From assembly GCF_016906535.1 (NCBI RefSeq), contig NC_057377.1, positions 496,001 to 560,000 on the forward strand: a stretch of DNA of 64,000 nucleotides. Reading direction: 5' to 3'. The stretch is from Rhizoctonia solani (lineage: Eukaryota > Basidiomycota > Agaricomycetes > Cantharellales > Ceratobasidiaceae). The position numbers and the translations under genes were made by a program. Numbering within the stretch: position 1 is the first letter of the stretch; every line of letters starts with the position of its first letter. This document shows, in pieces, positions 1 through 64,000 of the stretch. Below the pieces are notes generated by a model. That model was not told where the DNA came from. It did no database searches and worked only from the letters and a program-made list of their open reading frames with translations.

Positions 1-220
1 ATAACGCATAGCTTCATCGTTCATGAGCGCCACTCATCATGCACGGGTTGGCGACACAAACCAGAATAGTTAGGTATTGTATAGGTATAAACTTCCGGAC
101 CATTTGGACTATGAAGGAAAGAATGTGTTAAATTTGGAACTACCCTACACGGCGAGGAATATGGACAGTTGTAGAGCACCCTTAAAGAGTTTCGTTTCTA
201 AACTCTGAGAATACCTCACT

Positions 221-3200
221 TCACCATCCTACTGGGAGTTTGAATACGGCAACACTTTGAGGAGGGAAGTTATAGGTAAACGAAGTTGCACCGGATCCCA
301 CATTGAGGTTAGAGGTTTGAGGGACTACAGCATTGGGATTGCTCAGAGTATTGAATGTACCAGGGGCTCCGGCAGTGAGTAAGGTGGTAGTTGATTGACC
401 AGTGATCGGGAAATCAAGGGCGAAGGTTCCTGTGAACGAGCTTGTACCAGTATTAGAAGCCTACCAAACGCATAATTAATCATTGCCCAAAGACTTCATG
501 GATAACATCTACGCTACCTTCAGGTACACTATCTTGTTAGCTGCGTCGTGGCTCGCAACCCAGTGCAATGGAACGCTGGCGCTTGGCGCAGGCGAGGTTT
601 TGAGAACATGTGTGCCCATATTGCTGCCAAACATCTAATTCGACCCCATACAGCTTTAATTAGCCTGTTTTCGATAACGAGCAAGAACAAACCGACCTGT
701 TGGGCGTAGTACGACGCAGATTTCACCATTGACCCAGCGTCGAAGGTGATGACATCAGGAGTCCATTGATGACCGTTGATATTTTGTAGAGTAGGAGCAT
801 CTTTTTACGGCGTGTTAGCTCAGAATAATAATCAAACTCAAGGATATCTCACATGTCGAAGCAAAGACAACATCCGAGTTTCTACGTCCCCATGAGAATT
901 TGTACAATGGCCATTTGTCATGACATTACTTACCGCTCCAAACCCGTCATATACGCAGCTTCTGCGACCGCACCCTGAAGAGTTGGGTACTCCAATCGAC
1001 CGCACGAAGGAGGTCCAAAGATACAAGATGGATTTGTCGAAGTAACGGCATACCTGCAAATTAGTCAGCAATAAGAATGGTTTAGGCCTGCAAAGGTATG
1101 ACCCACTCTCCGACGAAAACTTGTGCTCCGTTGCGAGGGTACGTATCGTACTCCAATGCATGATCAATAAACCACTTTGGTACATTGTATTGGTGCCAAT
1201 CGATGTGGGTATATGCGGGGCTCAGGGTAGTGCTAGGGTAAGTTGTTGCAATGTATTGGAAGCCACTGTTGGGGAAAGCAGCTTTGAGGCCATTGACGAA
1301 CACCTTGGGTTTATACAGTTAGTCAAATAATAATTCGACCCCCATCATGCTTGACTTACCCTCCAACGGTACTGAGCATAGCTGTAAACGGAGCCGATGA
1401 GCATATATCTATGTGTTCAACTGACTTTATAACTTACGATGCAGACGCCTATAGCATACCGCAAATGATCGCATTTAGTAGCATTCTCGGGCAAAATTTA
1501 AATGAACGTACCGCGAAATCCTCGTTTCCAATCTCGATATACCTGAGCTTGTATGGGGCTGTACGGCCGTACTGTGCACGAAGTTTAGCCCATTGGTTTG
1601 TATTCGCATCTCCGGTGATAAATTGAATTTCGTTTATGGCATCTTGAACGTAAGGTTGCAACTGGGATTCTGGAACAGTTTCGCCGCCCAGTGAATAGCC
1701 AGCTGGTGTGTAGTACAATTGATGAGCTAAAGTGGTCACTTAGTCTTATACTGAACATAATCTTACCCCAGATACCAAGAATGGGCTCCTATAAACAATT
1801 TTAAATCACTCCCCGGGATACACATGGGCAGAGAAGAACTCACGGCACCAATGTCCTCAGCCCAATTCAAATATTCGATCAAGCCCTAGACGGTAGTCAG
1901 TCAGAAAGGCGGAACCTAGCAGGCTTTAGCGCAAAGCTCACTAGTCCATCCGTATTGGCATATCCTATCAAGATAGTACATGAGACCGTGTCGAGAAATC
2001 TTTCACTTGTTAAACTTACCCCAGTCTCCTTGACGTCCTGGACGATTCTCGATCCTTTGGAAAAAGCTTGATGAGCTTTAGCAACTTTTCAGTATTTCAT
2101 TTTACTCACGGCCCAATCTTCAGTGAACGGTCAGCCAACTGCTTACAGCTCTGGAAAACTAAGCACTGTTACTCACAGTTTCGTTCCATTTCCAGCGTTT
2201 AGCGACAGTTTGCCCTATAATCATAATTTTATGAGCCACCACTGTCGAACGGATGACGAACGAGCATACCTTCCAAGTTATTTCCGCCGGGGAATCGCCA
2301 TACTCGAGGCTTCGATGCGGCCAGGGCTTCTGCAAGATCGATACGCATACCGTTCTGACGACCCTTGTACGTGGGAGGGAAAAGTGAGAACATTCCAAAA
2401 TAAACTGATTTCCCTGAGGCGCTCGCACCGTCCACAGTCACGCGAAAGACGTTCTTCACATCCGGGGCGGACTGGGATGGAGTGAAATCAAAGGTGAACT
2501 TTTTCCAGGAGTTTGTCACTCCTGAAACCGTTGCGGTTGCATAGGTAGTCCCTGATGAAGAAGCCAAGGAGACGGTGACGGAACCGGTATAGCTATCAGA
2601 CCTTGCGTAGAAAGAGCCTGTGTACTTCCATCCCGATTGGACCTTGATTCCTACGTAGTGAGGTAAAATAATGTAGCTACGACGAAGGAAATAAAGTACA
2701 AACCCCAGTACCCCGAGTTATCAAATCCAACTTGACCGCTCGCGCCCGCTGGAATCTTAGCTTGTAAGGAATTGCGAAGAGCATTGGAAACCCCAGGAAT
2801 GCTATTGATTACGCTGAGGCTGGTCCCTCTGTAAGCACTCCATGCATTTAGTCTAAATTCGGGGGGGGGGGGGAAGTCAATTGAGCCCTATATATGCATG
2901 ATACCTCTTACGCTTGGGGTGTATTAGCGGTCACGGCCTGAAAGGCACGGTTTTGTAGGAGTTCGGCATATAGCCCGCCGTCTCCGCTACAGGTAGGATC
3001 AGCACATTGATTTCACTTGCGGGGAACATCTTAGGATTACCTATGATTGATGTCCTGAGTAGCTACAGTGTTCAGTCACAGCTCAGGTAGGAAAGCAATG
3101 ACACTCACCTCCCACATCCAACCATACATAGTAGAAGGAATGGCATGAGTTTGAGTGTTTGTCACTTGGATGCGCAACGAGGACTGGGCGAAGGCACCCG

Positions 3201-3240
3201 CAGTAAGAGCAAGAACAAAAAGTCTGTAAAAGGGTCCCAT
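221..3240 (-). CDS. Secreted alpha-L-arabinofuranosidase, GH51 family
   Basis: The enzyme removes terminal arabinofuranosyl residues from arabinoxylan or pectin arabinan outside the cell. The chosen ATG opens with a signal peptide (MGPFYRLFVLALTAGAFAQS), followed by the GH51 N-terminal stretch ending STMYGWMWE. Later exons give GDGGLYAELLQNRAFQ, LNAWSAYRGTSLS, the FPGGNNLEG motif, NRPGRQGDWG, NTDGLGLIEYLNWAEDIGA, then EIGNEDF (Glu acid/base, near 1520-1540) and FVGEW (Glu nucleophile, near 1110). The C-terminal beta domain ends SVAVFKLPVGW before TGA at 221-223. The coding region is split by about ten or more short introns. The intron near 2850 carries a run of about 13 C on the sense strand just upstream of its acceptor, so it does not break the frame. 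All family landmarks join in frame by eye, so the gene looks intact. The family is well supported; individual exon edges are less certain. Confidence 0.9.
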
Positions 3241-4724
3241 CGTGTTGTCGGGGCCGCTCGTGGTGTTGAACTTGTCAGGTTTTCCGTACCTTATATACAT
3301 ACAAATCACGTACACCTGTGTATCATTGATGGTCACTAGATCTTAGAGGAAGATCTTGTCGTGAATCTACGCCCATGTAGATCTCCATTTGTCCAAGGAA
3401 GTTGTGCATGTGCCCTGGTGATGAGTAGTGGGTGGCAGTTAATTTCATTCTGAGAAGTAAGTAATCATCAACGAAGTTCGAAAATACCCCAGCTAGGAGG
3501 CTAATGACTCCTTAAAGGTGCTCAATTTACCGGGGTATCTACTGAATTACTCCTTACGGTCTAAGTTTATGCTAAATATTGAACCCTGGCGGAGGTTGCC
3601 AACAGCAAGATCACGAGGGGTTTGACCTGGAAATAAATCCAAACTTCTCCCTTGGGCCGATCCAAGAGAAGACCAATGAAAGCGGTGATAGGAAGAAAGC
3701 AATTTATGGATAAAACTTCTACCATATGTTCTCCCTACATTTCTCCCAAGAAAGCCCCAATCCACTCACACGCGTGCATCCCTGTAGTGTCTAGGTTACG
3801 TTGATTTCCACCGCAGGTTTTAAAGGGACTGCTACAACTGTCACTACAATAGTCATCGATTCTTACGTCTTACATATCTTCCGATCGAGCCCAACACCAA
3901 TAACTGTACTGTTCTGATCTTACATGAGGTAGTCAAGGAAAAATATCATAATCCCAAGCTGTTGAGGTTACGAACCATCAAACGTTAAATACCAAGTTAA
4001 ATTTAGCGTGAGTTATGCAGGCGCTTGGTGACACTGTTGTAGCCTCGGAGCTACTGTAGTAATACATGACTCATGTAGTTATTTTTACTGAGATCGGTTG
4101 CGTACATATTTTTGCGTTGCCTGGCCCAGATCCTCCGCCACGACCGTTATTGAAAATGGTGATCTGCAGTTCGAATACGGTATCCTCCACTAAATTCTAG
4201 TGTGGCTCAATAGGTGGCAACCAACACAAAATCCATGGATAAAACAATTGGATTTTAACAATAAGGCTAGACAGGCAAAATTAAACTATGTTCGAACGCC
4301 GTTGTCTCCGAAGGCGACGTAGGAACTAAGGAAATTAAGCGCGTTTTCATCTGACCACTGGCACAAACTCAAAGTATAGTTGACAAGGATCGGTCGGATC
4401 AAAGGATAAGACACCGTAGGCAAGGTTAGTAACGGAAAATGGAGGAGTCTGTCAGGGGCGGCTCTCAGAGGTGTAGTGAGGTAGTATAACCAGAAGATAG
4501 ACACGGGTAGCTAAGCGATATACAGCTTTAGGTCCTAGTAACACCATACGATTACAAAGGACACTGACCAATTCAATGGGAGCACCCAACATTCATTTGA
4601 GGGCTGTTCTCGGTAAATCTTGGATGTTGCATACTTAAGCTATACTGTCTGCAAACGAGGACAGTTCTTTTCAATTCATTTAATCTCGAATAGTTGTAGT
4701 GTGTGTGTCGTATGCTACCGAGTA
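3241..4724. other. Intergenic, no gene recognised
   Basis: Only short unsupported open frames are seen (for example 3547-3765 and 4286-4504 on the minus strand), with no recognisable motif or convincing splice structure. The stretch holds the GH51 promoter on its left. Near 4660 it holds a segment resembling the 3' flank of the intact beta-trefoil gene. Confidence 0.4.
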
Positions 4725-5184
4725 TTACTCTTTCTGTGTTTGCTCATACGTCGCTTGGGTTATTGGTCTGCTTGGCAAGGTCCAAGCAGCATTCACGTTG
4801 CATTCTTTGGTCTCGACTTACAACTTGGGTCGAAAGTATGAAAGATCGATTTTTTAACTTACGAGTATTGATCGGATACCGGAGAAGTGATGGCTCTCAA
4901 CAGGTTATCATCGGCCAGGCCTTGGTCTCCGGCTCTCTGAATAACGCGGTTGTCGGACTACGGACGTAATATTAGACATACCAACTAGAGTAAACAAAGG
5001 ACCATACCTTAAGATTGGTGCCGTACCCGAACCAATCGCTGGTGCTCGGATTGGCCATGCACAGTAAAATTGTACTCACGGTGCTAGAGTTGTTTAGCTT
5101 GACGGTATCAGAGCCACAAAAGGCAAGGGGGTAATTGTCATTACCAATGTTAAACATCCCGCAGATACCATCGGAGAGTGCCAT
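4725..5184 (-). pseudogene. Decayed paralogue of the 7.2-kb beta-trefoil-like gene
   Basis: Three exon-like blocks match the intact gene at 7158-7816. The first (5080-5184) encodes MALSDGICGMFNIGND and ends SDTVKLNNSST before a GTGAGT donor. The second block keeps NPSTSDWFGYGTNLK and, after a GT intron, DNRVIQRAGDQGLADDNLL. The third keeps NAAWTLPSRPITQATYEQ and runs to a TAA at 4725. Compared with the intact copy, the sequence jumps from inside intron 1 straight into NPSTSDW. It therefore lost the first intron's acceptor and about 20 codons of exon 2, and the final exon with the QLW motif is absent. The 3' flank still resembles that of the intact copy. I infer an old duplication, inverted relative to its sister, now non-functional. 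Confidence 0.7.
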
Positions 5185-7157
5185 GTTTTACATGATAAAA
5201 TTGGATCTGTTGCTAACAGCAAGCCAATGGTCATTGTGTTGACAGCGCCAGGGACGAAGGATATTTACAGAGTGGATTACCTATACGCACCAGTGTTCAG
5301 AATGTGTTGGGCTTGTGCGTTTCAAAGTGTCTACACATACCACAAAGATGCCATGATGGTATTTCTATCCCAAAGATGTGGGACCCAGTCGACAGTATTG
5401 AACCCAATTATTGGTTTACCATAAAACATACGTATCAAGCACGGCGTTATTTACCTTAGCGGTAAGACACCTTGCTATTGTCAATTCCAGGTATGAATAA
5501 ATGTTTCTGGGGGTTGGAAATATCTACATGGCGTAAGATCGCATCCAAGTATTATGGAGTGAACAGTTTGACAATTGAATCGTTGGATAGTATGATTTTG
5601 TGAGAAGCCAACGTGTTGAACTACAACTTTGCGCATGCATGTTGTACACAACTATATCAGGGGAGCATTCCTGCGTATTATGGGTCTGATGTCAGTTGAG
5701 AAGCAAATTGAGTTATGCATCAACCACAGGCAAGTGAATATTATATCTAATATTACGCTTGTCATAATTATGCCATGTACGGAATTGACATGCATGTATA
5801 TGTAAGTTAGCAGGAGAGAACGAAGTAAGACACTGGCCTGTTGGGAAATAGCGCAGATCTGGAATATTAGGATCAGCAATTCGAGGAACACCACCCTGAC
5901 AAGGAACCATCGAGTAAACTAACGTGATCTACTACGTATCGATTGAAATGATGGCAACCTTGACCATTTCATGACAAAACAGGCTTGTCAGGATGATACA
6001 TTATCCGTTTAAACCCAATAACTATTCTTAGGAGCATACTAAATTTGCAAATCTTAAGTATAACCAGGCATCCGGATCTACATGTAGGTGATGGCACCAA
6101 TTCAACATGAATATCATACTTCGTTGAGTAGAACATAGTTAATATGGTATGGGTGACATGGGTTACTTAAGCGGAGGTTATGTGCGGTACATAGTACCGT
6201 AGACTTTGATCATGAAGATGTGCATTTTTCTATGACGTATCGCAACGAGTTCTGATTGCATCTAGACATTGCTGCTGCCTAGGTCAAGTGTCAATATAAA
6301 AGGCTCATTCTCCTGTTATTTCTTGTCGTCTCGGAGTTTTTGTGGAGAAAACTTACATGTCTACCGTTCAAGCGATCTGAGTCTCTCAACGTAACCATAT
6401 CATATTGACAGGAAAAGAATCATTCTAATTTTAATTTTTATCATGAAACAGTCAAAACGATCACCAATTGAGGGTAGCACTGACACATGTTGTGATAGAT
6501 CACACTGTCTGTTTAGGTTGCTGTGATAAATTATCGGGTAAAATTCATTTGGTTGTTCATATCGTCTTTCTCAATCTGATTACTTGCAACATAGCTCCCT
6601 GTTATTGCCTTTAATGTTGAAATTTCCCCACTCTATTCCCAGATGAACTATTGCTTGGTCGTCATAGAACACGTGGGGAACGAAGTCACTCTCTTGATAT
6701 GGGTTGCATACAACATACATGCGCAGAGTCGTAGATTATCTGACCCACTTCTTACGAAAATCACGTCATTCAGGTATTCATATGCCGAAATGTTCTTTGC
6801 GTACTCATTGAATCTTGCTCCATGTAGGTCTTTCTGGCTTCCAGCACCAATTGCGCATACCCGAAAGAGACGATAATGTTATCTTCTTGTTAGCTAAGGC
6901 AACTAACGCCCTGTTGAATGTATGCGTCTTATAGTAAACCAGTGACGCTGTTAACTAGACCCCAGATTATTGGGGTAGAGACCCCATCATTCAATCTTTG
7001 CGGTGTGGGCAGGCGTAACGGGGTTCACAAATATGACGCCTCCTAACCATTGGCGCGCGCAGGTAGTCTGCCGTATAAATACCAGTCGTCGACATCGATC
7101 TATTCACCACTAGCTCAGTGTTCTACTACTAGTACAACCAATAGTCCTATATAAAAG
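5185..7157. other. Intergenic between the head-to-head paralogues
   Basis: This AT-rich stretch of about 2 kb has no supported gene. A minus-strand frame near 5710-5910 (MVPCQGGVPRIADPNIPD) looks protein-like over about 35 residues but has no partner exons that I can join. The right edge holds the promoter of the intact small gene, with a TATATAAAAG-like sequence about 10 nt before its ATG. Confidence 0.35.
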
Positions 7158-7816
7158 ATGGCTCTCCCCGACGGTAGATACAGAATCTTTAACGCCGAGA
7201 ACGAAAAGTATGCACCTGCCTTCTATGACTCTGATACCGTCAAGATGAACATCACTGGAAATGTGCGTATTGACCTATTATGCACAATGAATTTGTTGTC
7301 CTATCTCACTTTCACCGTGAATAATCAGGTTGACCTCGAGATCAAGAACGAATCTGGAGCACAGATGATTCGTTTCAACGATAGGAGAGTCAACCCGAGC
7401 ACTAGCAACTGGTTCGGGTACAACACTAACCTTCAGGCATGTTGCGATATTCACATCAATTGGACTCTACTCATATTTTTCCTTACAGCCCGACAACCGC
7501 GTTATTCAGAGGACTGAAAAGCATAACCTCACAGGCGACAACCTGTTATGGGCTATTACTCCTGCAGGATCTGACCTATACTCGTAAGTTGAAAGTGAAC
7601 CTTTTGGTGTCTTATGTCTAAGCCATGAGTTAGGATCAAAGTCTGGAATGCCGATGCTGCTTGGACTTTGCCAGACAACCCAAGGAATCCGACTGATGTA
7701 GGTCATTTTTAACGGACTGAGTGAGATTCTAGAGCCTGATCGCCTAATCTTCGTAGATTTATCTGGAGCCTGCGGAGGGAAAGAGGAGCCAGTTGTGGAA
7801 GATTAGGGAAGCTTAA
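7158..7816 (+). CDS. Small beta-trefoil-like (ricin-B/protease-inhibitor type) protein
   Basis: The spliced product is about 140 residues and starts MALPDGRYRIFNAENEKYAP. Four exons are inferred. Intron 1 (GTGCGT...CAG, 66 nt, within an open frame) joins MNITGN to VDLEIKNESG. Intron 2 starts GCATGT after NTNLQ and ends ACAG before PDNRVIQRTE, so it is a GC-AG intron; the paralogue has GT at the same place, which supports it. Intron 3 follows SDLYS. A last intron (GTAGGT...GTAG) joins NPRNPTD to IYLEPAEGKRSQLWKIREA and TAA at 7814-7816. GxYRI at the start and repeated (N/Q)LW motifs (DNLLWAI, SQLWKI) suggest a beta-trefoil fold, as in fungal lectins and mycocypin-type inhibitors. No signal peptide is seen, so it is probably cytoplasmic. 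Function is not assigned. Confidence 0.65.
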
Positions 7817-9066
7817 CAGGCAACAGAGTGACGTTTCGAGTTGTGAAGATATGTTGTACATATCGTGATTAGTTGAAATTGAATGAATTGAAAAGCGATG
7901 GCCCGTGTTTGTGGCCGACACTGGCTCAATGTGCACTGTATGCTAGAGTATATCCCAATTGAGAACCATTAGATGTATTACTGAATTGGGGCCATTTTGA
8001 ATAATACGTGGATCTTCAGATTTATCCGTTGCCAAGATCTACCAAACGACTTGGTTCGGTCAATCGGTAGATCTACTTAGCGAATTACAAATTTGTCCGT
8101 TCTCTGGCCTTGTACAGTCACCTCGGCGCTCACATGATCGCAACATCAGAAACTTCCCTGATAATCATGACAAACTAACTGGCTTTCGTGTGACAGAATA
8201 GGGTCATCAGTTGTGGGCAAACTTGTACCAAGAGAAGCTGAACGCCTATTCTGGGGGTGCGCTTATCTTGGGTTACGACACATTTTCGTCCCCATCCCGT
8301 GCGCCACATGAGTGCGTCTTTACACCGAATATACTCCCCCTCAGCTATCGACCGCCCCTAGAGAACCATGGCTACATTCTGTTAGGCCTTCGCTTTAGCT
8401 CTTTCGTTAGTAGTGTGCCATAGTCGAAGGAATAGTTTTCCGGTTCATAGCTGTGCGACCGGTTTCTTGCATCTCGGCCATGACCCACGCGACGCACGAG
8501 TTCTGTTCGTGTCTAGGCACACAAGCATAGACAAACCCACGCTTGATCGACCGGAATAGTACGGTAATATTTAGATTACATATCCACAGTTTCGCTCTGA
8601 TATCCGTGGTCAAGGCGTGTTTCTAGTTTCTGTGGTTTCTCAAGTGTTCAGCCACACCTCTGATCCCGGGCCGGTGCAGGCACCTAGCGGGCTTTGACTC
8701 CACCCAAAGCTCCAAAACCCATTTGGTTGCTCCATTGTTACTCCTAAATAATCCCTGATTTCCATTCTCTTAGACGTGTCTCTACTTTTACCTATTTGAA
8801 TATGCGAAGCTATCTATAGATACCTGAAATTCGTTGTTTTGCTGTAGGCTCCAGAAGAGCGGGCAGGCATTTCCTCAGATTATACCGTACGAAACTATTT
8901 TAGCAACCACTGACAGCATTTAATTTACAAACAAGACCATGGCGCCGATTTGTGCGTCATTCCCCTCGGTCGCATAAGCGCCAAAATGGAACTGCTCAGT
9001 ACCGCCACCCGATTTGCATCCGCCACTCCGCACTCGCCATCCACACAGTCCCTCACCGCCTCCGTC
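7817..9066. other. Intergenic and eL28 promoter / 5' UTR
   Basis: No gene is supported here. Open frames at 8211-8423 and 8407-8613 lack motifs. The right end (about 8940-9066) is GC-richer and pyrimidine-rich, consistent with a ribosomal-protein promoter and leader. Confidence 0.4.
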
Positions 9067-9978
9067 ATGTCTACCGATCTCCAGTGGTTGCTCGTCCGCG
9101 TGCGTTTCAAACCCCTCGAAATAATATCTAGGAAATACAGGACTTATGAATCTGACAGAAATACAACAGCTTCATCGTGAAGCGTGTTCCCGAGGGACCG
9201 ATCTTCTCCAAGGAGCCGGGTAACTTGAAGAATGTCCACTCGCGCAAGTATTCGGGCTTGATCAGCGACAAGGTTCGTATGGGTACTTTTATTCTAATAG
9301 CGCTGTTTTAAACGATTATTTAAATATACAGAGCCTGCACATTGGTCACAATGCCGAGACCAACGCGATTACTCTCACTTCTCGCAAGCCCAAGTCGAGC
9401 ATTCATCAGCACTCCAAGGGCGAGCACAAGACTACCATCCGTGCCAGGTCTGGACCTCGCCGAGCACAGGGTGTAGTCGCCAGCCAAGCGAGGTTGGGAT
9501 ACCGTCCTGATTTGCGCCAGGTGCGTTTCGAGTTTGAGGTTTATTTCTACGCGAGAATCGTTCGATATATGCTTTACTATCTATATATTCCCACCACTCC
9601 AATTGCCAAAAATGGCACAGCATCTACGTTAGAACCCGCTGGGCGACCTCGGTCAGTGCCTTGTCGGGCGTGGACATGAATGCAATATCAGACTAGGGCC
9701 AAACGATCAATACGGCCCACGCCTCCTGTCGCTATCGGTAGCCGTTGCGGTGCTCCTCGCGGATATACCGACTCGTGGACGCAGACATCTTTCAATTCAT
9801 TTGTCTTCTTTGATTATATGCTGTGATCGTTTATAATTGGTTCAATGGCTAACGTATACGATGACAGGCTGCCCTTCAACGCGTCTCAGCCCTCCAGCGC
9901 GCCCAGCAGACGAAGAAGCCCGCACCCGAGCGCAAGGTCCGAGGGAAAAAGGCCAAGGCTGCCGCAGAGTCTGCATAA
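9067..9978 (+). CDS. RPL28: 60S ribosomal protein eL28
   Basis: This is a structural component of the cytosolic large ribosomal subunit. Exon 1 (9067-9099) gives MSTDLQWLLVR. Exon 2 starts at 9159 with KYNSFIVKR and continues VFSKEPGNL-like (IFSKEPGNLKNVHSRKYSGL). Exon 3 after the 9.3-kb intron gives SLHIGHNAETNAITL and ends RLGYRPDLRQ near 9521. The last exon, after a long intron, gives AALQRVSALQRAQQ and ends GKKAKAAAESA with TAA at 9976-9978. The order SxDLQWLLVR, SFxVKR, FSKEPGNL, YSGL, YRPDLR is characteristic of eL28. The terminal intron (about 345 nt) is several times longer than its neighbours and may host a snoRNA. Confidence 0.9.
9625..9795 (+). ncRNA. Candidate intronic H/ACA-like snoRNA
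   Basis: The unusually long last intron of the eL28 gene contains local stem potential. GGCAC near 9621 can pair with GTGCC near 9661. AGACTA (fits ANANNA) is followed by GGGCC...GGCCC, then CGGTA...TACCG. A closing ACA lies in CGCAGACATC near 9780-9790. Ribosomal-protein introns are common snoRNA hosts. This is a weak structural call made by eye; no target pairing was identified. Confidence 0.25.
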
Positions 9979-10285
9979 AATGCATGTTCCTCATCCTGTA
10001 TTCTCGTTGCTGTACATGTTTTATGCTCGCCTCTATGGATCAGTTGACACTAGTGAAAATGAGCGTACGATTGTCGTAAGATGAGGGACAACCAAGGTCA
10101 TTGAGTTTGGAAGCTGCGGTCAAGTGAAATGAATTGACCCCTTTGATCTGTCATTAAGTGCCTAGCGACCTTTCACAACAAAAGGCAATGTAAAAGTAAG
10201 CGCCCGGCGTTTGAAAACGCCCCATAAGTGATCTTGATCGGCTGTGTGCTTGTCCTCTACACCCGTTCCCCAAAAGTATACCCTA

Positions 10286-12168
10286 ATGTCGTCCCCTCCT
10301 TCTACCTCTTCTCCTCCTCCGCCAACTACAACTGCTGTTCCGTTCCCATCGACAGAGTCTGAGTCTGAGCCAGAGGCCACCAGTGTGACTCCGACACCCG
10401 ATGATGCAATACCCGAGCCAGAGCCTCCTAAACCTAAAGATCCATATGCGGAGATTTTAGAACAAGCCAAAGCACGATTCGAGGACCAGTCTACTCCAGA
10501 CCAAGATCTTCGGGATTCTGTTGGGAAACTCATTACGTTGTGTACACGACTCGTACGTTCCAAACCTCAAATTTCTAATAATATACATATAAATCAGAAT
10601 GCCCGTCTCTGCGCTTAGACAACTCGAATATCCGCCCTGGAGCCCCAACTGACCGAACTTCAAACATCGTTAACATTGACGCAATCGAATCTCACGCTCG
10701 CAATGGCCAATACGGAAATGCTTGAAGACGCGCTCAAGCACAATGCGCACACGCGAGACGTCGGGTGGAGACGAAGCGACTCGACGGCGAGCCGGAGACC
10801 GCCTGCGAATAGCGTATCATACGCCGCATCTGTATCGTCCATCGCATCGGCAGGAAGCGGGTCCGTAGACGAGCACGGAGCACGGATCGTCGTCCATGCT
10901 CCATCTCCCCAATCCCCTCCCCCAAGAGCATCCACGACGACTCCGACCCCGACTCCGACCGGGACCGTGACTGGGACTACAACCGGACAAGGAGAGTCGA
11001 GGTTTTTCAGGTTCCGGTTCGGGAGCAAGACGCCGTCTCCAACGAGTGCGGTTGCGCAGGTGAACAAGGCTGCTAGTCCTCCACCTCAACTTGCGGGCTC
11101 AGCGTCGCACTTGACGTCGGCGTCGTTGCCTTCGCTTGGTTTGGCCCTTGAGGATGTCCCGCCTACACCACCTTCGACGACTTCTGTAACTTCTGCGACT
11201 TCTACTGCTGGTACTGCTGCTGGGAGAACCGTTGACCCTGAACTGGCAGCGCTGGAAAAGAAGCTCAAGGACAAGGAAGGAGAGATCAAGGCCAAGGAAG
11301 AGTCGATTCAGGCGCGGGACAAGCAGCTCGAGGAGCTCAGGTCGAAACTCGAGGCCGAGAAGAAAGTGAGCACCGAGTTGGAAAAGGAAAAGGCAAAAGT
11401 GCAGGAAGAGATTGAAAGTTTGACCCAGTCGTTGTTTGAAGAGGTGAGTTTTGGGAGAGTGTGCGTGTGTGAATTAATTGGGGTCGATGTTTACTTGTAA
11501 TCTAGGCCAACAAGATGGTTGCTGATGAGAGGAGAAAGATGGCCGAGGTCGAGGCGTTGCTTAGGGAGACCGAGGAAGAGAGGGATGCGGTCAGGGGTGC
11601 GATGAGGGTTGTAGAAGGAGAGAATGGACGACTGAGGGAACTCTCGGCCGGTATAAAAAAGCCAGAGGAAGAAAAGGATCAGAAAGAGGAACGAGAGGTC
11701 AAGAAGGACGTCGAGTCAGTCACGCTGGAGACTGATGGTACAGTCCACACCGACGAAAAGGCGTCCGAGCCGGAGAAAGTGGCAGAAGTAGAAGAGCCAA
11801 CCCCGGTCAAGACAGACTCGAGCGAATGGATTTCCGTCAATGGGTCCAAACGTGAGCCAGAGGACGACGCCGAGTCGGACACAGATAACGCCCGAACATC
11901 TCAAGAGAGCACCCGGCCAGACTCGGCGACAAAGGAAACTTCACCGATCGTCTCGCCCGTCTCGAGCGACGATGAACTGGATGAACACGAGCCCAAGGAG
12001 GAACCATCTGAACCGCTGGCTATCGCGGATGTTCCTTCTCTCCCTAGCTCAGCGTCTGATATTTGGAAGGGGCAGGCGAGGGATAGGGAGGCGACTCCAC
12101 CCAAGACTCCCCCGCGAGTGCATGCCTTGCCGGTCGAGACGTCACCGTGGGCCGAGGGGCGAGCGTAG
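10286..12168 (+). CDS. Sec2-type Rab guanine nucleotide exchange factor (coiled coil)
   Basis: The protein is a predicted GEF for a Sec4/Rab8-like GTPase in polarised exocytosis. Three exons (10286-10552, 10619-11443, 11506-12168) give 584 residues. The N-terminus (MSSPPSTSSPPPP) is disordered and Pro/Ser/Thr rich. The segment from CTRL across intron 1 to ALEPQLTELQTSL, LAMANTEMLEDAL, and then a long charged helix ending SLTQSLFEEANKMVADERR, is the Sec2p-family helical hairpin signature (SLFEEANKMVADER). A low-complexity linker rich in Pro, Thr and Ala separates the two helical parts. The C-terminal third is acidic and disordered. The gene lies between ribosomal-protein genes in a conserved-looking block. 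The domain call is strong; the GTPase partner is inferred from the family. Confidence 0.85.
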
Positions 12169-12363
12169 ATTGAAATCTTAGTCTTCGATGTAGCGTATCT
12201 ATTGATTTATGTATCATATACGATAGTTGTTGAAGTCTCAATATCCCAGATGTCCGAATTACCTCAAAACTCCGAGTCACAATCAAAATGCCTAGTTGTG
12301 TGCGTGCATGAAATTCATAGAGAGTACATAATGGAACAAACAAGGCATACATCCCACAACCAA

Positions 12364-13015
12364 TCAAATGGTAGTCTCGTACGGTACAGGCACGAGCGTC
12401 TGAGGCTGGTTGTCCGCCGCAGAGAGTGTGTATCCAGCACGGGGGAGACCAGGCACACGCTTCATCGAGACCTTCTCTATATTGAATCGTCAATCTTTAA
12501 TTTCACTATATATATGCATACAAGCAACTCACCGCCCTTTTCCTTGGCCTCTTTAGAAGTGACCGCGTTGGCCTTGACGCGAGTCAAGAAGTCCTGTCGG
12601 GAGTTGGAGTGACGGATGTGCTCAACACGGAGGTTGACACGCTTCTCGATGTACCTGTTTCCGACAATCTTCTTGACGAGCACGCCAACCGCACGGGGGG
12701 TAACATTGTACACAATACCCGTTCGGCTTTTAATTCCCCGCATAAATAAGGATTAAATTCAGGAAATGTCGAGTGGGACGTACCCGTGGTAGTATTTGTG
12801 CGGCATACCCTTTTGTTGAGCCGCGTTGGCCTTGATGTCGACAATATCACCAATACGATAGGGAGTCACAAAGGTCGACAGTTTGATCGGGCCATGCTCT
12901 ATACACCCACACACTTTCAGCCTCGCAAGTAATAGTGGAAATCAATCAACGCACCCTTGAAGCCCCGCTTGAACATGTGGCGGGTACGCGCGCGGTAACC
13001 GAACGAGTGCGGCAT
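12364..13015 (-). CDS. RPL21: 60S ribosomal protein eL21
   Basis: This is a component of the large ribosomal subunit. From the ATG at 13013-13015 the exons read [20 protein letters not shown], then [48 protein letters not shown] and [18 protein letters not shown]. They continue through FLTRVKANA to a final exon [20 protein letters not shown] and [10 protein letters not shown], with TGA at 12364-12366. Length (about 160 aa) and all motifs match eL21. Five exons with short introns are inferred. It is transcribed divergently from the uS4 gene. Confidence 0.92.
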
Positions 13016-13286
13016 TTTGGGCTAGTCTTTTTATCAACAGCGATGATTCAACAACTCGAATAAATCCTTTTTTGCTGCGACGAGGGGACATACCTTGAAA
13101 GTGTCGATAGAGGCGGGTTCGTCGGATGCAATTATCTCGCAAGCGCCCGGGCGATTGGGCGGTGGCTTGAGCTGTACAGTTCCTCTGTAGTCGGAAGGTC
13201 GGAAGCAAATACGGGCCCATGATCCGTTTGTGATCATACTGGAAACTCGACGCCGACAGAGACGAGAAGATTAACCTCAAGACACC
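13016..13286. promoter_or_regulatory. Shared divergent promoter of RPL21 and RPS9
   Basis: Only 271 bp separate the two start codons, and the genes run in opposite directions. The segment therefore must contain both promoters. No TATA box is obvious. Co-expression of two cytosolic ribosomal protein genes from one intergenic region is inferred from the layout. Confidence 0.65.
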
Positions 13287-14313
13287 ATGCCCAGGTGAGA
13301 CCTTTGCGTCTAGACGAGGGCGTCAAGACATTGTGTTGTCCAGGGTGTGAGCTCAGAGGGCCGCCCTGTTGATATTCGAAGAGCAAGACTGACTTTTTTG
13401 TTGGTGTAAAGGGCCCCCAGGAACCACAGCAAGACGTGAGTGCATTTATTCCTCTTTTCTTATCTCACGTAGGCTGACTTGAAAACATAGCTACAAGGTC
13501 CCCCGTCGCCCCTTCGAGTCGGCTCGCCTCGATGCTGAGCTCAAGGTTTGTCAGATCATATACCAAGGATGATCGACGCTGATAAGCTATTAGCTCGCTG
13601 GAGAGTACGGTCTCCGCAACAAGCGTGAGATCTGGCGCATCTCGCTCGTCTTGTCCAAGATTCGTCGTGCTGCTCGTGAGCTCTTGAAGCTCGAGGCCAA
13701 GGACCCCAAGCGTCTCTTCGAAGGTGAGTCATGGTTTCAGTCCCATCATTTCGATCATTATTCTACCCAAGTGATCGCATATAACCTATACTCGTTATTA
13801 TCAATCTCTGCGTGTACTGACATTATTGCCACACCAACCTAGGTAACGCCTTGATCCGTCGTCTCGTCCGTATTGGTGTGCTCGACGAGACCCGCATGCG
13901 TCTCGATTACGTATTGGCCTTGAAGATTGAGGATTTCTTGGAGCGCAGGCTGCAGACCCAAGTCTTCAAATCCGGTCTCGCCAAGTCGATTCACCACGCT
14001 CGCGTATTGATTCGCCAGAGGCATATTCGGTAAGTTATCCCATGTTTCAATAAATACACAATCTTTATCGATCTTGTTCCCCAGTGTTGGCAAGCAGATT
14101 GTCAATGTCCCCTCCTTTGTCGTTCGTCTTGACTCTCAAAAGGTACGTTTGTTATTTATTATCTGGTATATATGCTCATACATATCTCTGTAGCACATCG
14201 ACTTTGCGCTCACTTCTCCCTACGGCGGAGGACGCAAGGGTCGTGTACACCGCAAGCGTGCCGCCGCGGCCGCCAACAAGGACGCTGGCGGAGACGACGA
14301 GGACGAGGAGTAG
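13287..14313 (+). CDS. RPS9: 40S ribosomal protein uS4 (S9)
   Basis: This primary rRNA-binding protein of the small subunit is encoded by several short exons. Exon 1 is only 8 nt (ATGCCCAG, 13287-13294). Splicing gives [119 protein letters not shown] and [19 protein letters not shown]. It continues through [20 protein letters not shown] to an acidic tail ending GGDDEDEE with TAG at 14311-14313. The S4 RNA-binding motif is complete and length (about 194 aa) is normal. Confidence 0.93.
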
Positions 14314-15794
14314 ACGCACCCTTTTTTACACCGAAGAGTGGATGCGTCTTGTTGGGTTCGAGAAGATGTTACTTACTCTTTTTTTCGAATACGACTATAC
14401 GCACACTTTTCACTTGTTTCGCCACCTACCTATTTTTTTTCTCCCACCGAGCGCGAGGGAGGGGGATGATATATGCCGCATCGTTGTCGATAGTGTCTTA
14501 TGCTTGGTTCAGTTTCAAAATGTATCACGTTGTATGGATGACCTTTAAAGCTACCAATTAGTTTGCTGGAAGATACCGACACACAGGCCCACTTGGTAGC
14601 AAATCCGGACCAATCGTACGAGTAGTTTAATATTGCAATAACCTAGCTCTGTCAGAATAAAAGCGTTGTTTCTGTAGTGCTAATAAACGAAAAAGTGCTT
14701 CCAACAAGACGAATTTGGATGAAATTCTGGAACCTTGCTTAATGAGGAGACACTTTAGACAAGAACACCCATAGTGTTAGGAGCGCATCGGACTACTATA
14801 TAGCACCGGTAAACGTCCCGAATCCTCTGTGGCCTTTTGGTAGGGTCCCCAAAGTTTTGTCGCAGTTTTTTTTTTTTTGGGGGGGGGGGACTCTCCAGGA
14901 GCTCCAGAGGATTCCCTAATGTTAGTACTATCGATCTTTGTTCTGTACTCCTTATGATTTTCGATAAATTTTGCTTTCACATGGTCACCGGACCTCTTGC
15001 AGCGGGTTTCATCGGTTGTGAGCATCCAAATCTACTACATTTTCATCTCAGATAAATTCGGTCGATACTTAAGATTATTCGTTATAATTAGCTACGGTGC
15101 GTCCTATCGAATTTCGCTTTCCTGAGCCGGGTTTATTGTTTAACATACGAGTACAGTTACCCAGCAGAAAGAAACGCTGAGGCCGATGGACACAGATACT
15201 CGCTGTGTCGATCCGTATCCGCAAGCGCTGGATGAGCTCGCCATACCCTTATTCGGTACCTGAACGACCTACACTGTGAGCCCAAAAAGGCAGAGGAAAT
15301 CCGCTTGACCTCCAGATTTTGCTGGTTGTCTGCACCCATAAACAGAAACCGGCACTTTGGTGACACGCGGCGGTGAGCTAAGGATGCTGACCCATAAAAA
15401 TACTGGTCGAGGTTTTCCGATACTCCGTGCACAAGCGCGGCTTTTTGTATCCATAAAATCTACCCCCTTGAGGTTCATCGTGCAATCATCCCCTGGATCT
15501 CGCACGTTTCGGCCATGGTTGCCACAAGTAGCTGTAGGAGAGACCAAGAAATTTAGACTCTGTATACATTGTGTTATTGGCAAGGGCTCCTTCAACTTTA
15601 TATTGAATCAACATTGCAAATAGGCGAAACTAACCTCGCTCATATTCTTGGGTAGCCGCATGCTTGGCGCTTACTCTTTCAATTGATGGCTTATAGAATA
15701 ACATGGATACACACGTGGTGAGTCTTGTGATCGAAGTACCGCGCCCTACAGTAGTTCCTTGACACCCCTTGGCTAAACTGTTCTCTGAGTGGTA
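14314..15794. other. Intergenic, no gene recognised
   Basis: This region lies between uS4 and WD40-kinase gene 1. Open frames (14777-15025, 15157-15432, 15269-15595) carry no recognisable motif. A T(10)G(10) homopolymer block lies near 14870-14890. Confidence 0.4.
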
Positions 15795-18262
15795 ATGCAT
15801 GCCCTATTCTCTTATTTAGGCAAAGTCTTTCAATCAGAGCCCTCTGAGGAACCTTCCGGACCCACAACTTACAGTACGTTGCGTTGTAGTCGTGGAGCTT
15901 CCTACTTATTTCTTGCCAGAGGGACACAAGTATGGGGTTAACTCTGTTGCGTTTTCTCCTGATGGGTGTTCGGTTGTATCGGGATCCTTGGACAGGACAG
16001 TTTGTAGCTGGAATACGAACAAGTCTGCCTCGATAAGTCAACTGTGGCAAGCTGAGAGACATGGTGATACAGTTTATTCGGTCTCCTACTCCCCCCTTGG
16101 TGATGTATTAGCTTCTGGATCCGCCGACTTCACCATTCGCCTATGGGATTCAAAGACGGGCTTGCCAATAGGCGAGCCACTAAAGAGCCAAAGGAACATG
16201 GTACATTCAGTCGCCTTCTCTGGAGATGCAAAATTTATTGCCAGTGGCAATGAAGGAGGGGAGGTTCGTATGTGGGCCACGAATGACACAGCAAGTCCCT
16301 ACATCTCTTACGGGAGCAACTCATTCACGATTGCGTCGATCGCGTTCTCTCCCTGTGGTATTCGGGTCGCTGCCGGGTCTCATGACTGGGGTATCCGAGC
16401 CTATGATTTGCAAACTAAAACATCAATATTATCACTCCTCGGGGGACATACTGAACCCGTTCGTTCCATTGCATATTCTCACGACGGAAACCTGATAATC
16501 TCTGGGTCCAATGACAAATCGGTTCAGCTCTGGGACGTTCGTAGTGGAAAGATCGTCCGCAATTCATACCAAGGCCATGCCAACCAAGTTACATCCGTTG
16601 CTTTCTCTCCAAACGATTTATGGGTCGCGTCGGGATCTATGGATCGTACTGTTCGTATCTGGGACATACGGACTAGCGGTTTGATTGTTGAGCCATTGAA
16701 GGGGCATACCAGGGGGGTAACTTCGATCGCATTTTCTCCCAGTGGAGCCCAACTCCTAACTGGTTCACTCGATCGTAATGTAAAATTGTGGAATTTACTC
16801 CAAGTAGAACATTTTTGTGAACCTGAGACAGGATCGAGGTCGGAAGTAGGAGAAGGAAGTCAGCAACACACAACCGGGAGCACATCACCCAGGAGTTTTG
16901 AAGAGGGAGAAGTAACTAACAAAGAGTTAGTTAACCAGCAGATGGTAAAATATAATTTCTCGTGCCAAGCATAATCTAACATATTCCTTTTGTGCTTGAA
17001 GTCGATCCACGATATGTTCAATAGCCTTCTTACTCATGGATGCGTCGATCTCACTACCCAAATGATTGGGAAACACGATGACACCGTCCCGGTAGCTGGC
17101 GGTGGTTTTGGTGATGTATGGATGGGTGAATTACGCAACGGCAGTAAGGTGGCAATTAAAGCATGGAGAGCGTCTTTCATTGAGCCCTGCGGCTACAAAG
17201 TTCTCAAGGTGTGCGCATCCCATCACCTACTATTAAGACGTTGTCACTTACGACTGAACACTATCAGCGTGCCATGCGTGAAATATACAATTGGTCCAGA
17301 ATGAAACACGACAATATACACGAATTGATGGGGGTGATGATATTCAAGGGCAACTCCTTAGGGATGGTTTCCCAATGGATGGAAAATGGAAATTTGCACG
17401 ATTTCATGAGACACAACCCCAACTTCAAACCATTTTCATTGGCAAGCCAAGTCTCAGAGATCGCCGTATATTATTAGCTCATATCTTGTGCAGTCGATTC
17501 AAGTCGCAAGCGGCCTTGCGTATATGCACCAAAACGAAATGGTAAGGTGGGCTTTGGATGGAGTATGACTATATCTGAATGGAGTTTTGAAATAGGTTCA
17601 TGGCGATCTTAAAGCGGCAAGTGATTTGGATTGACCGTGATTGAGCAGCAGATTGCTAATATGCATGAATCTCAAAGTACAATGTTCTTGTGTCGTCAGA
17701 GGGTACTGCCAAACTGACCGACTTTGGCTTATCCGTCTTGTCTAATGCCAGCCTGGCGTTCTCGTACTCTAGTGACACACAATCAATATCCGTTCGCTGG
17801 ACGGTGAGTATCAACAACTTACATTTGCATTGCTATTTGTCAAGCATTCCTAGGCTCCAGAACTACTCTTGGAAGGCGCGATTAAGACCAAGGAATCGGA
17901 TGTGTATGCCCTTGGAATGGTATGTATTGTATTGTAGATAGCAAAGTTTCTGCTGAATCCATACATACGTTGTATCAGACACTCCTGGTAAGCCTTAGAT
18001 AGTATAAGAGCTTAATGAGCCAACTGAACATGAGTAGGAGATATACACAACAGATATACCATATGTACAATGTCGAAGGGACTTTCAAGTTTTGAGGAGG
18101 ATACAACAAGGGATTTTGCCTGAACGCCCACACAAATCTCTTATGAACAATGAAGAAGGAGATTTTGTATGGGAAGTATTGATAGCCTGCTGGGATCGTG
18201 ACCATAATACTAGACCCACCGCTAAGAGTGTATTTGAGTCTTTATCAGCAAGGTTGAACTAG
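15795..18262 (+). CDS. WD40-repeat / protein kinase fusion, gene 1
   Basis: Exon 1 (15795-15873) reads MHALFSYLGKVFQSEPSEEP and ends in a phase-1 intron immediately before the first GH. This matches the intron position in gene 3. About seven WD40 repeats follow (GHKYGVNSVAFSPDG ... VKLWN), then a Ser/Glu-rich linker. An intron after NQQM leads to the kinase. The kinase has the glycine loop GGGFGDVWMG, the lysine in VAIKAW, REIYNW (helix C Glu), HGDLKA, DFGLSVL, RWT-APELL and ESDVYALGM. Then come a 9-nt microexon TLL (17979-17987), EIYTTDIPYVQC and RPTAKSVFESL, with TAG at 18260-18262. All catalytic residues are present, so an active TKL-like kinase is expected. Two introns look GC-AG (17442-17493 and 17617-17677). 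Ligand and substrate are unknown. Confidence 0.82.
17979..17987 (+). other. 9-nt microexon in kinase of gene 1
   Basis: ACACTCCTG (Thr-Leu-Leu) between GTATCAG and GTAAGC, with introns of 59 and 50 nt on either side. Confidence 0.78.
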
Positions 18263-18813
18263 CAAAAAAGAACTCTTTGTATATATGGTTATGTCATTCT
18301 GGTTATTGAGGGCAATTTTTTCTCAATACATTTATGTAGTGGGAGTTGACAGGGGTTCAATAGGATATATAATAAGTAAGTTCAGATTTTTATTGACTAG
18401 TAGAAGATAATCAAGGCAGTAAGTTAGAGTGCTGAGTCAAAACCATATTGGTCTCAGGGTGTCCTAGACATAGTGTGGGACAAGTGTGGGGGTTCTGGCA
18501 CTTGAAGCCTTGTGTGTACAAGCAATGAGAAAACTGTGTAAGGTGTACTTAGCAACTATACAACAACAGAGAAGACACTTAATGTCCTAGACATTGTCTG
18601 GGACCAAGTGGGGATTTGGTGCTTGTGGCCAACTAAGTACAAGAGTAAGCCACATAAGGCAGCAGGGAACTATCTACAGCAACAAAACACCTAACTACAA
18701 CAAGCAAGCCACTTAAGGTGGCAGCAAGCTATCTAAGTGTCCTAGACTTGGTCTGAGACAACATGGGGGTTTGATGCTTGAGGCTGGGCAGTAGAAATGA
18801 GAGGTTGCTTAAG
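18263..18813. repeat. Repeat-derived AT-rich flank
   Basis: No gene is present. From about 18463 the sequence has repeated TGTCCTAGACxTxGTCTG-like phrases and CACTTAAGGxxGCA phrases, also found in the LTR-B family copies at 19139, 25605 and 32349. It is probably a degraded LTR-B relative into which LTR-A (18814-20152) inserted. Confidence 0.45.
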
Positions 18814-19138
18814 TGTTACACCCTTACAAATTATACCATTGGATTCACATGATTTTTCTCTTATTTTTAGTATTTTTTACAAACTCCTTATCTATTGTTC
18901 TTTGATCACATAATCTTGGCACTTATTATGCCAAGATGCTGCGCCAAGATGCCATGCCAAGGGTGCTTAGGAAGAATCCACATTTCTGCGCAGCCTGCAG
19001 CATGCTTCTTATTTCACATGTAGTCTTCTATTCACACATGCACAGACCACATGTATTTAGTTCTCTTTGTTATATAAACAGCAGGAAAATTGCTTGGAGA
19101 CCCCAAGTCAATTTTACCTTGTCTTTCATCACAGACAG

Positions 19139-19912
19139 TGTCCTAAATGTCTGTAAGGATGTCAAGGAGGGGGGTGCTTGCAGCCAGGCGTATACAAGTG
19201 AAAACTGCATAAGGCAGTGAGCAAGCTACCTACAACAACAACCAGCTATACTACAATGATGAGGCTGCTTAAGGCAGTGACAAACTATCTAAGTACAACA
19301 AGTGTCATAAACAGAGGAAAATAGAACTAGCTGGAATTGAACCAGCTTGACCACTAAGCCATAGAGCCCTATTATTCCTCTGCTGACAACCCATGATTAC
19401 ACCTGCTACCCCCCAAATTTGGGCTTGGGCCAGCATGCAACCACTTGTACTGGTCATGTGACTGTGTCCAGGACAACAAGGAACTGCTTAAGGCGGTATC
19501 AAGCTATCCAAGTACTAAGTGTTTACTGGCCCTAGTGGCCTTGTACAAATGGGGGATGCAACAAGAGGTAATCAACCTGGGTGTTACCATGGTTGGTTAG
19601 CCTCCTTATATATATTACAGAGGCACTAATTACAAATACAATATGTGTGGGAACAGAAGCTAACTATATGTAATAAGAACCCTGCTCTGCAGTTAGTCTC
19701 ACTCATGCATACGTGTCACTGACATGTCATAGTGATGTCATCAAGTGGAGGTGGCTACATATGTATGAGTAAGCACAGATGGGGATGTGGCTTGGCGCTT
19801 AGCGTATGATATAGGCGCCAGAGTCATGTGGTTGAAAATGTAGTCCAATTGTCTTTGTTTTAAAATCAAGAAAATAGGGATAAATTCCCTGATATCAAAT
19901 GTGTCTACAACA
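19139..19912 (-). mobile_element. LTR-B copy inserted in LTR-A
   Basis: On the plus strand it begins TGTCCTAAATG and ends GTGTCTACAACA. The 5-bp duplication GACAG flanks it (19134-19138 and 19913-19917). It carries the mini-element at 19303-19475. Removing that leaves about 596 bp, close to the other LTR-B copies. Internal landmarks shared with them are CCATGGTTGGTTxGCCTCC and GACATGTCATAxTGATGTCA. Confidence 0.75.
19303..19475 (-). mobile_element. 173-bp TG...CA mini-element with tRNA-like core (copy A)
   Basis: Its plus-strand ends are TGTCATAAACAG and GTCCAGGACA, and the 5-bp duplication ACAAG flanks it exactly (19298-19302 and 19476-19480). On its own sense strand it holds TGGCTTAGTGG (A-box-like) and GGTTCAATTCC (B-box-like). 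It is inserted within LTR-B. Other copies lie at 20175, 31790 and 44862, with a split or rearranged copy at 25565-26287. Confidence 0.75.
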
Positions 19913-20174
19913 GACAGGTACCTCAGTAGCTAAGTAGTCCCAGGCCCCCACAGGCCCCTTACTTGTTAACCACTCCAGTAGACCTACCACCCTCACTGGC
20001 CTAAGGCCCTTCCTCACCTCCAGTAGTTAGTTAGTCATTGCCTTACGCAACATAGATATAGTAGATAGCCTAGTTAGTAGTTTTGCCCTGTTTAGTACAG
20101 CCTTAAGTGCCCACCACTAGCAAGTGACCAACCATACAGTTGGGTCACAACATTAAGGCAACAAGAACCTAAAC

Positions 20175-20347
20175 TGTCCTGGACACGGTCACATGACCAG
20201 TACAAGTGGTTGCATGCTGGCCCAAGCCCAAATTTGGGGGGTAGCAGGTGTAATCATGGGTTGTCAGCAGAGGAATAATAGGGCTCTATGGCTTAGTGGT
20301 CAAGCTGGTTCAATTCCGGCTAGTTCTATTTTCCTCTGTTTATGACA
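20175..20347 (+). mobile_element. 173-bp mini-element (copy B) at the truncated 5' end of the chromovirus
   Basis: As read, the sequence appears identical to copy E at 44862-45034. It begins TGTCCTGGACA and ends TTTATGACA. Unlike copies A, D and E it lacks matching 5-bp flanks (left TAAAC, right TGAGC). The right flank is the middle of a gag reading frame. I infer that the two flanks were brought together by recombination or deletion after insertion. Confidence 0.7.
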
Positions 20348-21206
20348 TGAGCCCTACCTGGAAGAAGACGTTGTTAAAGGGAATCCTGTTTCTTGGCTCC
20401 ACAATCTGGATGCCTTCTGGCTGCAATTCAATGCACGCTGGAATGTCCAAAATAGGACAGAGAACTTCTGCGCTGAATTGCGCACCCTCAAACAAACCAA
20501 GGGAGTCCAAGATTACTACAAGGACTTCCAAACCTACTCTCAAGGTCTTGGTTACAATGATCTTTCTCTCAGGGACATGTTCTATGATGGCCTATCCCAC
20601 AAAATTAAGGAAACTCTCATGGTTCAAGATTATGACCATGCAGAGGCCTCTGTCACTCTTGCAACTCTTGCAGAGAAGGCCCTTAAGGTGGATCAACGCC
20701 TAGAGCAGTTTGCAGCCCAGCACAAGGGTTTATCCTCCTCTTCAAACCAATCTGGAAGCAAATCCAGCACCTGTACGTCAGCAGCAGCCCAGGGAGCGCC
20801 CAGGGATAAACTGTCTGTTGGGGAACAGGTGTATGCCATTGTGGATGGAAAGGCAAAGAAGGGGGTCCTTCAAAAAATTGGCCAGAATGCTAAAGGGATT
20901 GCAGTTCCAATTGTTAAGTGGAATGATGGCACCACCATGGACGTTACCTTCAAAACTATCAAGAAGGATAACCATCCAGCCACTGCCACCTCCACTCCTG
21001 CTCCCAAGGCTTCCTCCTCCTCCTCCTTGCGCAATTCTGGTCCTTCCCCTATGGACTTAGACTCTGCCTCTTCAAAAGGCAAAAAACCCATTATATGCGC
21101 AACATGTGGAGGTAGGGGACACTATGCCAATCAATGCCCCTCAAAATCCTACTCTGGCCATGAGGCCCATATCTCTGAGGATGAGTTGGAAAATGGGGAC
21201 CTCTGA
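20346..21206 (+). pseudogene. gag: 5'-truncated Ty3/gypsy gag
   Basis: The open frame continues from the end of mini-element copy B (YLEEDVVKGNPVSWL) through a retrotransposon gag core (FNARWNVQNRTENFCAELR, DYYKDFQTYSQGLGYNDLS). It then passes through a Ser/Pro-rich region to a CCHC zinc knuckle (CATCGGRGHYANQC) and stops at 21204-21206. The N-terminal part of gag, the primer-binding site and the 5' LTR are absent. Only the nucleocapsid half of the protein remains. Confidence 0.8.
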
Positions 21207-21256
21207 ACACTAATGGGAACAGTGTATCAGAGGGAAATAATGGACATTTAGATAGC

Positions 21257-24200
21257 TTGGAAATCTTTTCTGTAAATAATATATCTCCTTTAAATATATA
21301 TTTTCAAGCTTCTTGCATTCAACAAGTTCCCAACCCTAAGGTTACCAAGAAAATGAAGCCCTTCTTTGGATGGGCTATGATTGATTCAGGTGCTTCATCT
21401 TGCTTCATACACAAGGACCTGATCAAACAATATGGTATACCTACTACAAAAAAATCTGTACCATGTTGCCTTAAAGTGATTGATGGAAGAGACATTAGTT
21501 CTGGTTTGGTTGATTCAGAATGTATATTTACTTTAGAATTAGGTAGTCATAAAGAGGTTTTGAAATGTAACGTAGCTGATATAGGTAAACATAGCATAGT
21601 CCTTGGAATGTCCTGGCTCAAGTTACACAACCCTACTATAGATTGGCCTAATAAGCATATCACTTTTAATTCTCAATACTGTAACAATTCTTGTCTTTCT
21701 GTTTCTAATTCTATCCTGGGAAATGTTGGTGGGACTTCTAACCACCTTGAAGGCATACCAGAAGACTTAGGAGGTGTCAAGGTAATTGAACCTCTTGAAG
21801 GCATCCCTAGGGAAACTGGAGGTACTGTGGATTCTCCACTTGAAAGTATCCCAGTAGAACTGCGCAATTTTGCAGAGGTATTTTCTGAGGACATGAAGGT
21901 GACAGAACTGCCGCTGCACCGTCCTTTTGACTTAGGGATTGATTTAATTGATCCTGACAAACCTTTTAAGGCTATGGTATACCCCTTGAAGGCATCTGAT
22001 GATGAGGAACTTAGAAAACTCCTTAAAGAACAATTGGACAAAGGATTGATTCATCCATCCAAATCCAAATATGGTTCCCCAGTTCACTTTGTCAACAAGA
22101 AAAATGGGAAAAGGCGTATGGTTGTGGATTATAGATCCCTAAATGCAAATACAGTCAAAAATGCGTACCCTCTACCTCTAATACAGTCTCTCATTGAGAA
22201 ACTAAGGGGTGCAAAATACTTTTCCACCATTGACCTGAAATCTGGATACAACTTGGTCTGGATAAAGGAAGGTGATGAATGGAAGACTGCATTTAAAACC
22301 AAATATGGCCTGTTTGAATACCTAGTCATGCCCTTTGGGTTATGCAATGCTCCTGCTGCATTCCAGCACTTCATGAATGAGATATTTAGGGACATATTGG
22401 ACATCTATGTAGTAGTATATCTAGACAACATCCTAATATTCTCAGAAAGCAGAGAATTACATACAAAACATCTCCAAGAGGTATTGAAAAGGCTGCAAGA
22501 CAATGCATGCTATTGTAACCTGGAGAAGTGTAATTTCTATGCATCTGAAGTAGATTACCTTGGTGTTATTGCCAATGGTGAAGGAGTAAAAGCAGATCCT
22601 AAGAAAATTACTCAAGCAGTTGATTGGGCAACACCGCGCTCTGTCAAAGGGGTTCAAGAGTTTTTGGGCTTTATAAACTTCTATAGACGCTTCATACATA
22701 ACTTCTCAAAATTGGCACAACCCTTATACCAACTACTCCAAAAGAATATACCTTGGGAGTGGGGAAAACGCCAAGAAGTGTCTTTTAAGGCTCTTAAACA
22801 GGCTCTAATTGAGTCCCCTGTTTTAATCCAACCTGATCCATACAAGGAGTTTTTCCTTGAGTGTGACACCTCTGATTTTGCAACAGGCGCTGTCCTCAAT
22901 CAAAAGGGCAGTGATGATAAATTACACCCAGTTGCATTCCTATCAAAATCCCTAGCACCCGCTGAAAGAAACTATGACATCTTTGATAAAGAGTTACTAG
23001 CGGTAGTAAGGGCTTTAAAGGAATGGCGTCACCTGCTGGAAGGAACAGTAATCCCTGTCAAAATATTGACAGACCATAAAAATCTGGAGTATTTCCAGAC
23101 AAAAAGGGATCTGAACCAAAGGCAGTTAAGGTGGATGGGATTTTTGGCAGATTACAACTATAGGATTGTGTATAGGCTGGGCGCACAGAATAGAAAAGCA
23201 GATATTCTCTCTTGCCGTGAAGACCACAAGTCTGTGGTTAAAGGGGGGGGTGAAACCCCTGTGCTCATAAGCCCAGAGCCTTTTATTGCAGCTATTCAAA
23301 CAGATAGTGACCTTAATGATTTAATAAGGGACGCTCTGCATGATGGTAAAGCTGTACACAAAATCCTTAAATCCTTGGAAGAGGATATACCTGTTAAAGG
23401 ATGGAAGATTGATAATGGCCTACTTTACTATCATGATTGGATCTATGTCCCAAATGAGCCAGAAATCAGGAAAGCCATCTTAGAAAGCAGGCATGATAAC
23501 CCTTCCACTGGGCATCCAGGACATTTCAGAACCTTAGACCTCCTTTCAAGGGATTACTATTGGTCAGGGATGAAACAGTCTGTAACAAAATATGTCCAAG
23601 CATGCAATTCATGCATACGTAGCAAACACTCCAACCAGGCTCCTGAAGGTCTCCTTCAAAACATAGATTTACCCAATAAGCCCTGGGAGGAAATAACGTA
23701 TGACTTGATTGTAGGACTCCCCACCTCAGAAGGATATGATGCAATATTAACAGTAGTGGACCAATTATCCAAAATGGTTCATTTTATACCAACGCACTCT
23801 GATGCTACTGCTGTTGATGTTGCAAACCTCTTTGTATCCTTTGTGTGGAAGTTACATGGGTTACCCAGGAAAACCATTTTGGACCAAGGCCCCCAATTTA
23901 ATGCAAAATTCTTGAGACAAGTCTACAAGCGGTTGGGGATAGAACCACATTTCTCCACTGCATACAGACCACAAGTTGATGGACAAAGTGAATGCTTAAA
24001 CCAGTTTGTGGAAATTTACCTACACCACTACATCAACTATAGACAAACAGACTGGGTTGCATCACTACCACTTGCAGAATTTGCATACAATAATGGGAAA
24101 CACTCAGGCTCCAAACACTCTCCCTTCTACATGTGCTATGGTTATAATCCAGACTTCACAGTTGGAAACACCAAGGAAAGCCATGTCCCCCAAGCCAACA

Positions 24201-24748
24201 ACCTAGCAGACTTCCTGAAAGAGATCCAAACTGAAGCAAAAGCTGCTTTAGAAATTGCTGCAAGACAAAACGCGCAATACTATGATCTAAACAGAAGGGA
24301 AGCAACCAAGCTGGAAGTTGGTGATAAAGTTTATTTGAGTAGTGCCAACATCAAAACTTCAAGGCCTTCCCATAAGCTAGAGCATAAGCAATTGGGGCCC
24401 TATAAGGTCTTGGAGAAAATTGGCAGGAACTCCTATAAACTGGATCTCCCTAAATCCATGAAAGTCCATCCTGTTTTCAACATTGCCCTTTTACACAAAA
24501 AGCCAGTAGACAAATATGACTGTGGTCCAGTACCACTTCCCCCAGTTGTCACAGCTGATGGAGAAGAGGAATATACTGTTGAAAGGATCCTAGACTCCAA
24601 GAAAGTGGGTCAACAAGTCAAATACTTGGTCAAATGGAAAGGGTATGGACCAGAGGATAACACATGGGAACCCAAGGCCCACTTAGCCAATGCCCCTGAG
24701 AAATTGGCTAAGTTTCACCGTGAACATCCAGAGGCAGCTGGACCTTAA
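21257..24748 (+). CDS. pol: Ty3/gypsy chromovirus Pol polyprotein (PR-RT-RH-IN-chromodomain)
   Basis: A single open frame of 1163 codons lies in a different frame from gag. In order it contains the aspartic protease (AMIDSGASSCFIH) and reverse transcriptase (VDYRSLNANTVKNAYPLPL, DLKSGYNLVWI, MPFGLCNAPAAFQ). RNase H follows (ECDTSDFATGAVLNQ, LTDHKNLEYF), then integrase (HxxxH...C-C zinc region near HPGHFRTL...CNSCIRSK, DLIVGLPTSEGYDA, ILDQGPQFNAKF, GQSECLNQFVE). A C-terminal chromodomain closes it (YTVERILDSKK, YLVKWKGYGPEDNTWEP). The RT catalytic box reads YLDN at residues about 388-391 instead of YLDD, a GAC-to-AAC change at 22427-22429. The copy is therefore probably not self-mobile despite its intact frame. 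The first codon given is not ATG; the true start is uncertain. Confidence 0.92.
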   Translation: MEIFSVNNISPLNIYFQASCIQQVPNPKVTKKMKPFFGWAMIDSGASSCFIHKDLIKQYGIPTTKKSVPCCLKVIDGRDISSGLVDSECIFTLELGSHKEVLKCNVADIGKHSIVLGMSWLKLHNPTIDWPNKHITFNSQYCNNSCLSVSNSILGNVGGTSNHLEGIPEDLGGVKVIEPLEGIPRETGGTVDSPLESIPVELRNFAEVFSEDMKVTELPLHRPFDLGIDLIDPDKPFKAMVYPLKASDDEELRKLLKEQLDKGLIHPSKSKYGSPVHFVNKKNGKRRMVVDYRSLNANTVKNAYPLPLIQSLIEKLRGAKYFSTIDLKSGYNLVWIKEGDEWKTAFKTKYGLFEYLVMPFGLCNAPAAFQHFMNEIFRDILDIYVVVYLDNILIFSESRELHTKHLQEVLKRLQDNACYCNLEKCNFYASEVDYLGVIANGEGVKADPKKITQAVDWATPRSVKGVQEFLGFINFYRRFIHNFSKLAQPLYQLLQKNIPWEWGKRQEVSFKALKQALIESPVLIQPDPYKEFFLECDTSDFATGAVLNQKGSDDKLHPVAFLSKSLAPAERNYDIFDKELLAVVRALKEWRHLLEGTVIPVKILTDHKNLEYFQTKRDLNQRQLRWMGFLADYNYRIVYRLGAQNRKADILSCREDHKSVVKGGGETPVLISPEPFIAAIQTDSDLNDLIRDALHDGKAVHKILKSLEEDIPVKGWKIDNGLLYYHDWIYVPNEPEIRKAILESRHDNPSTGHPGHFRTLDLLSRDYYWSGMKQSVTKYVQACNSCIRSKHSNQAPEGLLQNIDLPNKPWEEITYDLIVGLPTSEGYDAILTVVDQLSKMVHFIPTHSDATAVDVANLFVSFVWKLHGLPRKTILDQGPQFNAKFLRQVYKRLGIEPHFSTAYRPQVDGQSECLNQFVEIYLHHYINYRQTDWVASLPLAEFAYNNGKHSGSKHSPFYMCYGYNPDFTVGNTKESHVPQANNLADFLKEIQTEAKAALEIAARQNAQYYDLNRREATKLEVGDKVYLSSANIKTSRPSHKLEHKQLGPYKVLEKIGRNSYKLDLPKSMKVHPVFNIALLHKKPVDKYDCGPVPLPPVVTADGEEEYTVERILDSKKVGQQVKYLVKWKGYGPEDNTWEPKAHLANAPEKLAKFHREHPEAAGP

Positions 24749-24759
24749 CAGGGGGGAAG

Positions 24760-25296
24760 TGTCATGCCCTAGAGGCGTGACCACCTTAGAATCCACTAAG
24801 TCAAAGAAATAGTGAATATATGCGCTATTTTCACAAAGATTTATGGATATATGCATCTTTATGCCGTTTAAGCGCTGAGCGCATATTATGTAATCCAATC
24901 ACATGAATTTGAGTCATGTGATCACATCTTTCTTATCTTTGGTCATGTGACCTTATCTTTGTTGTTATGTTTGCACATGTATTTACTATTCCCTTCCCTT
25001 GTGAATATATAAGGAGGGTTCTGAGAGCCTTAAGCCTCAGAACTCAACCTCTTATCCCCTTCCATCACTACTACCCTAAGACATACACTTAAGAGTATTG
25101 CCTGAGAGCATACCAGTCCCTGTCAAAGGTCTTTAGCCCTGCTGTCTTTACAGCATAGTGCACTTTACTGTATTAGGTCTTGTCCTACCCCTTCCTGGCA
25201 TTGCCCTTGAGCATTGTTAGGCCCTACTAGCTGAGAAGTCCTATATTAGGCAATAGCTTGTTAGGTTTTACCCTCTGGTAGTTGTTGGCTCTGACA
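24760..25296 (+). mobile_element. 3' LTR of the chromovirus
   Basis: It starts TGTCATGCCC directly after a polypurine tract (GGGGGGAAG) that follows the pol stop. It ends GGCTCTGACA, giving TGTCA/TGACA inverted ends and 537 bp. A TATATAAGGAGG element lies near 25005. No matching 5' LTR is present in the window. A 31-bp piece of the same 3' end recurs at 26288-26318. Confidence 0.75.
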
Positions 25297-26788
25297 ATAC
25301 CCAGGTTGATTACCTCTTGTTGCATCCCCACCTGTACACAGGGCCTTATAGCCCAGGTTTCACTAAGTTACTAAGTAGATACATTGTCACTAATGCCTTA
25401 AGCGTTGTCTCCACTGTACATATGTAGCTTGCCATTGCCTTACAGTGTTTGGTCCTTGTAGTCAGTAGTCCCAATGTTGTAGGGTAGTTAGCTGTTGCCT
25501 TACACAACTTACATTTGTTATCCATACAGCCATTAGTGCTTGCGCCCTTGACATCCTTACAGATGTCTAGGACACATGCTGACCCAAGCCCAAAATTTGG
25601 GGGGTGTCCCAGACATCTTTAAGGGTTGTCTAGGTAGCAGGCGCTTGTGGCTGTATGGACTACTAAGAGAACCACATAAGGTGGTATGGATGCTACCTAC
25701 AACAACAAGCTAACTAACTACAATGACCAGATGCTGTAAGGTGCTGGTAGGCTATGTATATACAGTGAGAACAATGCTTAGGGCATGTGACTAAGTATTT
25801 TCTGGCTGTAAGGCCTTGTACAATGTTGGGAGTGCAACAAGAGGTAATCAACTTGGGTATTACCATGGTTGGTTGGCCTCCTTATATATTACAAGAGAGA
25901 ACTAATTACAAATACTTTTATATGAAATACCATAACCAATAAGAACCCTGCTCTGCAAGTGGCCTTACTCATGCATACATGTCACTGACATGTCATAGTG
26001 ATGTCATCAGGTGGAGGTGGCTACATTGTGCTTGGTAAGCGCAGAAGGGGACATGGCTTGGCTCTTAGCATATGATATAAGCGCCAAAGTCATGTGATTG
26101 AAAATGTTGTCTGTTCATCTTTGTTTAAATTTGAGAAAATTGGAATAAATTCCATGGTATCAAATGTGTCTACAACAGGGGGTAGCAGGTGTAATAATGG
26201 GTTGTCAGCAGAGGAATAGTAGGGCTCTATGGCTTAGTGGTCAAGCTGGTTCAATTCCAGCTAGTTCTATTTTCCTCTGTTTATGACAGTTTACCATCTG
26301 GTAGTTGTTGGCTCTGACAGAGGGCAATCAACAATGGCAATCCCCAGGTCAATTACCTCTTGTTGCATCCCCTCATTGTACACAGGGCCTTACAGCCTGG
26401 GTTCACTAAGTAGATACCATGTCCACACTGTCTTATGCAGTTTTGTCACTGTAGATAGTTAGTTAGACACTGTAGGTAGCTCCCCCACCACCTTAAGTGG
26501 TTATTTCTGTACTTAGCAGCCACAAGTGCCAACCCCCTTGGCATCCCAGACAATGTCTAAGACAACTGCCCTCTTTATATATTACAGATGAGCAGTGCTA
26601 TTTACAAAAATTTTACCAAATATCTAATCAAATCAGAACCCTGATCCATTAGCAGCCTTACTCATGCATATGTGTCACTATGGTGTCATCAAGGTGGCAG
26701 CAGCTATGTAACTGGGTAAGCAGAGGGGGGATGTGGCAAGGCACTTAGCATATGATTATAAGCATCCAAGTCATGTGATGAAAAAACA
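25297..26788. repeat. Mosaic of LTR-B fragments and a split mini-element
   Basis: 25297-25574 and 26319-26575 are plus-oriented LTR-B 3' fragments (CCAGGTxxATTACCTCTTG...). 25605-26177 is a minus LTR-B (TGTCCCAGAC...GTCTACAACA, 573 bp) flanked by GGGGG on both sides. It splits a mini-element whose left part ends CCCAAAATTTGG (to 25604) and whose right part, with the tRNA-like core, is 26178-26287. 26288-26318 is a chromovirus LTR end. No protein-coding gene is present. Confidence 0.6.
26178..26287 (+). mobile_element. Mini-element copy C, right part with tRNA-like core
   Basis: It contains TAGCAGGTGTAATAATGGG, TGGCTTAGTGG and GGTTCAATTCC and ends TTTATGACA, like full copies. Its left part sits on the far side of the LTR-B insertion, ending at 25604. 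Confidence 0.6.
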
Positions 26789-27145
26789 TTAGACTCCCAC
26801 AAATTATACCACTGGATTTGCCATATTTTTATTAATAATTTTACTATTTTTTACAGACTGATTATCTCTACTTTTTGATTCACATGATCTTGGTGCTCAT
26901 CATGCCAAGATGTTGTGCCAAGACCTGCCAAGATGCTGTGCCAAGGGTGCTTAGATAAAGATCCACGCTTCTATGCAGTCTGCAGCATGCTTCCTTTTAT
27001 TTTTAGAACTTCCTTTCTCACATGTTATCTATTTGTAAACAGTTACCTCTGGTATATATATGCAGCAGGAAAATTGCTTGGAGACTGTTGTACTCCACTG
27101 TAAGGTGGGTACTTGCTAGTGGGCAGGCGCTTAATGGCCATACTA
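26789..27145 (+). repeat. LTR-A fragments flanking the mariner insertion
   Basis: 26789-27084 matches the 5' part of LTR-A (ATTATACCACTGGATTTG, ...GCAGCAGGAAAATTGCTTGG). It is followed at 27085 by an inverted LTR-A end (TGTTGTACTCCACTGTAAGG, GGCCATACTAC). The mariner element interrupts the latter at a TA. Confidence 0.6.
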
Positions 27146-28752
27146 CAGTTTGCCAAAAAACCTCTTACAGGAAATGAAATTTTGACTTGTAGCGCATGTA
27201 ACTTAGGAGCGGAGCGGCGGAAAAATCTAAATAAATAAGCAATAGATAGATATGGGTGCTAGCTACATATTGTGTGTTCATATAGCGCATTCGGTCCACA
27301 AATGGCAGAGATATGGGCAACATACAGTGGGGGGTACGTGTAAGAGGTTTCACGGCAGCAAATTGGATTACAAAGACATAGACATTTAATAAGGAATGGA
27401 CTTCCCCTTTCTCTCCAAAACCATAGCCATGCGTCTTGGCATAGTTTCAATTAGTTTCTGACAGTATTCTGGCGCAAATTCATCCCAAACCACCTGAACC
27501 CGCTCCCACAACTCAAGCATCCCATTAGGTACCTCCTTGTACTTGCCTAGGCGTTGTTTAAGCTCAGCCCATGAGTTTTCGATGGGATTAAGATTGGGAG
27601 AGTTTGCAGGCCACTCAAGGCACTTGACTTCATGGTTTTTGAGCCATTTGGTGGGCGCTTTTGCCTTGTGGGGGCGTGCATTATCATGCATATATATAAC
27701 CTCCCTTGCTTTCATCCCCAGGTGCTTCAGGCTCCTTGTGAATTTGTCCCCCAAAATCTCCTTGTAAACCTCCTTATTGAATGATCCTTCTACCTTGCAG
27801 CCATACCCAGTTCCTGGCCATCCCATACATCCCCAAAACATGAAGGAACCTCCACCGTGGCTGAGAGCCAGGGTGATCAGCCAATCACTAAGTTTCTCCC
27901 TGGGCCAGGCCCAGCCCCAATAGACTCCATTGGACCACAGGCAAGTAATTGTGGTCTTGTCTGACCATAGGACTTGTTTCCAATTGGCTACAGTCCAATC
28001 CTTGTGAGCTCTGGCAAATGCAATTTGGTCTTTGATATGTTTTGGGGTGAGCTTTGGTTTTTGTGTCTTCTTTACAGCTTGTAAACCAGCTTCTAACAAC
28101 GCATGGCAGACAGTGTCACAATGGATGGACTCCCCGCTAAGCGCGGACAGTGTTATAGCAGCCTTCCGTGTGCTGACTTTATTTCCGTTGGTTACAAGTC
28201 AGACAGCATAGCAAACGGCAGTGGGATTGAGCTTGCGTGGACAACCGCCTTTGGACCTTGCCAGGTGCAGGCGGTGTTTTCTAGTGACTTTTGTGATATA
28301 AGCGGACAAAACACCTGTTTTTTTGATGATTTGAGCATGTGTCTTGTCTGAGTCAAGTAAGGATAGTACCAAGTTAAGAGTGTCCTGAGAAAATGCTTTA
28401 GGCATTGTAGGTAGAGTATACTGGTTCCATTTGCGTATGTTAATGCTACATATATATAGCTGGTTCTGTGTGCAAAACATTGTCAAAGTATATCAAGTGA
28501 GTTTTGGGTACTGAAGGTTGCACTTGCAAAATCTGAAACGTGCTGTAAAACCTCTCACACGTACCCAATGATTTGTTTTATTTTTAGCCCTCTCATTTAC
28601 CAACATAACACGTTTCAAAGACATGTTTTCTGTAGCCAAAACGCTTTGCTATTCACCAGTATAATTGTTAGATTTTTATGCCGCTCTGCTCCCAAGTTAC
28701 ATGCGCTATAAGTCAAAATTTCATTCCCTGTAAGAGGTTTTTTGGCAAACTG
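27146..28752 (-). mobile_element. Tc1/mariner-type DNA transposon with TIRs
   Basis: The ends are CAGTTTGCCAAAAAACC on the left and its inverse GGTTTTTTGGCAAACTG on the right, each extended by about 70 bp of near-perfect inverted repeat (AGCGCATGTAACTTxGGAGC). TA flanks both ends (27144-27145 and 28753-28754). The 1607-bp length and the internal DDE transposase fit the Tc1/mariner superfamily. Confidence 0.88.
27386..28405 (-). pseudogene. Tc1/mariner transposase with one nonsense codon
   Basis: From MPKAFSQDTLNLVLSLLDSD the frame shows a helix-turn-helix region (HAQIIKKTGVLSAYITKV, GGCPRKLNPTAV). It then meets an in-frame TGA at 28199-28201, and continues in the same frame as LVTNGNKVSTRKAAITLS. 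The catalytic part is complete: WSDKTTI (first Asp), MHDNARPHKA (second Asp), NSPNLNPIENSWAELK (Glu). The stop sits where Arg is usual, consistent with a CGA-to-TGA change. This copy alone cannot make a full transposase. Confidence 0.85.
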
Positions 28753-28754
28753 TA

Positions 28755-29544
28755 CTACTCTACACTGTGTATCTAATTTCCCTCAAGTGTTTCAGTTGCC
28801 ACCTGTACCTCCTGTACCCCCTCTTGGTATCAATCATCTGTATACTTGTTTGTGCACCTTCTCAGGGTACAAAGGGACCCTGTGAGGATGCTTCTAATGC
28901 ATCCATTCATCCACTCTTATACATTGACATATACACACAAGCCTTTAACAGCTTATCTGTGCATTTTCTTTAGTGATTGACTCACTGTAAATAACTTAGG
29001 AGGTTGTTTGGTGCACTAAGACCATAGGCCAGTCCCAACAGACACAGGGTAACCTATTAGTGTACTTACTGCAACCCTGTGCCCCTTGACTGTCACAGTT
29101 GTTGAGGTCAACATTGAGTATAGTGCAACAATACTGTAAGGATTATTGTGATTGAGTGATAGTGTATCAATCATCCATACTCCTATATTGTATATAGCTT
29201 CATCTATAATATCTCATAAATCCTAGATATATTTTAGGTAAACCCCATAAGTCTCAAGTCTTACTTAAGCATCTATAAGTCCTATACCTATTAGGCAAAT
29301 CCTATAAATCCTGTACATTAGTCAGGTAACTCTCTTACTTAAGGTACTATCCCAGAGACCTCAAGTATACATACCCTTAGTCACTGAGGCTTAAGTAACT
29401 CTAGTCTAAGTGTCACAACCCACTCCATTATTTTCCATGAGTCCTGACTAAGTCAAGCCTCCAACACACTCATGTTGCACACCAACATGACTGCAAGCAC
29501 ACATATACTTGTACCTATGCACTCAGAACTTCCAAGTTCCCACA
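28755..29544. other. AT-rich repeat flank without a gene
   Basis: This is the right side of the mariner insertion. It contains tandem-like runs of TCTCATAAATCCTA/CCTATAAATCCTG phrases at about 29200-29340. No coding region or recognised element end was found. Confidence 0.4.
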
Positions 29545-30093
29545 TGTTGTACACCACTGTAAGGTGGGTACATGCTGGTGGAAGCAGGCGCTTGGGGCCA
29601 TACTACTACAAGATAAACCACTGTAATCTACTCTATACTAGGCTATACTATTTGTTGCGTAAGGTGACCTTCTACTAACTGATAGCAATGGGGCCTGAGG
29701 CCTGGGAGGTGTGATGAGTAAGTGGGGTGGTGAGCGTCTGAGAGCTTCTGGGGGCCTGCTACTTAGCTGGCTGATGAGTCCTCCTCAATGGATATGAGAC
29801 AAGGTAAAATCAACTTGGGGTTTCCAAGCAATTTTCCTGCTGTATATATAGACAAGAATGCGCTATCTACATGGTCTGTGCGCATGAGAAGAGAAGTACA
29901 TAAGACAAATAAGAAGCGTGCTGCAGGCTGCGCAGAAGCGTGGATTTCCCCTAAGCGCCCTTGGCACGGCATCTTGGCATAATAAGCGCCAAGATCACAT
30001 GATTGAAAAACATAAGATAACAAGTCCGTAAAAATACTAAAAATAATAGGAAAATCAGGCAAATCCAATGGTATAATTAAGGAGGTTGTAACA
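29545..30093 (-). mobile_element. Solo LTR-A with 5-bp target duplication
   Basis: The plus strand runs TGTTGTACACC...GGTTGTAACA, 549 bp. CCACA flanks it on both sides (29540-29544 and 30094-30098). In its own orientation it has the TATATATACAGCAGG promoter-like motif and the CCAAGTTGATTTTACCTTG segment shared by all LTR-A copies. Confidence 0.85.
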
Positions 30094-30133
30094 CCACATA
30101 TAAGAGATTTATGGTCAACATGGCTGGACTTAG

Positions 30134-30431
30134 TGTTACATCCTAACCAATTATACCACCAGAATCCCCTCTTTTTTTTAATACTTTTACTATTTTTTAC
30201 AGACCATTTACCTGTACTTTTTTGGTCACATGATCTTGGCCCTTATCATGCCAAGATGCTGTGCCAAGGCCAGCTGAGATGCCATGCCAAGGGCACCTAG
30301 GTAACAAACATGCTTCTGTACAGTCTGCAGCATGCTTCTCTCTCTATTCTTAGACTTCTTTCTCTCACACCTATCAATTTGTAATTAGTAGATCTTGTGT
30401 ATATATACAACAGGAAAATTGCTTGGAGATG
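30134..30431 (+). mobile_element. LTR-A 5' fragment
   Basis: It begins TGTTACATCC and follows LTR-A through ATTATACCACCAG, GCATGCTTCTC and TATATATACAACAGG to TTGCTTGGAGATG, where similarity ends. Truncated. Confidence 0.65.
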
Positions 30432-30842
30432 TCATAGCCCATATCTGGAAGGGTTATTACCATATGCATCCACTGTCAAAGATATATATAGTATATATGA
30501 TGCACAGTGATATATGAATAATATATGTTGCTGGGGGACATTGCACTCCCCCTGTCCCCCTTGCTGCAGGCCAATGTTAAGGTAGCCTGCAGGCAAGGTC
30601 TGAATAAAATATTATTACAGAAGAAATTATGTCATCCCCCCCAACCTCAAATCTGTAGTAGTTTAGTATAGTATTTGATAAAGGACTGGAGGGGGGGAGG
30701 TCATGTGACCCTGCTGGACTGTCAGTCTCTAAGTCATGAGCGCTTAGAGTAATGACAGTTCTGATTGCATATATGTGAGTATATGCAGCCTTCTAAAGAC
30801 TGTGGAATATCCTATTAGTAGGTGGCTTGGTCAGGAGACATC
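30432..30842. other. Unassigned AT-rich sequence
   Basis: No coding region was recognised. It contains alternating TATATAGTATATATGATG and GGACTGGAGGGGGGGAGG tracts. Confidence 0.3.
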
Positions 30843-31358
30843 TGTTGTGACCCAACTGTAATGTTGGTCACTTGCTAGTGGTGGGCACTTAAGGCTGTAC
30901 TACTAAACAAAGCAAGTTGCTAACTAGGCTATACTACTGTAATCTAACTGCTTAGGGTGGTGCTAAACTAATAATGGATAAGTGAAGGAGCTTAGGAGTC
31001 CAAACTACTTAGCTAGCTACTGGTCCTTTCTGTGATGAAAGACAAGGTAAAATCAACTTGGGACTCCAAGCAATTTCCCTGCTGTATATCTACACAAGAT
31101 GAGCTAATTACAAATTGATAATGTGTGAGAGAAAGAAGTCTGAGAAGTAACAAGAAGCATGCTGTGGACTGCGCAGAAGCATGGATGTTATCTAGGCACC
31201 CTTGGCACAGCATCTTGGCAGGTCTTGGCACAGTATCTTGGCTTGGTAAGTGCCAAGATCATGTGATTCAAAAAGTGAAGATATAGAGTTTGTAGAAAAT
31301 AGTAAAAATATTAGAAAAAAGTGGCAAATTCAGTGGTAAAGTTTGTAAGGGTGTAACA
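30843..31358 (-). mobile_element. LTR-A copy, diverged
   Basis: The plus strand begins TGTTGTGACCCAACTG and ends AGGGTGTAACA, about 516 bp, with the family landmarks. The flanks (ACATC and ATTAC) do not match, so this is an older copy or a recombinant. Confidence 0.65.
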
Positions 31359-31789
31359 ATTACCTCTTGTTGTCTCCACTCATTGTACACAGGACTGTAG
31401 GTCCAGGTTCAATAAGTTACTCAGTAGATACAACATACTTGTTGCCTTAAGCAGCTTTCTCACCACACTTAGGTAGTTTGTTGAAGCCTTACAGCATCTT
31501 GTTGCTGTAGGATAGGTAGTTAGTCACTGTAGGATAGCCTTCCACCACCTTAAGCAGTCTCTTTGTTGTACCTTATGACCACAAGTGCCAACACCCTTGG
31601 CATCCCATCAGATGTCTAGGACACATGATTACACCTCCTACCCCCCAAACTTGGATTTGGGCCAGCATGCAACCACTTGTACTGGTCATGTGACCATGTC
31701 AAGGATACTTATTTTGCTTTCTTAGCCCCTTAAATAACTTAAACTCTTATAAGTGGTTCTCCCAAGTACCCATAGTGTGGAAAGGTAGT
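31359..31789. repeat. LTR-B fragment, mini-element fragment and LTR-C left part
   Basis: 31359-31619 matches the LTR-B 3' half (ATTACCTCTTGTTG... AGATGTCTAGGACA). 31620-31709 matches the non-tRNA half of the mini-element in reverse (CATGATTACACCTCCTACC). From about 31715 it matches LTR-C as at 41900. Confidence 0.55.
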
Positions 31790-32305
31790 TGTCATAAACA
31801 GAGGAAAATAGAACTAGCCAGAATTGAACCAGCTTGACCACTAAGCCATAGAGCCCTATTATTCCTCTGCTGACAACCCATGATTACACATGCTACCCCC
31901 CAAATTTGGGCTTGGGCCAGCATGCAACCACTTGTACTGGTCATGTGACTGTGTCCAGGACAGTAGTAGACCTGATACAGAGTTCTTAGGTTAAGTGAAC
32001 AGAAGGCAATCATCCTTAAAAGGATATATACTAAGTAACCAGTTAGTTCCTACAACTAGGAGTGAAACTCACATAACTATCTTGGCCAAAGGGAACCTGA
32101 GCTAGTACTCTTGCGCTTACAGAAATACTTACTAAGACACTTTATACTGTTAAAGGATATATGTGTAGTTGATTGTATTCAAGATAGCTAGACCCATAGA
32201 ACCCTAAAGAAGCTACTTGTTTACTCAGCTTGGAAATTGGGAATCTTGCAATGCAGACTCTGCTCAGCACTAGAGCCTCAACCTCTTTTCCCCCAATTTA
32301 CAACA
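31715..32305 (+). mobile_element. LTR-C copy interrupted by a mini-element
   Basis: AAATAACTTAAACT...AGTGTGGAAAGGT, then (after the insertion) GTAGACCTGATACAGAG through CCCCAATTTACAACA, matches the uninterrupted copy at about 41880-42303. The comparison fixes the insertion point of the mini-element at 31790-31962. The 5' end is unclear. Confidence 0.6.
31790..31962 (-). mobile_element. 173-bp mini-element (copy D)
   Basis: TGTCATAAACAG...GTCCAGGACA, flanked by GTAGT on both sides (31785-31789 and 31963-31967) inside LTR-C. The empty site is represented by the LTR-C copy near 41960. This shows a true insertion with a 5-bp duplication. Confidence 0.82.
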
Positions 32306-32348
32306 ATAACACTTTGAGCCTAAAGAGAGTGGTAAGATAAATGCCATT

Positions 32349-33480
32349 TGTCTTAGACATCTGTAAGGATGTCAAGGAGGCAGGCACTTGCAGCCAGGTG
32401 GTACAGATGAGAAACTGCTTAAGGTGGTGTGCAAGCTACCTACAACAACAACCAGCTATACTACAATGACAAGACTGCTTAAGGCAGTGACAAGCTATCT
32501 AAGTACAACAAGAAAGCTGCTTAAGGTGGTGACCAAGTATCTAAGTGGGCTAAGTAGTTAATGGCCCTAGTGGCCTTGTACAATGGGGATGTGACAAGAG
32601 GTAATCAACCTGGGTGTTACCATGGTTGGTTGGCCTCCTTATATATTACAAGGGTAGTCTAATTACAAATGTATTATATCAAATATTGTATCCAATAAGA
32701 ACCCTGCTCTACAGTTGGTCTTACTCATGCATATGTGTCACTGACATGTCATAATGATGTCATCAGGTGGAGGTGGCTATGTGTGCTGAATAAGCATGGA
32801 TGGGGACATGGCTTGGTGCTTAGCATATGATATAAGCGCCAATGTCACATGATTGAAAAACTAGTCTGTTTGTCTTTGTGTTACAAACTCCTTAACTATA
32901 CCACTGGATTTGGACAATTTTTCTGATATTTTTACCTTTTTTTACAAACTCTATATCTTTTGTTTTTCAATCACATGATCTTGGCACTTATTATGCCAAG
33001 ATGCTGCGCCAAGATGCTGTGCCAAGGGCACTTAGGAGAAATCCACGCTTCTGCGCAGCCTGCAGCATGCTTCTTGTTTCAAATGTAGACTTCCTTTCAC
33101 ACATGCACAGACCGCTATGTAGATAGTCTCTAATGTATAAATACAGCAGGAAAATTGCTTGGAAACCCCAAGTCAATTTTACCTTGTCTCTTACCCATTA
33201 GAGAAGGTACCCAGCCAGCTAAGTAGCTGGCCCCTCAGTAGTAACCACACTCATCACACCTCCCAGGCCTAAGGCCCCTTTGTTGCCAGTAGTTAGCAGT
33301 AGTCTGCCATAAGCAGGATTAGTATAGCCTAGATAGTAGATTAGATAAGCAGTGTTTGTAGTAGTACAGCCACAAGCACCTGCCCCACTAGCAAGTACCC
33401 ACATTACAGTGGTGTACAACACTTTGTTTAAATTTGAGGAAATCAGAATTAATCCTATGGGTATAAGTGTGTCTACAACA
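32349..33480 (-). mobile_element. LTR-B copy with nested LTR-A, inserted in a transposase gene
   Basis: Plus-strand ends are TGTCTTAGACATC and GTGTCTACAACA, flanked by CCATT on both sides (32344-32348 and 33481-33485). LTR-A occupies 32879-33421. The reading frame to the right (PIF-type transposase) resumes to the left of the insertion (GRSM then AFILPL), indicating that this copy landed in coding sequence. Confidence 0.78.
32879..33421 (+). mobile_element. Solo LTR-A nested in LTR-B
   Basis: TGTTACAAACTCC...GTGTACAACA, 543 bp, with CTTTG on both sides (32874-32878 and 33422-33426). The LTR-B sequence is continuous across the duplication (TTTGTCTTTG | CTTTGTTTAAATTTG). Confidence 0.85.
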
Positions 33481-33949
33481 CCATTGACCTGCCAGCCTCT
33501 GTGCCAGCAATACAAACAATATTGCAACCTGATTTGATGGCAATCTCAACCTTCACCTGATACGTATAGGGCATCTTTCCAGTCCTTTTGTAAGCCACAA
33601 TTGCCAGTTTCTCCTTGGGAGTACAATCCATGGCTGTAGGCCAGGTATCCTTCAATGAGATGTCAAGTACAGGCTCCATATTGTACACAATCAGATTGTT
33701 GTTTTTTACAGCTTCTAGACAGCCTATAGAGCCTTTAGACCAAGTTATAGCAAGGCGGGTGGTGATTTGAGTAATTGACATGGGCTGCAAGTACCATGCA
33801 CACACCAAAAGGCTGAATTTGCAATTAGGAAACCAATGTTTTGCACAAACACAAGTATGATAGCTCTGCTGCATTATTTTCCTGTTTTGAGTGTACCAAT
33901 TAACCCAGAATGACTGTATGTACAACTTTTTATTATTCACATGTTCCAT
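33481..33949 (-). pseudogene. PIF/Harbinger-type DDE transposase fragment
   Basis: The frame includes ITWSKGSIGCLE, DTWPTAMDCTPKEKLAI, then KMPYTYQVKVEIAI and NIVCIAGTEAGRSM. This resembles the central catalytic region of PIF/IS5-like DDE enzymes (xDxTP ... Y.VQV.v ... I..v.G...GS.HD). The usual HD at the end is replaced or lost, and the LTR-B insertion follows immediately. Upstream (to about 34200) further in-frame-like pieces are broken by stops. Assignment is by resemblance only. Confidence 0.45.
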
Positions 33950-34749
33950 TATTCATTGTTTCTGATGGCTGCCTCAGTTCACTAGGACTTTTCTTCTAAG
34001 CTCCAAAGGGTACTTACAAGCCAACAATTACTTGTTATTGAAGAATTTGCCAGCAATTGCCCAAAAGGAGATTAGCTCTAGGCAACATGTTGATGGGCCC
34101 CCATCAACAAGCATGAAATCAGAGACAATTGTATTAAGAAAGCCTCCAGGGTCTTTTAACCGCACCAAACACAGTTTGCTTCCAAAATGTGTCCGAATTC
34201 TCGGGCGCTTATACTAGTGTTATGATAGTCCTTGGCTGAACACGTTGTGAATTGAGCCCTAATCCTACGCCTAAAGTCCTCTGAACTTCAGCCAACGAGA
34301 TGGTCTCTAATGATATGCATGAAAAGTCCGCATATTTTATTGTACACGAAATTAAGGCAGATACGATGGTGAGATCCTTAAGACATTTATATCTTCCTCT
34401 CTACCTAATTGTTCTTAGTCCCTTATAGGTTAGTTACGATACACAGGAGCAATCCCATCTGACACCTGCGTTGGTATAGATGTTCCAATGTCGTGGGACG
34501 ATGTAAGCACCTTCCCTTCGTTACATGTTCCCGACAGTTTAATTGACAGTAATATGCTCATACATAGCTGAACTCCTTGCAATCTACATATAATATTGTG
34601 GCGTGCGTGAGATGTGTTTCCTTTGAATTTGCATGGTTGCTCATGCTTTTGGCACTAGACCACTTCACAGAAAATACCAAGCCAAGAAAAACTTAGCAGT
34701 CACCTTCTGTTTTCTATTTAATCGTGTCCATTTCCTCCAAGATCAAAAC

Positions 34750-37700
34750 ATGGCCACCACGCAACTCTCTCAGTCGCAAGCCGCACTGTGAGTTTGGTTA
34801 CTCCAATAAACTACTCTTTGGACATTCACTCCCTTAAGCTGTGAAATTTTGGCCATTCTTTGTTTGAGAGACCACGCCGACTCAGCTTCTGAACTGGCAA
34901 CGGTTTGTACTGGAATGTGGCCAATTATTGATGGAGCTCCCATGGAAATACGCATATGGGCACAAGATAATATGAGCAAGCTGTACAACGCTCGCGATAG
35001 ATTTGGTAACGCAATCGATATGGCAATCACGGGAAAGGCAAGGCATTTTACCATGAGCTTGGCCTGTCAGACGGTTATAGGTGGGCTTTAAATATACATT
35101 TGGCCTCCAATCACTGAGCTAATACCGAATTAAAGATGCTATATATTGGGGCCGTATTGTTTATCCAGCATCGTCCCAGGCTTTAAATCTCTCTTCCGTG
35201 AGGCGCAACCGGTGCCCGCAATGGGAATCCTCTAACACTGCGCTGCCAGGCTCACGAATTCGAAGTCAAACCCGTCCAGTTTTACGATCCATACCAAGCA
35301 CCGCTTCTTAATCACGAGCGACTCACGGTTCCGGTAATCCGTGGTGCACTAGGGTGTATAAAGTAAGGCCAACACTATATAATTACTTAAAAATAAAGTT
35401 ATAACTCAATAATTGTTAGTTCTGTTATACTTCTTATTTTATTTGTGATAGCCTTCGAGCTCAATGAGAAGCCTAGAGTCAACTGGGCGGAGAGTCTTTT
35501 CATTATTTATGCACTAGGGTTTGTGGCCGAGAAGCTTGCTGCAATACAGGAACATGGAATTGGGCCTAGCTCTGCCACGGTAGGTTCTCCTGATTGCAGA
35601 CAATCAAATATTAATAAGACTTCTAGATTTGGAATATGCTTGACCTAGGCTTTGCGCTAACTTATTCTATTTACAGCGGGTTTCGGATTGTCGGAATACT
35701 GTGTAATAGCCCTTGGGCACGCAACCTTGGTCATGACATGCTGGCTCTTAATGGTACGCTCTTAAGTTTAAAAGGCCTTAATTTAATTCAAAAGAACAAT
35801 GTAGCTGTAATAATTTTTCCAAAGTGCAACTATACCTACCTATTTTTGAATCGCACATCTGACATGCCATCCAGGTTAGCATTTGTCATACTATCAAGTA
35901 GCACAAAGATCATCGCCATGCGATTGATGTTGCTGGAGTTTATAGCGTGAGAGCGAACGTGTAGGAGAAACATAATTTCCAGTAACCCTATCATTAGTTC
36001 AATCGCTGTGGCCGCTTTCTGCTTTGGGGGCATCCTCTATGCGTGAGTTCACGAAGGTTTTATTGTGTCAACGACTGACAACATGTTCTTAACAGACTGC
36101 ATAAGTGGGTTATACTTCAAATTTAGTTACTAAAATTTACTCCTTCCTTCAAACAGGCTAGGAGAGGATACGTAAGTTCAGCAATATTTGAGTGCGTATT
36201 AGTAATAACATCTCGAACAGCTACAGTTTGGGGGAAATCGCTCGGTGGATGTTCGACATTTGGCTGGGTTTAGTAAGTACCTAGAGATTCTGCGTTGTGT
36301 CAATCTCATTGATTGAGCAAAGGATTCGAGCGGATTGGACCAGGCTTGTGCGTGAACGACTAACATGATCCGGCAAGGAAATTTAAAATGATCACTTCTA
36401 GCCGAATTTCACCCACAGTTGGGGCCATTTCTTATGGTATGATTTGTTCTCTACTGATAAGCCATTGCACCTAATGCACCAATATTAGGTCTCATACGCC
36501 TGTTTGAGCAACATCTTTCTGCTTACTTTAATATTTTCGGTTTGTTCACTTATTAAAGCTCTCGCCACGCATCTGCTAACTTATTGCTCTTGGTAGTTTA
36601 TCTCTCATACCTTTGGAAAAATGAGCAAAGAGGCTGAAATGGAAGCACTGTTTCAACGAGCTGTGCTAGCAATTGAAGGGTATGAATAAGTCACAACGAA
36701 AGGGGTAGCTAATTGGTGATTGTTGATGCCTTGTTTATTTACAGAGCGAAAATCAATATTATCCTTCAATGCCAACCCCCAATGAACCTATTGGCCTTTC
36801 TGATAGCATTCCCAGCAAAGTTTATCCTTCCGCCAACTTGGATTAGTAAAGTAACGTGGTCAGCTGATACATCTTCAAACAATAATACTTACGACTACAT
36901 TCAAGTTACACATAATATTGATCAAGTAAGTGATTAAGTTTTAGACAAACAAGAAAGGATCACATTGACGGACAGTCAGATTCACTGGCTTTCCAGTAAT
37001 TCTTGCGGTTTCTTTTTATGAGAGGAACCGGGCGGCAAAGGATGAGGAAACCATCTTTGAGAAGGCCGTGGCTGCAGCCAAATGGCTGGTTGCGTGGCCC
37101 CGTAGGCTAAGAAGGATAAGTAAGCCATCTGCTCAGCTTCTGCTGCATTTATGCCACTTACGTCGAGTACTTAGCTCGTGTTGTAGCGCCTGTTGACGCG
37201 TCTAGAAGCGGTAACTCGTTTCGATCAGCTCGATGACATATAGATTCATGGTTCCACAGTTCAAGTCATTTTCGCACTAGATGATGAGTTAGCTCAAAAC
37301 TCGGATTCTAGTGGCAGTTGGATTCAACAGTACAAGACCTCAGCCATGCGTCACAGGGCCCAAGACCCCATGAATGACGGTAATAAACATATACCACCCA
37401 AAGAGATTTATTCACAGAACTCAACTGGTACAGTTTGGATTGCACTCAATTAACTAACAAATAATTTTATCGTCTCTATATTAGCAAGAAACGGGCAATA
37501 CTCCTATAGCCCGGGGAAGGGGTCTCAAAAATTCGGTTCAAAAGTTACTGGAGCTCGGAACAACGATTCACATACCCTTTTGGGGAGAGTTCACACCGAC
37601 AGTGGGCTGACATTCACTTCGGGACCTGATATCAACTCTTTACGTTCCCTTGCTCATCGGGAAAACGAGGATTCGGAAACTGTAAGTATCCTACTTATGG

Positions 37701-37898
37701 GGTGGAATGGGATTAAAATATGTCGGAATCCATAGATGGAAGGTGAGGGCTTAATTCCACTGCAAGTGCGTATATCTCAAATCGAGAATCGGCTACAGCG
37801 GGTGAGATTACAGCACACCTTGCGTTCTTTGCCCATCTAACGTTTTTACACAGATAGAAATGCTGATGGAACAGATACTTGATGGTATAAGACGATAA
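34750..37898 (+). CDS. Yvc1/TRP-like calcium-permeable cation channel
   Basis: This is a multi-exon gene with at least 14 short introns. It starts MATTQLSQSQAALCEILAIL. The N-terminal domain continues to PLLNHERLTVPVIRGALGCI. Membrane segments follow: WAESLFIIYALGFVAEKLAA, LDLGFALTYSIYSGFRIVGI, RLAFVILSSSTKIIAM, SIAVAAFCFGGILYA, and FLMVSYACLSNIFLLT after a LGEIARWMFDIWLGLDSSG pore-like region. After the membrane part come FGKMSKEAEMEALFQRAV, QCQPPMNLLAFLIAFP, FTGFPVILAVSFYERN, a disordered tail and a C-terminal coiled coil (ISQIENRLQRIEMLMEQ), with TAA at 37896-37898. Fungal Yvc1-type channels release vacuolar calcium. Two junctions (near 35755-35875 and 36850-36985) could not be joined cleanly, so a minor model error or decay is possible. 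Confidence 0.68.
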
Positions 37899-39044
37899 TT
37901 CGCGTCTAACGTGGTTTTAATAACTACTCGATTGCTGTGTTACGATGCTTTTCAGAGTAGACTACAGTATACATAATCGTCAACTTGTCCGGAAACTTAA
38001 GCTTATCCAGAAAGCTGGTCTCTGACTTCACATCTCGGGTCTATTCAGGAAGAAATGAGTGCATATGGGTATTTCACGAGGATATTAGACTGTATTATAT
38101 CAAAAGTAAGTATGCATAAGTCATGAATGACGAATATTATACTATGGCCCTTGTGTGATATAACTCTTCTTCCGTGTTCATTCGTTCTCGGCTTTCTCGC
38201 TCAATTGGCTCCATCTTTAGTTTTCGAACTTCGCTATTTAACGTAGCCAGAATAAGGGAAAGTCTTCTTAGGTCATCAGCATTGTTTAGCTTTCACATGT
38301 GCCATAAACGAGGCTTATTATTTCGTCCAACACAAGGGGAAGTCCAGCTAATGAGTCCGCGTCTCCCCCGACGGAGGCCGATGCTATCCAGCTCTTCAAA
38401 TTCCCCTAAGTTCTTTTTGGAACATTCCCTAAAAACACCCTAAATTGACTTTAAAGTTAGCTGGTGTGTAATTTAGGAGAGTTCTTGCGCCGCTTCGTTC
38501 ACCCTTGAAGCTCCCCTGCACTTCTCCAACCCCCTCCAACCCCAATTCTTCTTACCTTAAAACTTTCTTTCCTTGACTCGTCGCTTCTGCCAGCTACTCC
38601 TTGTGTCATGTATGTATTTTATTTATCCGCAATTCGGCTTTCTGGGTCCAGATCTAACGAGGTAAGTCTCAGTCGAGCTACCGCCCTATAGTGCGCGGTC
38701 CTTGAACCCTCCAAGACTCTTAAGAAGTCAAACCCACCATGAGAAAATACCCCACGGGGACCTTCCAAACACCACAGCACTCTAGATTGCTCGGATTTTG
38801 GAGACCTGCTTGTTTAAATCCAACCGGATATGGAGTGTTCCGCAAGTATTCCGGAGCGTCCTACGAGCACTTCGGAACGCTATACCTGACCCTCCAAAGT
38901 ACTTGTTTACCTTTATGAGTGAGCACTCCAGAGTTTTTTGGGCCACCGTAGACCAGGTACAGGAAGAAGTCAAGTGGTCTTGGGGTTAGCCTGATTTTGC
39001 GCAGAGATCGCCCAGTTAAACTTTTTACATGGCGTTGCAATACT
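37899..39044. other. Intergenic, no gene recognised
   Basis: Frames at 38174-38443 and 38782-38989 show no motif. The stretch near 38790-38900 has short inverted phrases (GGAGTGTTCCGCAAG / CTTCGGAACGC). Confidence 0.35.
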
Positions 39045-39185
39045 GGGTACGTTTCCGTAAGAATTTCTTCTAAATTCGTCGTCCTAAATCGGTCCGTCGG
39101 GACGGGACGGACTTGATCCGCACGGCGGAGGCTGTGCTAGGCTGTGCCAGCGCTTGGACCTCATGTATTGTCTTTCCGTAAGGAA
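39045..39185 (+). repeat. Left terminal inverted repeat of the Harbinger-like element
   Basis: Begins GGGTACGTTTCCG, contains GGTCCGTCGGGACGGGACGG, and ends with a second TTTCCGTAAG. Matched in reverse by 45925-46063. Confidence 0.7.
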
Positions 39186-39357
39186 TGGCCCATGTAAAAT
39201 AGATTTCACTTCTAAAATCATAATCAAAACAAATTGCACATATGCCCCTGAATTGATTCTATGCGTGAGACTTAATATATGCGCCTCTTGGGCCATTGAA
39301 ATTATATATATATGTACTACGCAGCTGCAGCCGCATAACTCCTTACCCCTGTCAAGT

Positions 39358-41025
39358 TATGCAGCGCCGCAGAGACTTGGACAATGAGAATGACAACAAC
39401 AAAGATGAACTTGTCTTCCGTCTGTTACTCAGTGGCAATGATCTAGCTATTCCCAGATTCTTGCATGCTTGCTTTAAACACGCTCAACAAATTTGTGCAC
39501 TAAAGAAGAGGAATTGACATTACCTGAGGCAAGCAGAGCTACAGCAAGCTCCCATGGACAACTCTGGTTGGCAATTGCTCTATTGGAGTTGCAAAGATTG
39601 CGCGTACATACACGTCTTAGGTATTGACATTGCAACTTTTGAGTACTGTTACACTCCCAGAAATTATACCATTAGAATTGGACGATTTTTCTATTATTTT
39701 TAGAATTTTTTACGGACTCTTTATCTTATGTTTTTCAATCACGTGATCTTGGCGCTTATTATGCCAAGATGCCGTGCCAAGGGCACTTAGGAGAAATCCA
39801 TGCTTCTGCGCAGCCTGCAGCATGCTTCTCTTCTCATATAGACTCTTCCTTTCTCATGCGCATTGACCATGTACATACTTTTCACTTGTCTATATAAACA
39901 GCAGGAAAATTGCTTGGAGACCCCAAGTCAATTTTACCTTGTCTCATACTCATTGAGGAGGATTAGTCAGCCAGCTAGGTAGCAGGCCCCAGTAGTTCTC
40001 AGATGCACACCACCCCTCTTACTCACCACACCTCCTAGGCCTCAGGCCCATTTGTCACTAGTTAGTAGTAGGTCACCTTATGTGACAATAGTATAGCCTA
40101 GTATAGAGTAGATTACAGTAGTCCTGCTTGTAGTAGTACGGCCCCAAGCGCCTGCTCCCACCAGCATGTACCCACCTTACAGTGGTGTACAACAAGTACT
40201 TAATGGAATCTGGATTTTGCAATGCTTGGAATACTTGCCCAATTAAACAAACCAATACAAACCATACTGGCGCAAGTCAAGTTGGGGTGCGTTTGCTTGA
40301 TGCAGCAGGTGGCTTAGGGTTGGCATTACATTATCTGTGCAGCACTATGAGCAAAGTTGCGCTCCAGGTTGTATTTGCACTTGTGCCTTCAACTGTTTTG
40401 CGCTACATCAATTTTGCTCTAGATATTTTACTTGAAATACTGAAGGAGATTCCTGAGGCCCACTTAGCTTGGCCAACCAAAGCAAAAATGCAGGAAAACT
40501 TGCATTTGATCACTAGGAAGCATCATGGAGCAAAGTACCTTGTTGGTGCATTTGGGTTCATGGATGGCTTGAACCTTCAACTCCAAGCAAGTGGTGACCA
40601 TAACAAGCAAAATGCAAACTATAATGGCTGGCTACATAAACATGTCATTAGCAATATCATAGTCTTTTTGCCTGAAGGTAAGTTTGTATATTAATAAGCA
40701 TGTGCACATATTGACCAAGTACTACTATACTACAAATTCAAGGTACAATCATGGTTGCTGTGATGAATGCGCCTGGTAGTTGGCACAACTCAAACATGAC
40801 TTGGCCAATATACAATTTGCTAAGACATAAGACACCCAACAGCTGCTTCCTCATTGCCAACAGCGCGTTCCCTTGTCTTGGCATAGGAGAAGCCCAAAAG
40901 ATCAAAGTGCCGCTCAAGATCAACGTTTGCAGAACTAGAGAGCAAGATCAAGAGTCCCAAGAGGTTACAACAGCGCGTCAAGCTGTTGAGTGGGGAATGC
41001 AAGCCATTCAAGGGTGTTTTTCTTG
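39358..41025 (+). pseudogene. Harbinger transposase broken by a stop and a solo LTR
   Basis: From MQRRRDLDNENDNNKDELVF the frame meets a TGA at 39515-39517 and continues HYLRQAELQQAPMDNSGWQ and AYIHVLGIDIATFEY. There LTR-A (39647-40194) is inserted. Beyond it the same frame resumes LMESGFCNAWNTCPI, LDAAGGLGLALHYL and ALVPSTVLRYINFAL. The DDE region follows: AFGFMDGLNLQLQ, NYNGWLHKHVISNI, an intron at 40678-40741, VMNAPGSWHNSNMTWPIY, CFLIANSAFPCL, then RQAVEWGMQAIQGCF. This is the typical fungal PIF/Harbinger endonuclease layout. It is non-functional through the stop and the LTR. Confidence 0.8.
39647..40194 (+). mobile_element. Solo LTR-A inside the Harbinger transposase
   Basis: TGTTACACTCC...GGTGTACAACA, 548 bp, with AGTAC on both sides (39642-39646 and 40195-40199). 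It separates FEY from LMESGF of one reading frame. Removing the LTR and one duplication keeps the frame, which proves the insertion site. Confidence 0.9.
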
Positions 41026-41879
41026 ATTGTACATGCTGCTCAACGCTCACAATGCTATGGGCTGCTCTTGTTATGTATCACACAATTTTGCATTCACAGC
41101 TCACCATCCACAATAATCTGCATATATCTGACTTTCTGATTTAATGGCCATTTCTGTCTTATTTTCCATTATTCCTGTCATTACTCTATGTAACGCTCAT
41201 ATTGACTGTATGTGTTACATATTGTTCAATAGAGCTCCTTCCGCTCGTTCTAACGCTGCCTGTCACGTGCTCATACGATAAGATCTCATGGAGATATTAG
41301 CTTCACAAGATTCTATCTATGTGGCTCAAGTACCTTACTAATCATTATATTTGTATCTTTACATCTAGCTCATCACATGACTAGCTCTAACGTGGGAAAT
41401 GAACCTTATTCCTAGCTTAGTTGAGTCATACCTCTCATGAGATTACTAAGGTTCTCCTTATCTAGTAATTTCTAGTGGCACTGCAAATCCTGCTTATGAG
41501 TCATTCTGCTTGCCACCAGAATGACTCACACTAATGACTCACTCTAAGAGCTCATTGGCTGCCAAGCATTTCTTGATAGACTGAGTCATGTATTTAGATG
41601 TTTCTATTTTTAACTAATTGCAGTTCAACCCAAGAGCAGTCACATTCCATCCTAGTCATATCTGTGCCTTCCCACCCACCAATCAAAGTCTTAGGAAGCA
41701 CAGTCCTAAGCAAGTCATATTCATACTCTGACTAGGTGAATGACTCAGTAACCTTGCCACTCTAGGGTATAAAAGGGGACTCTTGCATACCCTTGGAGGG
41801 CACCCACCCTTCACTCTTACCACTCACTGTTACTGTTGACTGTCACTCTTGGGTTTGGGCTTGCCCCCCTCAATTGTGT
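41026..41879. other. Non-coding interior of the Harbinger-like element
   Basis: AT-rich, with repeated GAGTCAT/ATGACTC phrases (for example near 41405-41600 and 41735-41750). No gene was recognised. Confidence 0.4.
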
Positions 41880-42303
41880 GATATTTTGTGCCTCAAGATT
41901 TCAAATAACTTAAACTTGTATAAGTGGATCTCCCAAGTACCCATAGTGTGGAAAGGTTGTAGACCTGATACAGAGTTCTTAGGTTAAGTGAACAGAAGGC
42001 AATCATCCTTAAAGAAGGATATATACTAAGTAACCAGTTAGTTCCTGCAACTAGGAGTGAAACTTACATAACTATATCTGCCAAAGGGAACCTGAGCCAG
42101 TACTCTTGCTCTTACAGAAATACTTACTAAGACACTTTACACTGAGAAAAGATATATCTGTAGTTGATTGTATTCAAGATAACTAGACCCAGAGAACCCT
42201 AAAGAAGCTACTTCTTTACTTAGCTTGGAAATTGGGAAATCTTCCAACACAGACTCTGCTCAGCACCAGAGTCCCAACTTCTTTTCCCCCAATTTACAAC
42301 AGC
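41880..42303 (+). mobile_element. LTR-C copy without the mini-element
   Basis: It matches 31715-32305 closely over AAATAACTTAAACT through CCCCAATTTACAACA, but reads straight through GGAAAGGTTGTAGACCTG where copy D is inserted at the other locus. The 5' limit is uncertain. Confidence 0.55.
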
Positions 42304-43289
42304 TCTCAACTTATAGAAGTGTGCTTTTGGATGCATAATGTTCAAACAGAGAGAGTTGAAGTTAACCAGATACAAAGTGTATATATGCCAATGTGTGTCA
42401 TGAGCCTTACCTCCTGACATGATTATGTGCTGCCTGTCACCTCCTCCCTCCCCCCAGTGTATTTGTCTGGGGGACTCATCTGTATCCATCTCATCTGTTT
42501 GCATAGTTCCTATCTTTCATGTTTGTGTTATTCCCTCTTCCTTGTTCCTTTCTTGCACTTAGCCCAGACTTATTCTGCTCTAAGTGCTTCTATCTTGCTT
42601 ATCTTGCTGCGCACTGGTCCAGTTCAATGTGTAGAGCTTCTGAGCCATATGCTCCATCTTGCTTACAAGTTGTGCAGCCCAGACACCATCCCTTCTCCTT
42701 GTATCTACTCCTTTTTCATTTTGTTATAAAAGAAGACTGTGAATTGCCTTGGAAACCCCAAGAACAATTCACCTTGTCAATTTCCCACTCTCTCATCTGT
42801 GTGAATTGTCTCAATATCTCACAAGCAGTCATTTCACTCTTGGTTGTGACAATGTGGGGTAACAGAGAGGGACAGCATATGAGCAATTGGGAGTTATTTA
42901 TTTGTACACTGCAGACTGATTGCGTTCAAGAGTTCTACATTGACCGCGGCTTGACTTTCAACTGAATAAAAAATACTTTTATTGCTTCATTTATACAAAT
43001 GGATATACATTGCTGTTTAACACATGTAAAGACAGTAATATAAACAAATAAACAATCATTTGTTGAATGGATGCAAGGGATTGAAACAGTCTAGGTTGTT
43101 GATGGTACTATGCATGTCTTTGCAACCAGAAGTTGCAAAATACTGCATTGGCACTGAACCAGCAGGAGCCATTGGTGCCAGCGCGTGTTGAGCAAGAGCT
43201 TCCTTGACATGCTCTTGAACCTTCTTGTCAAGCTTGTATTCAATAAGCTTCAGCTCAAGTTTGCATATCTTCTGGTGAGCTTTGGCCAG
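42304..43289. other. No gene recognised; 3' flank of the Myb-like gene
   Basis: Open frames at 42427-42729 and 42519-42965 are Cys/Leu-rich, with no motif. A TGGAAACCCCAAGAACAATT phrase near 42750 recalls the LTR-A core, suggesting a remote LTR relative. Confidence 0.35.
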
Positions 43290-44618
43290 CTATTTCTTGA
43301 GCTGTTGGACCTTCCAACCCAATTGCATGTACACAATGGTCTTGAAGTTTCCCTCTTCTTGTTGCTTGAGATAACTGCTGATAAACTCACCATTGTTGTC
43401 TGATATAAGGTCAATAATGTTGTTGCTTGACAAGGCCTTGGGCTCAGGGCGCCAAACTGTTGGTTTGGCCTCCAACTTTGGCTTCTTGCTGCCATGGTCT
43501 CTATTGGCCCAAGCAGAGCCAGGAGCCTTACGCTTGTTCAATGGACTTGCTTCAAGCTTCACCAGCATCTTGACTAAAGGATGGCTACCAGTTGCAGTAG
43601 CACTTGGCGCCTTGCTTGGCAAATGAGCCTGGGCTTTGTTCAGACAAAGTTTCAACATTGGGAAGGGGGCCAGACTGGTCAATGTTGCCCCCACAGCCAA
43701 TGAGTGTGCCAGGGGTTTTGGGGTTGTGGGGGCCTTGGGCAACAACATGGCCTTGGACAGTGATGCAATAGTTGTGTCAATATTGCTGAGGTGTAGACCC
43801 CACAAAGGCAATTTGCTGTCAGCTTGAGGATCTGTTGCCATGCTGATTGGGGGCCAATCCTCCTCTCTGTCACTGTTGCAATTCTCTGCACCTTTGCCTG
43901 CCCCTGAGTCACCACTATCACCCACAACCTTGTTGTCCAAGCCCACCCAGACTTCACTTGGATTTCTGCTGGCCCCTGTTTTGTTGTTCCTGCAGTTGCC
44001 AGCATTGTCTTTGACCTTGGCGTCCTCATCCAGAAGGGGAACTTTGAAGTTAGGGGCACACTTGAAATCAAGCCTCAGGCGCCTCATCTTGGTCTCAGCA
44101 AGGTTGAATTCAATCTCTGTCTCCTTGTATTTGTCAGGGGCACTCAAGTCATCCAGCAAGCCCATTGCATGCAATTTACTGATGCCTTCTTTGACTGCTA
44201 ATGCAAGACAATGCAAGGGATGCATCTTGCTTTGTCTGGTTGGCTTGGGGAGCTTCAGGACCTTATGTACAACCACGTGAGCCTTTTGCTTTAGATATCA
44301 GGATAGGATACATAGGATACGTACCTTAACCCAATGATTCTTGCAAACCTTGCTGCTCCAAGCTGTGAAGCTTTGAGCCATCATGTTTTTGCCAACTATC
44401 TCCCACTGGTTGCTACCAACTGGGCGTACCATAGAGATGATACAGAAAACCAGCAAGTAGTCCTTGATTGTCCAGGCACAGGCACCTACCTTACGTCTGC
44501 CTTGCTTCTTTGGGCTTGGTGTAGAAGTTGAGGGCAGCTTAGATGGAGTAGAGGCACAAGCTTTGCCTTTCCAACCACAAGTTATGTTGGAGATAGACAA
44601 AGGATTTGTGCTAGACAT
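43290..44618 (-). CDS. Myb-like DNA-binding protein of the Harbinger-like element
   Basis: Exon 1 starts MSSTNPLSISNITCGWKGK. After a basic stretch (PKKQGRRKVGACA) comes a Myb/SANT-like helix set: WTIKDYLLVFCIISMV, GSNQWEIVGKNMM and SSKVCKNHWVK. A phase-0 intron (GTACGT...AAAAG) leads to exon 2, AHVVVHKVLKLPKPTRQSK, then an acidic/Ser-rich region and a basic KKPKLEAKP segment, ending WKVQQLKK at 43290. PIF/Harbinger elements encode such a Myb-like partner needed for transposase nuclear import and TIR binding. Its opposite orientation to the transposase fits that type. The frame is intact although the transposase is broken, so it could act on related copies elsewhere. Confidence 0.6.
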
Positions 44619-44861
44619 TGCAGCTAAGTATATGTGATAGTTGGTTGGAGACAGCTGCAATAGGGGTGCCTGCTATTTGTTGACAACGGCCCCTATCCTG
44701 TGTCTTAGACAATAAATAATTATTATTTGACAAATATATGCAACTGCCTTATGTCAGCAATGTCCCAATAAGGTAAGAGATCAGTGGGATGTTATCTTAT
44801 CAGCGCAATCAAGTGTCATTTCATAGCTAAATACATCCTTAAAAAATAGCAGGGGGGGGGT

Positions 44862-45034
44862 TGTCCTGGACACGGTCACATGACCAGTACAAGTGGTTGC
44901 ATGCTGGCCCAAGCCCAAATTTGGGGGGTAGCAGGTGTAATCATGGGTTGTCAGCAGAGGAATAATAGGGCTCTATGGCTTAGTGGTCAAGCTGGTTCAA
45001 TTCCGGCTAGTTCTATTTTCCTCTGTTTATGACA
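44862..45034 (+). mobile_element. 173-bp mini-element (copy E)
   Basis: TGTCCTGGACA...TTTATGACA, flanked by GGGGT on both sides (44857-44861 and 45035-45039). As read it appears identical to copy B, implying recent spread. It contains TGGCTTAGTGG and GGTTCAATTCC. Confidence 0.82.
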
Positions 45035-45924
45035 GGGGTCAACCCCCCCTTCTAGATAGGTGGTCCAGATATCTAGAACACCCCCCCTTTAGCATCTAGA
45101 TCTGTATCCAAGGCATTTCACATTGAGTTCCATGGTGCACAATGCACCCAGGCTGGGCCTCACCTCTAAATGAGCACTTTAGAACGGCTCAACTGTTCTA
45201 AATCTCTTACAGAAGCGTACCCACTGTCTGCAATGTACACCAGATATTTTGAATTTTAGAAGTGAATCAATGGGTACGTTTCCATAAGGACTTTAGAACG
45301 CCTCAAGCATTCTAAAGTTGAATTTGGATTTGTGAACCACCTTGGATGCATTTTGCACCGTGGAATTGTGTGTGAAATTGCCTTGGAAACAGTTTGGGAG
45401 CGCAAGGAGGGGGTGTCATAAAGGTTTAGAACAATGATTTGGAAGGGGGGGTCAACCCCCTGTCTAAACTTTAGAACGTACCATTGAGTTTAGAACAGAC
45501 CACAATTGTCTGATAAGATAAGATTGCCTGATTGTTGGCCAAACTAGGCCATCAGTGTTTTGGCGTTACTGCATATATTTGTATCATAATTACATTATTT
45601 ACACAGCACTGTAGATATGTATGATAGATTCAATGCAACATGACTCAAATGAATTGGAACAATGTTCTGCTAACTAGTGTAAGATGCTTGTGTACAATAA
45701 AAGTAATCTGTTAAAGCACTTTACATATCCAAGGGTTGATAAGCATTGCGCACCCCTATTCCCAGCGTCCTGCACCATTCCACCATATCACACATAGTTG
45801 CACACCACACATGCTGCGTATGCTAAAATAAACTAAGCTAAACAGACAAAGTTCAAGCAGAAGAAAATGATATTTTATTTACACAATTATTCTATTATAA
45901 ATCTATCAAGAAACATGCGCATGG
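45035..45924. repeat. Subterminal repeats of the Harbinger-like element
   Basis: Contains several TTTAGAACGxCTCAA / TTCTAAA phrases and an internal GGGTACGTTTCCATAAGG near 45271, related to the terminal repeat. GGGGTCAACCCCC occurs near 45037 and 45450. No gene. Confidence 0.5.
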
Positions 45925-46063
45925 CTTACGGAAAGCCACTTTAGAACGGCCCAGTGCTGATCCAAGCCAGCACAGCCTCCCATCCTTGGACCGAATCCGT
46001 CCCGTCCCGACGGACCAATTTAGAACACCCCAATAGTCCTAAATTCCATACGGAAACGTATCC
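45925..46063 (-). repeat. Right terminal inverted repeat of the Harbinger-like element
   Basis: In reverse it reads GGATACGTTTCCGTATGG, then GGTCCGTCGGGACGGGACGG, GGAGGCTGTGCT and CTTTCCGTAAGCC, in the same order as the left repeat. Confidence 0.7.
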
Positions 46064-47538
46064 AATTATGGTGCATATGGAAACAATGTGATTCTAACGT
46101 ATTGGCAACCCGTTTGGTTGCTTTTGGTCGAGTGGTGGCTTTCTCGGATAAGCGTGATATGTGTATGCTCGGATCTGACCTTCATGTATTCCAGTAAGCA
46201 TACATATATAGGTGTTCGTTTTTAGTGGGTGTACAAGGGTGCTACTCGACACGGCACGAGTGGGAGAGCTCCAGCCACCCACGACTGCGACCGTCTGGAT
46301 CGAAGGGTGGTGGTAGATAACCATGAGCAGCGACCCTGTGTCAACGCCAGGGGTAATGGGCAGGTGTTGGAAAAATGTCAAACTAAGTCGCTGATCTCAT
46401 ATACATATGAGCTATGTATATATATTCTCCCCATCTCATGTAATATATTGTCGCATCTCTACTCATACCTTAATGCTGTTCTCCCGCACTCACTCTTCTT
46501 CCAACAATTTCCACAACCTAGTATACAGTATCGTTTATCGCATATAGACCGCGTTCAGAGTCTGCCACACGAAGAAACATTACACATAAGTATATACGTA
46601 GGATAAATAATCCAATAAAAAACGCGGGGTAGTAAATGTACCCCGTGCTCAGTACCCCATGCGAAGTCGTGGGGTGATATGTGGAGTTTTGCGATGGAGC
46701 CTGTGAGGGGCGCAAAATTTATACTGGGCCGATCAGGTCGTTGCATATACCTGCGCCACCCGATAGGTATCGTATTTGTACAATGTTTGTAATACTTGGG
46801 TTCGGCGCTTGGGTTCGGCGCTTGGGCCCCGTGTTCCTTCCCTCCCATACTACGTACGGCGAGCACAATGTGCTTGCAGAACTTGACCTTACATTCTTCC
46901 CCTTTTTTCCGCGAGTCCCACCCGCCCACACTTCTTCTTTGCGCATACGGTCCGGTTTGGCTGCCTACCCAGCTCGCTCGGTGGCTCGGCCCCCACCCCC
47001 CATCCGTTTGCTGGTCCTGGCCGTGTGCGCATATTTCCTCCTTTTATATACTCGTTTGTTTCCATTCCCCTTGTCTTAAGTTTCGGCCTAAAGGCCCAGC
47101 AGCGAGTCACGCGGCTGCATCCTCAGCGCACTACGGTTCGCTTGTCGCTTGAAGAAACTCCGTACATAAGTCTGTCTGTTTATCCGATCAATTACAATGC
47201 AGCTTAATTGATTGGAAGTCCGGTAGACTCCATAGTGTTAATTCTAAAGGTACCTTAGTCAGGATTGGCCACCCACCCGCGAATTCTGCTCACGTCTCAA
47301 TGCCCCAGCCCTTATCCGCGCACTCCGTGCGGGATCATCCACCCTCGCTGGTCTCTGAATATACTCATGTATGCACACACTTATACTTATATATATTTAC
47401 ACTTATACCAATAACACACACGGAGCTACCAGAGCCTAAGTGTATCTTTTGCTTACGAGTCCTGTATTCTTTTCGAAGCTGTGGCGTACTGTCCCAAGGC
47501 GCTATCATTAGTACTTGGCTGCACTGTCGGCTTGATAG
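46064..47538. other. Intergenic, no gene recognised
   Basis: Overlapping frames around 46229-47152 on both strands arise from low-complexity C/T-rich sequence. A GGTTCGGCGCTTGGG direct repeat lies at 46799-46826. No motif or splice structure supports a gene. Confidence 0.35.
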
Positions 47539-50051
47539 TTACGAATCCGACATTTCAGATATAATCTTGATCTATAAATGATAATTAAGTAGATCCCAGT
47601 AAGTTCCATAGACTATATAGCTATACAACTGACTTACCTTCTCTAATACTTTCATTGCAGCTGGTCGTGCTGATGGATTATAGTTCCAGCAATTTAGGAG
47701 TTGTTCCCATATCTGATTGCCATTGGGAGTATCTGGAAAATTGGCCATTAAGCGACTTGGAACTCTTCCATCCACAATCATGCCCATAACCTGCACATCA
47801 GTACATTCTGGGTATGGCACTTTGCCGGTGAAAATCTCCTGTTCTCCACCCAAATATAAGTTTATTTGTATTTGAGTCAACTATGTGATATACCAGAATT
47901 GTCTTTGTCGAGGTGATGAATTAGCATCCCAGCTAGAAAGAAAGACAATTTAAACTAGGCTTACCATTCCAAGCGCATATACATCTGACTCCTTGCTGGC
48001 GGGGGCATCATCCGCTTCCAGGCGTTCAGGTGCCTTGGGAAGGTGTGACCATCATTTATATATGTAAAATGTTAAGCATACCATCCATCGAGTTGAACCA
48101 GCCGCAGAGTCTTTGGTGTGTGAAAATGCTAAACTGCCCTCCGATGTAACCGACAAACCGAAGTCAGTGAGTTTGGCGCTACCCTCAGATGATACTAAAA
48201 CGTTTAGCTTTGAACTGGCTAATCAGTCACCCCATGGCTCAAACACAATCGAAGCCAGTGCTCACCGCCTTAAGATCTCCGTGTATCTGAAATGTATATA
48301 ATTTCGTGTCACATATAATTGGAATAAGTGCTTATTGATGGCCCACTTACCACATTCTCTTGATGCATATATGCTAGGCCTGAGACAACATGGATAGACT
48401 AAAAAGGAGCGCATTAGGCTCATTCTCATTGTACCACTCAACTAACCATCTTATATCGATCGAAACCAGGGTTCGCCCGAGAATACTCATGAATATTGCC
48501 GTTTTCCATCCATTCTGACACCATCCCCAAGTAGACATCCTTCAGCAAAATTATTCCCATTAATTTATGTATGTTCTCGTGGTTTAACAGCGACCAAACG
48601 TGAATCTCGCGAGTGGCGTGCTGAAATCCATGGTCGTTATGCATTAGTGCATTATGCAAGGATATTGTGAACAGCCCAAACCCACTCGTACCTTGAGGCT
48701 TTTATAATCACATTGCTCAACCATTCGGGCTCGCAAAGACTTTACTGCTACTTTGGTACCATCTTCCAATCTACCCATCCAAATGTCACCGAACCCTCCC
48801 CTAGACACCAGCTCCAGGCCTTTGTCAGTCTTCATTCTCGAAGTAAGGTCAACGCATCCGTGAGCCATTAGCCGGTCAAACATTTCTTGGATGGTCTGAG
48901 AATGTATGTACCTTAAATACGCTCACATGAGGGGAGTCACTTACCATGTGGCGACCAATTGTTACTGTATCATTTTCACTCCCACCCGGTTGGCTAGACT
49001 GATTTTTTGTATCTGAAATAGTTCGATATAAGGTTGGCGACGAACTCCCTACGACCTTCTCAACTGTGGCGTCACTTGCACTCCTTTGAGAAAGGATTCC
49101 AATAGTATTTGCAGAGTGGTCAAAGCCTGACTCTAGTCCACCGATGTTCTGAACCAAAATTGTACAATCGTATGACCCGGAGGCAATGCATTCACCCGAA
49201 GGAGACCAGGCAACGGAATTGACCAGGCCACCATGCATTTGAGGTAGGGTGATCAATGCGGCTTCTTGTCGTAAGTCCCATACACGTACGGATCTATCCC
49301 ATGACCCAGAAGCAACATAGTTTCCACTTGGGCAAAACGCAACAGATGCTACACAGTTGGTGTGGCCTTTGAATGGTCGAAGGACCATCTTCCCGCTACG
49401 AATATCCCAAATTTGTAAGAGTTTATTTGTAGATCCAGAAGCTAAGAGAGATCCTTCAGGAGAAAATTGAGTTGAGTAAATGGCCTTGTTACTTTCGTTA
49501 AACATCGCCAGTACATTTCGTCCCTGTTCAACGTCCCACAGACGTATCGTGCCATCAAGCGAGCCAGAAACTATAGTGTTATCATGATATGAAAAAGCCA
49601 CCGACTTTACCCAATCATGATGGCCTTTAAAAGGGGTAAATGAACGCTTCCCCCGCGTGTCCCAAAGCCGTAGAGTGTTGTCGCTGGACCCTGACACGAC
49701 AAGATTATTTCTCGGGGAGAATGCCACAGAGTTGATGGCTTTTTGGTGTCCTTCAAGTGGTTCTCCCACCAAATTTGGCAAACCAGCATCTATATTCCAG
49801 AGGCGAACTGTATGGTCAGCCGACCCAGAAGCAAGTATGTTGCCTAGAGGAGACACCGAGATAGAATAAATTTGGCCGGAGTGACCCCTCAATGGTTGTC
49901 CTTTTGACTGAGGACTTTTAGAATCCCATATTCGAATAGTTCTATCGTAAGAGCCGGATATCACCGATTTGCCATCAGGAGAAAACCCAACCGCACTAAC
50001 TTCCTCCTTGTGACCGTCTAATACTCGTTTAGCGCCCAGAATCTTTGACAA
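47539..50051 (-). CDS. WD40-repeat / protein kinase fusion, gene 2
   Basis: The WD40 part (LDGHKEEVSAVGFSPDG ... CTILVQNIG) carries about seven repeats with high mutual similarity (SVAFSPRNNLVVSGSSDNTL). A Ser/Thr-rich linker follows. An intron after TIGRHM joins TIQEMFDRLMAHGCVDL. The kinase has SRGGFGDIWMG, VAVKSL, REIHVW, SEWMENGNIHEYS, HGDLKAL-NVLVSS, DFGLSV and APERL...SKESDVYALGM. A 9-nt microexon TIL sits at 47894-47902, followed by EIFTGKVPYPEC and RPAAMKVLEK, and a last small exon ending ISEMSDS with TAA at 47539-47541. All catalytic residues are present, so it looks functional. The 5' end is not settled: no ATG precedes the first repeat in frame, and the frame stays open upstream (ILNNPAANSYLWFV) to about 50130. 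Confidence 0.8.
47894..47902 (-). other. 9-nt microexon in kinase of gene 2
   Basis: ACAATTCTG (Thr-Ile-Leu) is bounded by AAAG and GTATAT. Introns of 62 nt (47903-47964) and 55 nt (47839-47893) lie on either side. Without it YALGM would join EIFTG directly and the alpha-F helix would lose three residues. Confidence 0.75.
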
Positions 50052-50954
50052 GACCCAGCATACGAACCATAGATAACTATTGGCTGCTGGGTTGTTGAGG
50101 ATCCGCGAGAATACATTGTGTTGTAATCGGGTGAACAGATAGTAGTAGAGTATTTCTCGTCAATTGACACTTGTTCTATCTCCTGCCCGTTAACACGTGA
50201 TTCAAGATTGCTCACTCATCTGGATCCGATGATTGCCAGCGCGTAATCGAATATCTACAGTAACTCGCCACCAACGCGCAAGGACCTCGATTCTCATCAG
50301 CTTCACACTATTTGACTACAGTAAGGAAAAGCGAGACTTCTGTGCTCAAACTAGCACTAGTGTTTGGCTGATATACGCCAACCCAGTGCCGCGTCGACTG
50401 TATAAACCAGGTTGTGCCTTTGGTAATCTGCGACCGCAACACTCTTGTTAAAAGATTGTGACAGAATGCCTGACACCACAACTGGTTTTGCCGGGCTTAA
50501 AGCATACAGAGGTAGCCGCAATAGTATGCTCAACCTATGGTGAACTACTAGGAATCTAAAATGGATCGTTGTAGAACAGACCACATAGAGCCGTATGCTC
50601 GGGCACTTAGCTAGTGCAATCATTCGTGTTAGTGGTTTGAACCAAGGGGGATCTGTGGGTCGAGCGGTCTACAAAAACCACGCAAGCTTAAAGGAATCTG
50701 TCTGTGAAATAAGAGAGGGATTTCTTTTAGATTTAATTCACCAAGCGATATGAATACTATAACTAAGACACCACCAGGTGATGCTATCACACCTGTCGAA
50801 TCCCAGATGAGGCCAGGCAGACGTTAAATATCAACGTGTCCGATTTTTATTAAAGCATGGCTACAGTATCTTGAACGGTGTAAATACACGTATGAGAACA
50901 CGACCAAATATCCGCAACTCCCTTCCGAAACGAAATTAAACAGGATGAGTGGTT
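50052..50954. other. Intergenic / 5' region of gene 2
   Basis: A minus-strand frame 50018-50215 (begins at GTG) overlaps the start of gene 2 in another frame and is probably not a separate gene. An upstream exon of gene 2 may lie here. Nothing else was recognised. Confidence 0.35.
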
Positions 50955-51704
50955 TCAAGGTTTGATCGTTCCATCGATAATATATAGTACACCGTTAGAC
51001 GCCTTGTGGTTCCTCATTAATAACAGGGGAAAGAGACGGGTTTATGGGAACTTACCTCCACACGTTGAATGATCTTGACACCAGATTCCAACGTGCAATG
51101 TTCCCATGTCTTTTCACTCTCATCCTTGCATTCAAAATGAATAGACTTTCCCGGAAGTATAGTGGAGTGAGACCCCACAAGCTCGATCGGGTGGCTCTGC
51201 AAAGAGAGTTAAGGACGTGTTTGTGGCGAACAAACCATACGGACTCACCGGGACAACGTGCGCGCTAATCCAGCGAGCAATGTTCTTCCTCGAGCGTTCG
51301 TCGTATTGGCGGCCGGTCAATATTTCAACTTCATCTCCCGCAGCACCGAGATGCCTATCGAGATTGTAAAGCTTAAACCAGGCTCGATCGGACCACATAA
51401 ACACATAAACTCACGGCTTACGGGGCAACGTGATAACCGCCTTATTCCTGGGTACGAATACCGTCGTCATCACATTCCCACTGGTATCCGTCAAGCGATC
51501 GACTATATCCGGGATTTCGCGAAGATAATCATAAAAGATAGACGACGACTGCTGGATGGTAAGCACGTCGGCAAGCGTGGGGCCGTTGGGGTTTGCTAAT
51601 GAGGGAATATTAGTGTCCGACATGATAGGGGTTAGAGGTAGTTGGGAGCAGGAGGCAGTCAAGGCCGCAGACGCCAGATACAACAGGCACGAGGTCACAC
51701 GCAT
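50955..51704 (-). CDS. Secreted FAS1 (fasciclin) domain protein
   Basis: The ATG at 51702-51704 is chosen because it starts a signal peptide (MRVTSCLLYLASAALTASCS). The FAS1 domain follows: TLADVLTIQQSSSIFYDYLR, TVFVPRNKAVITLPRKP, and (after an intron with donor CC|GTGAGT) HLGAAGDEVEILTGR. Then come NIARWISAHVVP (H-box-like), and, after another intron, IELVGSHSTILPGKSIHF, ESGVKIIQRVE and a last exon ASNGVLYIIDGTIKP with TGA at 50955-50957. YIIDG near the end is typical of FAS1. It is a single domain, about 170-190 residues, with no GPI signal seen. Likely a cell-surface or matrix protein, possibly adhesive. Confidence 0.78.
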
Positions 51705-54254
51705 GGTGGTTGGAGCCAGACGAGAGCACCCCAGATCAGAGGCGCTTGTTACCTCCCCAGGGTCCTTTCGGCGCTTATTCGCCATCTTGGATTGACACGT
51801 CCCTTGGGAGAACGTTGCTATACACACAACCATGACTCGCGCAACTCGATTTGCCGTTACCTCGACTGTCGTTTCTGTCGTCTATTTCTTGTTTTTGTAC
51901 GAATTTATATCTGTTCCTTTACTTTCGTCTGAAACTGCCGCCGCGATCTTACCAACGGTGAATTGAGAAGACAAACATCGAGTCTAGACAACTCGTGCTG
52001 ACCGCGTTTACCATCTAGTTGCCCTGGTGGCTCTTGGTATCTTTCGGATCGTACTCATTGGGAAGTCTGGGTTGGGGGTTGTACTCTTTTAGGGATTGTA
52101 CAGACGCCTATCACGAGTTAATGGGGGTGGGTCAACTCAACGTGTTTGTGATAATGCTACTTACAATGTGATGTATACGCAGGAAATCAACGAAGCAAAA
52201 AATGAGCTCCGTACTAGGGGTGTAACTGTAGACTAACACCGATAATTATGATTATTTCCTCCTTGTGTCTCTGAAACGCCATAGTCGCCGCACACACTTG
52301 CGAATTGGTTTCAACTGTATTCGTCTGAAACTCGAGTCTTGTTGGTTTTGGACTTGCGAGGCCGGTATTTCTCCATCTTACGGTCGAGGCACTAACAACG
52401 TTGTGTGAAAGAGCAAAAGTCATAGATTAGAAGGATCGTTGACGCATGACTACGAACTCAATCCAAATAAAAAAGAAAAAAGAAAAAAAGAAAAAGAAAA
52501 AAAAAGGCGAAAAAAAAGAAGGCCGCTCACGAAGAGCGGCCGGTCCCACGAGGGAACCGAGTGGAAAAAATTATGCGCAACTAAGGCGCAGAGCAACTCC
52601 TTGTGCTCAAACCGGCCGGTTTTCATCTCACCACCCCCTCCCCGCCCCCTCTTCCCATCTCAAGTCCACTCGGTATTATTAATTGGTCCATGTCCTCTTT
52701 TCGGCTCTTTTCGGCTCTTCGGCTCTCTGGGTTTCCATATGCTCTCCTCGTTTTCAACGTCCCCATCTTCAACCTTTACCCCGCTGCCACCACAATGGTG
52801 CTAACGGCCACCGTCGTCATCAAGACTAGGGGAACTCGCACATTGCGCATGCGTGTGGACTTACTCCCCCAAGGTCGTAGCCATCTACGGCTCCCCGAAA
52901 ACGTCCCCAAAGCTTAAACGTCCCCATATTTCCACTCTTTGCAACGTACGCCAATGCGATGTGATGTTACCGGCGTTAATCGCCCCTGGCCGGGGGACGA
53001 CAGGCTCTCGCACCAACCGCTTGTGTATGGTCTTACAACGATTTACGCTGCCCTCCCTCCCGCAATATGATGTTATGTATGTATGCTAACTTGGGAAGGA
53101 ACTGATCTTAGTAGTTTTCGGACTTAGTCCGGTTTTTTTTAGACGCCTGGGCGAGAACGATTAGCCGGATCGAGCTGGAACGGAAGGAAATGATAGGCGT
53201 ACCGTTTGAGTGGCTTACACGCGCTGTAGGTGATTTTACTAGAGATCGTCACATACCTGTTTTATCGAAGCTAAATGCCCCTGAAAAACCAATTAGTATC
53301 AGGAATAGCGGACGGTATCAATGCGTACCTGATATGCCCTCCACGACACGAGTATAGACTTAATTAACTCAATGATCAACTCATATTCATTAACAAGGTC
53401 ACTCGGTCTCAATGTCGCGCTTTCACTCTATCAACGAATCAAAGTGGATCAGTAAACAAATCCGAGCGCGTAGGGGGACAAGTCGACGTACCATTTAATC
53501 TCATGTTCCTAGCCTTGCGTCGAATCTCACGATCAACGGCCTCTCAAGACTCAGGGGGCTTATTCACGAGGGAGAGGGGATTTCACCAGGCGCTTGCGGC
53601 CGATAAGTTCCCTCTTACCCCCCTTCCCCGCTCTCGTTTTCAGCCCGGAGCAGTGGTCGAGGCTTAGATCCAAGACGGCGCTACTCGCCAAAACTCTTAA
53701 GCCTAGGATCGGGGTAGAACGCGTTAGTATGCGTGTGGGACGCGAAAGCGAATAAGGGGGCTTACTCTTAGTGTGTATCTGTGGTACCTAATGGGAGGAA
53801 ACGGTTAGTATGCGGTCTGGATAGGAGAGTTAGTCCTCGTGATGAGCGGTGGAGGCAATGAGACCAGCCTTGGACGATGGTGATGGCGATGGCGGAGGAT
53901 GGAGTGGGATAGGGATAATGTCGAGGGGTGGCTGTGAGTAAAGGATGGATCGGGAGGAGGGAGGGAGGGAGGGAGGGATACAGACCAAGCTCAGTCTGGC
54001 TCGGGTTTTATATACCCGTCGTCGACGAGCGCCGGACCGAGAGACAGGGGTTTTTGCTCATCAGAAGTTGTTGCCACCCAGAAAAGGGCCCATCCAAACC
54101 GCCCATCCTTGTTCCCCCAAGGCCCAAGCGCTGAAGACCTTCGACACGTCAAACGTAAGCCACATCACGAGGCGGTGCTCGCCCCTCAGTTGCCTTTTAA
54201 AGTTGATTGCATGATGGTATTTTACAGGGAGGCGCTAAATCACTGTGATTCTGA
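51705..54254. other. Long intergenic region, no gene recognised
   Basis: Contains an A/AAG-rich low-complexity tract at 52467-52525, a TCTTTTCGGCTCTTTTCGGC tandem at about 52695-52725 and a GGGAGGGAGGGAGGGAGGG tract at 53955-53980. Open frames here (for example 52439-52917) are low complexity or lack motifs. Confidence 0.4.
53955..53980 (+). repeat. GGGA tandem, G-quadruplex-prone
   Basis: Five or more consecutive GGGA units occur in tandem, enough for an intramolecular G-quadruplex. No gene is nearby on this strand. Confidence 0.6.
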
Positions 54255-55916
54255 TCAAAGTTCTTCATGAGCCTCCGTACGTGATTGGATCTTGTCGTCC
54301 AAATCGACAATCTTTCCCTCGGCACGTTTGGGTTTTTCTTTTTCGGGGGTAGTATAGTCGACCGAACCAACAGGTGGAAGTTTCTGAAGCCACGCGCGCA
54401 GGGCGGCGTTGAACTCTTCCGGTTTCTCGAGTTGCGGCCAGTGTGATGTTTGGAGCGACTAATAATAATAATGATGTAGTATTGCGGAGTTTAGAAATGG
54501 TTATTGGTCTGGCCCGATTGGGACAAAGGCAAAAGGAGGCTTACCACCGTTTCGAGTTGGGGGACGAATTTGGCCGAGCCAACGACTTCTGATACCTTGG
54601 CCCAGTCCGCCACCGTGTCCTATTACGCCAAATTAATGCACAAAGCTAGGATCGAGCGAATTTTTTACAACCTACCTCGGTGGGATTGATGAATAGCGCA
54701 GGCTGGGGGATCGTGTGGTTGCCCTGGTTATGCGCAAACTCCCAAGATCGGTATTTAGTACCATGGGTGTAGAACGATAAACCTGAGATGAAACCAGATT
54801 AATAATAGCCATATATGGACGATAAAGGGCGTACTGTTCTTGAATCCCTGGACCTTGTAGACTTTGACCAGGTAGTCTTCTTCGACCTTGCTAAAGAAAG
54901 GAATACGTTCCTCGAGCTTGTCTCCAGCTTCTTCGTACGCATCTAAAAAGCTATCCTGGCTCGTCAAGAATTTCGCCGGAGGTTTCGAGCCGGACGTGCG
55001 GTAAACCGAGCGGAGCGTTTTGCGAATATCCTTCTCCAGCTCCTCGTAGGCCTCCTTTGTCTTTTTTCCGAAATAAAGCTGATACGCGAGCTTAGGGAAA
55101 TACCCAAGGAGATTTTCCGTGGGGACAAATGGCCCATTCGCGGGGAGATACTATGAAACTCGTTAATTGACGATTCCCGTCTACGCAATCAATGTGCTCA
55201 CCGGAACCGAAGCACCAGCAACAGCTTCAAACAAATCCGGCCGTTGGCGGGCAGCTTCCCAACAGATAGCGGCGCCCCAATCGTGTCCGACACACACAGC
55301 CTTGGAGACATTTGCGGCTTGGAGAAGGCATACAAGGTCATCGACGTTATCTGGGATCGTGCCGGAGTTTTCGGGATCGCCAGTGTGGGATGACCAGCCG
55401 AAGCCTCGCAAATCGGGGACAAGCAAGTGATAGTCGTCCTGAATGTGCGCAGAGTGATGAGTGAGCGAAGGATGGGATGAAACGCAAGGGATCGGAGGGT
55501 GGCAATCAACTGACCCGGAATTCCTCGATTTGATTGGACCATGTCGACCAGAGGCCAGGCCATCCATGTACGAACAGAATAGTCCGCTTTGCTTCCGGAT
55601 TTAGATCTACCCATGCTAATTAACTCTATGAGCGGGCGCAGATAATGCCAATATGAAAAAAATAGGACGATCACGTACTGATGTCAAGCAAGTTCTCCAT
55701 CCAAGGGTCATAACTCCGATCCCACGCAAAGCACTGCATCTTACGTTTCCTGAATCGCTTGGGATTGAACGGCTCCCTTTCCCCAGTTTCGGAAATCCCG
55801 TCGTCGATATCGGGCTGTCCTGGCGCATTGATGATGACCTTTTCACCGGGTACTACATCTGCCAGTGCGCATGTCGCAGTCGCCGCAAGACCAGCGAGGA
55901 ACAAGAGTTTGGACAT
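54255..55916 (-). CDS. Secreted alpha/beta-hydrolase, epoxide hydrolase type
   Basis: The ATG at 55914-55916 begins a signal peptide (MSKLLFLAGLAATATCALAD). Then come KMQCFAWDRSYDPWMENLLD, the oxyanion region AKRTILFVHGWP, and HLLVPDLRGFGWSS. The nucleophile elbow is VGHDWGAAICWE (Asp). The cap has YFPKLAYQLYFGKKTKEAY. The segment HTIPQPALFINPTE is followed by the catalytic-His motif SLQTSHWPQLEKPEEFNAAL. A charged C-terminal extension ends EAHEEL with TGA at 54255-54257. At least seven short introns are inferred. The HGWP / GHDWGA / HWPQ set fits soluble epoxide hydrolases that open epoxides to diols; secretion is less usual and rests on the signal peptide. Substrate unknown. Confidence 0.8.
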
Positions 55917-57768
55917 GTCGAGCAGCGAACACGTAGAACGGTCAAAGCCAGGCGTGGACGTCAAATCAACTCGCCCGGGTCCTTCATAACGGGGCCGGCA
56001 ATCGTTCCTTCAGAGCGCTAGACGCCCAAATTAGGAAGTCGACATTACGCCATTCTTCTTCGACCTCGTGCACCACCCACTTCGACTTCTTCGCCAGGAA
56101 AGAACTGGACATATACGCATGTGTCCTTGAAGTACTGTCTAGTAAGATAAAGGCCTTGGCATATGGTGTCCACCTGCGCGGTTATGAAAGACCACGTAGT
56201 CCAATCAGGTGGCGGCATTGGTGGATGCTTTTGTCTGGTCGATATTGACGTCATATCTATCACCCCTTGCGACACACGTAGAAAAGGCTGCTCAGCATCA
56301 TAGGCGTCCTGAGTTCTGGATTTGACAATCTACTCGACTCTTTTCGGAGCCACGAGTTCGCTCAGTTGTCACAGCGAGCCCGACTGGCATGACCCCACCG
56401 TAATCCGCTTATCACTCTTTTTTTTTACTCCAGTGTTAAAGTAGAATTATAAATCATCATAAATAACAAAGAGACAAGAGATAGCCGTGGTTCACTGAGA
56501 AATCGACAACCCGGAGTCATGTGCTGCGCACGTCTCTATTCGTCACGACGAGGGCACGTGCTCGACCTTTTTTCTTTTTTCTTTTTTCTTTTTTCTTTTT
56601 TTTATTTATTTAAAAAAATACAATTTATTACACGGACCCAAGCACATGGTCAGACACCATGACTATGCTAGAGCGAGGCTACGTACACAACAAAAGAGAG
56701 AAAAGACATTGGCAAGGTAGAGGGAACACGCAGGGGCACGTGCTCGACCCGTCTTCCGAGAACCATACTATCCAACCTCGGCTTGTCGATCCTCACTGGA
56801 AAAAACCCGGGACCGGATACGATGGTAGGACGTTCAGGGCTTCTCGGTACACTCGTCACCCTGTAAGCCTTCACATGTAGATGAAACGCAAAAATGGCTA
56901 GGCTGCCGTCAGGGTTGATCGGTGGGTGGCAATACGCTTGGCTCATGACGGTCGAAGTGCATGATCATGAGCTTATTCTCTAGATGATTGCCCATGGACA
57001 TCTCTATAGATACGCCGACGCGAGCTAATTTCCACCAACTGGGGCGGAATCCGTCTTGTTTCCGGCGCATTTAATATATCATCAATGACTCGCGCATTTG
57101 CCCGTTGGTTCTTGATTGGCTCATTGCTCTTTAGTTCTTGATTGGCTGTTCGACTTTGTTAGCCACTCGAGCTAAAAAAAAAAAAAAAGGCTTCGGTAGT
57201 TTCCGTTCGTCCGAACTGAACTGACTTGTACCTCGGGAGCGGATGTTTGGCCATAGCGAATTCAACTTCCTTCCTAACAAGCCCACCACCCGGTAGGCGT
57301 GCTGCGTTCGACAGATAAAAGGAGCTCATGTCGACAGTCTATCTTTACACAAACGGGAGCTGCGAGTCAGTTTCATGGTAGTGATATCGGTGTAGGGAAA
57401 AAAAGGGAGAGAGGGAAGAGGGAATGCAATAGCCTTTTTGGGGTGAACCTAGCCACCAATGCATATGCTCCGATGGAATGGTGCGGTTAGATCGTCAACC
57501 AAGAAGCTCCCAGGATTGCCACCCTATTACTACTATGCGTGGATTTAAACTTGACATCTCGCACCGATAAAGTATTTCATCTGTATCCTACGATGAGTGG
57601 GCCCGTTGAATTGAACTCCGCTGGTAAATTATTGGACGCTTTGGCAGCCTATGAGATTTCAACCTACTCAGTCTTTGAATCCAAGCCAATTTTTGTCCGT
57701 CGTGACTCCGGTTTTCGGCTCGGGGCTGGCGGTTTAATATATCTAGTTCCACATGGCAGACACCCCTT
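55917..57768. other. Intergenic, no gene recognised
   Basis: A (TTTTTTC)n-like tract lies at 56567-56612. GGCACGTGCTCGACC occurs twice, near 56551 and 56737. Frames at 56045-56275 and 56659-56946 have no motif. Confidence 0.4.
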
Positions 57769-60368
57769 TCACTGGAAAGAACAAGGTTCACAGCGGAAAA
57801 TATTCGTGCATACATCTTCAGGCTGAGGTGTACAACCAACAAAGCGCGGTCCCACCCATGTCAAGCGAGCCTAAATAACATCTTCACTTGAGTGGAGCTT
57901 GTATCGACCGTAACTGTTTGAAGTTGTCCGAATAGCGAAAGTGAGTGTGAGCATCATCCATCGAGGAAATGTTGACCTTACAGTTTCAAGCACTTGCCGC
58001 GCTGACGGTCGGGCTCCAGGGTCCTTGTCCCAGCAGCTGAGAAGTAAGCTCCACATTCGATCTCCACGGCCATCGTCCTTGAGCTGGGCTGTTGGACGTG
58101 GGGGCTGCGTTCCTTCCATCACTTTGACAATCACCCGATACTCAGTTTGGCATTGCGGGTACGGTACTTCTCCAGTGATGACTTCCTACGTATATTTCAT
58201 GAGGTACGTAGATCATGTAGTCGTAGGTGAATCTTACAAGCATAGTCTATTTTGGAGGACTTGAGTACTAGCAACGTTGATACATTGAGCGACAGTAGCA
58301 CTTGATACGTACCATTCCCAACGCGTATATATCCGATTCTTTGCTTCTCTGTGCATCATCAAAGAGTAGTTCTGGTGCCTAGAAACAGTCGTATGAGCCT
58401 TGGGGAGAAGAAAACTAGCTTAACGAGCTCGATACATACAGCCCATCGCGTAGACCCAATTCGTGAGTTACTAGTATCCGAAAAGCCAAGGCTAGTTTCT
58501 GATATGGTCGATAGTCCAAAGTCTGCAAGTTTCGCTAGTCCATCAGAAGATATAAGAACGTTTAGCTATGAATGATATTAGTTATATCGAGCTCAATGCT
58601 ATACGAAGCACTCGCCGCTTTGAGATCACCATGTACCTGAATGCATTGTGTGCGTTCATTATTACTGTGTGAGCAAAGTCCAAGATTATAATGAACTGAC
58701 CGCGTCACATTCATGCATATATGCTAAACCTGATGCAATTGACCTACACTACCTAAAGGATAAGTAGTGGCTCGAAGCAATGCCTACTTAATCGAGCACA
58801 CGCACCATCTCATAGCGGTCAAGGGTAGGTTCCTTGCGCATATATTCATGAAGGTTTCCGTTTTCCATCCATTCAGAAACCATTCCTAGGTGCTGATCCC
58901 TGAAAATTATGACGCCCAGAAGCTGATGCACATGCTGATGTTTCATTCTCGACCAGTGATAAACCTCCCTCGTTGCGCGCTAGGGCCAATTCAAAAGGTG
59001 AAGTCTACCTTTGGGATCGAGCCCCGGGTTGTTAAATAAAACGTACCTTGAGGGCTTTGTCCTCACATTGCTCAATTGACGACCCTCGCCACACCTTGAT
59101 TGCTACTTTCCCTCCACTACGCAGCCTACTTGTCCAAATATCCCCGAATCCTCCCCCACCGATCATGACACTGGAATCTCGCCCAGATTCCATTTGCGAT
59201 GTCAGATCGATACAGCCGTGTTTTAACAAGAGATTAAATGTTTCTTCAATGGGCTATGCAAGTAGTAATAACTACGGGCCTAGAAAATAAGTATGCCGTA
59301 CTTACCGTATATCGACTGATTTCCCTCTTATTTTCCTTTGGAGATTCGTCGTGGTTCCTAACAGGAGTCTCATTTTCACGCTTTTCGTTCAAATCGTATT
59401 CGAATAGGTTCCAAACGATGACCTTGCCGTCATTCGAGCTAGACGCAATGTGTTTACCAGAGGGCGAGAATGCGACTGAATATACATAGCCATCGTGGCC
59501 TGTAATAGGATTCAAAACCAGTGCACCAGTTCTTATATCCCAGATGCGGATTGTTTGATCATAAGAACCAGAGGCCAAAAACAGGCCATGAGGAGAGAAA
59601 GCGACGGAGCAAACATGACCTGTGTGCCCTTAGTATGGCTTGGCAATCGTTTCTCCACTACGAGCGTCCCATAACCGAATAGTATTATCGCAGGAAGCAG
59701 ATGCAATATGTGAACCATCAGGAGAGTATGTGATTGATCGGATTGGGCCAGTATGACCGCGGAATGACCTCGCGTTTGCCACCCGTTCAATATCCCAGGC
59801 GCGAAGTGTTGTGTCGTCGGAGCCAGATATCACGTAGACACCATCTGGAGAGAATCCAACAGAGTTGACTCGACCATAATGCCCAGAAAATGAATTAGAA
59901 GATGTTCTGTTCTGTATATCCCATACTCGGACAAAGTTATCGTTGGAACCTGAGACGATAAATTTGCCGGAAGAGGAAAATGCAACTGCATTGATAGCAC
60001 CAGCATGGCCATGAAGCGGATCTCCCACTTGCTCTCCAGTATCCGTATCCCATAAACGAATACTTTGATCATGGGACCCAGAAACAATCAGGTCCCCAGC
60101 AGGAGAATAGGAAACGGAAGAAACACCACGAGTATGTCCCGTATATGGTTCACCCTTTGGGGCTGGACTAGAGGTATCCCAAATTCGTACCGTTCGGTCC
60201 ATGGAGCCGGAGGACACCGACTTCCCATCCGGAGAAAATGCAACAGCATAAACTGCATTGACGTGCCCGACTGGTGGCGATCGATTAGATATAACAAATA
60301 CCATATAGCCGAGACGTACCATGGGTAATTGGCGCAGCCAGGCGATCTGGGTCTTTCAGCCGAGACAT
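57769..60368 (-). pseudogene. WD40-repeat / protein kinase fusion, gene 3 (in-frame stop)
   Basis: Exon 1 is MSRLKDPDRLAAPITH, and a 49-nt phase-1 intron ends just before GHVNAVYAVAFSPDG. Seven WD40 repeats follow, but a TAA at 59630-59632 interrupts one (KPY-stop-GHTGHVCSVAFSP) with the same frame open on both sides. The linker ends EISRYT. The kinase has GGGGFGDIWTS, VAIKVW, REVYHW, SEWMENGNLHEYM, SGLAYMHECDA and VHGDLKA. A GC-AG intron (58566-58615) leads to LNVLISS and DFGLSTI, then APELLF...SDIYALGM. A 9-nt microexon TML (58238-58246), EVITGEVPYPQC and RPSARQVLET follow. The acceptor region near 58750 is altered relative to the sisters, although a GC-AG splice could keep frame. Kinase catalytic residues remain. 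The stop suggests a pseudogene, a truncated WD40-only product, or a sequence error. Confidence 0.75.
58238..58246 (-). other. 9-nt microexon in kinase of gene 3
   Basis: ACTATGCTT (Thr-Met-Leu) between AAAATAG and GTAAGA, at the same position as in genes 1 and 2. Confidence 0.75.
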
Positions 60369-61300
60369 TTATACAAGTAATCCTTAATTACCCAGAGAAG
60401 AGTAGATAAGACAGACGGGAATATCAGGGTCCTACGATGTGATTTACACGTGCCTCTAATTATGCAAATCATATTGACAGAGCAAGCGCTTCGCCTCAAC
60501 GGTTATAATTCATAACTCCGTCGCTATGAGATGTCCAAGATCCGGGAAACACACTCTTAGCTACAGTACATATCTTACAGGGAGCAATAATAATAATAAT
60601 AATACGAGGGTCACGAGTCCTTGTGAACACATGGGCGTAGTCCAATTTACACAGCGCTTGTAGGGCGTGGCATTTCTCTGGATTGCTGCCACACCTCTGG
60701 GAAATGCGGCATGTTTCGGAAGTATCTTTAGGAGACGTCCTTATCGTAGATGTGAAACTTCCCGGTAGTTCGCCACTAATTGGTCGCTTCCTGAATATAG
60801 CACTTTCTTGTGTGATTATGCCACTTTCCTACATCCGGTGACTTGAACCGGAGCTCTTCGTGTATGAGCCAAGGCAATGAGTATTCAACGAGGCGAAAGG
60901 CTACTCATTAGCATTGAATAATTGATAAAACTTGCTATTGTAAGGATCAAGGCATCAATCCTGCGTTCAATTTACTTGCATACAGTTGTGTTGTATGTCT
61001 TGATGAATATCAGGTACAGAAGTAAGAGTTCTAGAGAGTATATGATATACTATTAAACTTGAAAATGCTATAATATCACTACAGGGGCCTTGTTTATTCA
61101 CCAGTAGATGCGTCAAAAGAGTTGAAGCGCAAGCGCTTTACTGCGATTTGTCAGCACTAGTGTGCTCACATAATGTGGCCCTCAGCCAGAATCTTCTATT
61201 TAACTCAATATCTACTTCAAGAAGCTTGTTCGTAAGTTCCCTACTGAAAGTTATTCTCTTCATATGTTTCTACCAAAAACTTGGCCAACTACGTTTTAGA
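60369..61300. other. Intergenic / promoter of the UCS gene
   Basis: AT-rich, with a TAATAA run at about 60585-60603. No coding region was recognised. The open frame of the next gene extends upstream to 61148 but without ATG support, so the ATG at 61301 is preferred. Confidence 0.4.
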
Positions 61301-63485
61301 ATGTCCGATCTAACTTCGCAACTCCAACAACTCACTGCACGGCTGGAGAGTTCAGCCCCCATCTTGAGTTCTGATGAGAGTAAACTCCTCTTTAATAGCT
61401 TTCTTCCTTTATCGCCTACAGAATCTAAATCGCTGGCTTATATAGCCCTCGCGAAGCTATGTTCTTCTGTCCGGGACGCATCTCCAGCATCCGATAACAC
61501 TTCTGACCCAATCATGCCTATGTTTACCACGGAATTGGATCACCGTCTGAGCAGTACAAAAGCCGATTCTGTAACCTCTGCCCTTGGACTTCTCTACGCA
61601 CTATTCCAGGTAGACCCGGCTGCTGCTACAGCACTGTTCTCTCTCCCGGAAACGGTATCCTCACTTGAAGATATACCGGAGATTTTCTCAGATGCTACTT
61701 CACCTGTTATCAAACCTTTTGCTAGTCTACTTGCCCAGGCTGCCAGTAATTCTTCATGCCGTAACCTGATAAATGAGCGTGGAAGATCGTGGTTGATGAT
61801 GCAGGCTCGACAAACTCGTGATCCTAAGCTGCAAGCCTCAGCTGCGGTTGCGTTAACGAAACTTGCTCGCGGTATCCCCGTGTCATCCTTAGAATCTCAG
61901 GTTCAAGATGCTCAAGATGCTCAAGACGTTGTTAGCACACAAAGGGAGGAGCAAGCATTATTGAAACTTATGTCTGGCCTCGTGATATCTGGGCCGAATG
62001 ACACAAAAGCAACCGACGACGCGTCTTCGGTAGTCGACTCAATCGAAGGCCTTACACACCTCTCGGCTTCGCCAGAGCACAAGAACGATATTGCCAAAAA
62101 CACACCATTATTAAAGAAAATGTTTGCTCTTGTCCCAGTGGCGTCGGCGTCGGCTAAAGCTTCCGCACAGCTCAAGAATAACTTCGATGAATCTGCTATG
62201 TTCCATCGCGATAATTCTGTTCTCCTATTTGGAATTGCGTCTATTGTTAGCAATCTTGTATCATATCGTCCGCCACGTTCTAAAGAGGAACGTGCAATTG
62301 AACAACTTCGGCGGACTGCGACTCCTGGGGCGAAACGTAACACACTCCCAGTTGCTGTGGATGATCCGGCCGATGCAGACTCCGCGGTGGCCGCTCGTGC
62401 TAGATTAGTCATCCAGGCCGGCGTGCTTCCAGCGCTGAGTGCTCTTGCTCAAAGTACCAGCATTGGTGTACGACGCGCGACTGGAAGCGTTTATCTTGGT
62501 CTTGTAACCGAACAAACGAACCGAGGAAAAGTTATCCAGGGTGGTGGTATCAAAGCACTTTTACATATTGCTCAAAGGGCCACATACGACCGACCTCCAA
62601 ATGCACCGGACGTTTTAACGCCCCATGATCTACTACCGCTTCAGGCACTTGCGAAGCTCACTATTACCCATCCTCCCAATCTATTATTCGGTAACTCTCC
62701 GAGATCAGCTATCGGTCCGTTGTCTACTCTGTTATCTCATAGTGATGCGACCACGCTTCAGCAATTCGAGGCCCTTATGGCGTTGACCAATATAGCCGGG
62801 GTAGACCCAGAAGGTGTACTCAAACCAGTTGGTGCTCGTCGAATCGAGGAGCTTATGCTAGATGAACACAAAATGCTCCGACGTGCGGCAGTTGAATTGC
62901 TGTGCAACCTAGTTGGTTCGGATGAAATCTGGAAGCGATACACAGGGGAGGGAGAAGAGGACAATCAAGCCGGTAAAGCCGTGCAGTCCCGGCTTCACGT
63001 TTTGATGGCCCTTTCCGATGTGGAAGATTTGCCGACCCGCCGCGCCGCAAGCGGAGCGCTCGCGATGCTTACATCATCCTCTTCAGTTGTTGATTCTTTG
63101 CTCGAGCTGGAGCGTGGGCCATCACGGTTAATGAAGGTAGTCAGGGAACTGGTATATCCAAATGGTATGCTTTTGCCCGTCCTATTTGATCTGAATTTAT
63201 GCGATTTTTTCAATACCAGATGACCAAGACAGTGAAGATGAGGGCGAAGAAGAGCCTATGGAACATGACGCCTCTCTCACGCTTCGTGGGGCAACAATTG
63301 CATGCAACGTGTTGACTAGAGCCCCTTCTCACTTCAAGCAGGACTTGGTTGACGCAAGCCAAGAAACGGGACTTCTGGGTGCCCTGCTGCAAACAGTTCA
63401 AACTGGCGATGACGCCTCCAAACGGCCAGCTGCTGAAGCCCTAGTTTGGATCGGCAGGGCTCAAGGTCAAATACCATCAATATAG
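61301..63485 (+). CDS. UCS-domain (UNC-45/Cro1/She4) myosin chaperone
   Basis: UCS proteins bind and fold myosin motor domains and are needed for cytokinesis and polarised growth. Two exons (61301-63164 and 63220-63485) give 709 residues starting MSDLTSQLQQLTARLESSAP. The protein is almost entirely helical armadillo-like repeats (LQASAAVALTKLARG, HRDNSVLLFGIASIVSNLV, IGVRRATGSVYLGLV, QQFEALMALTNIAG, MLRRAAVELLCNLVGS, TRRAASGALAMLTSSS), matching the UNC-45/Cro1/She4 central and UCS regions. There is no TPR domain, as usual for fungal members. The intron falls in an acidic loop (DDQDSEDEGEEEPMEHD). The C-terminus is KRPAAEALVWIGRAQGQIPS, then TAG at 63483-63485. Complete. Confidence 0.88.
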
Positions 63486-64000
63486 ATGAAGTCATACTTA
63501 TATATGATGAGCTCTTTTGCGCTACGCGGCAGTCGTATCCGTGTGATATTATTCATGATGAATCAATTCAGAATAGTCCGGGTCTGCGTAGTGGGTCTGA
63601 ATACCCCCGTGTTCTATCATGAAGCATTGATGCCAAGTATACATGGGTGCTAATCTAGTTGGACGAATCGGATGCATACGGCGCGAGCGTGACCTCTGTA
63701 TCTGCGAACATTTTCCTCAACACTTCAGGTTAATCATTCAATCTCAGCAGGGCTACCCCGCATTTCCTCAACGCTATCGGTGACAGTCAAGTCTGTGCAC
63801 GGTATGCAAAGGGCGAAGCGAGTGTAAGCGAGACAGCTCCCGCTATTGTGGAGACTCGCAGGTGCTACTTCACATCTTGAAACAATGATGGTAAGACTGG
63901 GCATATCCTATTGGGTCAGCATATGGCATCTCTTAGTGGGTCTGCGGAGTCTCTTGTCACTATCGACGAGCGCGTGCAAAATCACCCTCATTCGGAACAT
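63486..64000. other. 3' flank, no gene recognised
   Basis: No motif-bearing frame is seen up to the window edge. The stretch may contain the terminator of the UCS gene. Confidence 0.4.

Follow-up and report, generated by a model that had tools for sequence, protein, structure and literature searches.

Introduction

Work on self/non-self recognition in fungi has centered mostly on NACHT and NB-ARC receptors and has mainly dealt with ascomycetes. Kinase and WD40 domains share a single chain in the LRRK2/ROCO kinases, in which the WD40 domain lies C-terminally and is accompanied by a Roc-COR GTPase and LRRs, and in the bacterial PkwA, in which a seven-bladed WD40 domain is joined to an N-terminal kinase and for which we know of no hypervariable face. 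Many known proteins use a WD40 face to dock substrates.

In the HNWD receptors of Podospora, positive selection has been reported, in the accessible text of the publication, at blade codons 7, 9, 25, and 27 on the top face (PMC1805685), and the published cut-off for high internal repeat conservation of the HNWD/NWD type is >85% identity over 100 aa (PMC4986451). As for the kinases, the available part of the FslK report describes fungi-specific relatives of tyrosine kinases that have expanded in Agaricomycetes and bear additional domains in only 16 of 241 members (PMC3937382). Here, we describe a family of WD40-kinase fusions, three copies of which lie in the window, i.e., the whole 64,000-nucleotide stretch of Rhizoctonia solani DNA that was analyzed.

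WD40-kinase fusions in the window

The features of the three loci are as follows.

15795..18262, + strand: gene 1, intact WD40-kinase gene of 10 exons and 659 aa without a stop, one open frame in the splice model
15795-15873, 15920-16944, 17002-17208, 17268-17441, 17494-17541, + strand: gene 1 exons 1-5 (splice model)
17596-17616, 17678-17803, 17854-17919, 17979-17987, 18038-18262, + strand: gene 1 exons 6-10 (splice model)
15922..16827, + strand: gene 1 WD40 region of seven blades (seven hits of our own WD40 profile; blades 3 and 4 low-scoring)
17002..18262, + strand: gene 1 kinase module with HGC motif, VAIK, HGDLK, DFG, and APE; the module opens at the acceptor of a phase-0 intron
47539..50116, - strand: gene 2, intact WD40-kinase gene of 668 aa (the exon model equals residues 18-668 of public protein P0084)
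49128..50015, - strand: gene 2 seven WD40 blades (own WD40 profile; AlphaFold confident over ~residues 13-310)
47539..48895, - strand: gene 2 kinase module (exon model, Pfam, AlphaFold, profile)
57884..60368, - strand: gene 3, stop-interrupted WD40-kinase copy (3' end, ~57884, by homology and by eye)
59378..60268, - strand: gene 3 seven WD40 blades (own WD40 profile)
59630..59632, - strand: in-frame TAA between gene 3 blades 5 and 6 (six-frame translation; one TAA inside the genome-search matches too)
57982..59253, - strand: gene 3 kinase exon groups (N-lobe 59047-59253, alphaC 58806-58979, DFG 58440-58565, C-lobe 57982-58185)

Each locus encoded seven WD40 blades upstream of the kinase exon groups, which were arranged as N-lobe, alphaC, DFG, and C-lobe, and Pfam assigned WD40 and PK_Tyr_Ser-Thr to the two intact proteins, with kinase E-values of 1.8e-45 and 6.2e-45. 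The blade profile, the exon groups, and Pfam thus bore out the initial annotation of a WD40-TKL-like kinase fusion at all three loci. The intron sites, which had been taken to be shared, proved to be so in the splice models, the first intron being phase 1 (read by eye in gene 2) and the rest phase 0; the splice ends of gene 1 were GT-AG, but GC-AG in two introns. The bounds originally given for gene 1 (15795-18262) stood, whereas the start of gene 2 had to be moved from 50051 to ~50116, where a small first exon (50068-50116) fits, as read by eye, the first 17 residues of P0084. Likewise, genes 1 and 2 were intact as annotated, but gene 3 carried the in-frame TAA in its WD40 part. A splice site of gene 3 near 58750 also looked doubtful by eye, and a GC donor could rescue it. 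Judged from its sequence as it stands, gene 3 is probably a pseudogene.

AlphaFold predicted both the WD40 and the kinase domain of the gene 2 protein confidently, with the linker (314-367) below 50, and 5YZV, a Thermomonospora WD40 domain (40% identity) that we take to be that of PkwA, ranked first among the structural matches in the PDB library. The segments outside the two domains, an N-terminus of ~17-26 aa and a linker of 32-65 aa as measured by eye, are too short for a NACHT domain of ~170 residues, and the fusions therefore have no room for one; its absence had been claimed initially. The best 25 of 46 and 25 of 52 Pfam rows consisted of WD40/propeller and kinase families, with neither NACHT nor Roc-COR GTPase among them, and there is no space for the latter.

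Among 56 aligned proteins, the beta3 Lys (56/56), alphaC Glu (54/56), catalytic Asp (52/56, with 3 gaps), kinase Asn (55/56), DFG Asp (56/56), and APE Glu (56/56) were nearly invariant, and DFD replaced DFG in 27 of the 56. The modeled fold and the catalytic residues are those of a TK/TKL-like kinase, and the kinase part is a conserved module of this type that is predicted to be active.

Family size and kinship

The R. solani genome gave 42 kinase-exon matches, and 30 loci were given for them, 11 of which had a WD40 within 1.5 kb. The genome thus holds at least 11 fusion genes, so that this is no single-copy housekeeping gene, a case that would have told against the initial annotation. Among the 120 listed of 503 homologues found, 84 combined WD40 with the kinase and 36 were kinases without WD40; all names but that of P0044 (119 of 120) gave an organism, and these place the family, to date, in Rhizoctonia and Ceratobasidium. 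Some kinase relatives bore other modules, namely C2H2 + SH3, or TPR + DIL behind the kinase. A search with the WD40 part of gene 2 (best 120 of 7250 matches) yielded mainly long WD40 proteins from bacteria and fungi.

The description of the three genes as paralogues from duplication held insofar as they belong to an old duplicated family, but not as regards close kinship, since their kinases were only 51-54% identical to one another. Recent local triplication was ruled out, as these kinases are not mutual closest relatives; that of gene 3 was 76% identical to those of P0069 and P0107. The HGCxDLT motif was likewise rejected as a fusion signature, versions of it occurring in WD40-less kinases of the genome. 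No fungal WD40-TKL fusion appeared among the listed titles and abstracts of the open literature searched, which is weak evidence of absence.

Hypervariable sites on the WD40 top face

Variability of the propeller was compared blade by blade in 52 genes, comprising 42 listed proteins and 10 genes of the own genome, including the two stop-bearing copies. A listed protein was used if it had exactly seven blades and each of them had 28 or more aligned residues; 45 qualified, and 42 remained after removal of three own-gene duplicates. The pairwise WD40/kinase tests did not include C1_2380 (L046). The published codons 7, 9, 25, and 27 correspond to columns 5, 7, 23, and 25 of our blade alignment, and the five most variable of its 43 columns were 5, 23, 4, 25, and 7 (297 pairs), i.e., the four sites and one neighbor. 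They flank the conserved Val of GHxxxVxS and the conserved Asp of SGSxDxT. All seven blades were affected alike, and 318 of 343 four-residue sets differed.

At a divergence of 0.20-0.25 over the other WD positions, the four sites differed at 0.82 (48 pairs), as compared with 23% for the rest of the propeller and with 0.16 (731 pairs) for the four sites of RACK1 at matched divergence; the recognition-type variation expected at the HNWD residues was therefore found at the protein level. In the lowest divergence bin, the corresponding values were 0.79 (7 pairs, 0.03-0.15) and 0.05 for RACK1 (487 pairs, 0.05-0.15). The RACK1 set, drawn from the matches to yeast Asc1 (best 120 of 5285) and assigned to RACK1 by rank and visible names, represents a mostly single-copy orthologue family rather than a paralogous non-recognition WD40 family; it was substituted for a single-pair control (13/28 vs. 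79/197) that alone gave no clear contrast between site kinds. As a positive control, five WD40 arrays adjoining NACHT matches, of which the R. solani genome has 85, were compared; the four sites were the more variable in 10 of 10 pairs, including the closest (21/43 vs. 74/377).

Over 26 disjoint closest pairs of the fusions, 488 of 707 residues differed at the four sites and 1693 of 6329 elsewhere, with the four sites ahead in 23 pairs. The contrast was extreme in P0081/P0071, both named strain 123E (21/26 vs. 21/244, P=2e-15). Among 33 pairs with kinase identity of at least 0.75, five had no significant excess, their four-site differences being 2/28 (P0028/P0035), 5/28 (P0107/P0069), 10/28 (C6_2261/C6_2268), 6/28 (gene 3/P0069), and 8/28 (gene 3/P0107); we read these as conserved specificities. 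A whole-domain rate difference was ruled out as the signal, which lies in few columns, since the WD40 part evolves just a little faster than the kinase (mean identities of 0.70 and 0.77; 29 pairs, 0.75-0.80 bin).

Proposed function and alternative explanations

Since the face differs at the positions that vary in fungal self/non-self receptors, the fusions look like a little-described intracellular sensor kinase class, and we consider it fairly probable that they are cytosolic, soluble recognition kinases with a fixed WD40 scaffold, a diversifying sensing face, and a kinase output. The rigid seven-bladed propeller would display a top face with residues that have diversified among the paralogues, and this face may bind a protein ligand, possibly non-self or a guarded host protein. 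Such binding would control the kinase, tethered by the flexible linker and relaying the signal, so that the fusions would operate as the WD40 sensor does in fungal NACHT receptors, a kinase taking the place of the STAND switch.

The main competing explanation is substrate docking, in which the propeller binds differing endogenous substrates or adaptors and the paralogues differ in wiring, without non-self recognition. Sub-functionalization after duplication would account for the variable face, the four sites are kept in several orthologue-like pairs and differ between most paralogues, and the other modules on kinase relatives fit as well. However, stable substrates would favor conservation, whereas the turnover is extreme and alike in all seven blades, and the pattern matches that of the five NACHT-WD40 genes of the genome; docking is thus, in our judgment, somewhat unlikely.

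Relaxed constraint, under which a functionless top face drifts while folding keeps the scaffold, appears improbable. It would agree with the stops in the WD40 part of two of the 11 genome fusion genes (gene 3 and C8_701) and with the codon test on eight intact own-genome genes (C8_701, gene 3, and C1_2380 being left out), where the four-site pN of distant pairs, near saturation, was 0.59-0.80 and within the pS range. In C6_2261/C6_2268 (dS ~0.5), the only pair unsaturated at silent sites, four-site pN was 0.16 vs. 0.14, with no excess and no sign of positive selection, a result that speaks against the recognition reading. When the neutral expectation was scaled from this pair, however, four close pairs were expected to differ at 0.22-0.42 and were observed at 0.65-0.82 (P 2e-3 to 3e-6), with three of the four still at P below 0.05 upon doubling the assumed dS; this scaled protein-level estimate suggests that the four sites of those pairs have changed more than expected under neutrality. 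Furthermore, columns taken as exposed loops differed at 0.40 where the four sites differed at 0.77, and some pairs conserve the four sites.

The initial annotation had also pointed to high internal similarity of the WD repeats and to HNWD-style repeat turnover, and neither was recovered. None of the three WD40 parts in the window gave a tandem array in TRF, and mean blade-to-blade identity within a gene was 35-43% in the window genes and 35-49% across the 11 fusion genes (highest blade pair 0.63), far from the published cut-off. The best match was the same-position blade of another gene for 303 of 315 blades of the listed proteins, and lay within the own gene for none of these and for 2 of 76 in the own genome. 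Between paralogues of the genome, seven blades were detected in 10 of 11 copies and eight in one; lower blade counts among the listed proteins may reflect truncated gene models. Receptors of the HNWD type proper, with near-identical repeats swapped within and between genes by concerted evolution, would share the four hypervariable positions but are, given these low identities and the fixed blade order and number, a very improbable description of the family.

For recognition kinases, diversification would instead come from duplicated genes acquiring point changes while the scaffold stays fixed, rather than from shuffling of near-identical repeats. As a tentative and somewhat doubtful extension, the family may constitute a NOD-free intracellular receptor-kinase class in Rhizoctonia and Ceratobasidium, with a diversifying WD40 sensor wired to a kinase, in which the phase-0 intron would let the kinase module acquire other sensors, the WD40 join would probably have arisen twice, and the repertoire could govern somatic (anastomosis) compatibility or confer resistance to bacteria or mycoviruses. 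R. solani is subdivided into hyphal fusion compatibility groups, according to the accessible text of a recent report (PMC12774589), for which the WD40-kinase family would thus be a concrete candidate gene set. If true, a second, kinase-coupled class with the same hypervariable face would make the WD40 sensor a portable recognition module, paralleling the LRRs of plant NLRs and receptor kinases.

Comparison with known systems

The window fusions resemble PkwA in combining a seven-bladed WD40 domain and a kinase in one protein, but PkwA is bacterial and has its kinase N-terminally, and they differ from LRRK2/ROCO kinases in having neither Roc-COR GTPase nor LRR. Compared by description with the available part of the FslK report, they share Agaricomycetes TK-like kinase subdomains with no AARN motif (DLKAxN here), whereas they carry a WD40, and additional domains are rare in that group (PMC3937382); they are candidates for either FslK or the TKL clade of that report. 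With the HNWD/NWD receptors of Podospora anserina (het-d, het-e, het-r), as far as the accessible text describes them (PMC1805685), they have in common a WD40 sensor hypervariable at residues 7, 9, 25, and 27, but they possess neither NACHT nor HET, their WD40 is N-terminal with a kinase as output, and their seven blades keep a fixed register without internal repeat similarity. The NACHT-WD40 NLRs of the same genome, represented by the five arrays compared, share the WD40 style and the four-site hypervariability, yet have NACHT where the fusions have a kinase, with 10-14 blades detected in five stretches.

WD40-kinase genes of the window and the genome

The host genome comprises 40.7 Mb in 16 contigs, the window corresponding to C8:496001-560000. 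Its features were read as follows.

Features of the window (coordinates, strand, description)
15795-18262, +, gene 1: WD40-kinase, complete reading of 659 aa
17442-17447 and 17617-17622, +, GC donors of the two GC-AG introns of gene 1
20346-24748, +, Gypsy-type LTR retrotransposon carrying a chromodomain, gag and pol frames open; lies between genes 1 and 2
27386-28198, -, transposase frame, Tc1/mariner-like (HTH_Tnp_Tc3_2, DDE_3)
50116-47539, -, gene 2: WD40-kinase, complete reading of 668 aa, matching the public protein P0084
60368 to about 57884, -, gene 3: layout as genes 1 and 2, in-frame TAA at 59630-59632
61046-63223, +, frame for an UNC-45-type myosin chaperone, adjoining gene 3

The proposed WD40-kinase architecture proved to be real: in genes 1 and 2, a small first exon encodes a short N-terminus, one large exon encodes seven WD40 blades and the linker, and the kinase follows in eight exons in gene 1 and nine in gene 2, the first intron being of phase 1 and the rest of phase 0. 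P0084 is annotated as 'Tyrosine kinase family catalytic domain protein [Rhizoctonia solani]'. By eye, gene 3 apparently has a GC donor where gene 1 has its second, the corresponding site in gene 2 being GT. The initial annotation of three genes of one architecture thus held for the layout but not for intactness, since the TAA breaks gene 3, which is probably dead in this genome as judged from this stop. Its nearest relatives among the homologues listed (P0069 and P0107; kinase 76% identical) carry seven WD40 blades with the kinase groups in line. A second stop-bearing copy, C8_701 (L040 1384-2283), is interrupted in blade 2 by an in-frame TAG, which the close homologue P0096 skips by beginning in another frame. 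Copy birth and death are ordinary in such a family.

A genome search with the N-lobe exon of gene 1 gave 42 matches, 30 loci being returned, and WD40 blades lay within 1.5 kb at 11 of these 30, indicating at least 11 fusion genes: three in the window, a tandem trio at C8:0.70 Mb, a pair at C6:2.26 Mb, and single copies on C4, C1 and C10. Two of the other 12 matches (L051 and L055) lay in regions without WD40. Among the best 120 of 503 homologous public proteins, all 119 with a visible organism came from Rhizoctonia solani or Ceratobasidium; WD40 and kinase were combined in 84, and 36 had a kinase without WD40. These are gene models, and some of those with extra domains may merge neighbours: C2H2 fingers were found in P0034 and P0037 (by precomputed domains also in P0089 and P0113), SH3 in P0013, P0015, P0017 and P0056, TPR and a DIL domain behind the kinase in P0031 and P0038, respectively, and two to three kinase sets in some members. 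Two or three sets occurred in 24 of the 36 WD40-less homologues (P0007-P0010, P0013, P0015-P0017 and others), reminiscent of the tandem-kinase immune proteins of plants. Separately, contigs C11 and C13 each carry RACK1, a NACHT and a WD40 array and appear to be a pair of homologues or haplotypes, because their matches have equal scores, opposite orientation and coordinates summing to about 2.091 Mb.

Kinase domain and structural model

The nearest solved kinases by sequence were mostly TK and TKL (EGFR, CSK, LCK and B-Raf; best 60 of 953). Across 56 aligned family members, the beta3 K, DFG D and APE E were invariant, the catalytic D was present in 52 (three gaps) and the N in 55, and the HRD arginine was replaced by glycine in 52, giving a 'non-RD' loop of the kind linked with plant immune kinases. 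DFD stood for DFG in 27 of the 56. Modelled with AlphaFold (mean pLDDT 82.6, pTM 0.53), gene 2 has a confident propeller and kinase, whose mutual packing is not reliable, and a linker (314-367) and activation loop (543-559) that fall below 50. Within the PDB library, the best match came from Thermomonospora: a WD40 domain (5YZV) of what we take to be the kinase-WD40 protein PkwA.

Kinase phylogeny and module exchange

A quick maximum-likelihood kinase tree (159 rows, SH-aLRT support, no bootstrap) gathered all but one of 96 WD40-bearing rows (95) into a single 109-row group with support 98. To explain the distribution of WD40, 8 changes are needed, 5 of them forced by well-supported branches, against a shuffled mean of 49.6. 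The copy L046 (C1:2.38 Mb) fell outside this group among WD40-less kinases, which suggests a second WD40-kinase join, albeit from a long branch (tool warning) and a degenerate-looking kinase with NFN for DFG. Five WD40-less proteins (P0019, P0034, P0037, P0112 and P0113) lay inside the main group beside the WD40-bearing P0041 (support 99), and we thus read the N-terminal module as exchanged or lost. The kinase module begins at a phase-0 intron, a layout favouring module exchange, and 22 of 24 kinase rows, WD40-bearing or not, had an AG immediately at this point (by eye; one locus twice). P0071 and P0065 are 95% identical in the WD40 scaffold and only 76% in the kinase, a mismatch for which sensor/kinase recombination or model errors are possible explanations.

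Blade register

The three window genes are paralogues, as had been proposed, but old rather than recent ones, and the presumed near-identical, shuffling repeats were not borne out. Blade-to-blade identity per gene averaged 35-49% in the 11 genome copies (highest pair 63%); Dyrka et al. set high internal conservation at over 85% (PMC4986451). Among the 315 blades of 45 listed proteins in which all seven blades are complete, the best match was the same-position blade of another gene for 303, another position in another gene for 12, and the own gene for none; the corresponding counts for the 76 blades of the 11 genome copies were 52, 22 and 2. From these figures, the propeller is judged to be an old, fixed seven-bladed unit.

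Variable sites on the propeller face

Paoletti et al. (PMC1805685) report HNWD repeat codons 7, 9, 25 and 27 as positively selected, on top of the propeller and flanking conserved codons 8 and 26. In the 43-column blades analysed here, these correspond to the columns on either side of V6 (5 and 7) and of D24 (23 and 25). The most variable columns were 5, 23, 4, 25 and 7 (297 gene pairs, kinase identity 0.65-0.95); a wider set had been named beforehand, and the published four fall within it. At 75-80% kinase identity (28 pairs, 52 genes), the difference was 77% at the four sites, 25% at other WD40 sites, 40% in columns treated as other exposed loops, and 23% in the kinases.

The anticipated variation at the HNWD residues was strongly evident at the protein level: at other-site divergence of 0.20-0.25, the four sites differed by 82% in the family (48 of 1326 pairs) versus 16% in the RACK1 control (731 of 7260 pairs; 120 homologues plus typed yeast Asc1, an orthologue family rather than a paralogous non-recognition family). 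The contrast was milder against the single R. solani-yeast RACK1 pair (13/28 vs 79/197). Across 26 disjoint closest pairs, the four sites changed at 488/707 versus 1693/6329 elsewhere and were higher in 23. In P0065, P0071 and P0081, 65-81% of the four-site residues were changed on propellers otherwise 91-95% identical (by eye). Gene conversion of the scaffold alone explains this poorly, because the 28 sites are scattered across the whole propeller.

Selection

Five of the 33 pairs whose kinases reached an identity of 0.75 or more lacked a significant four-site excess: P0028/P0035 (2/28), P0107/P0069 (5/28), gene 3/P0069 (6/28), gene 3/P0107 (8/28) and the tandem pair on C6 (10/28). Among the disjoint pairs, the sites were not raised in C4_3342/P0116 (0.25 vs 0.33) and slightly raised in C8_705/P0044 (0.39 vs 0.28). 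Silent sites were unsaturated only in the C6 pair (dS about 0.5; 28 pairs of eight intact own-genome genes), in which four-site pN was 0.16 vs 0.14 elsewhere; the other 27 pairs had WD40 pS of 0.63-0.80. For four close pairs, neutral change was estimated at 0.22-0.42 versus 0.65-0.82 seen, with dS borrowed from the C6 pair. Since the single unsaturated pair was flat and the scaled estimate used a borrowed dS, diversifying selection on the four sites is likely but not proven.

Comparison with NACHT-WD40 receptors

Five WD40 arrays adjoining NACHT matches in the same genome had higher four-site change in every one of their 10 pairs (21/43 vs 74/377 elsewhere for the closest). For the WD40-kinases, we infer a recognition role, and likewise any ligand, output or biological role. 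Their four-site variability is shared with these five NACHT-WD40 arrays of R. solani, and the proposed reading is NLR-style WD40 sensing carried on a kinase without a NOD.
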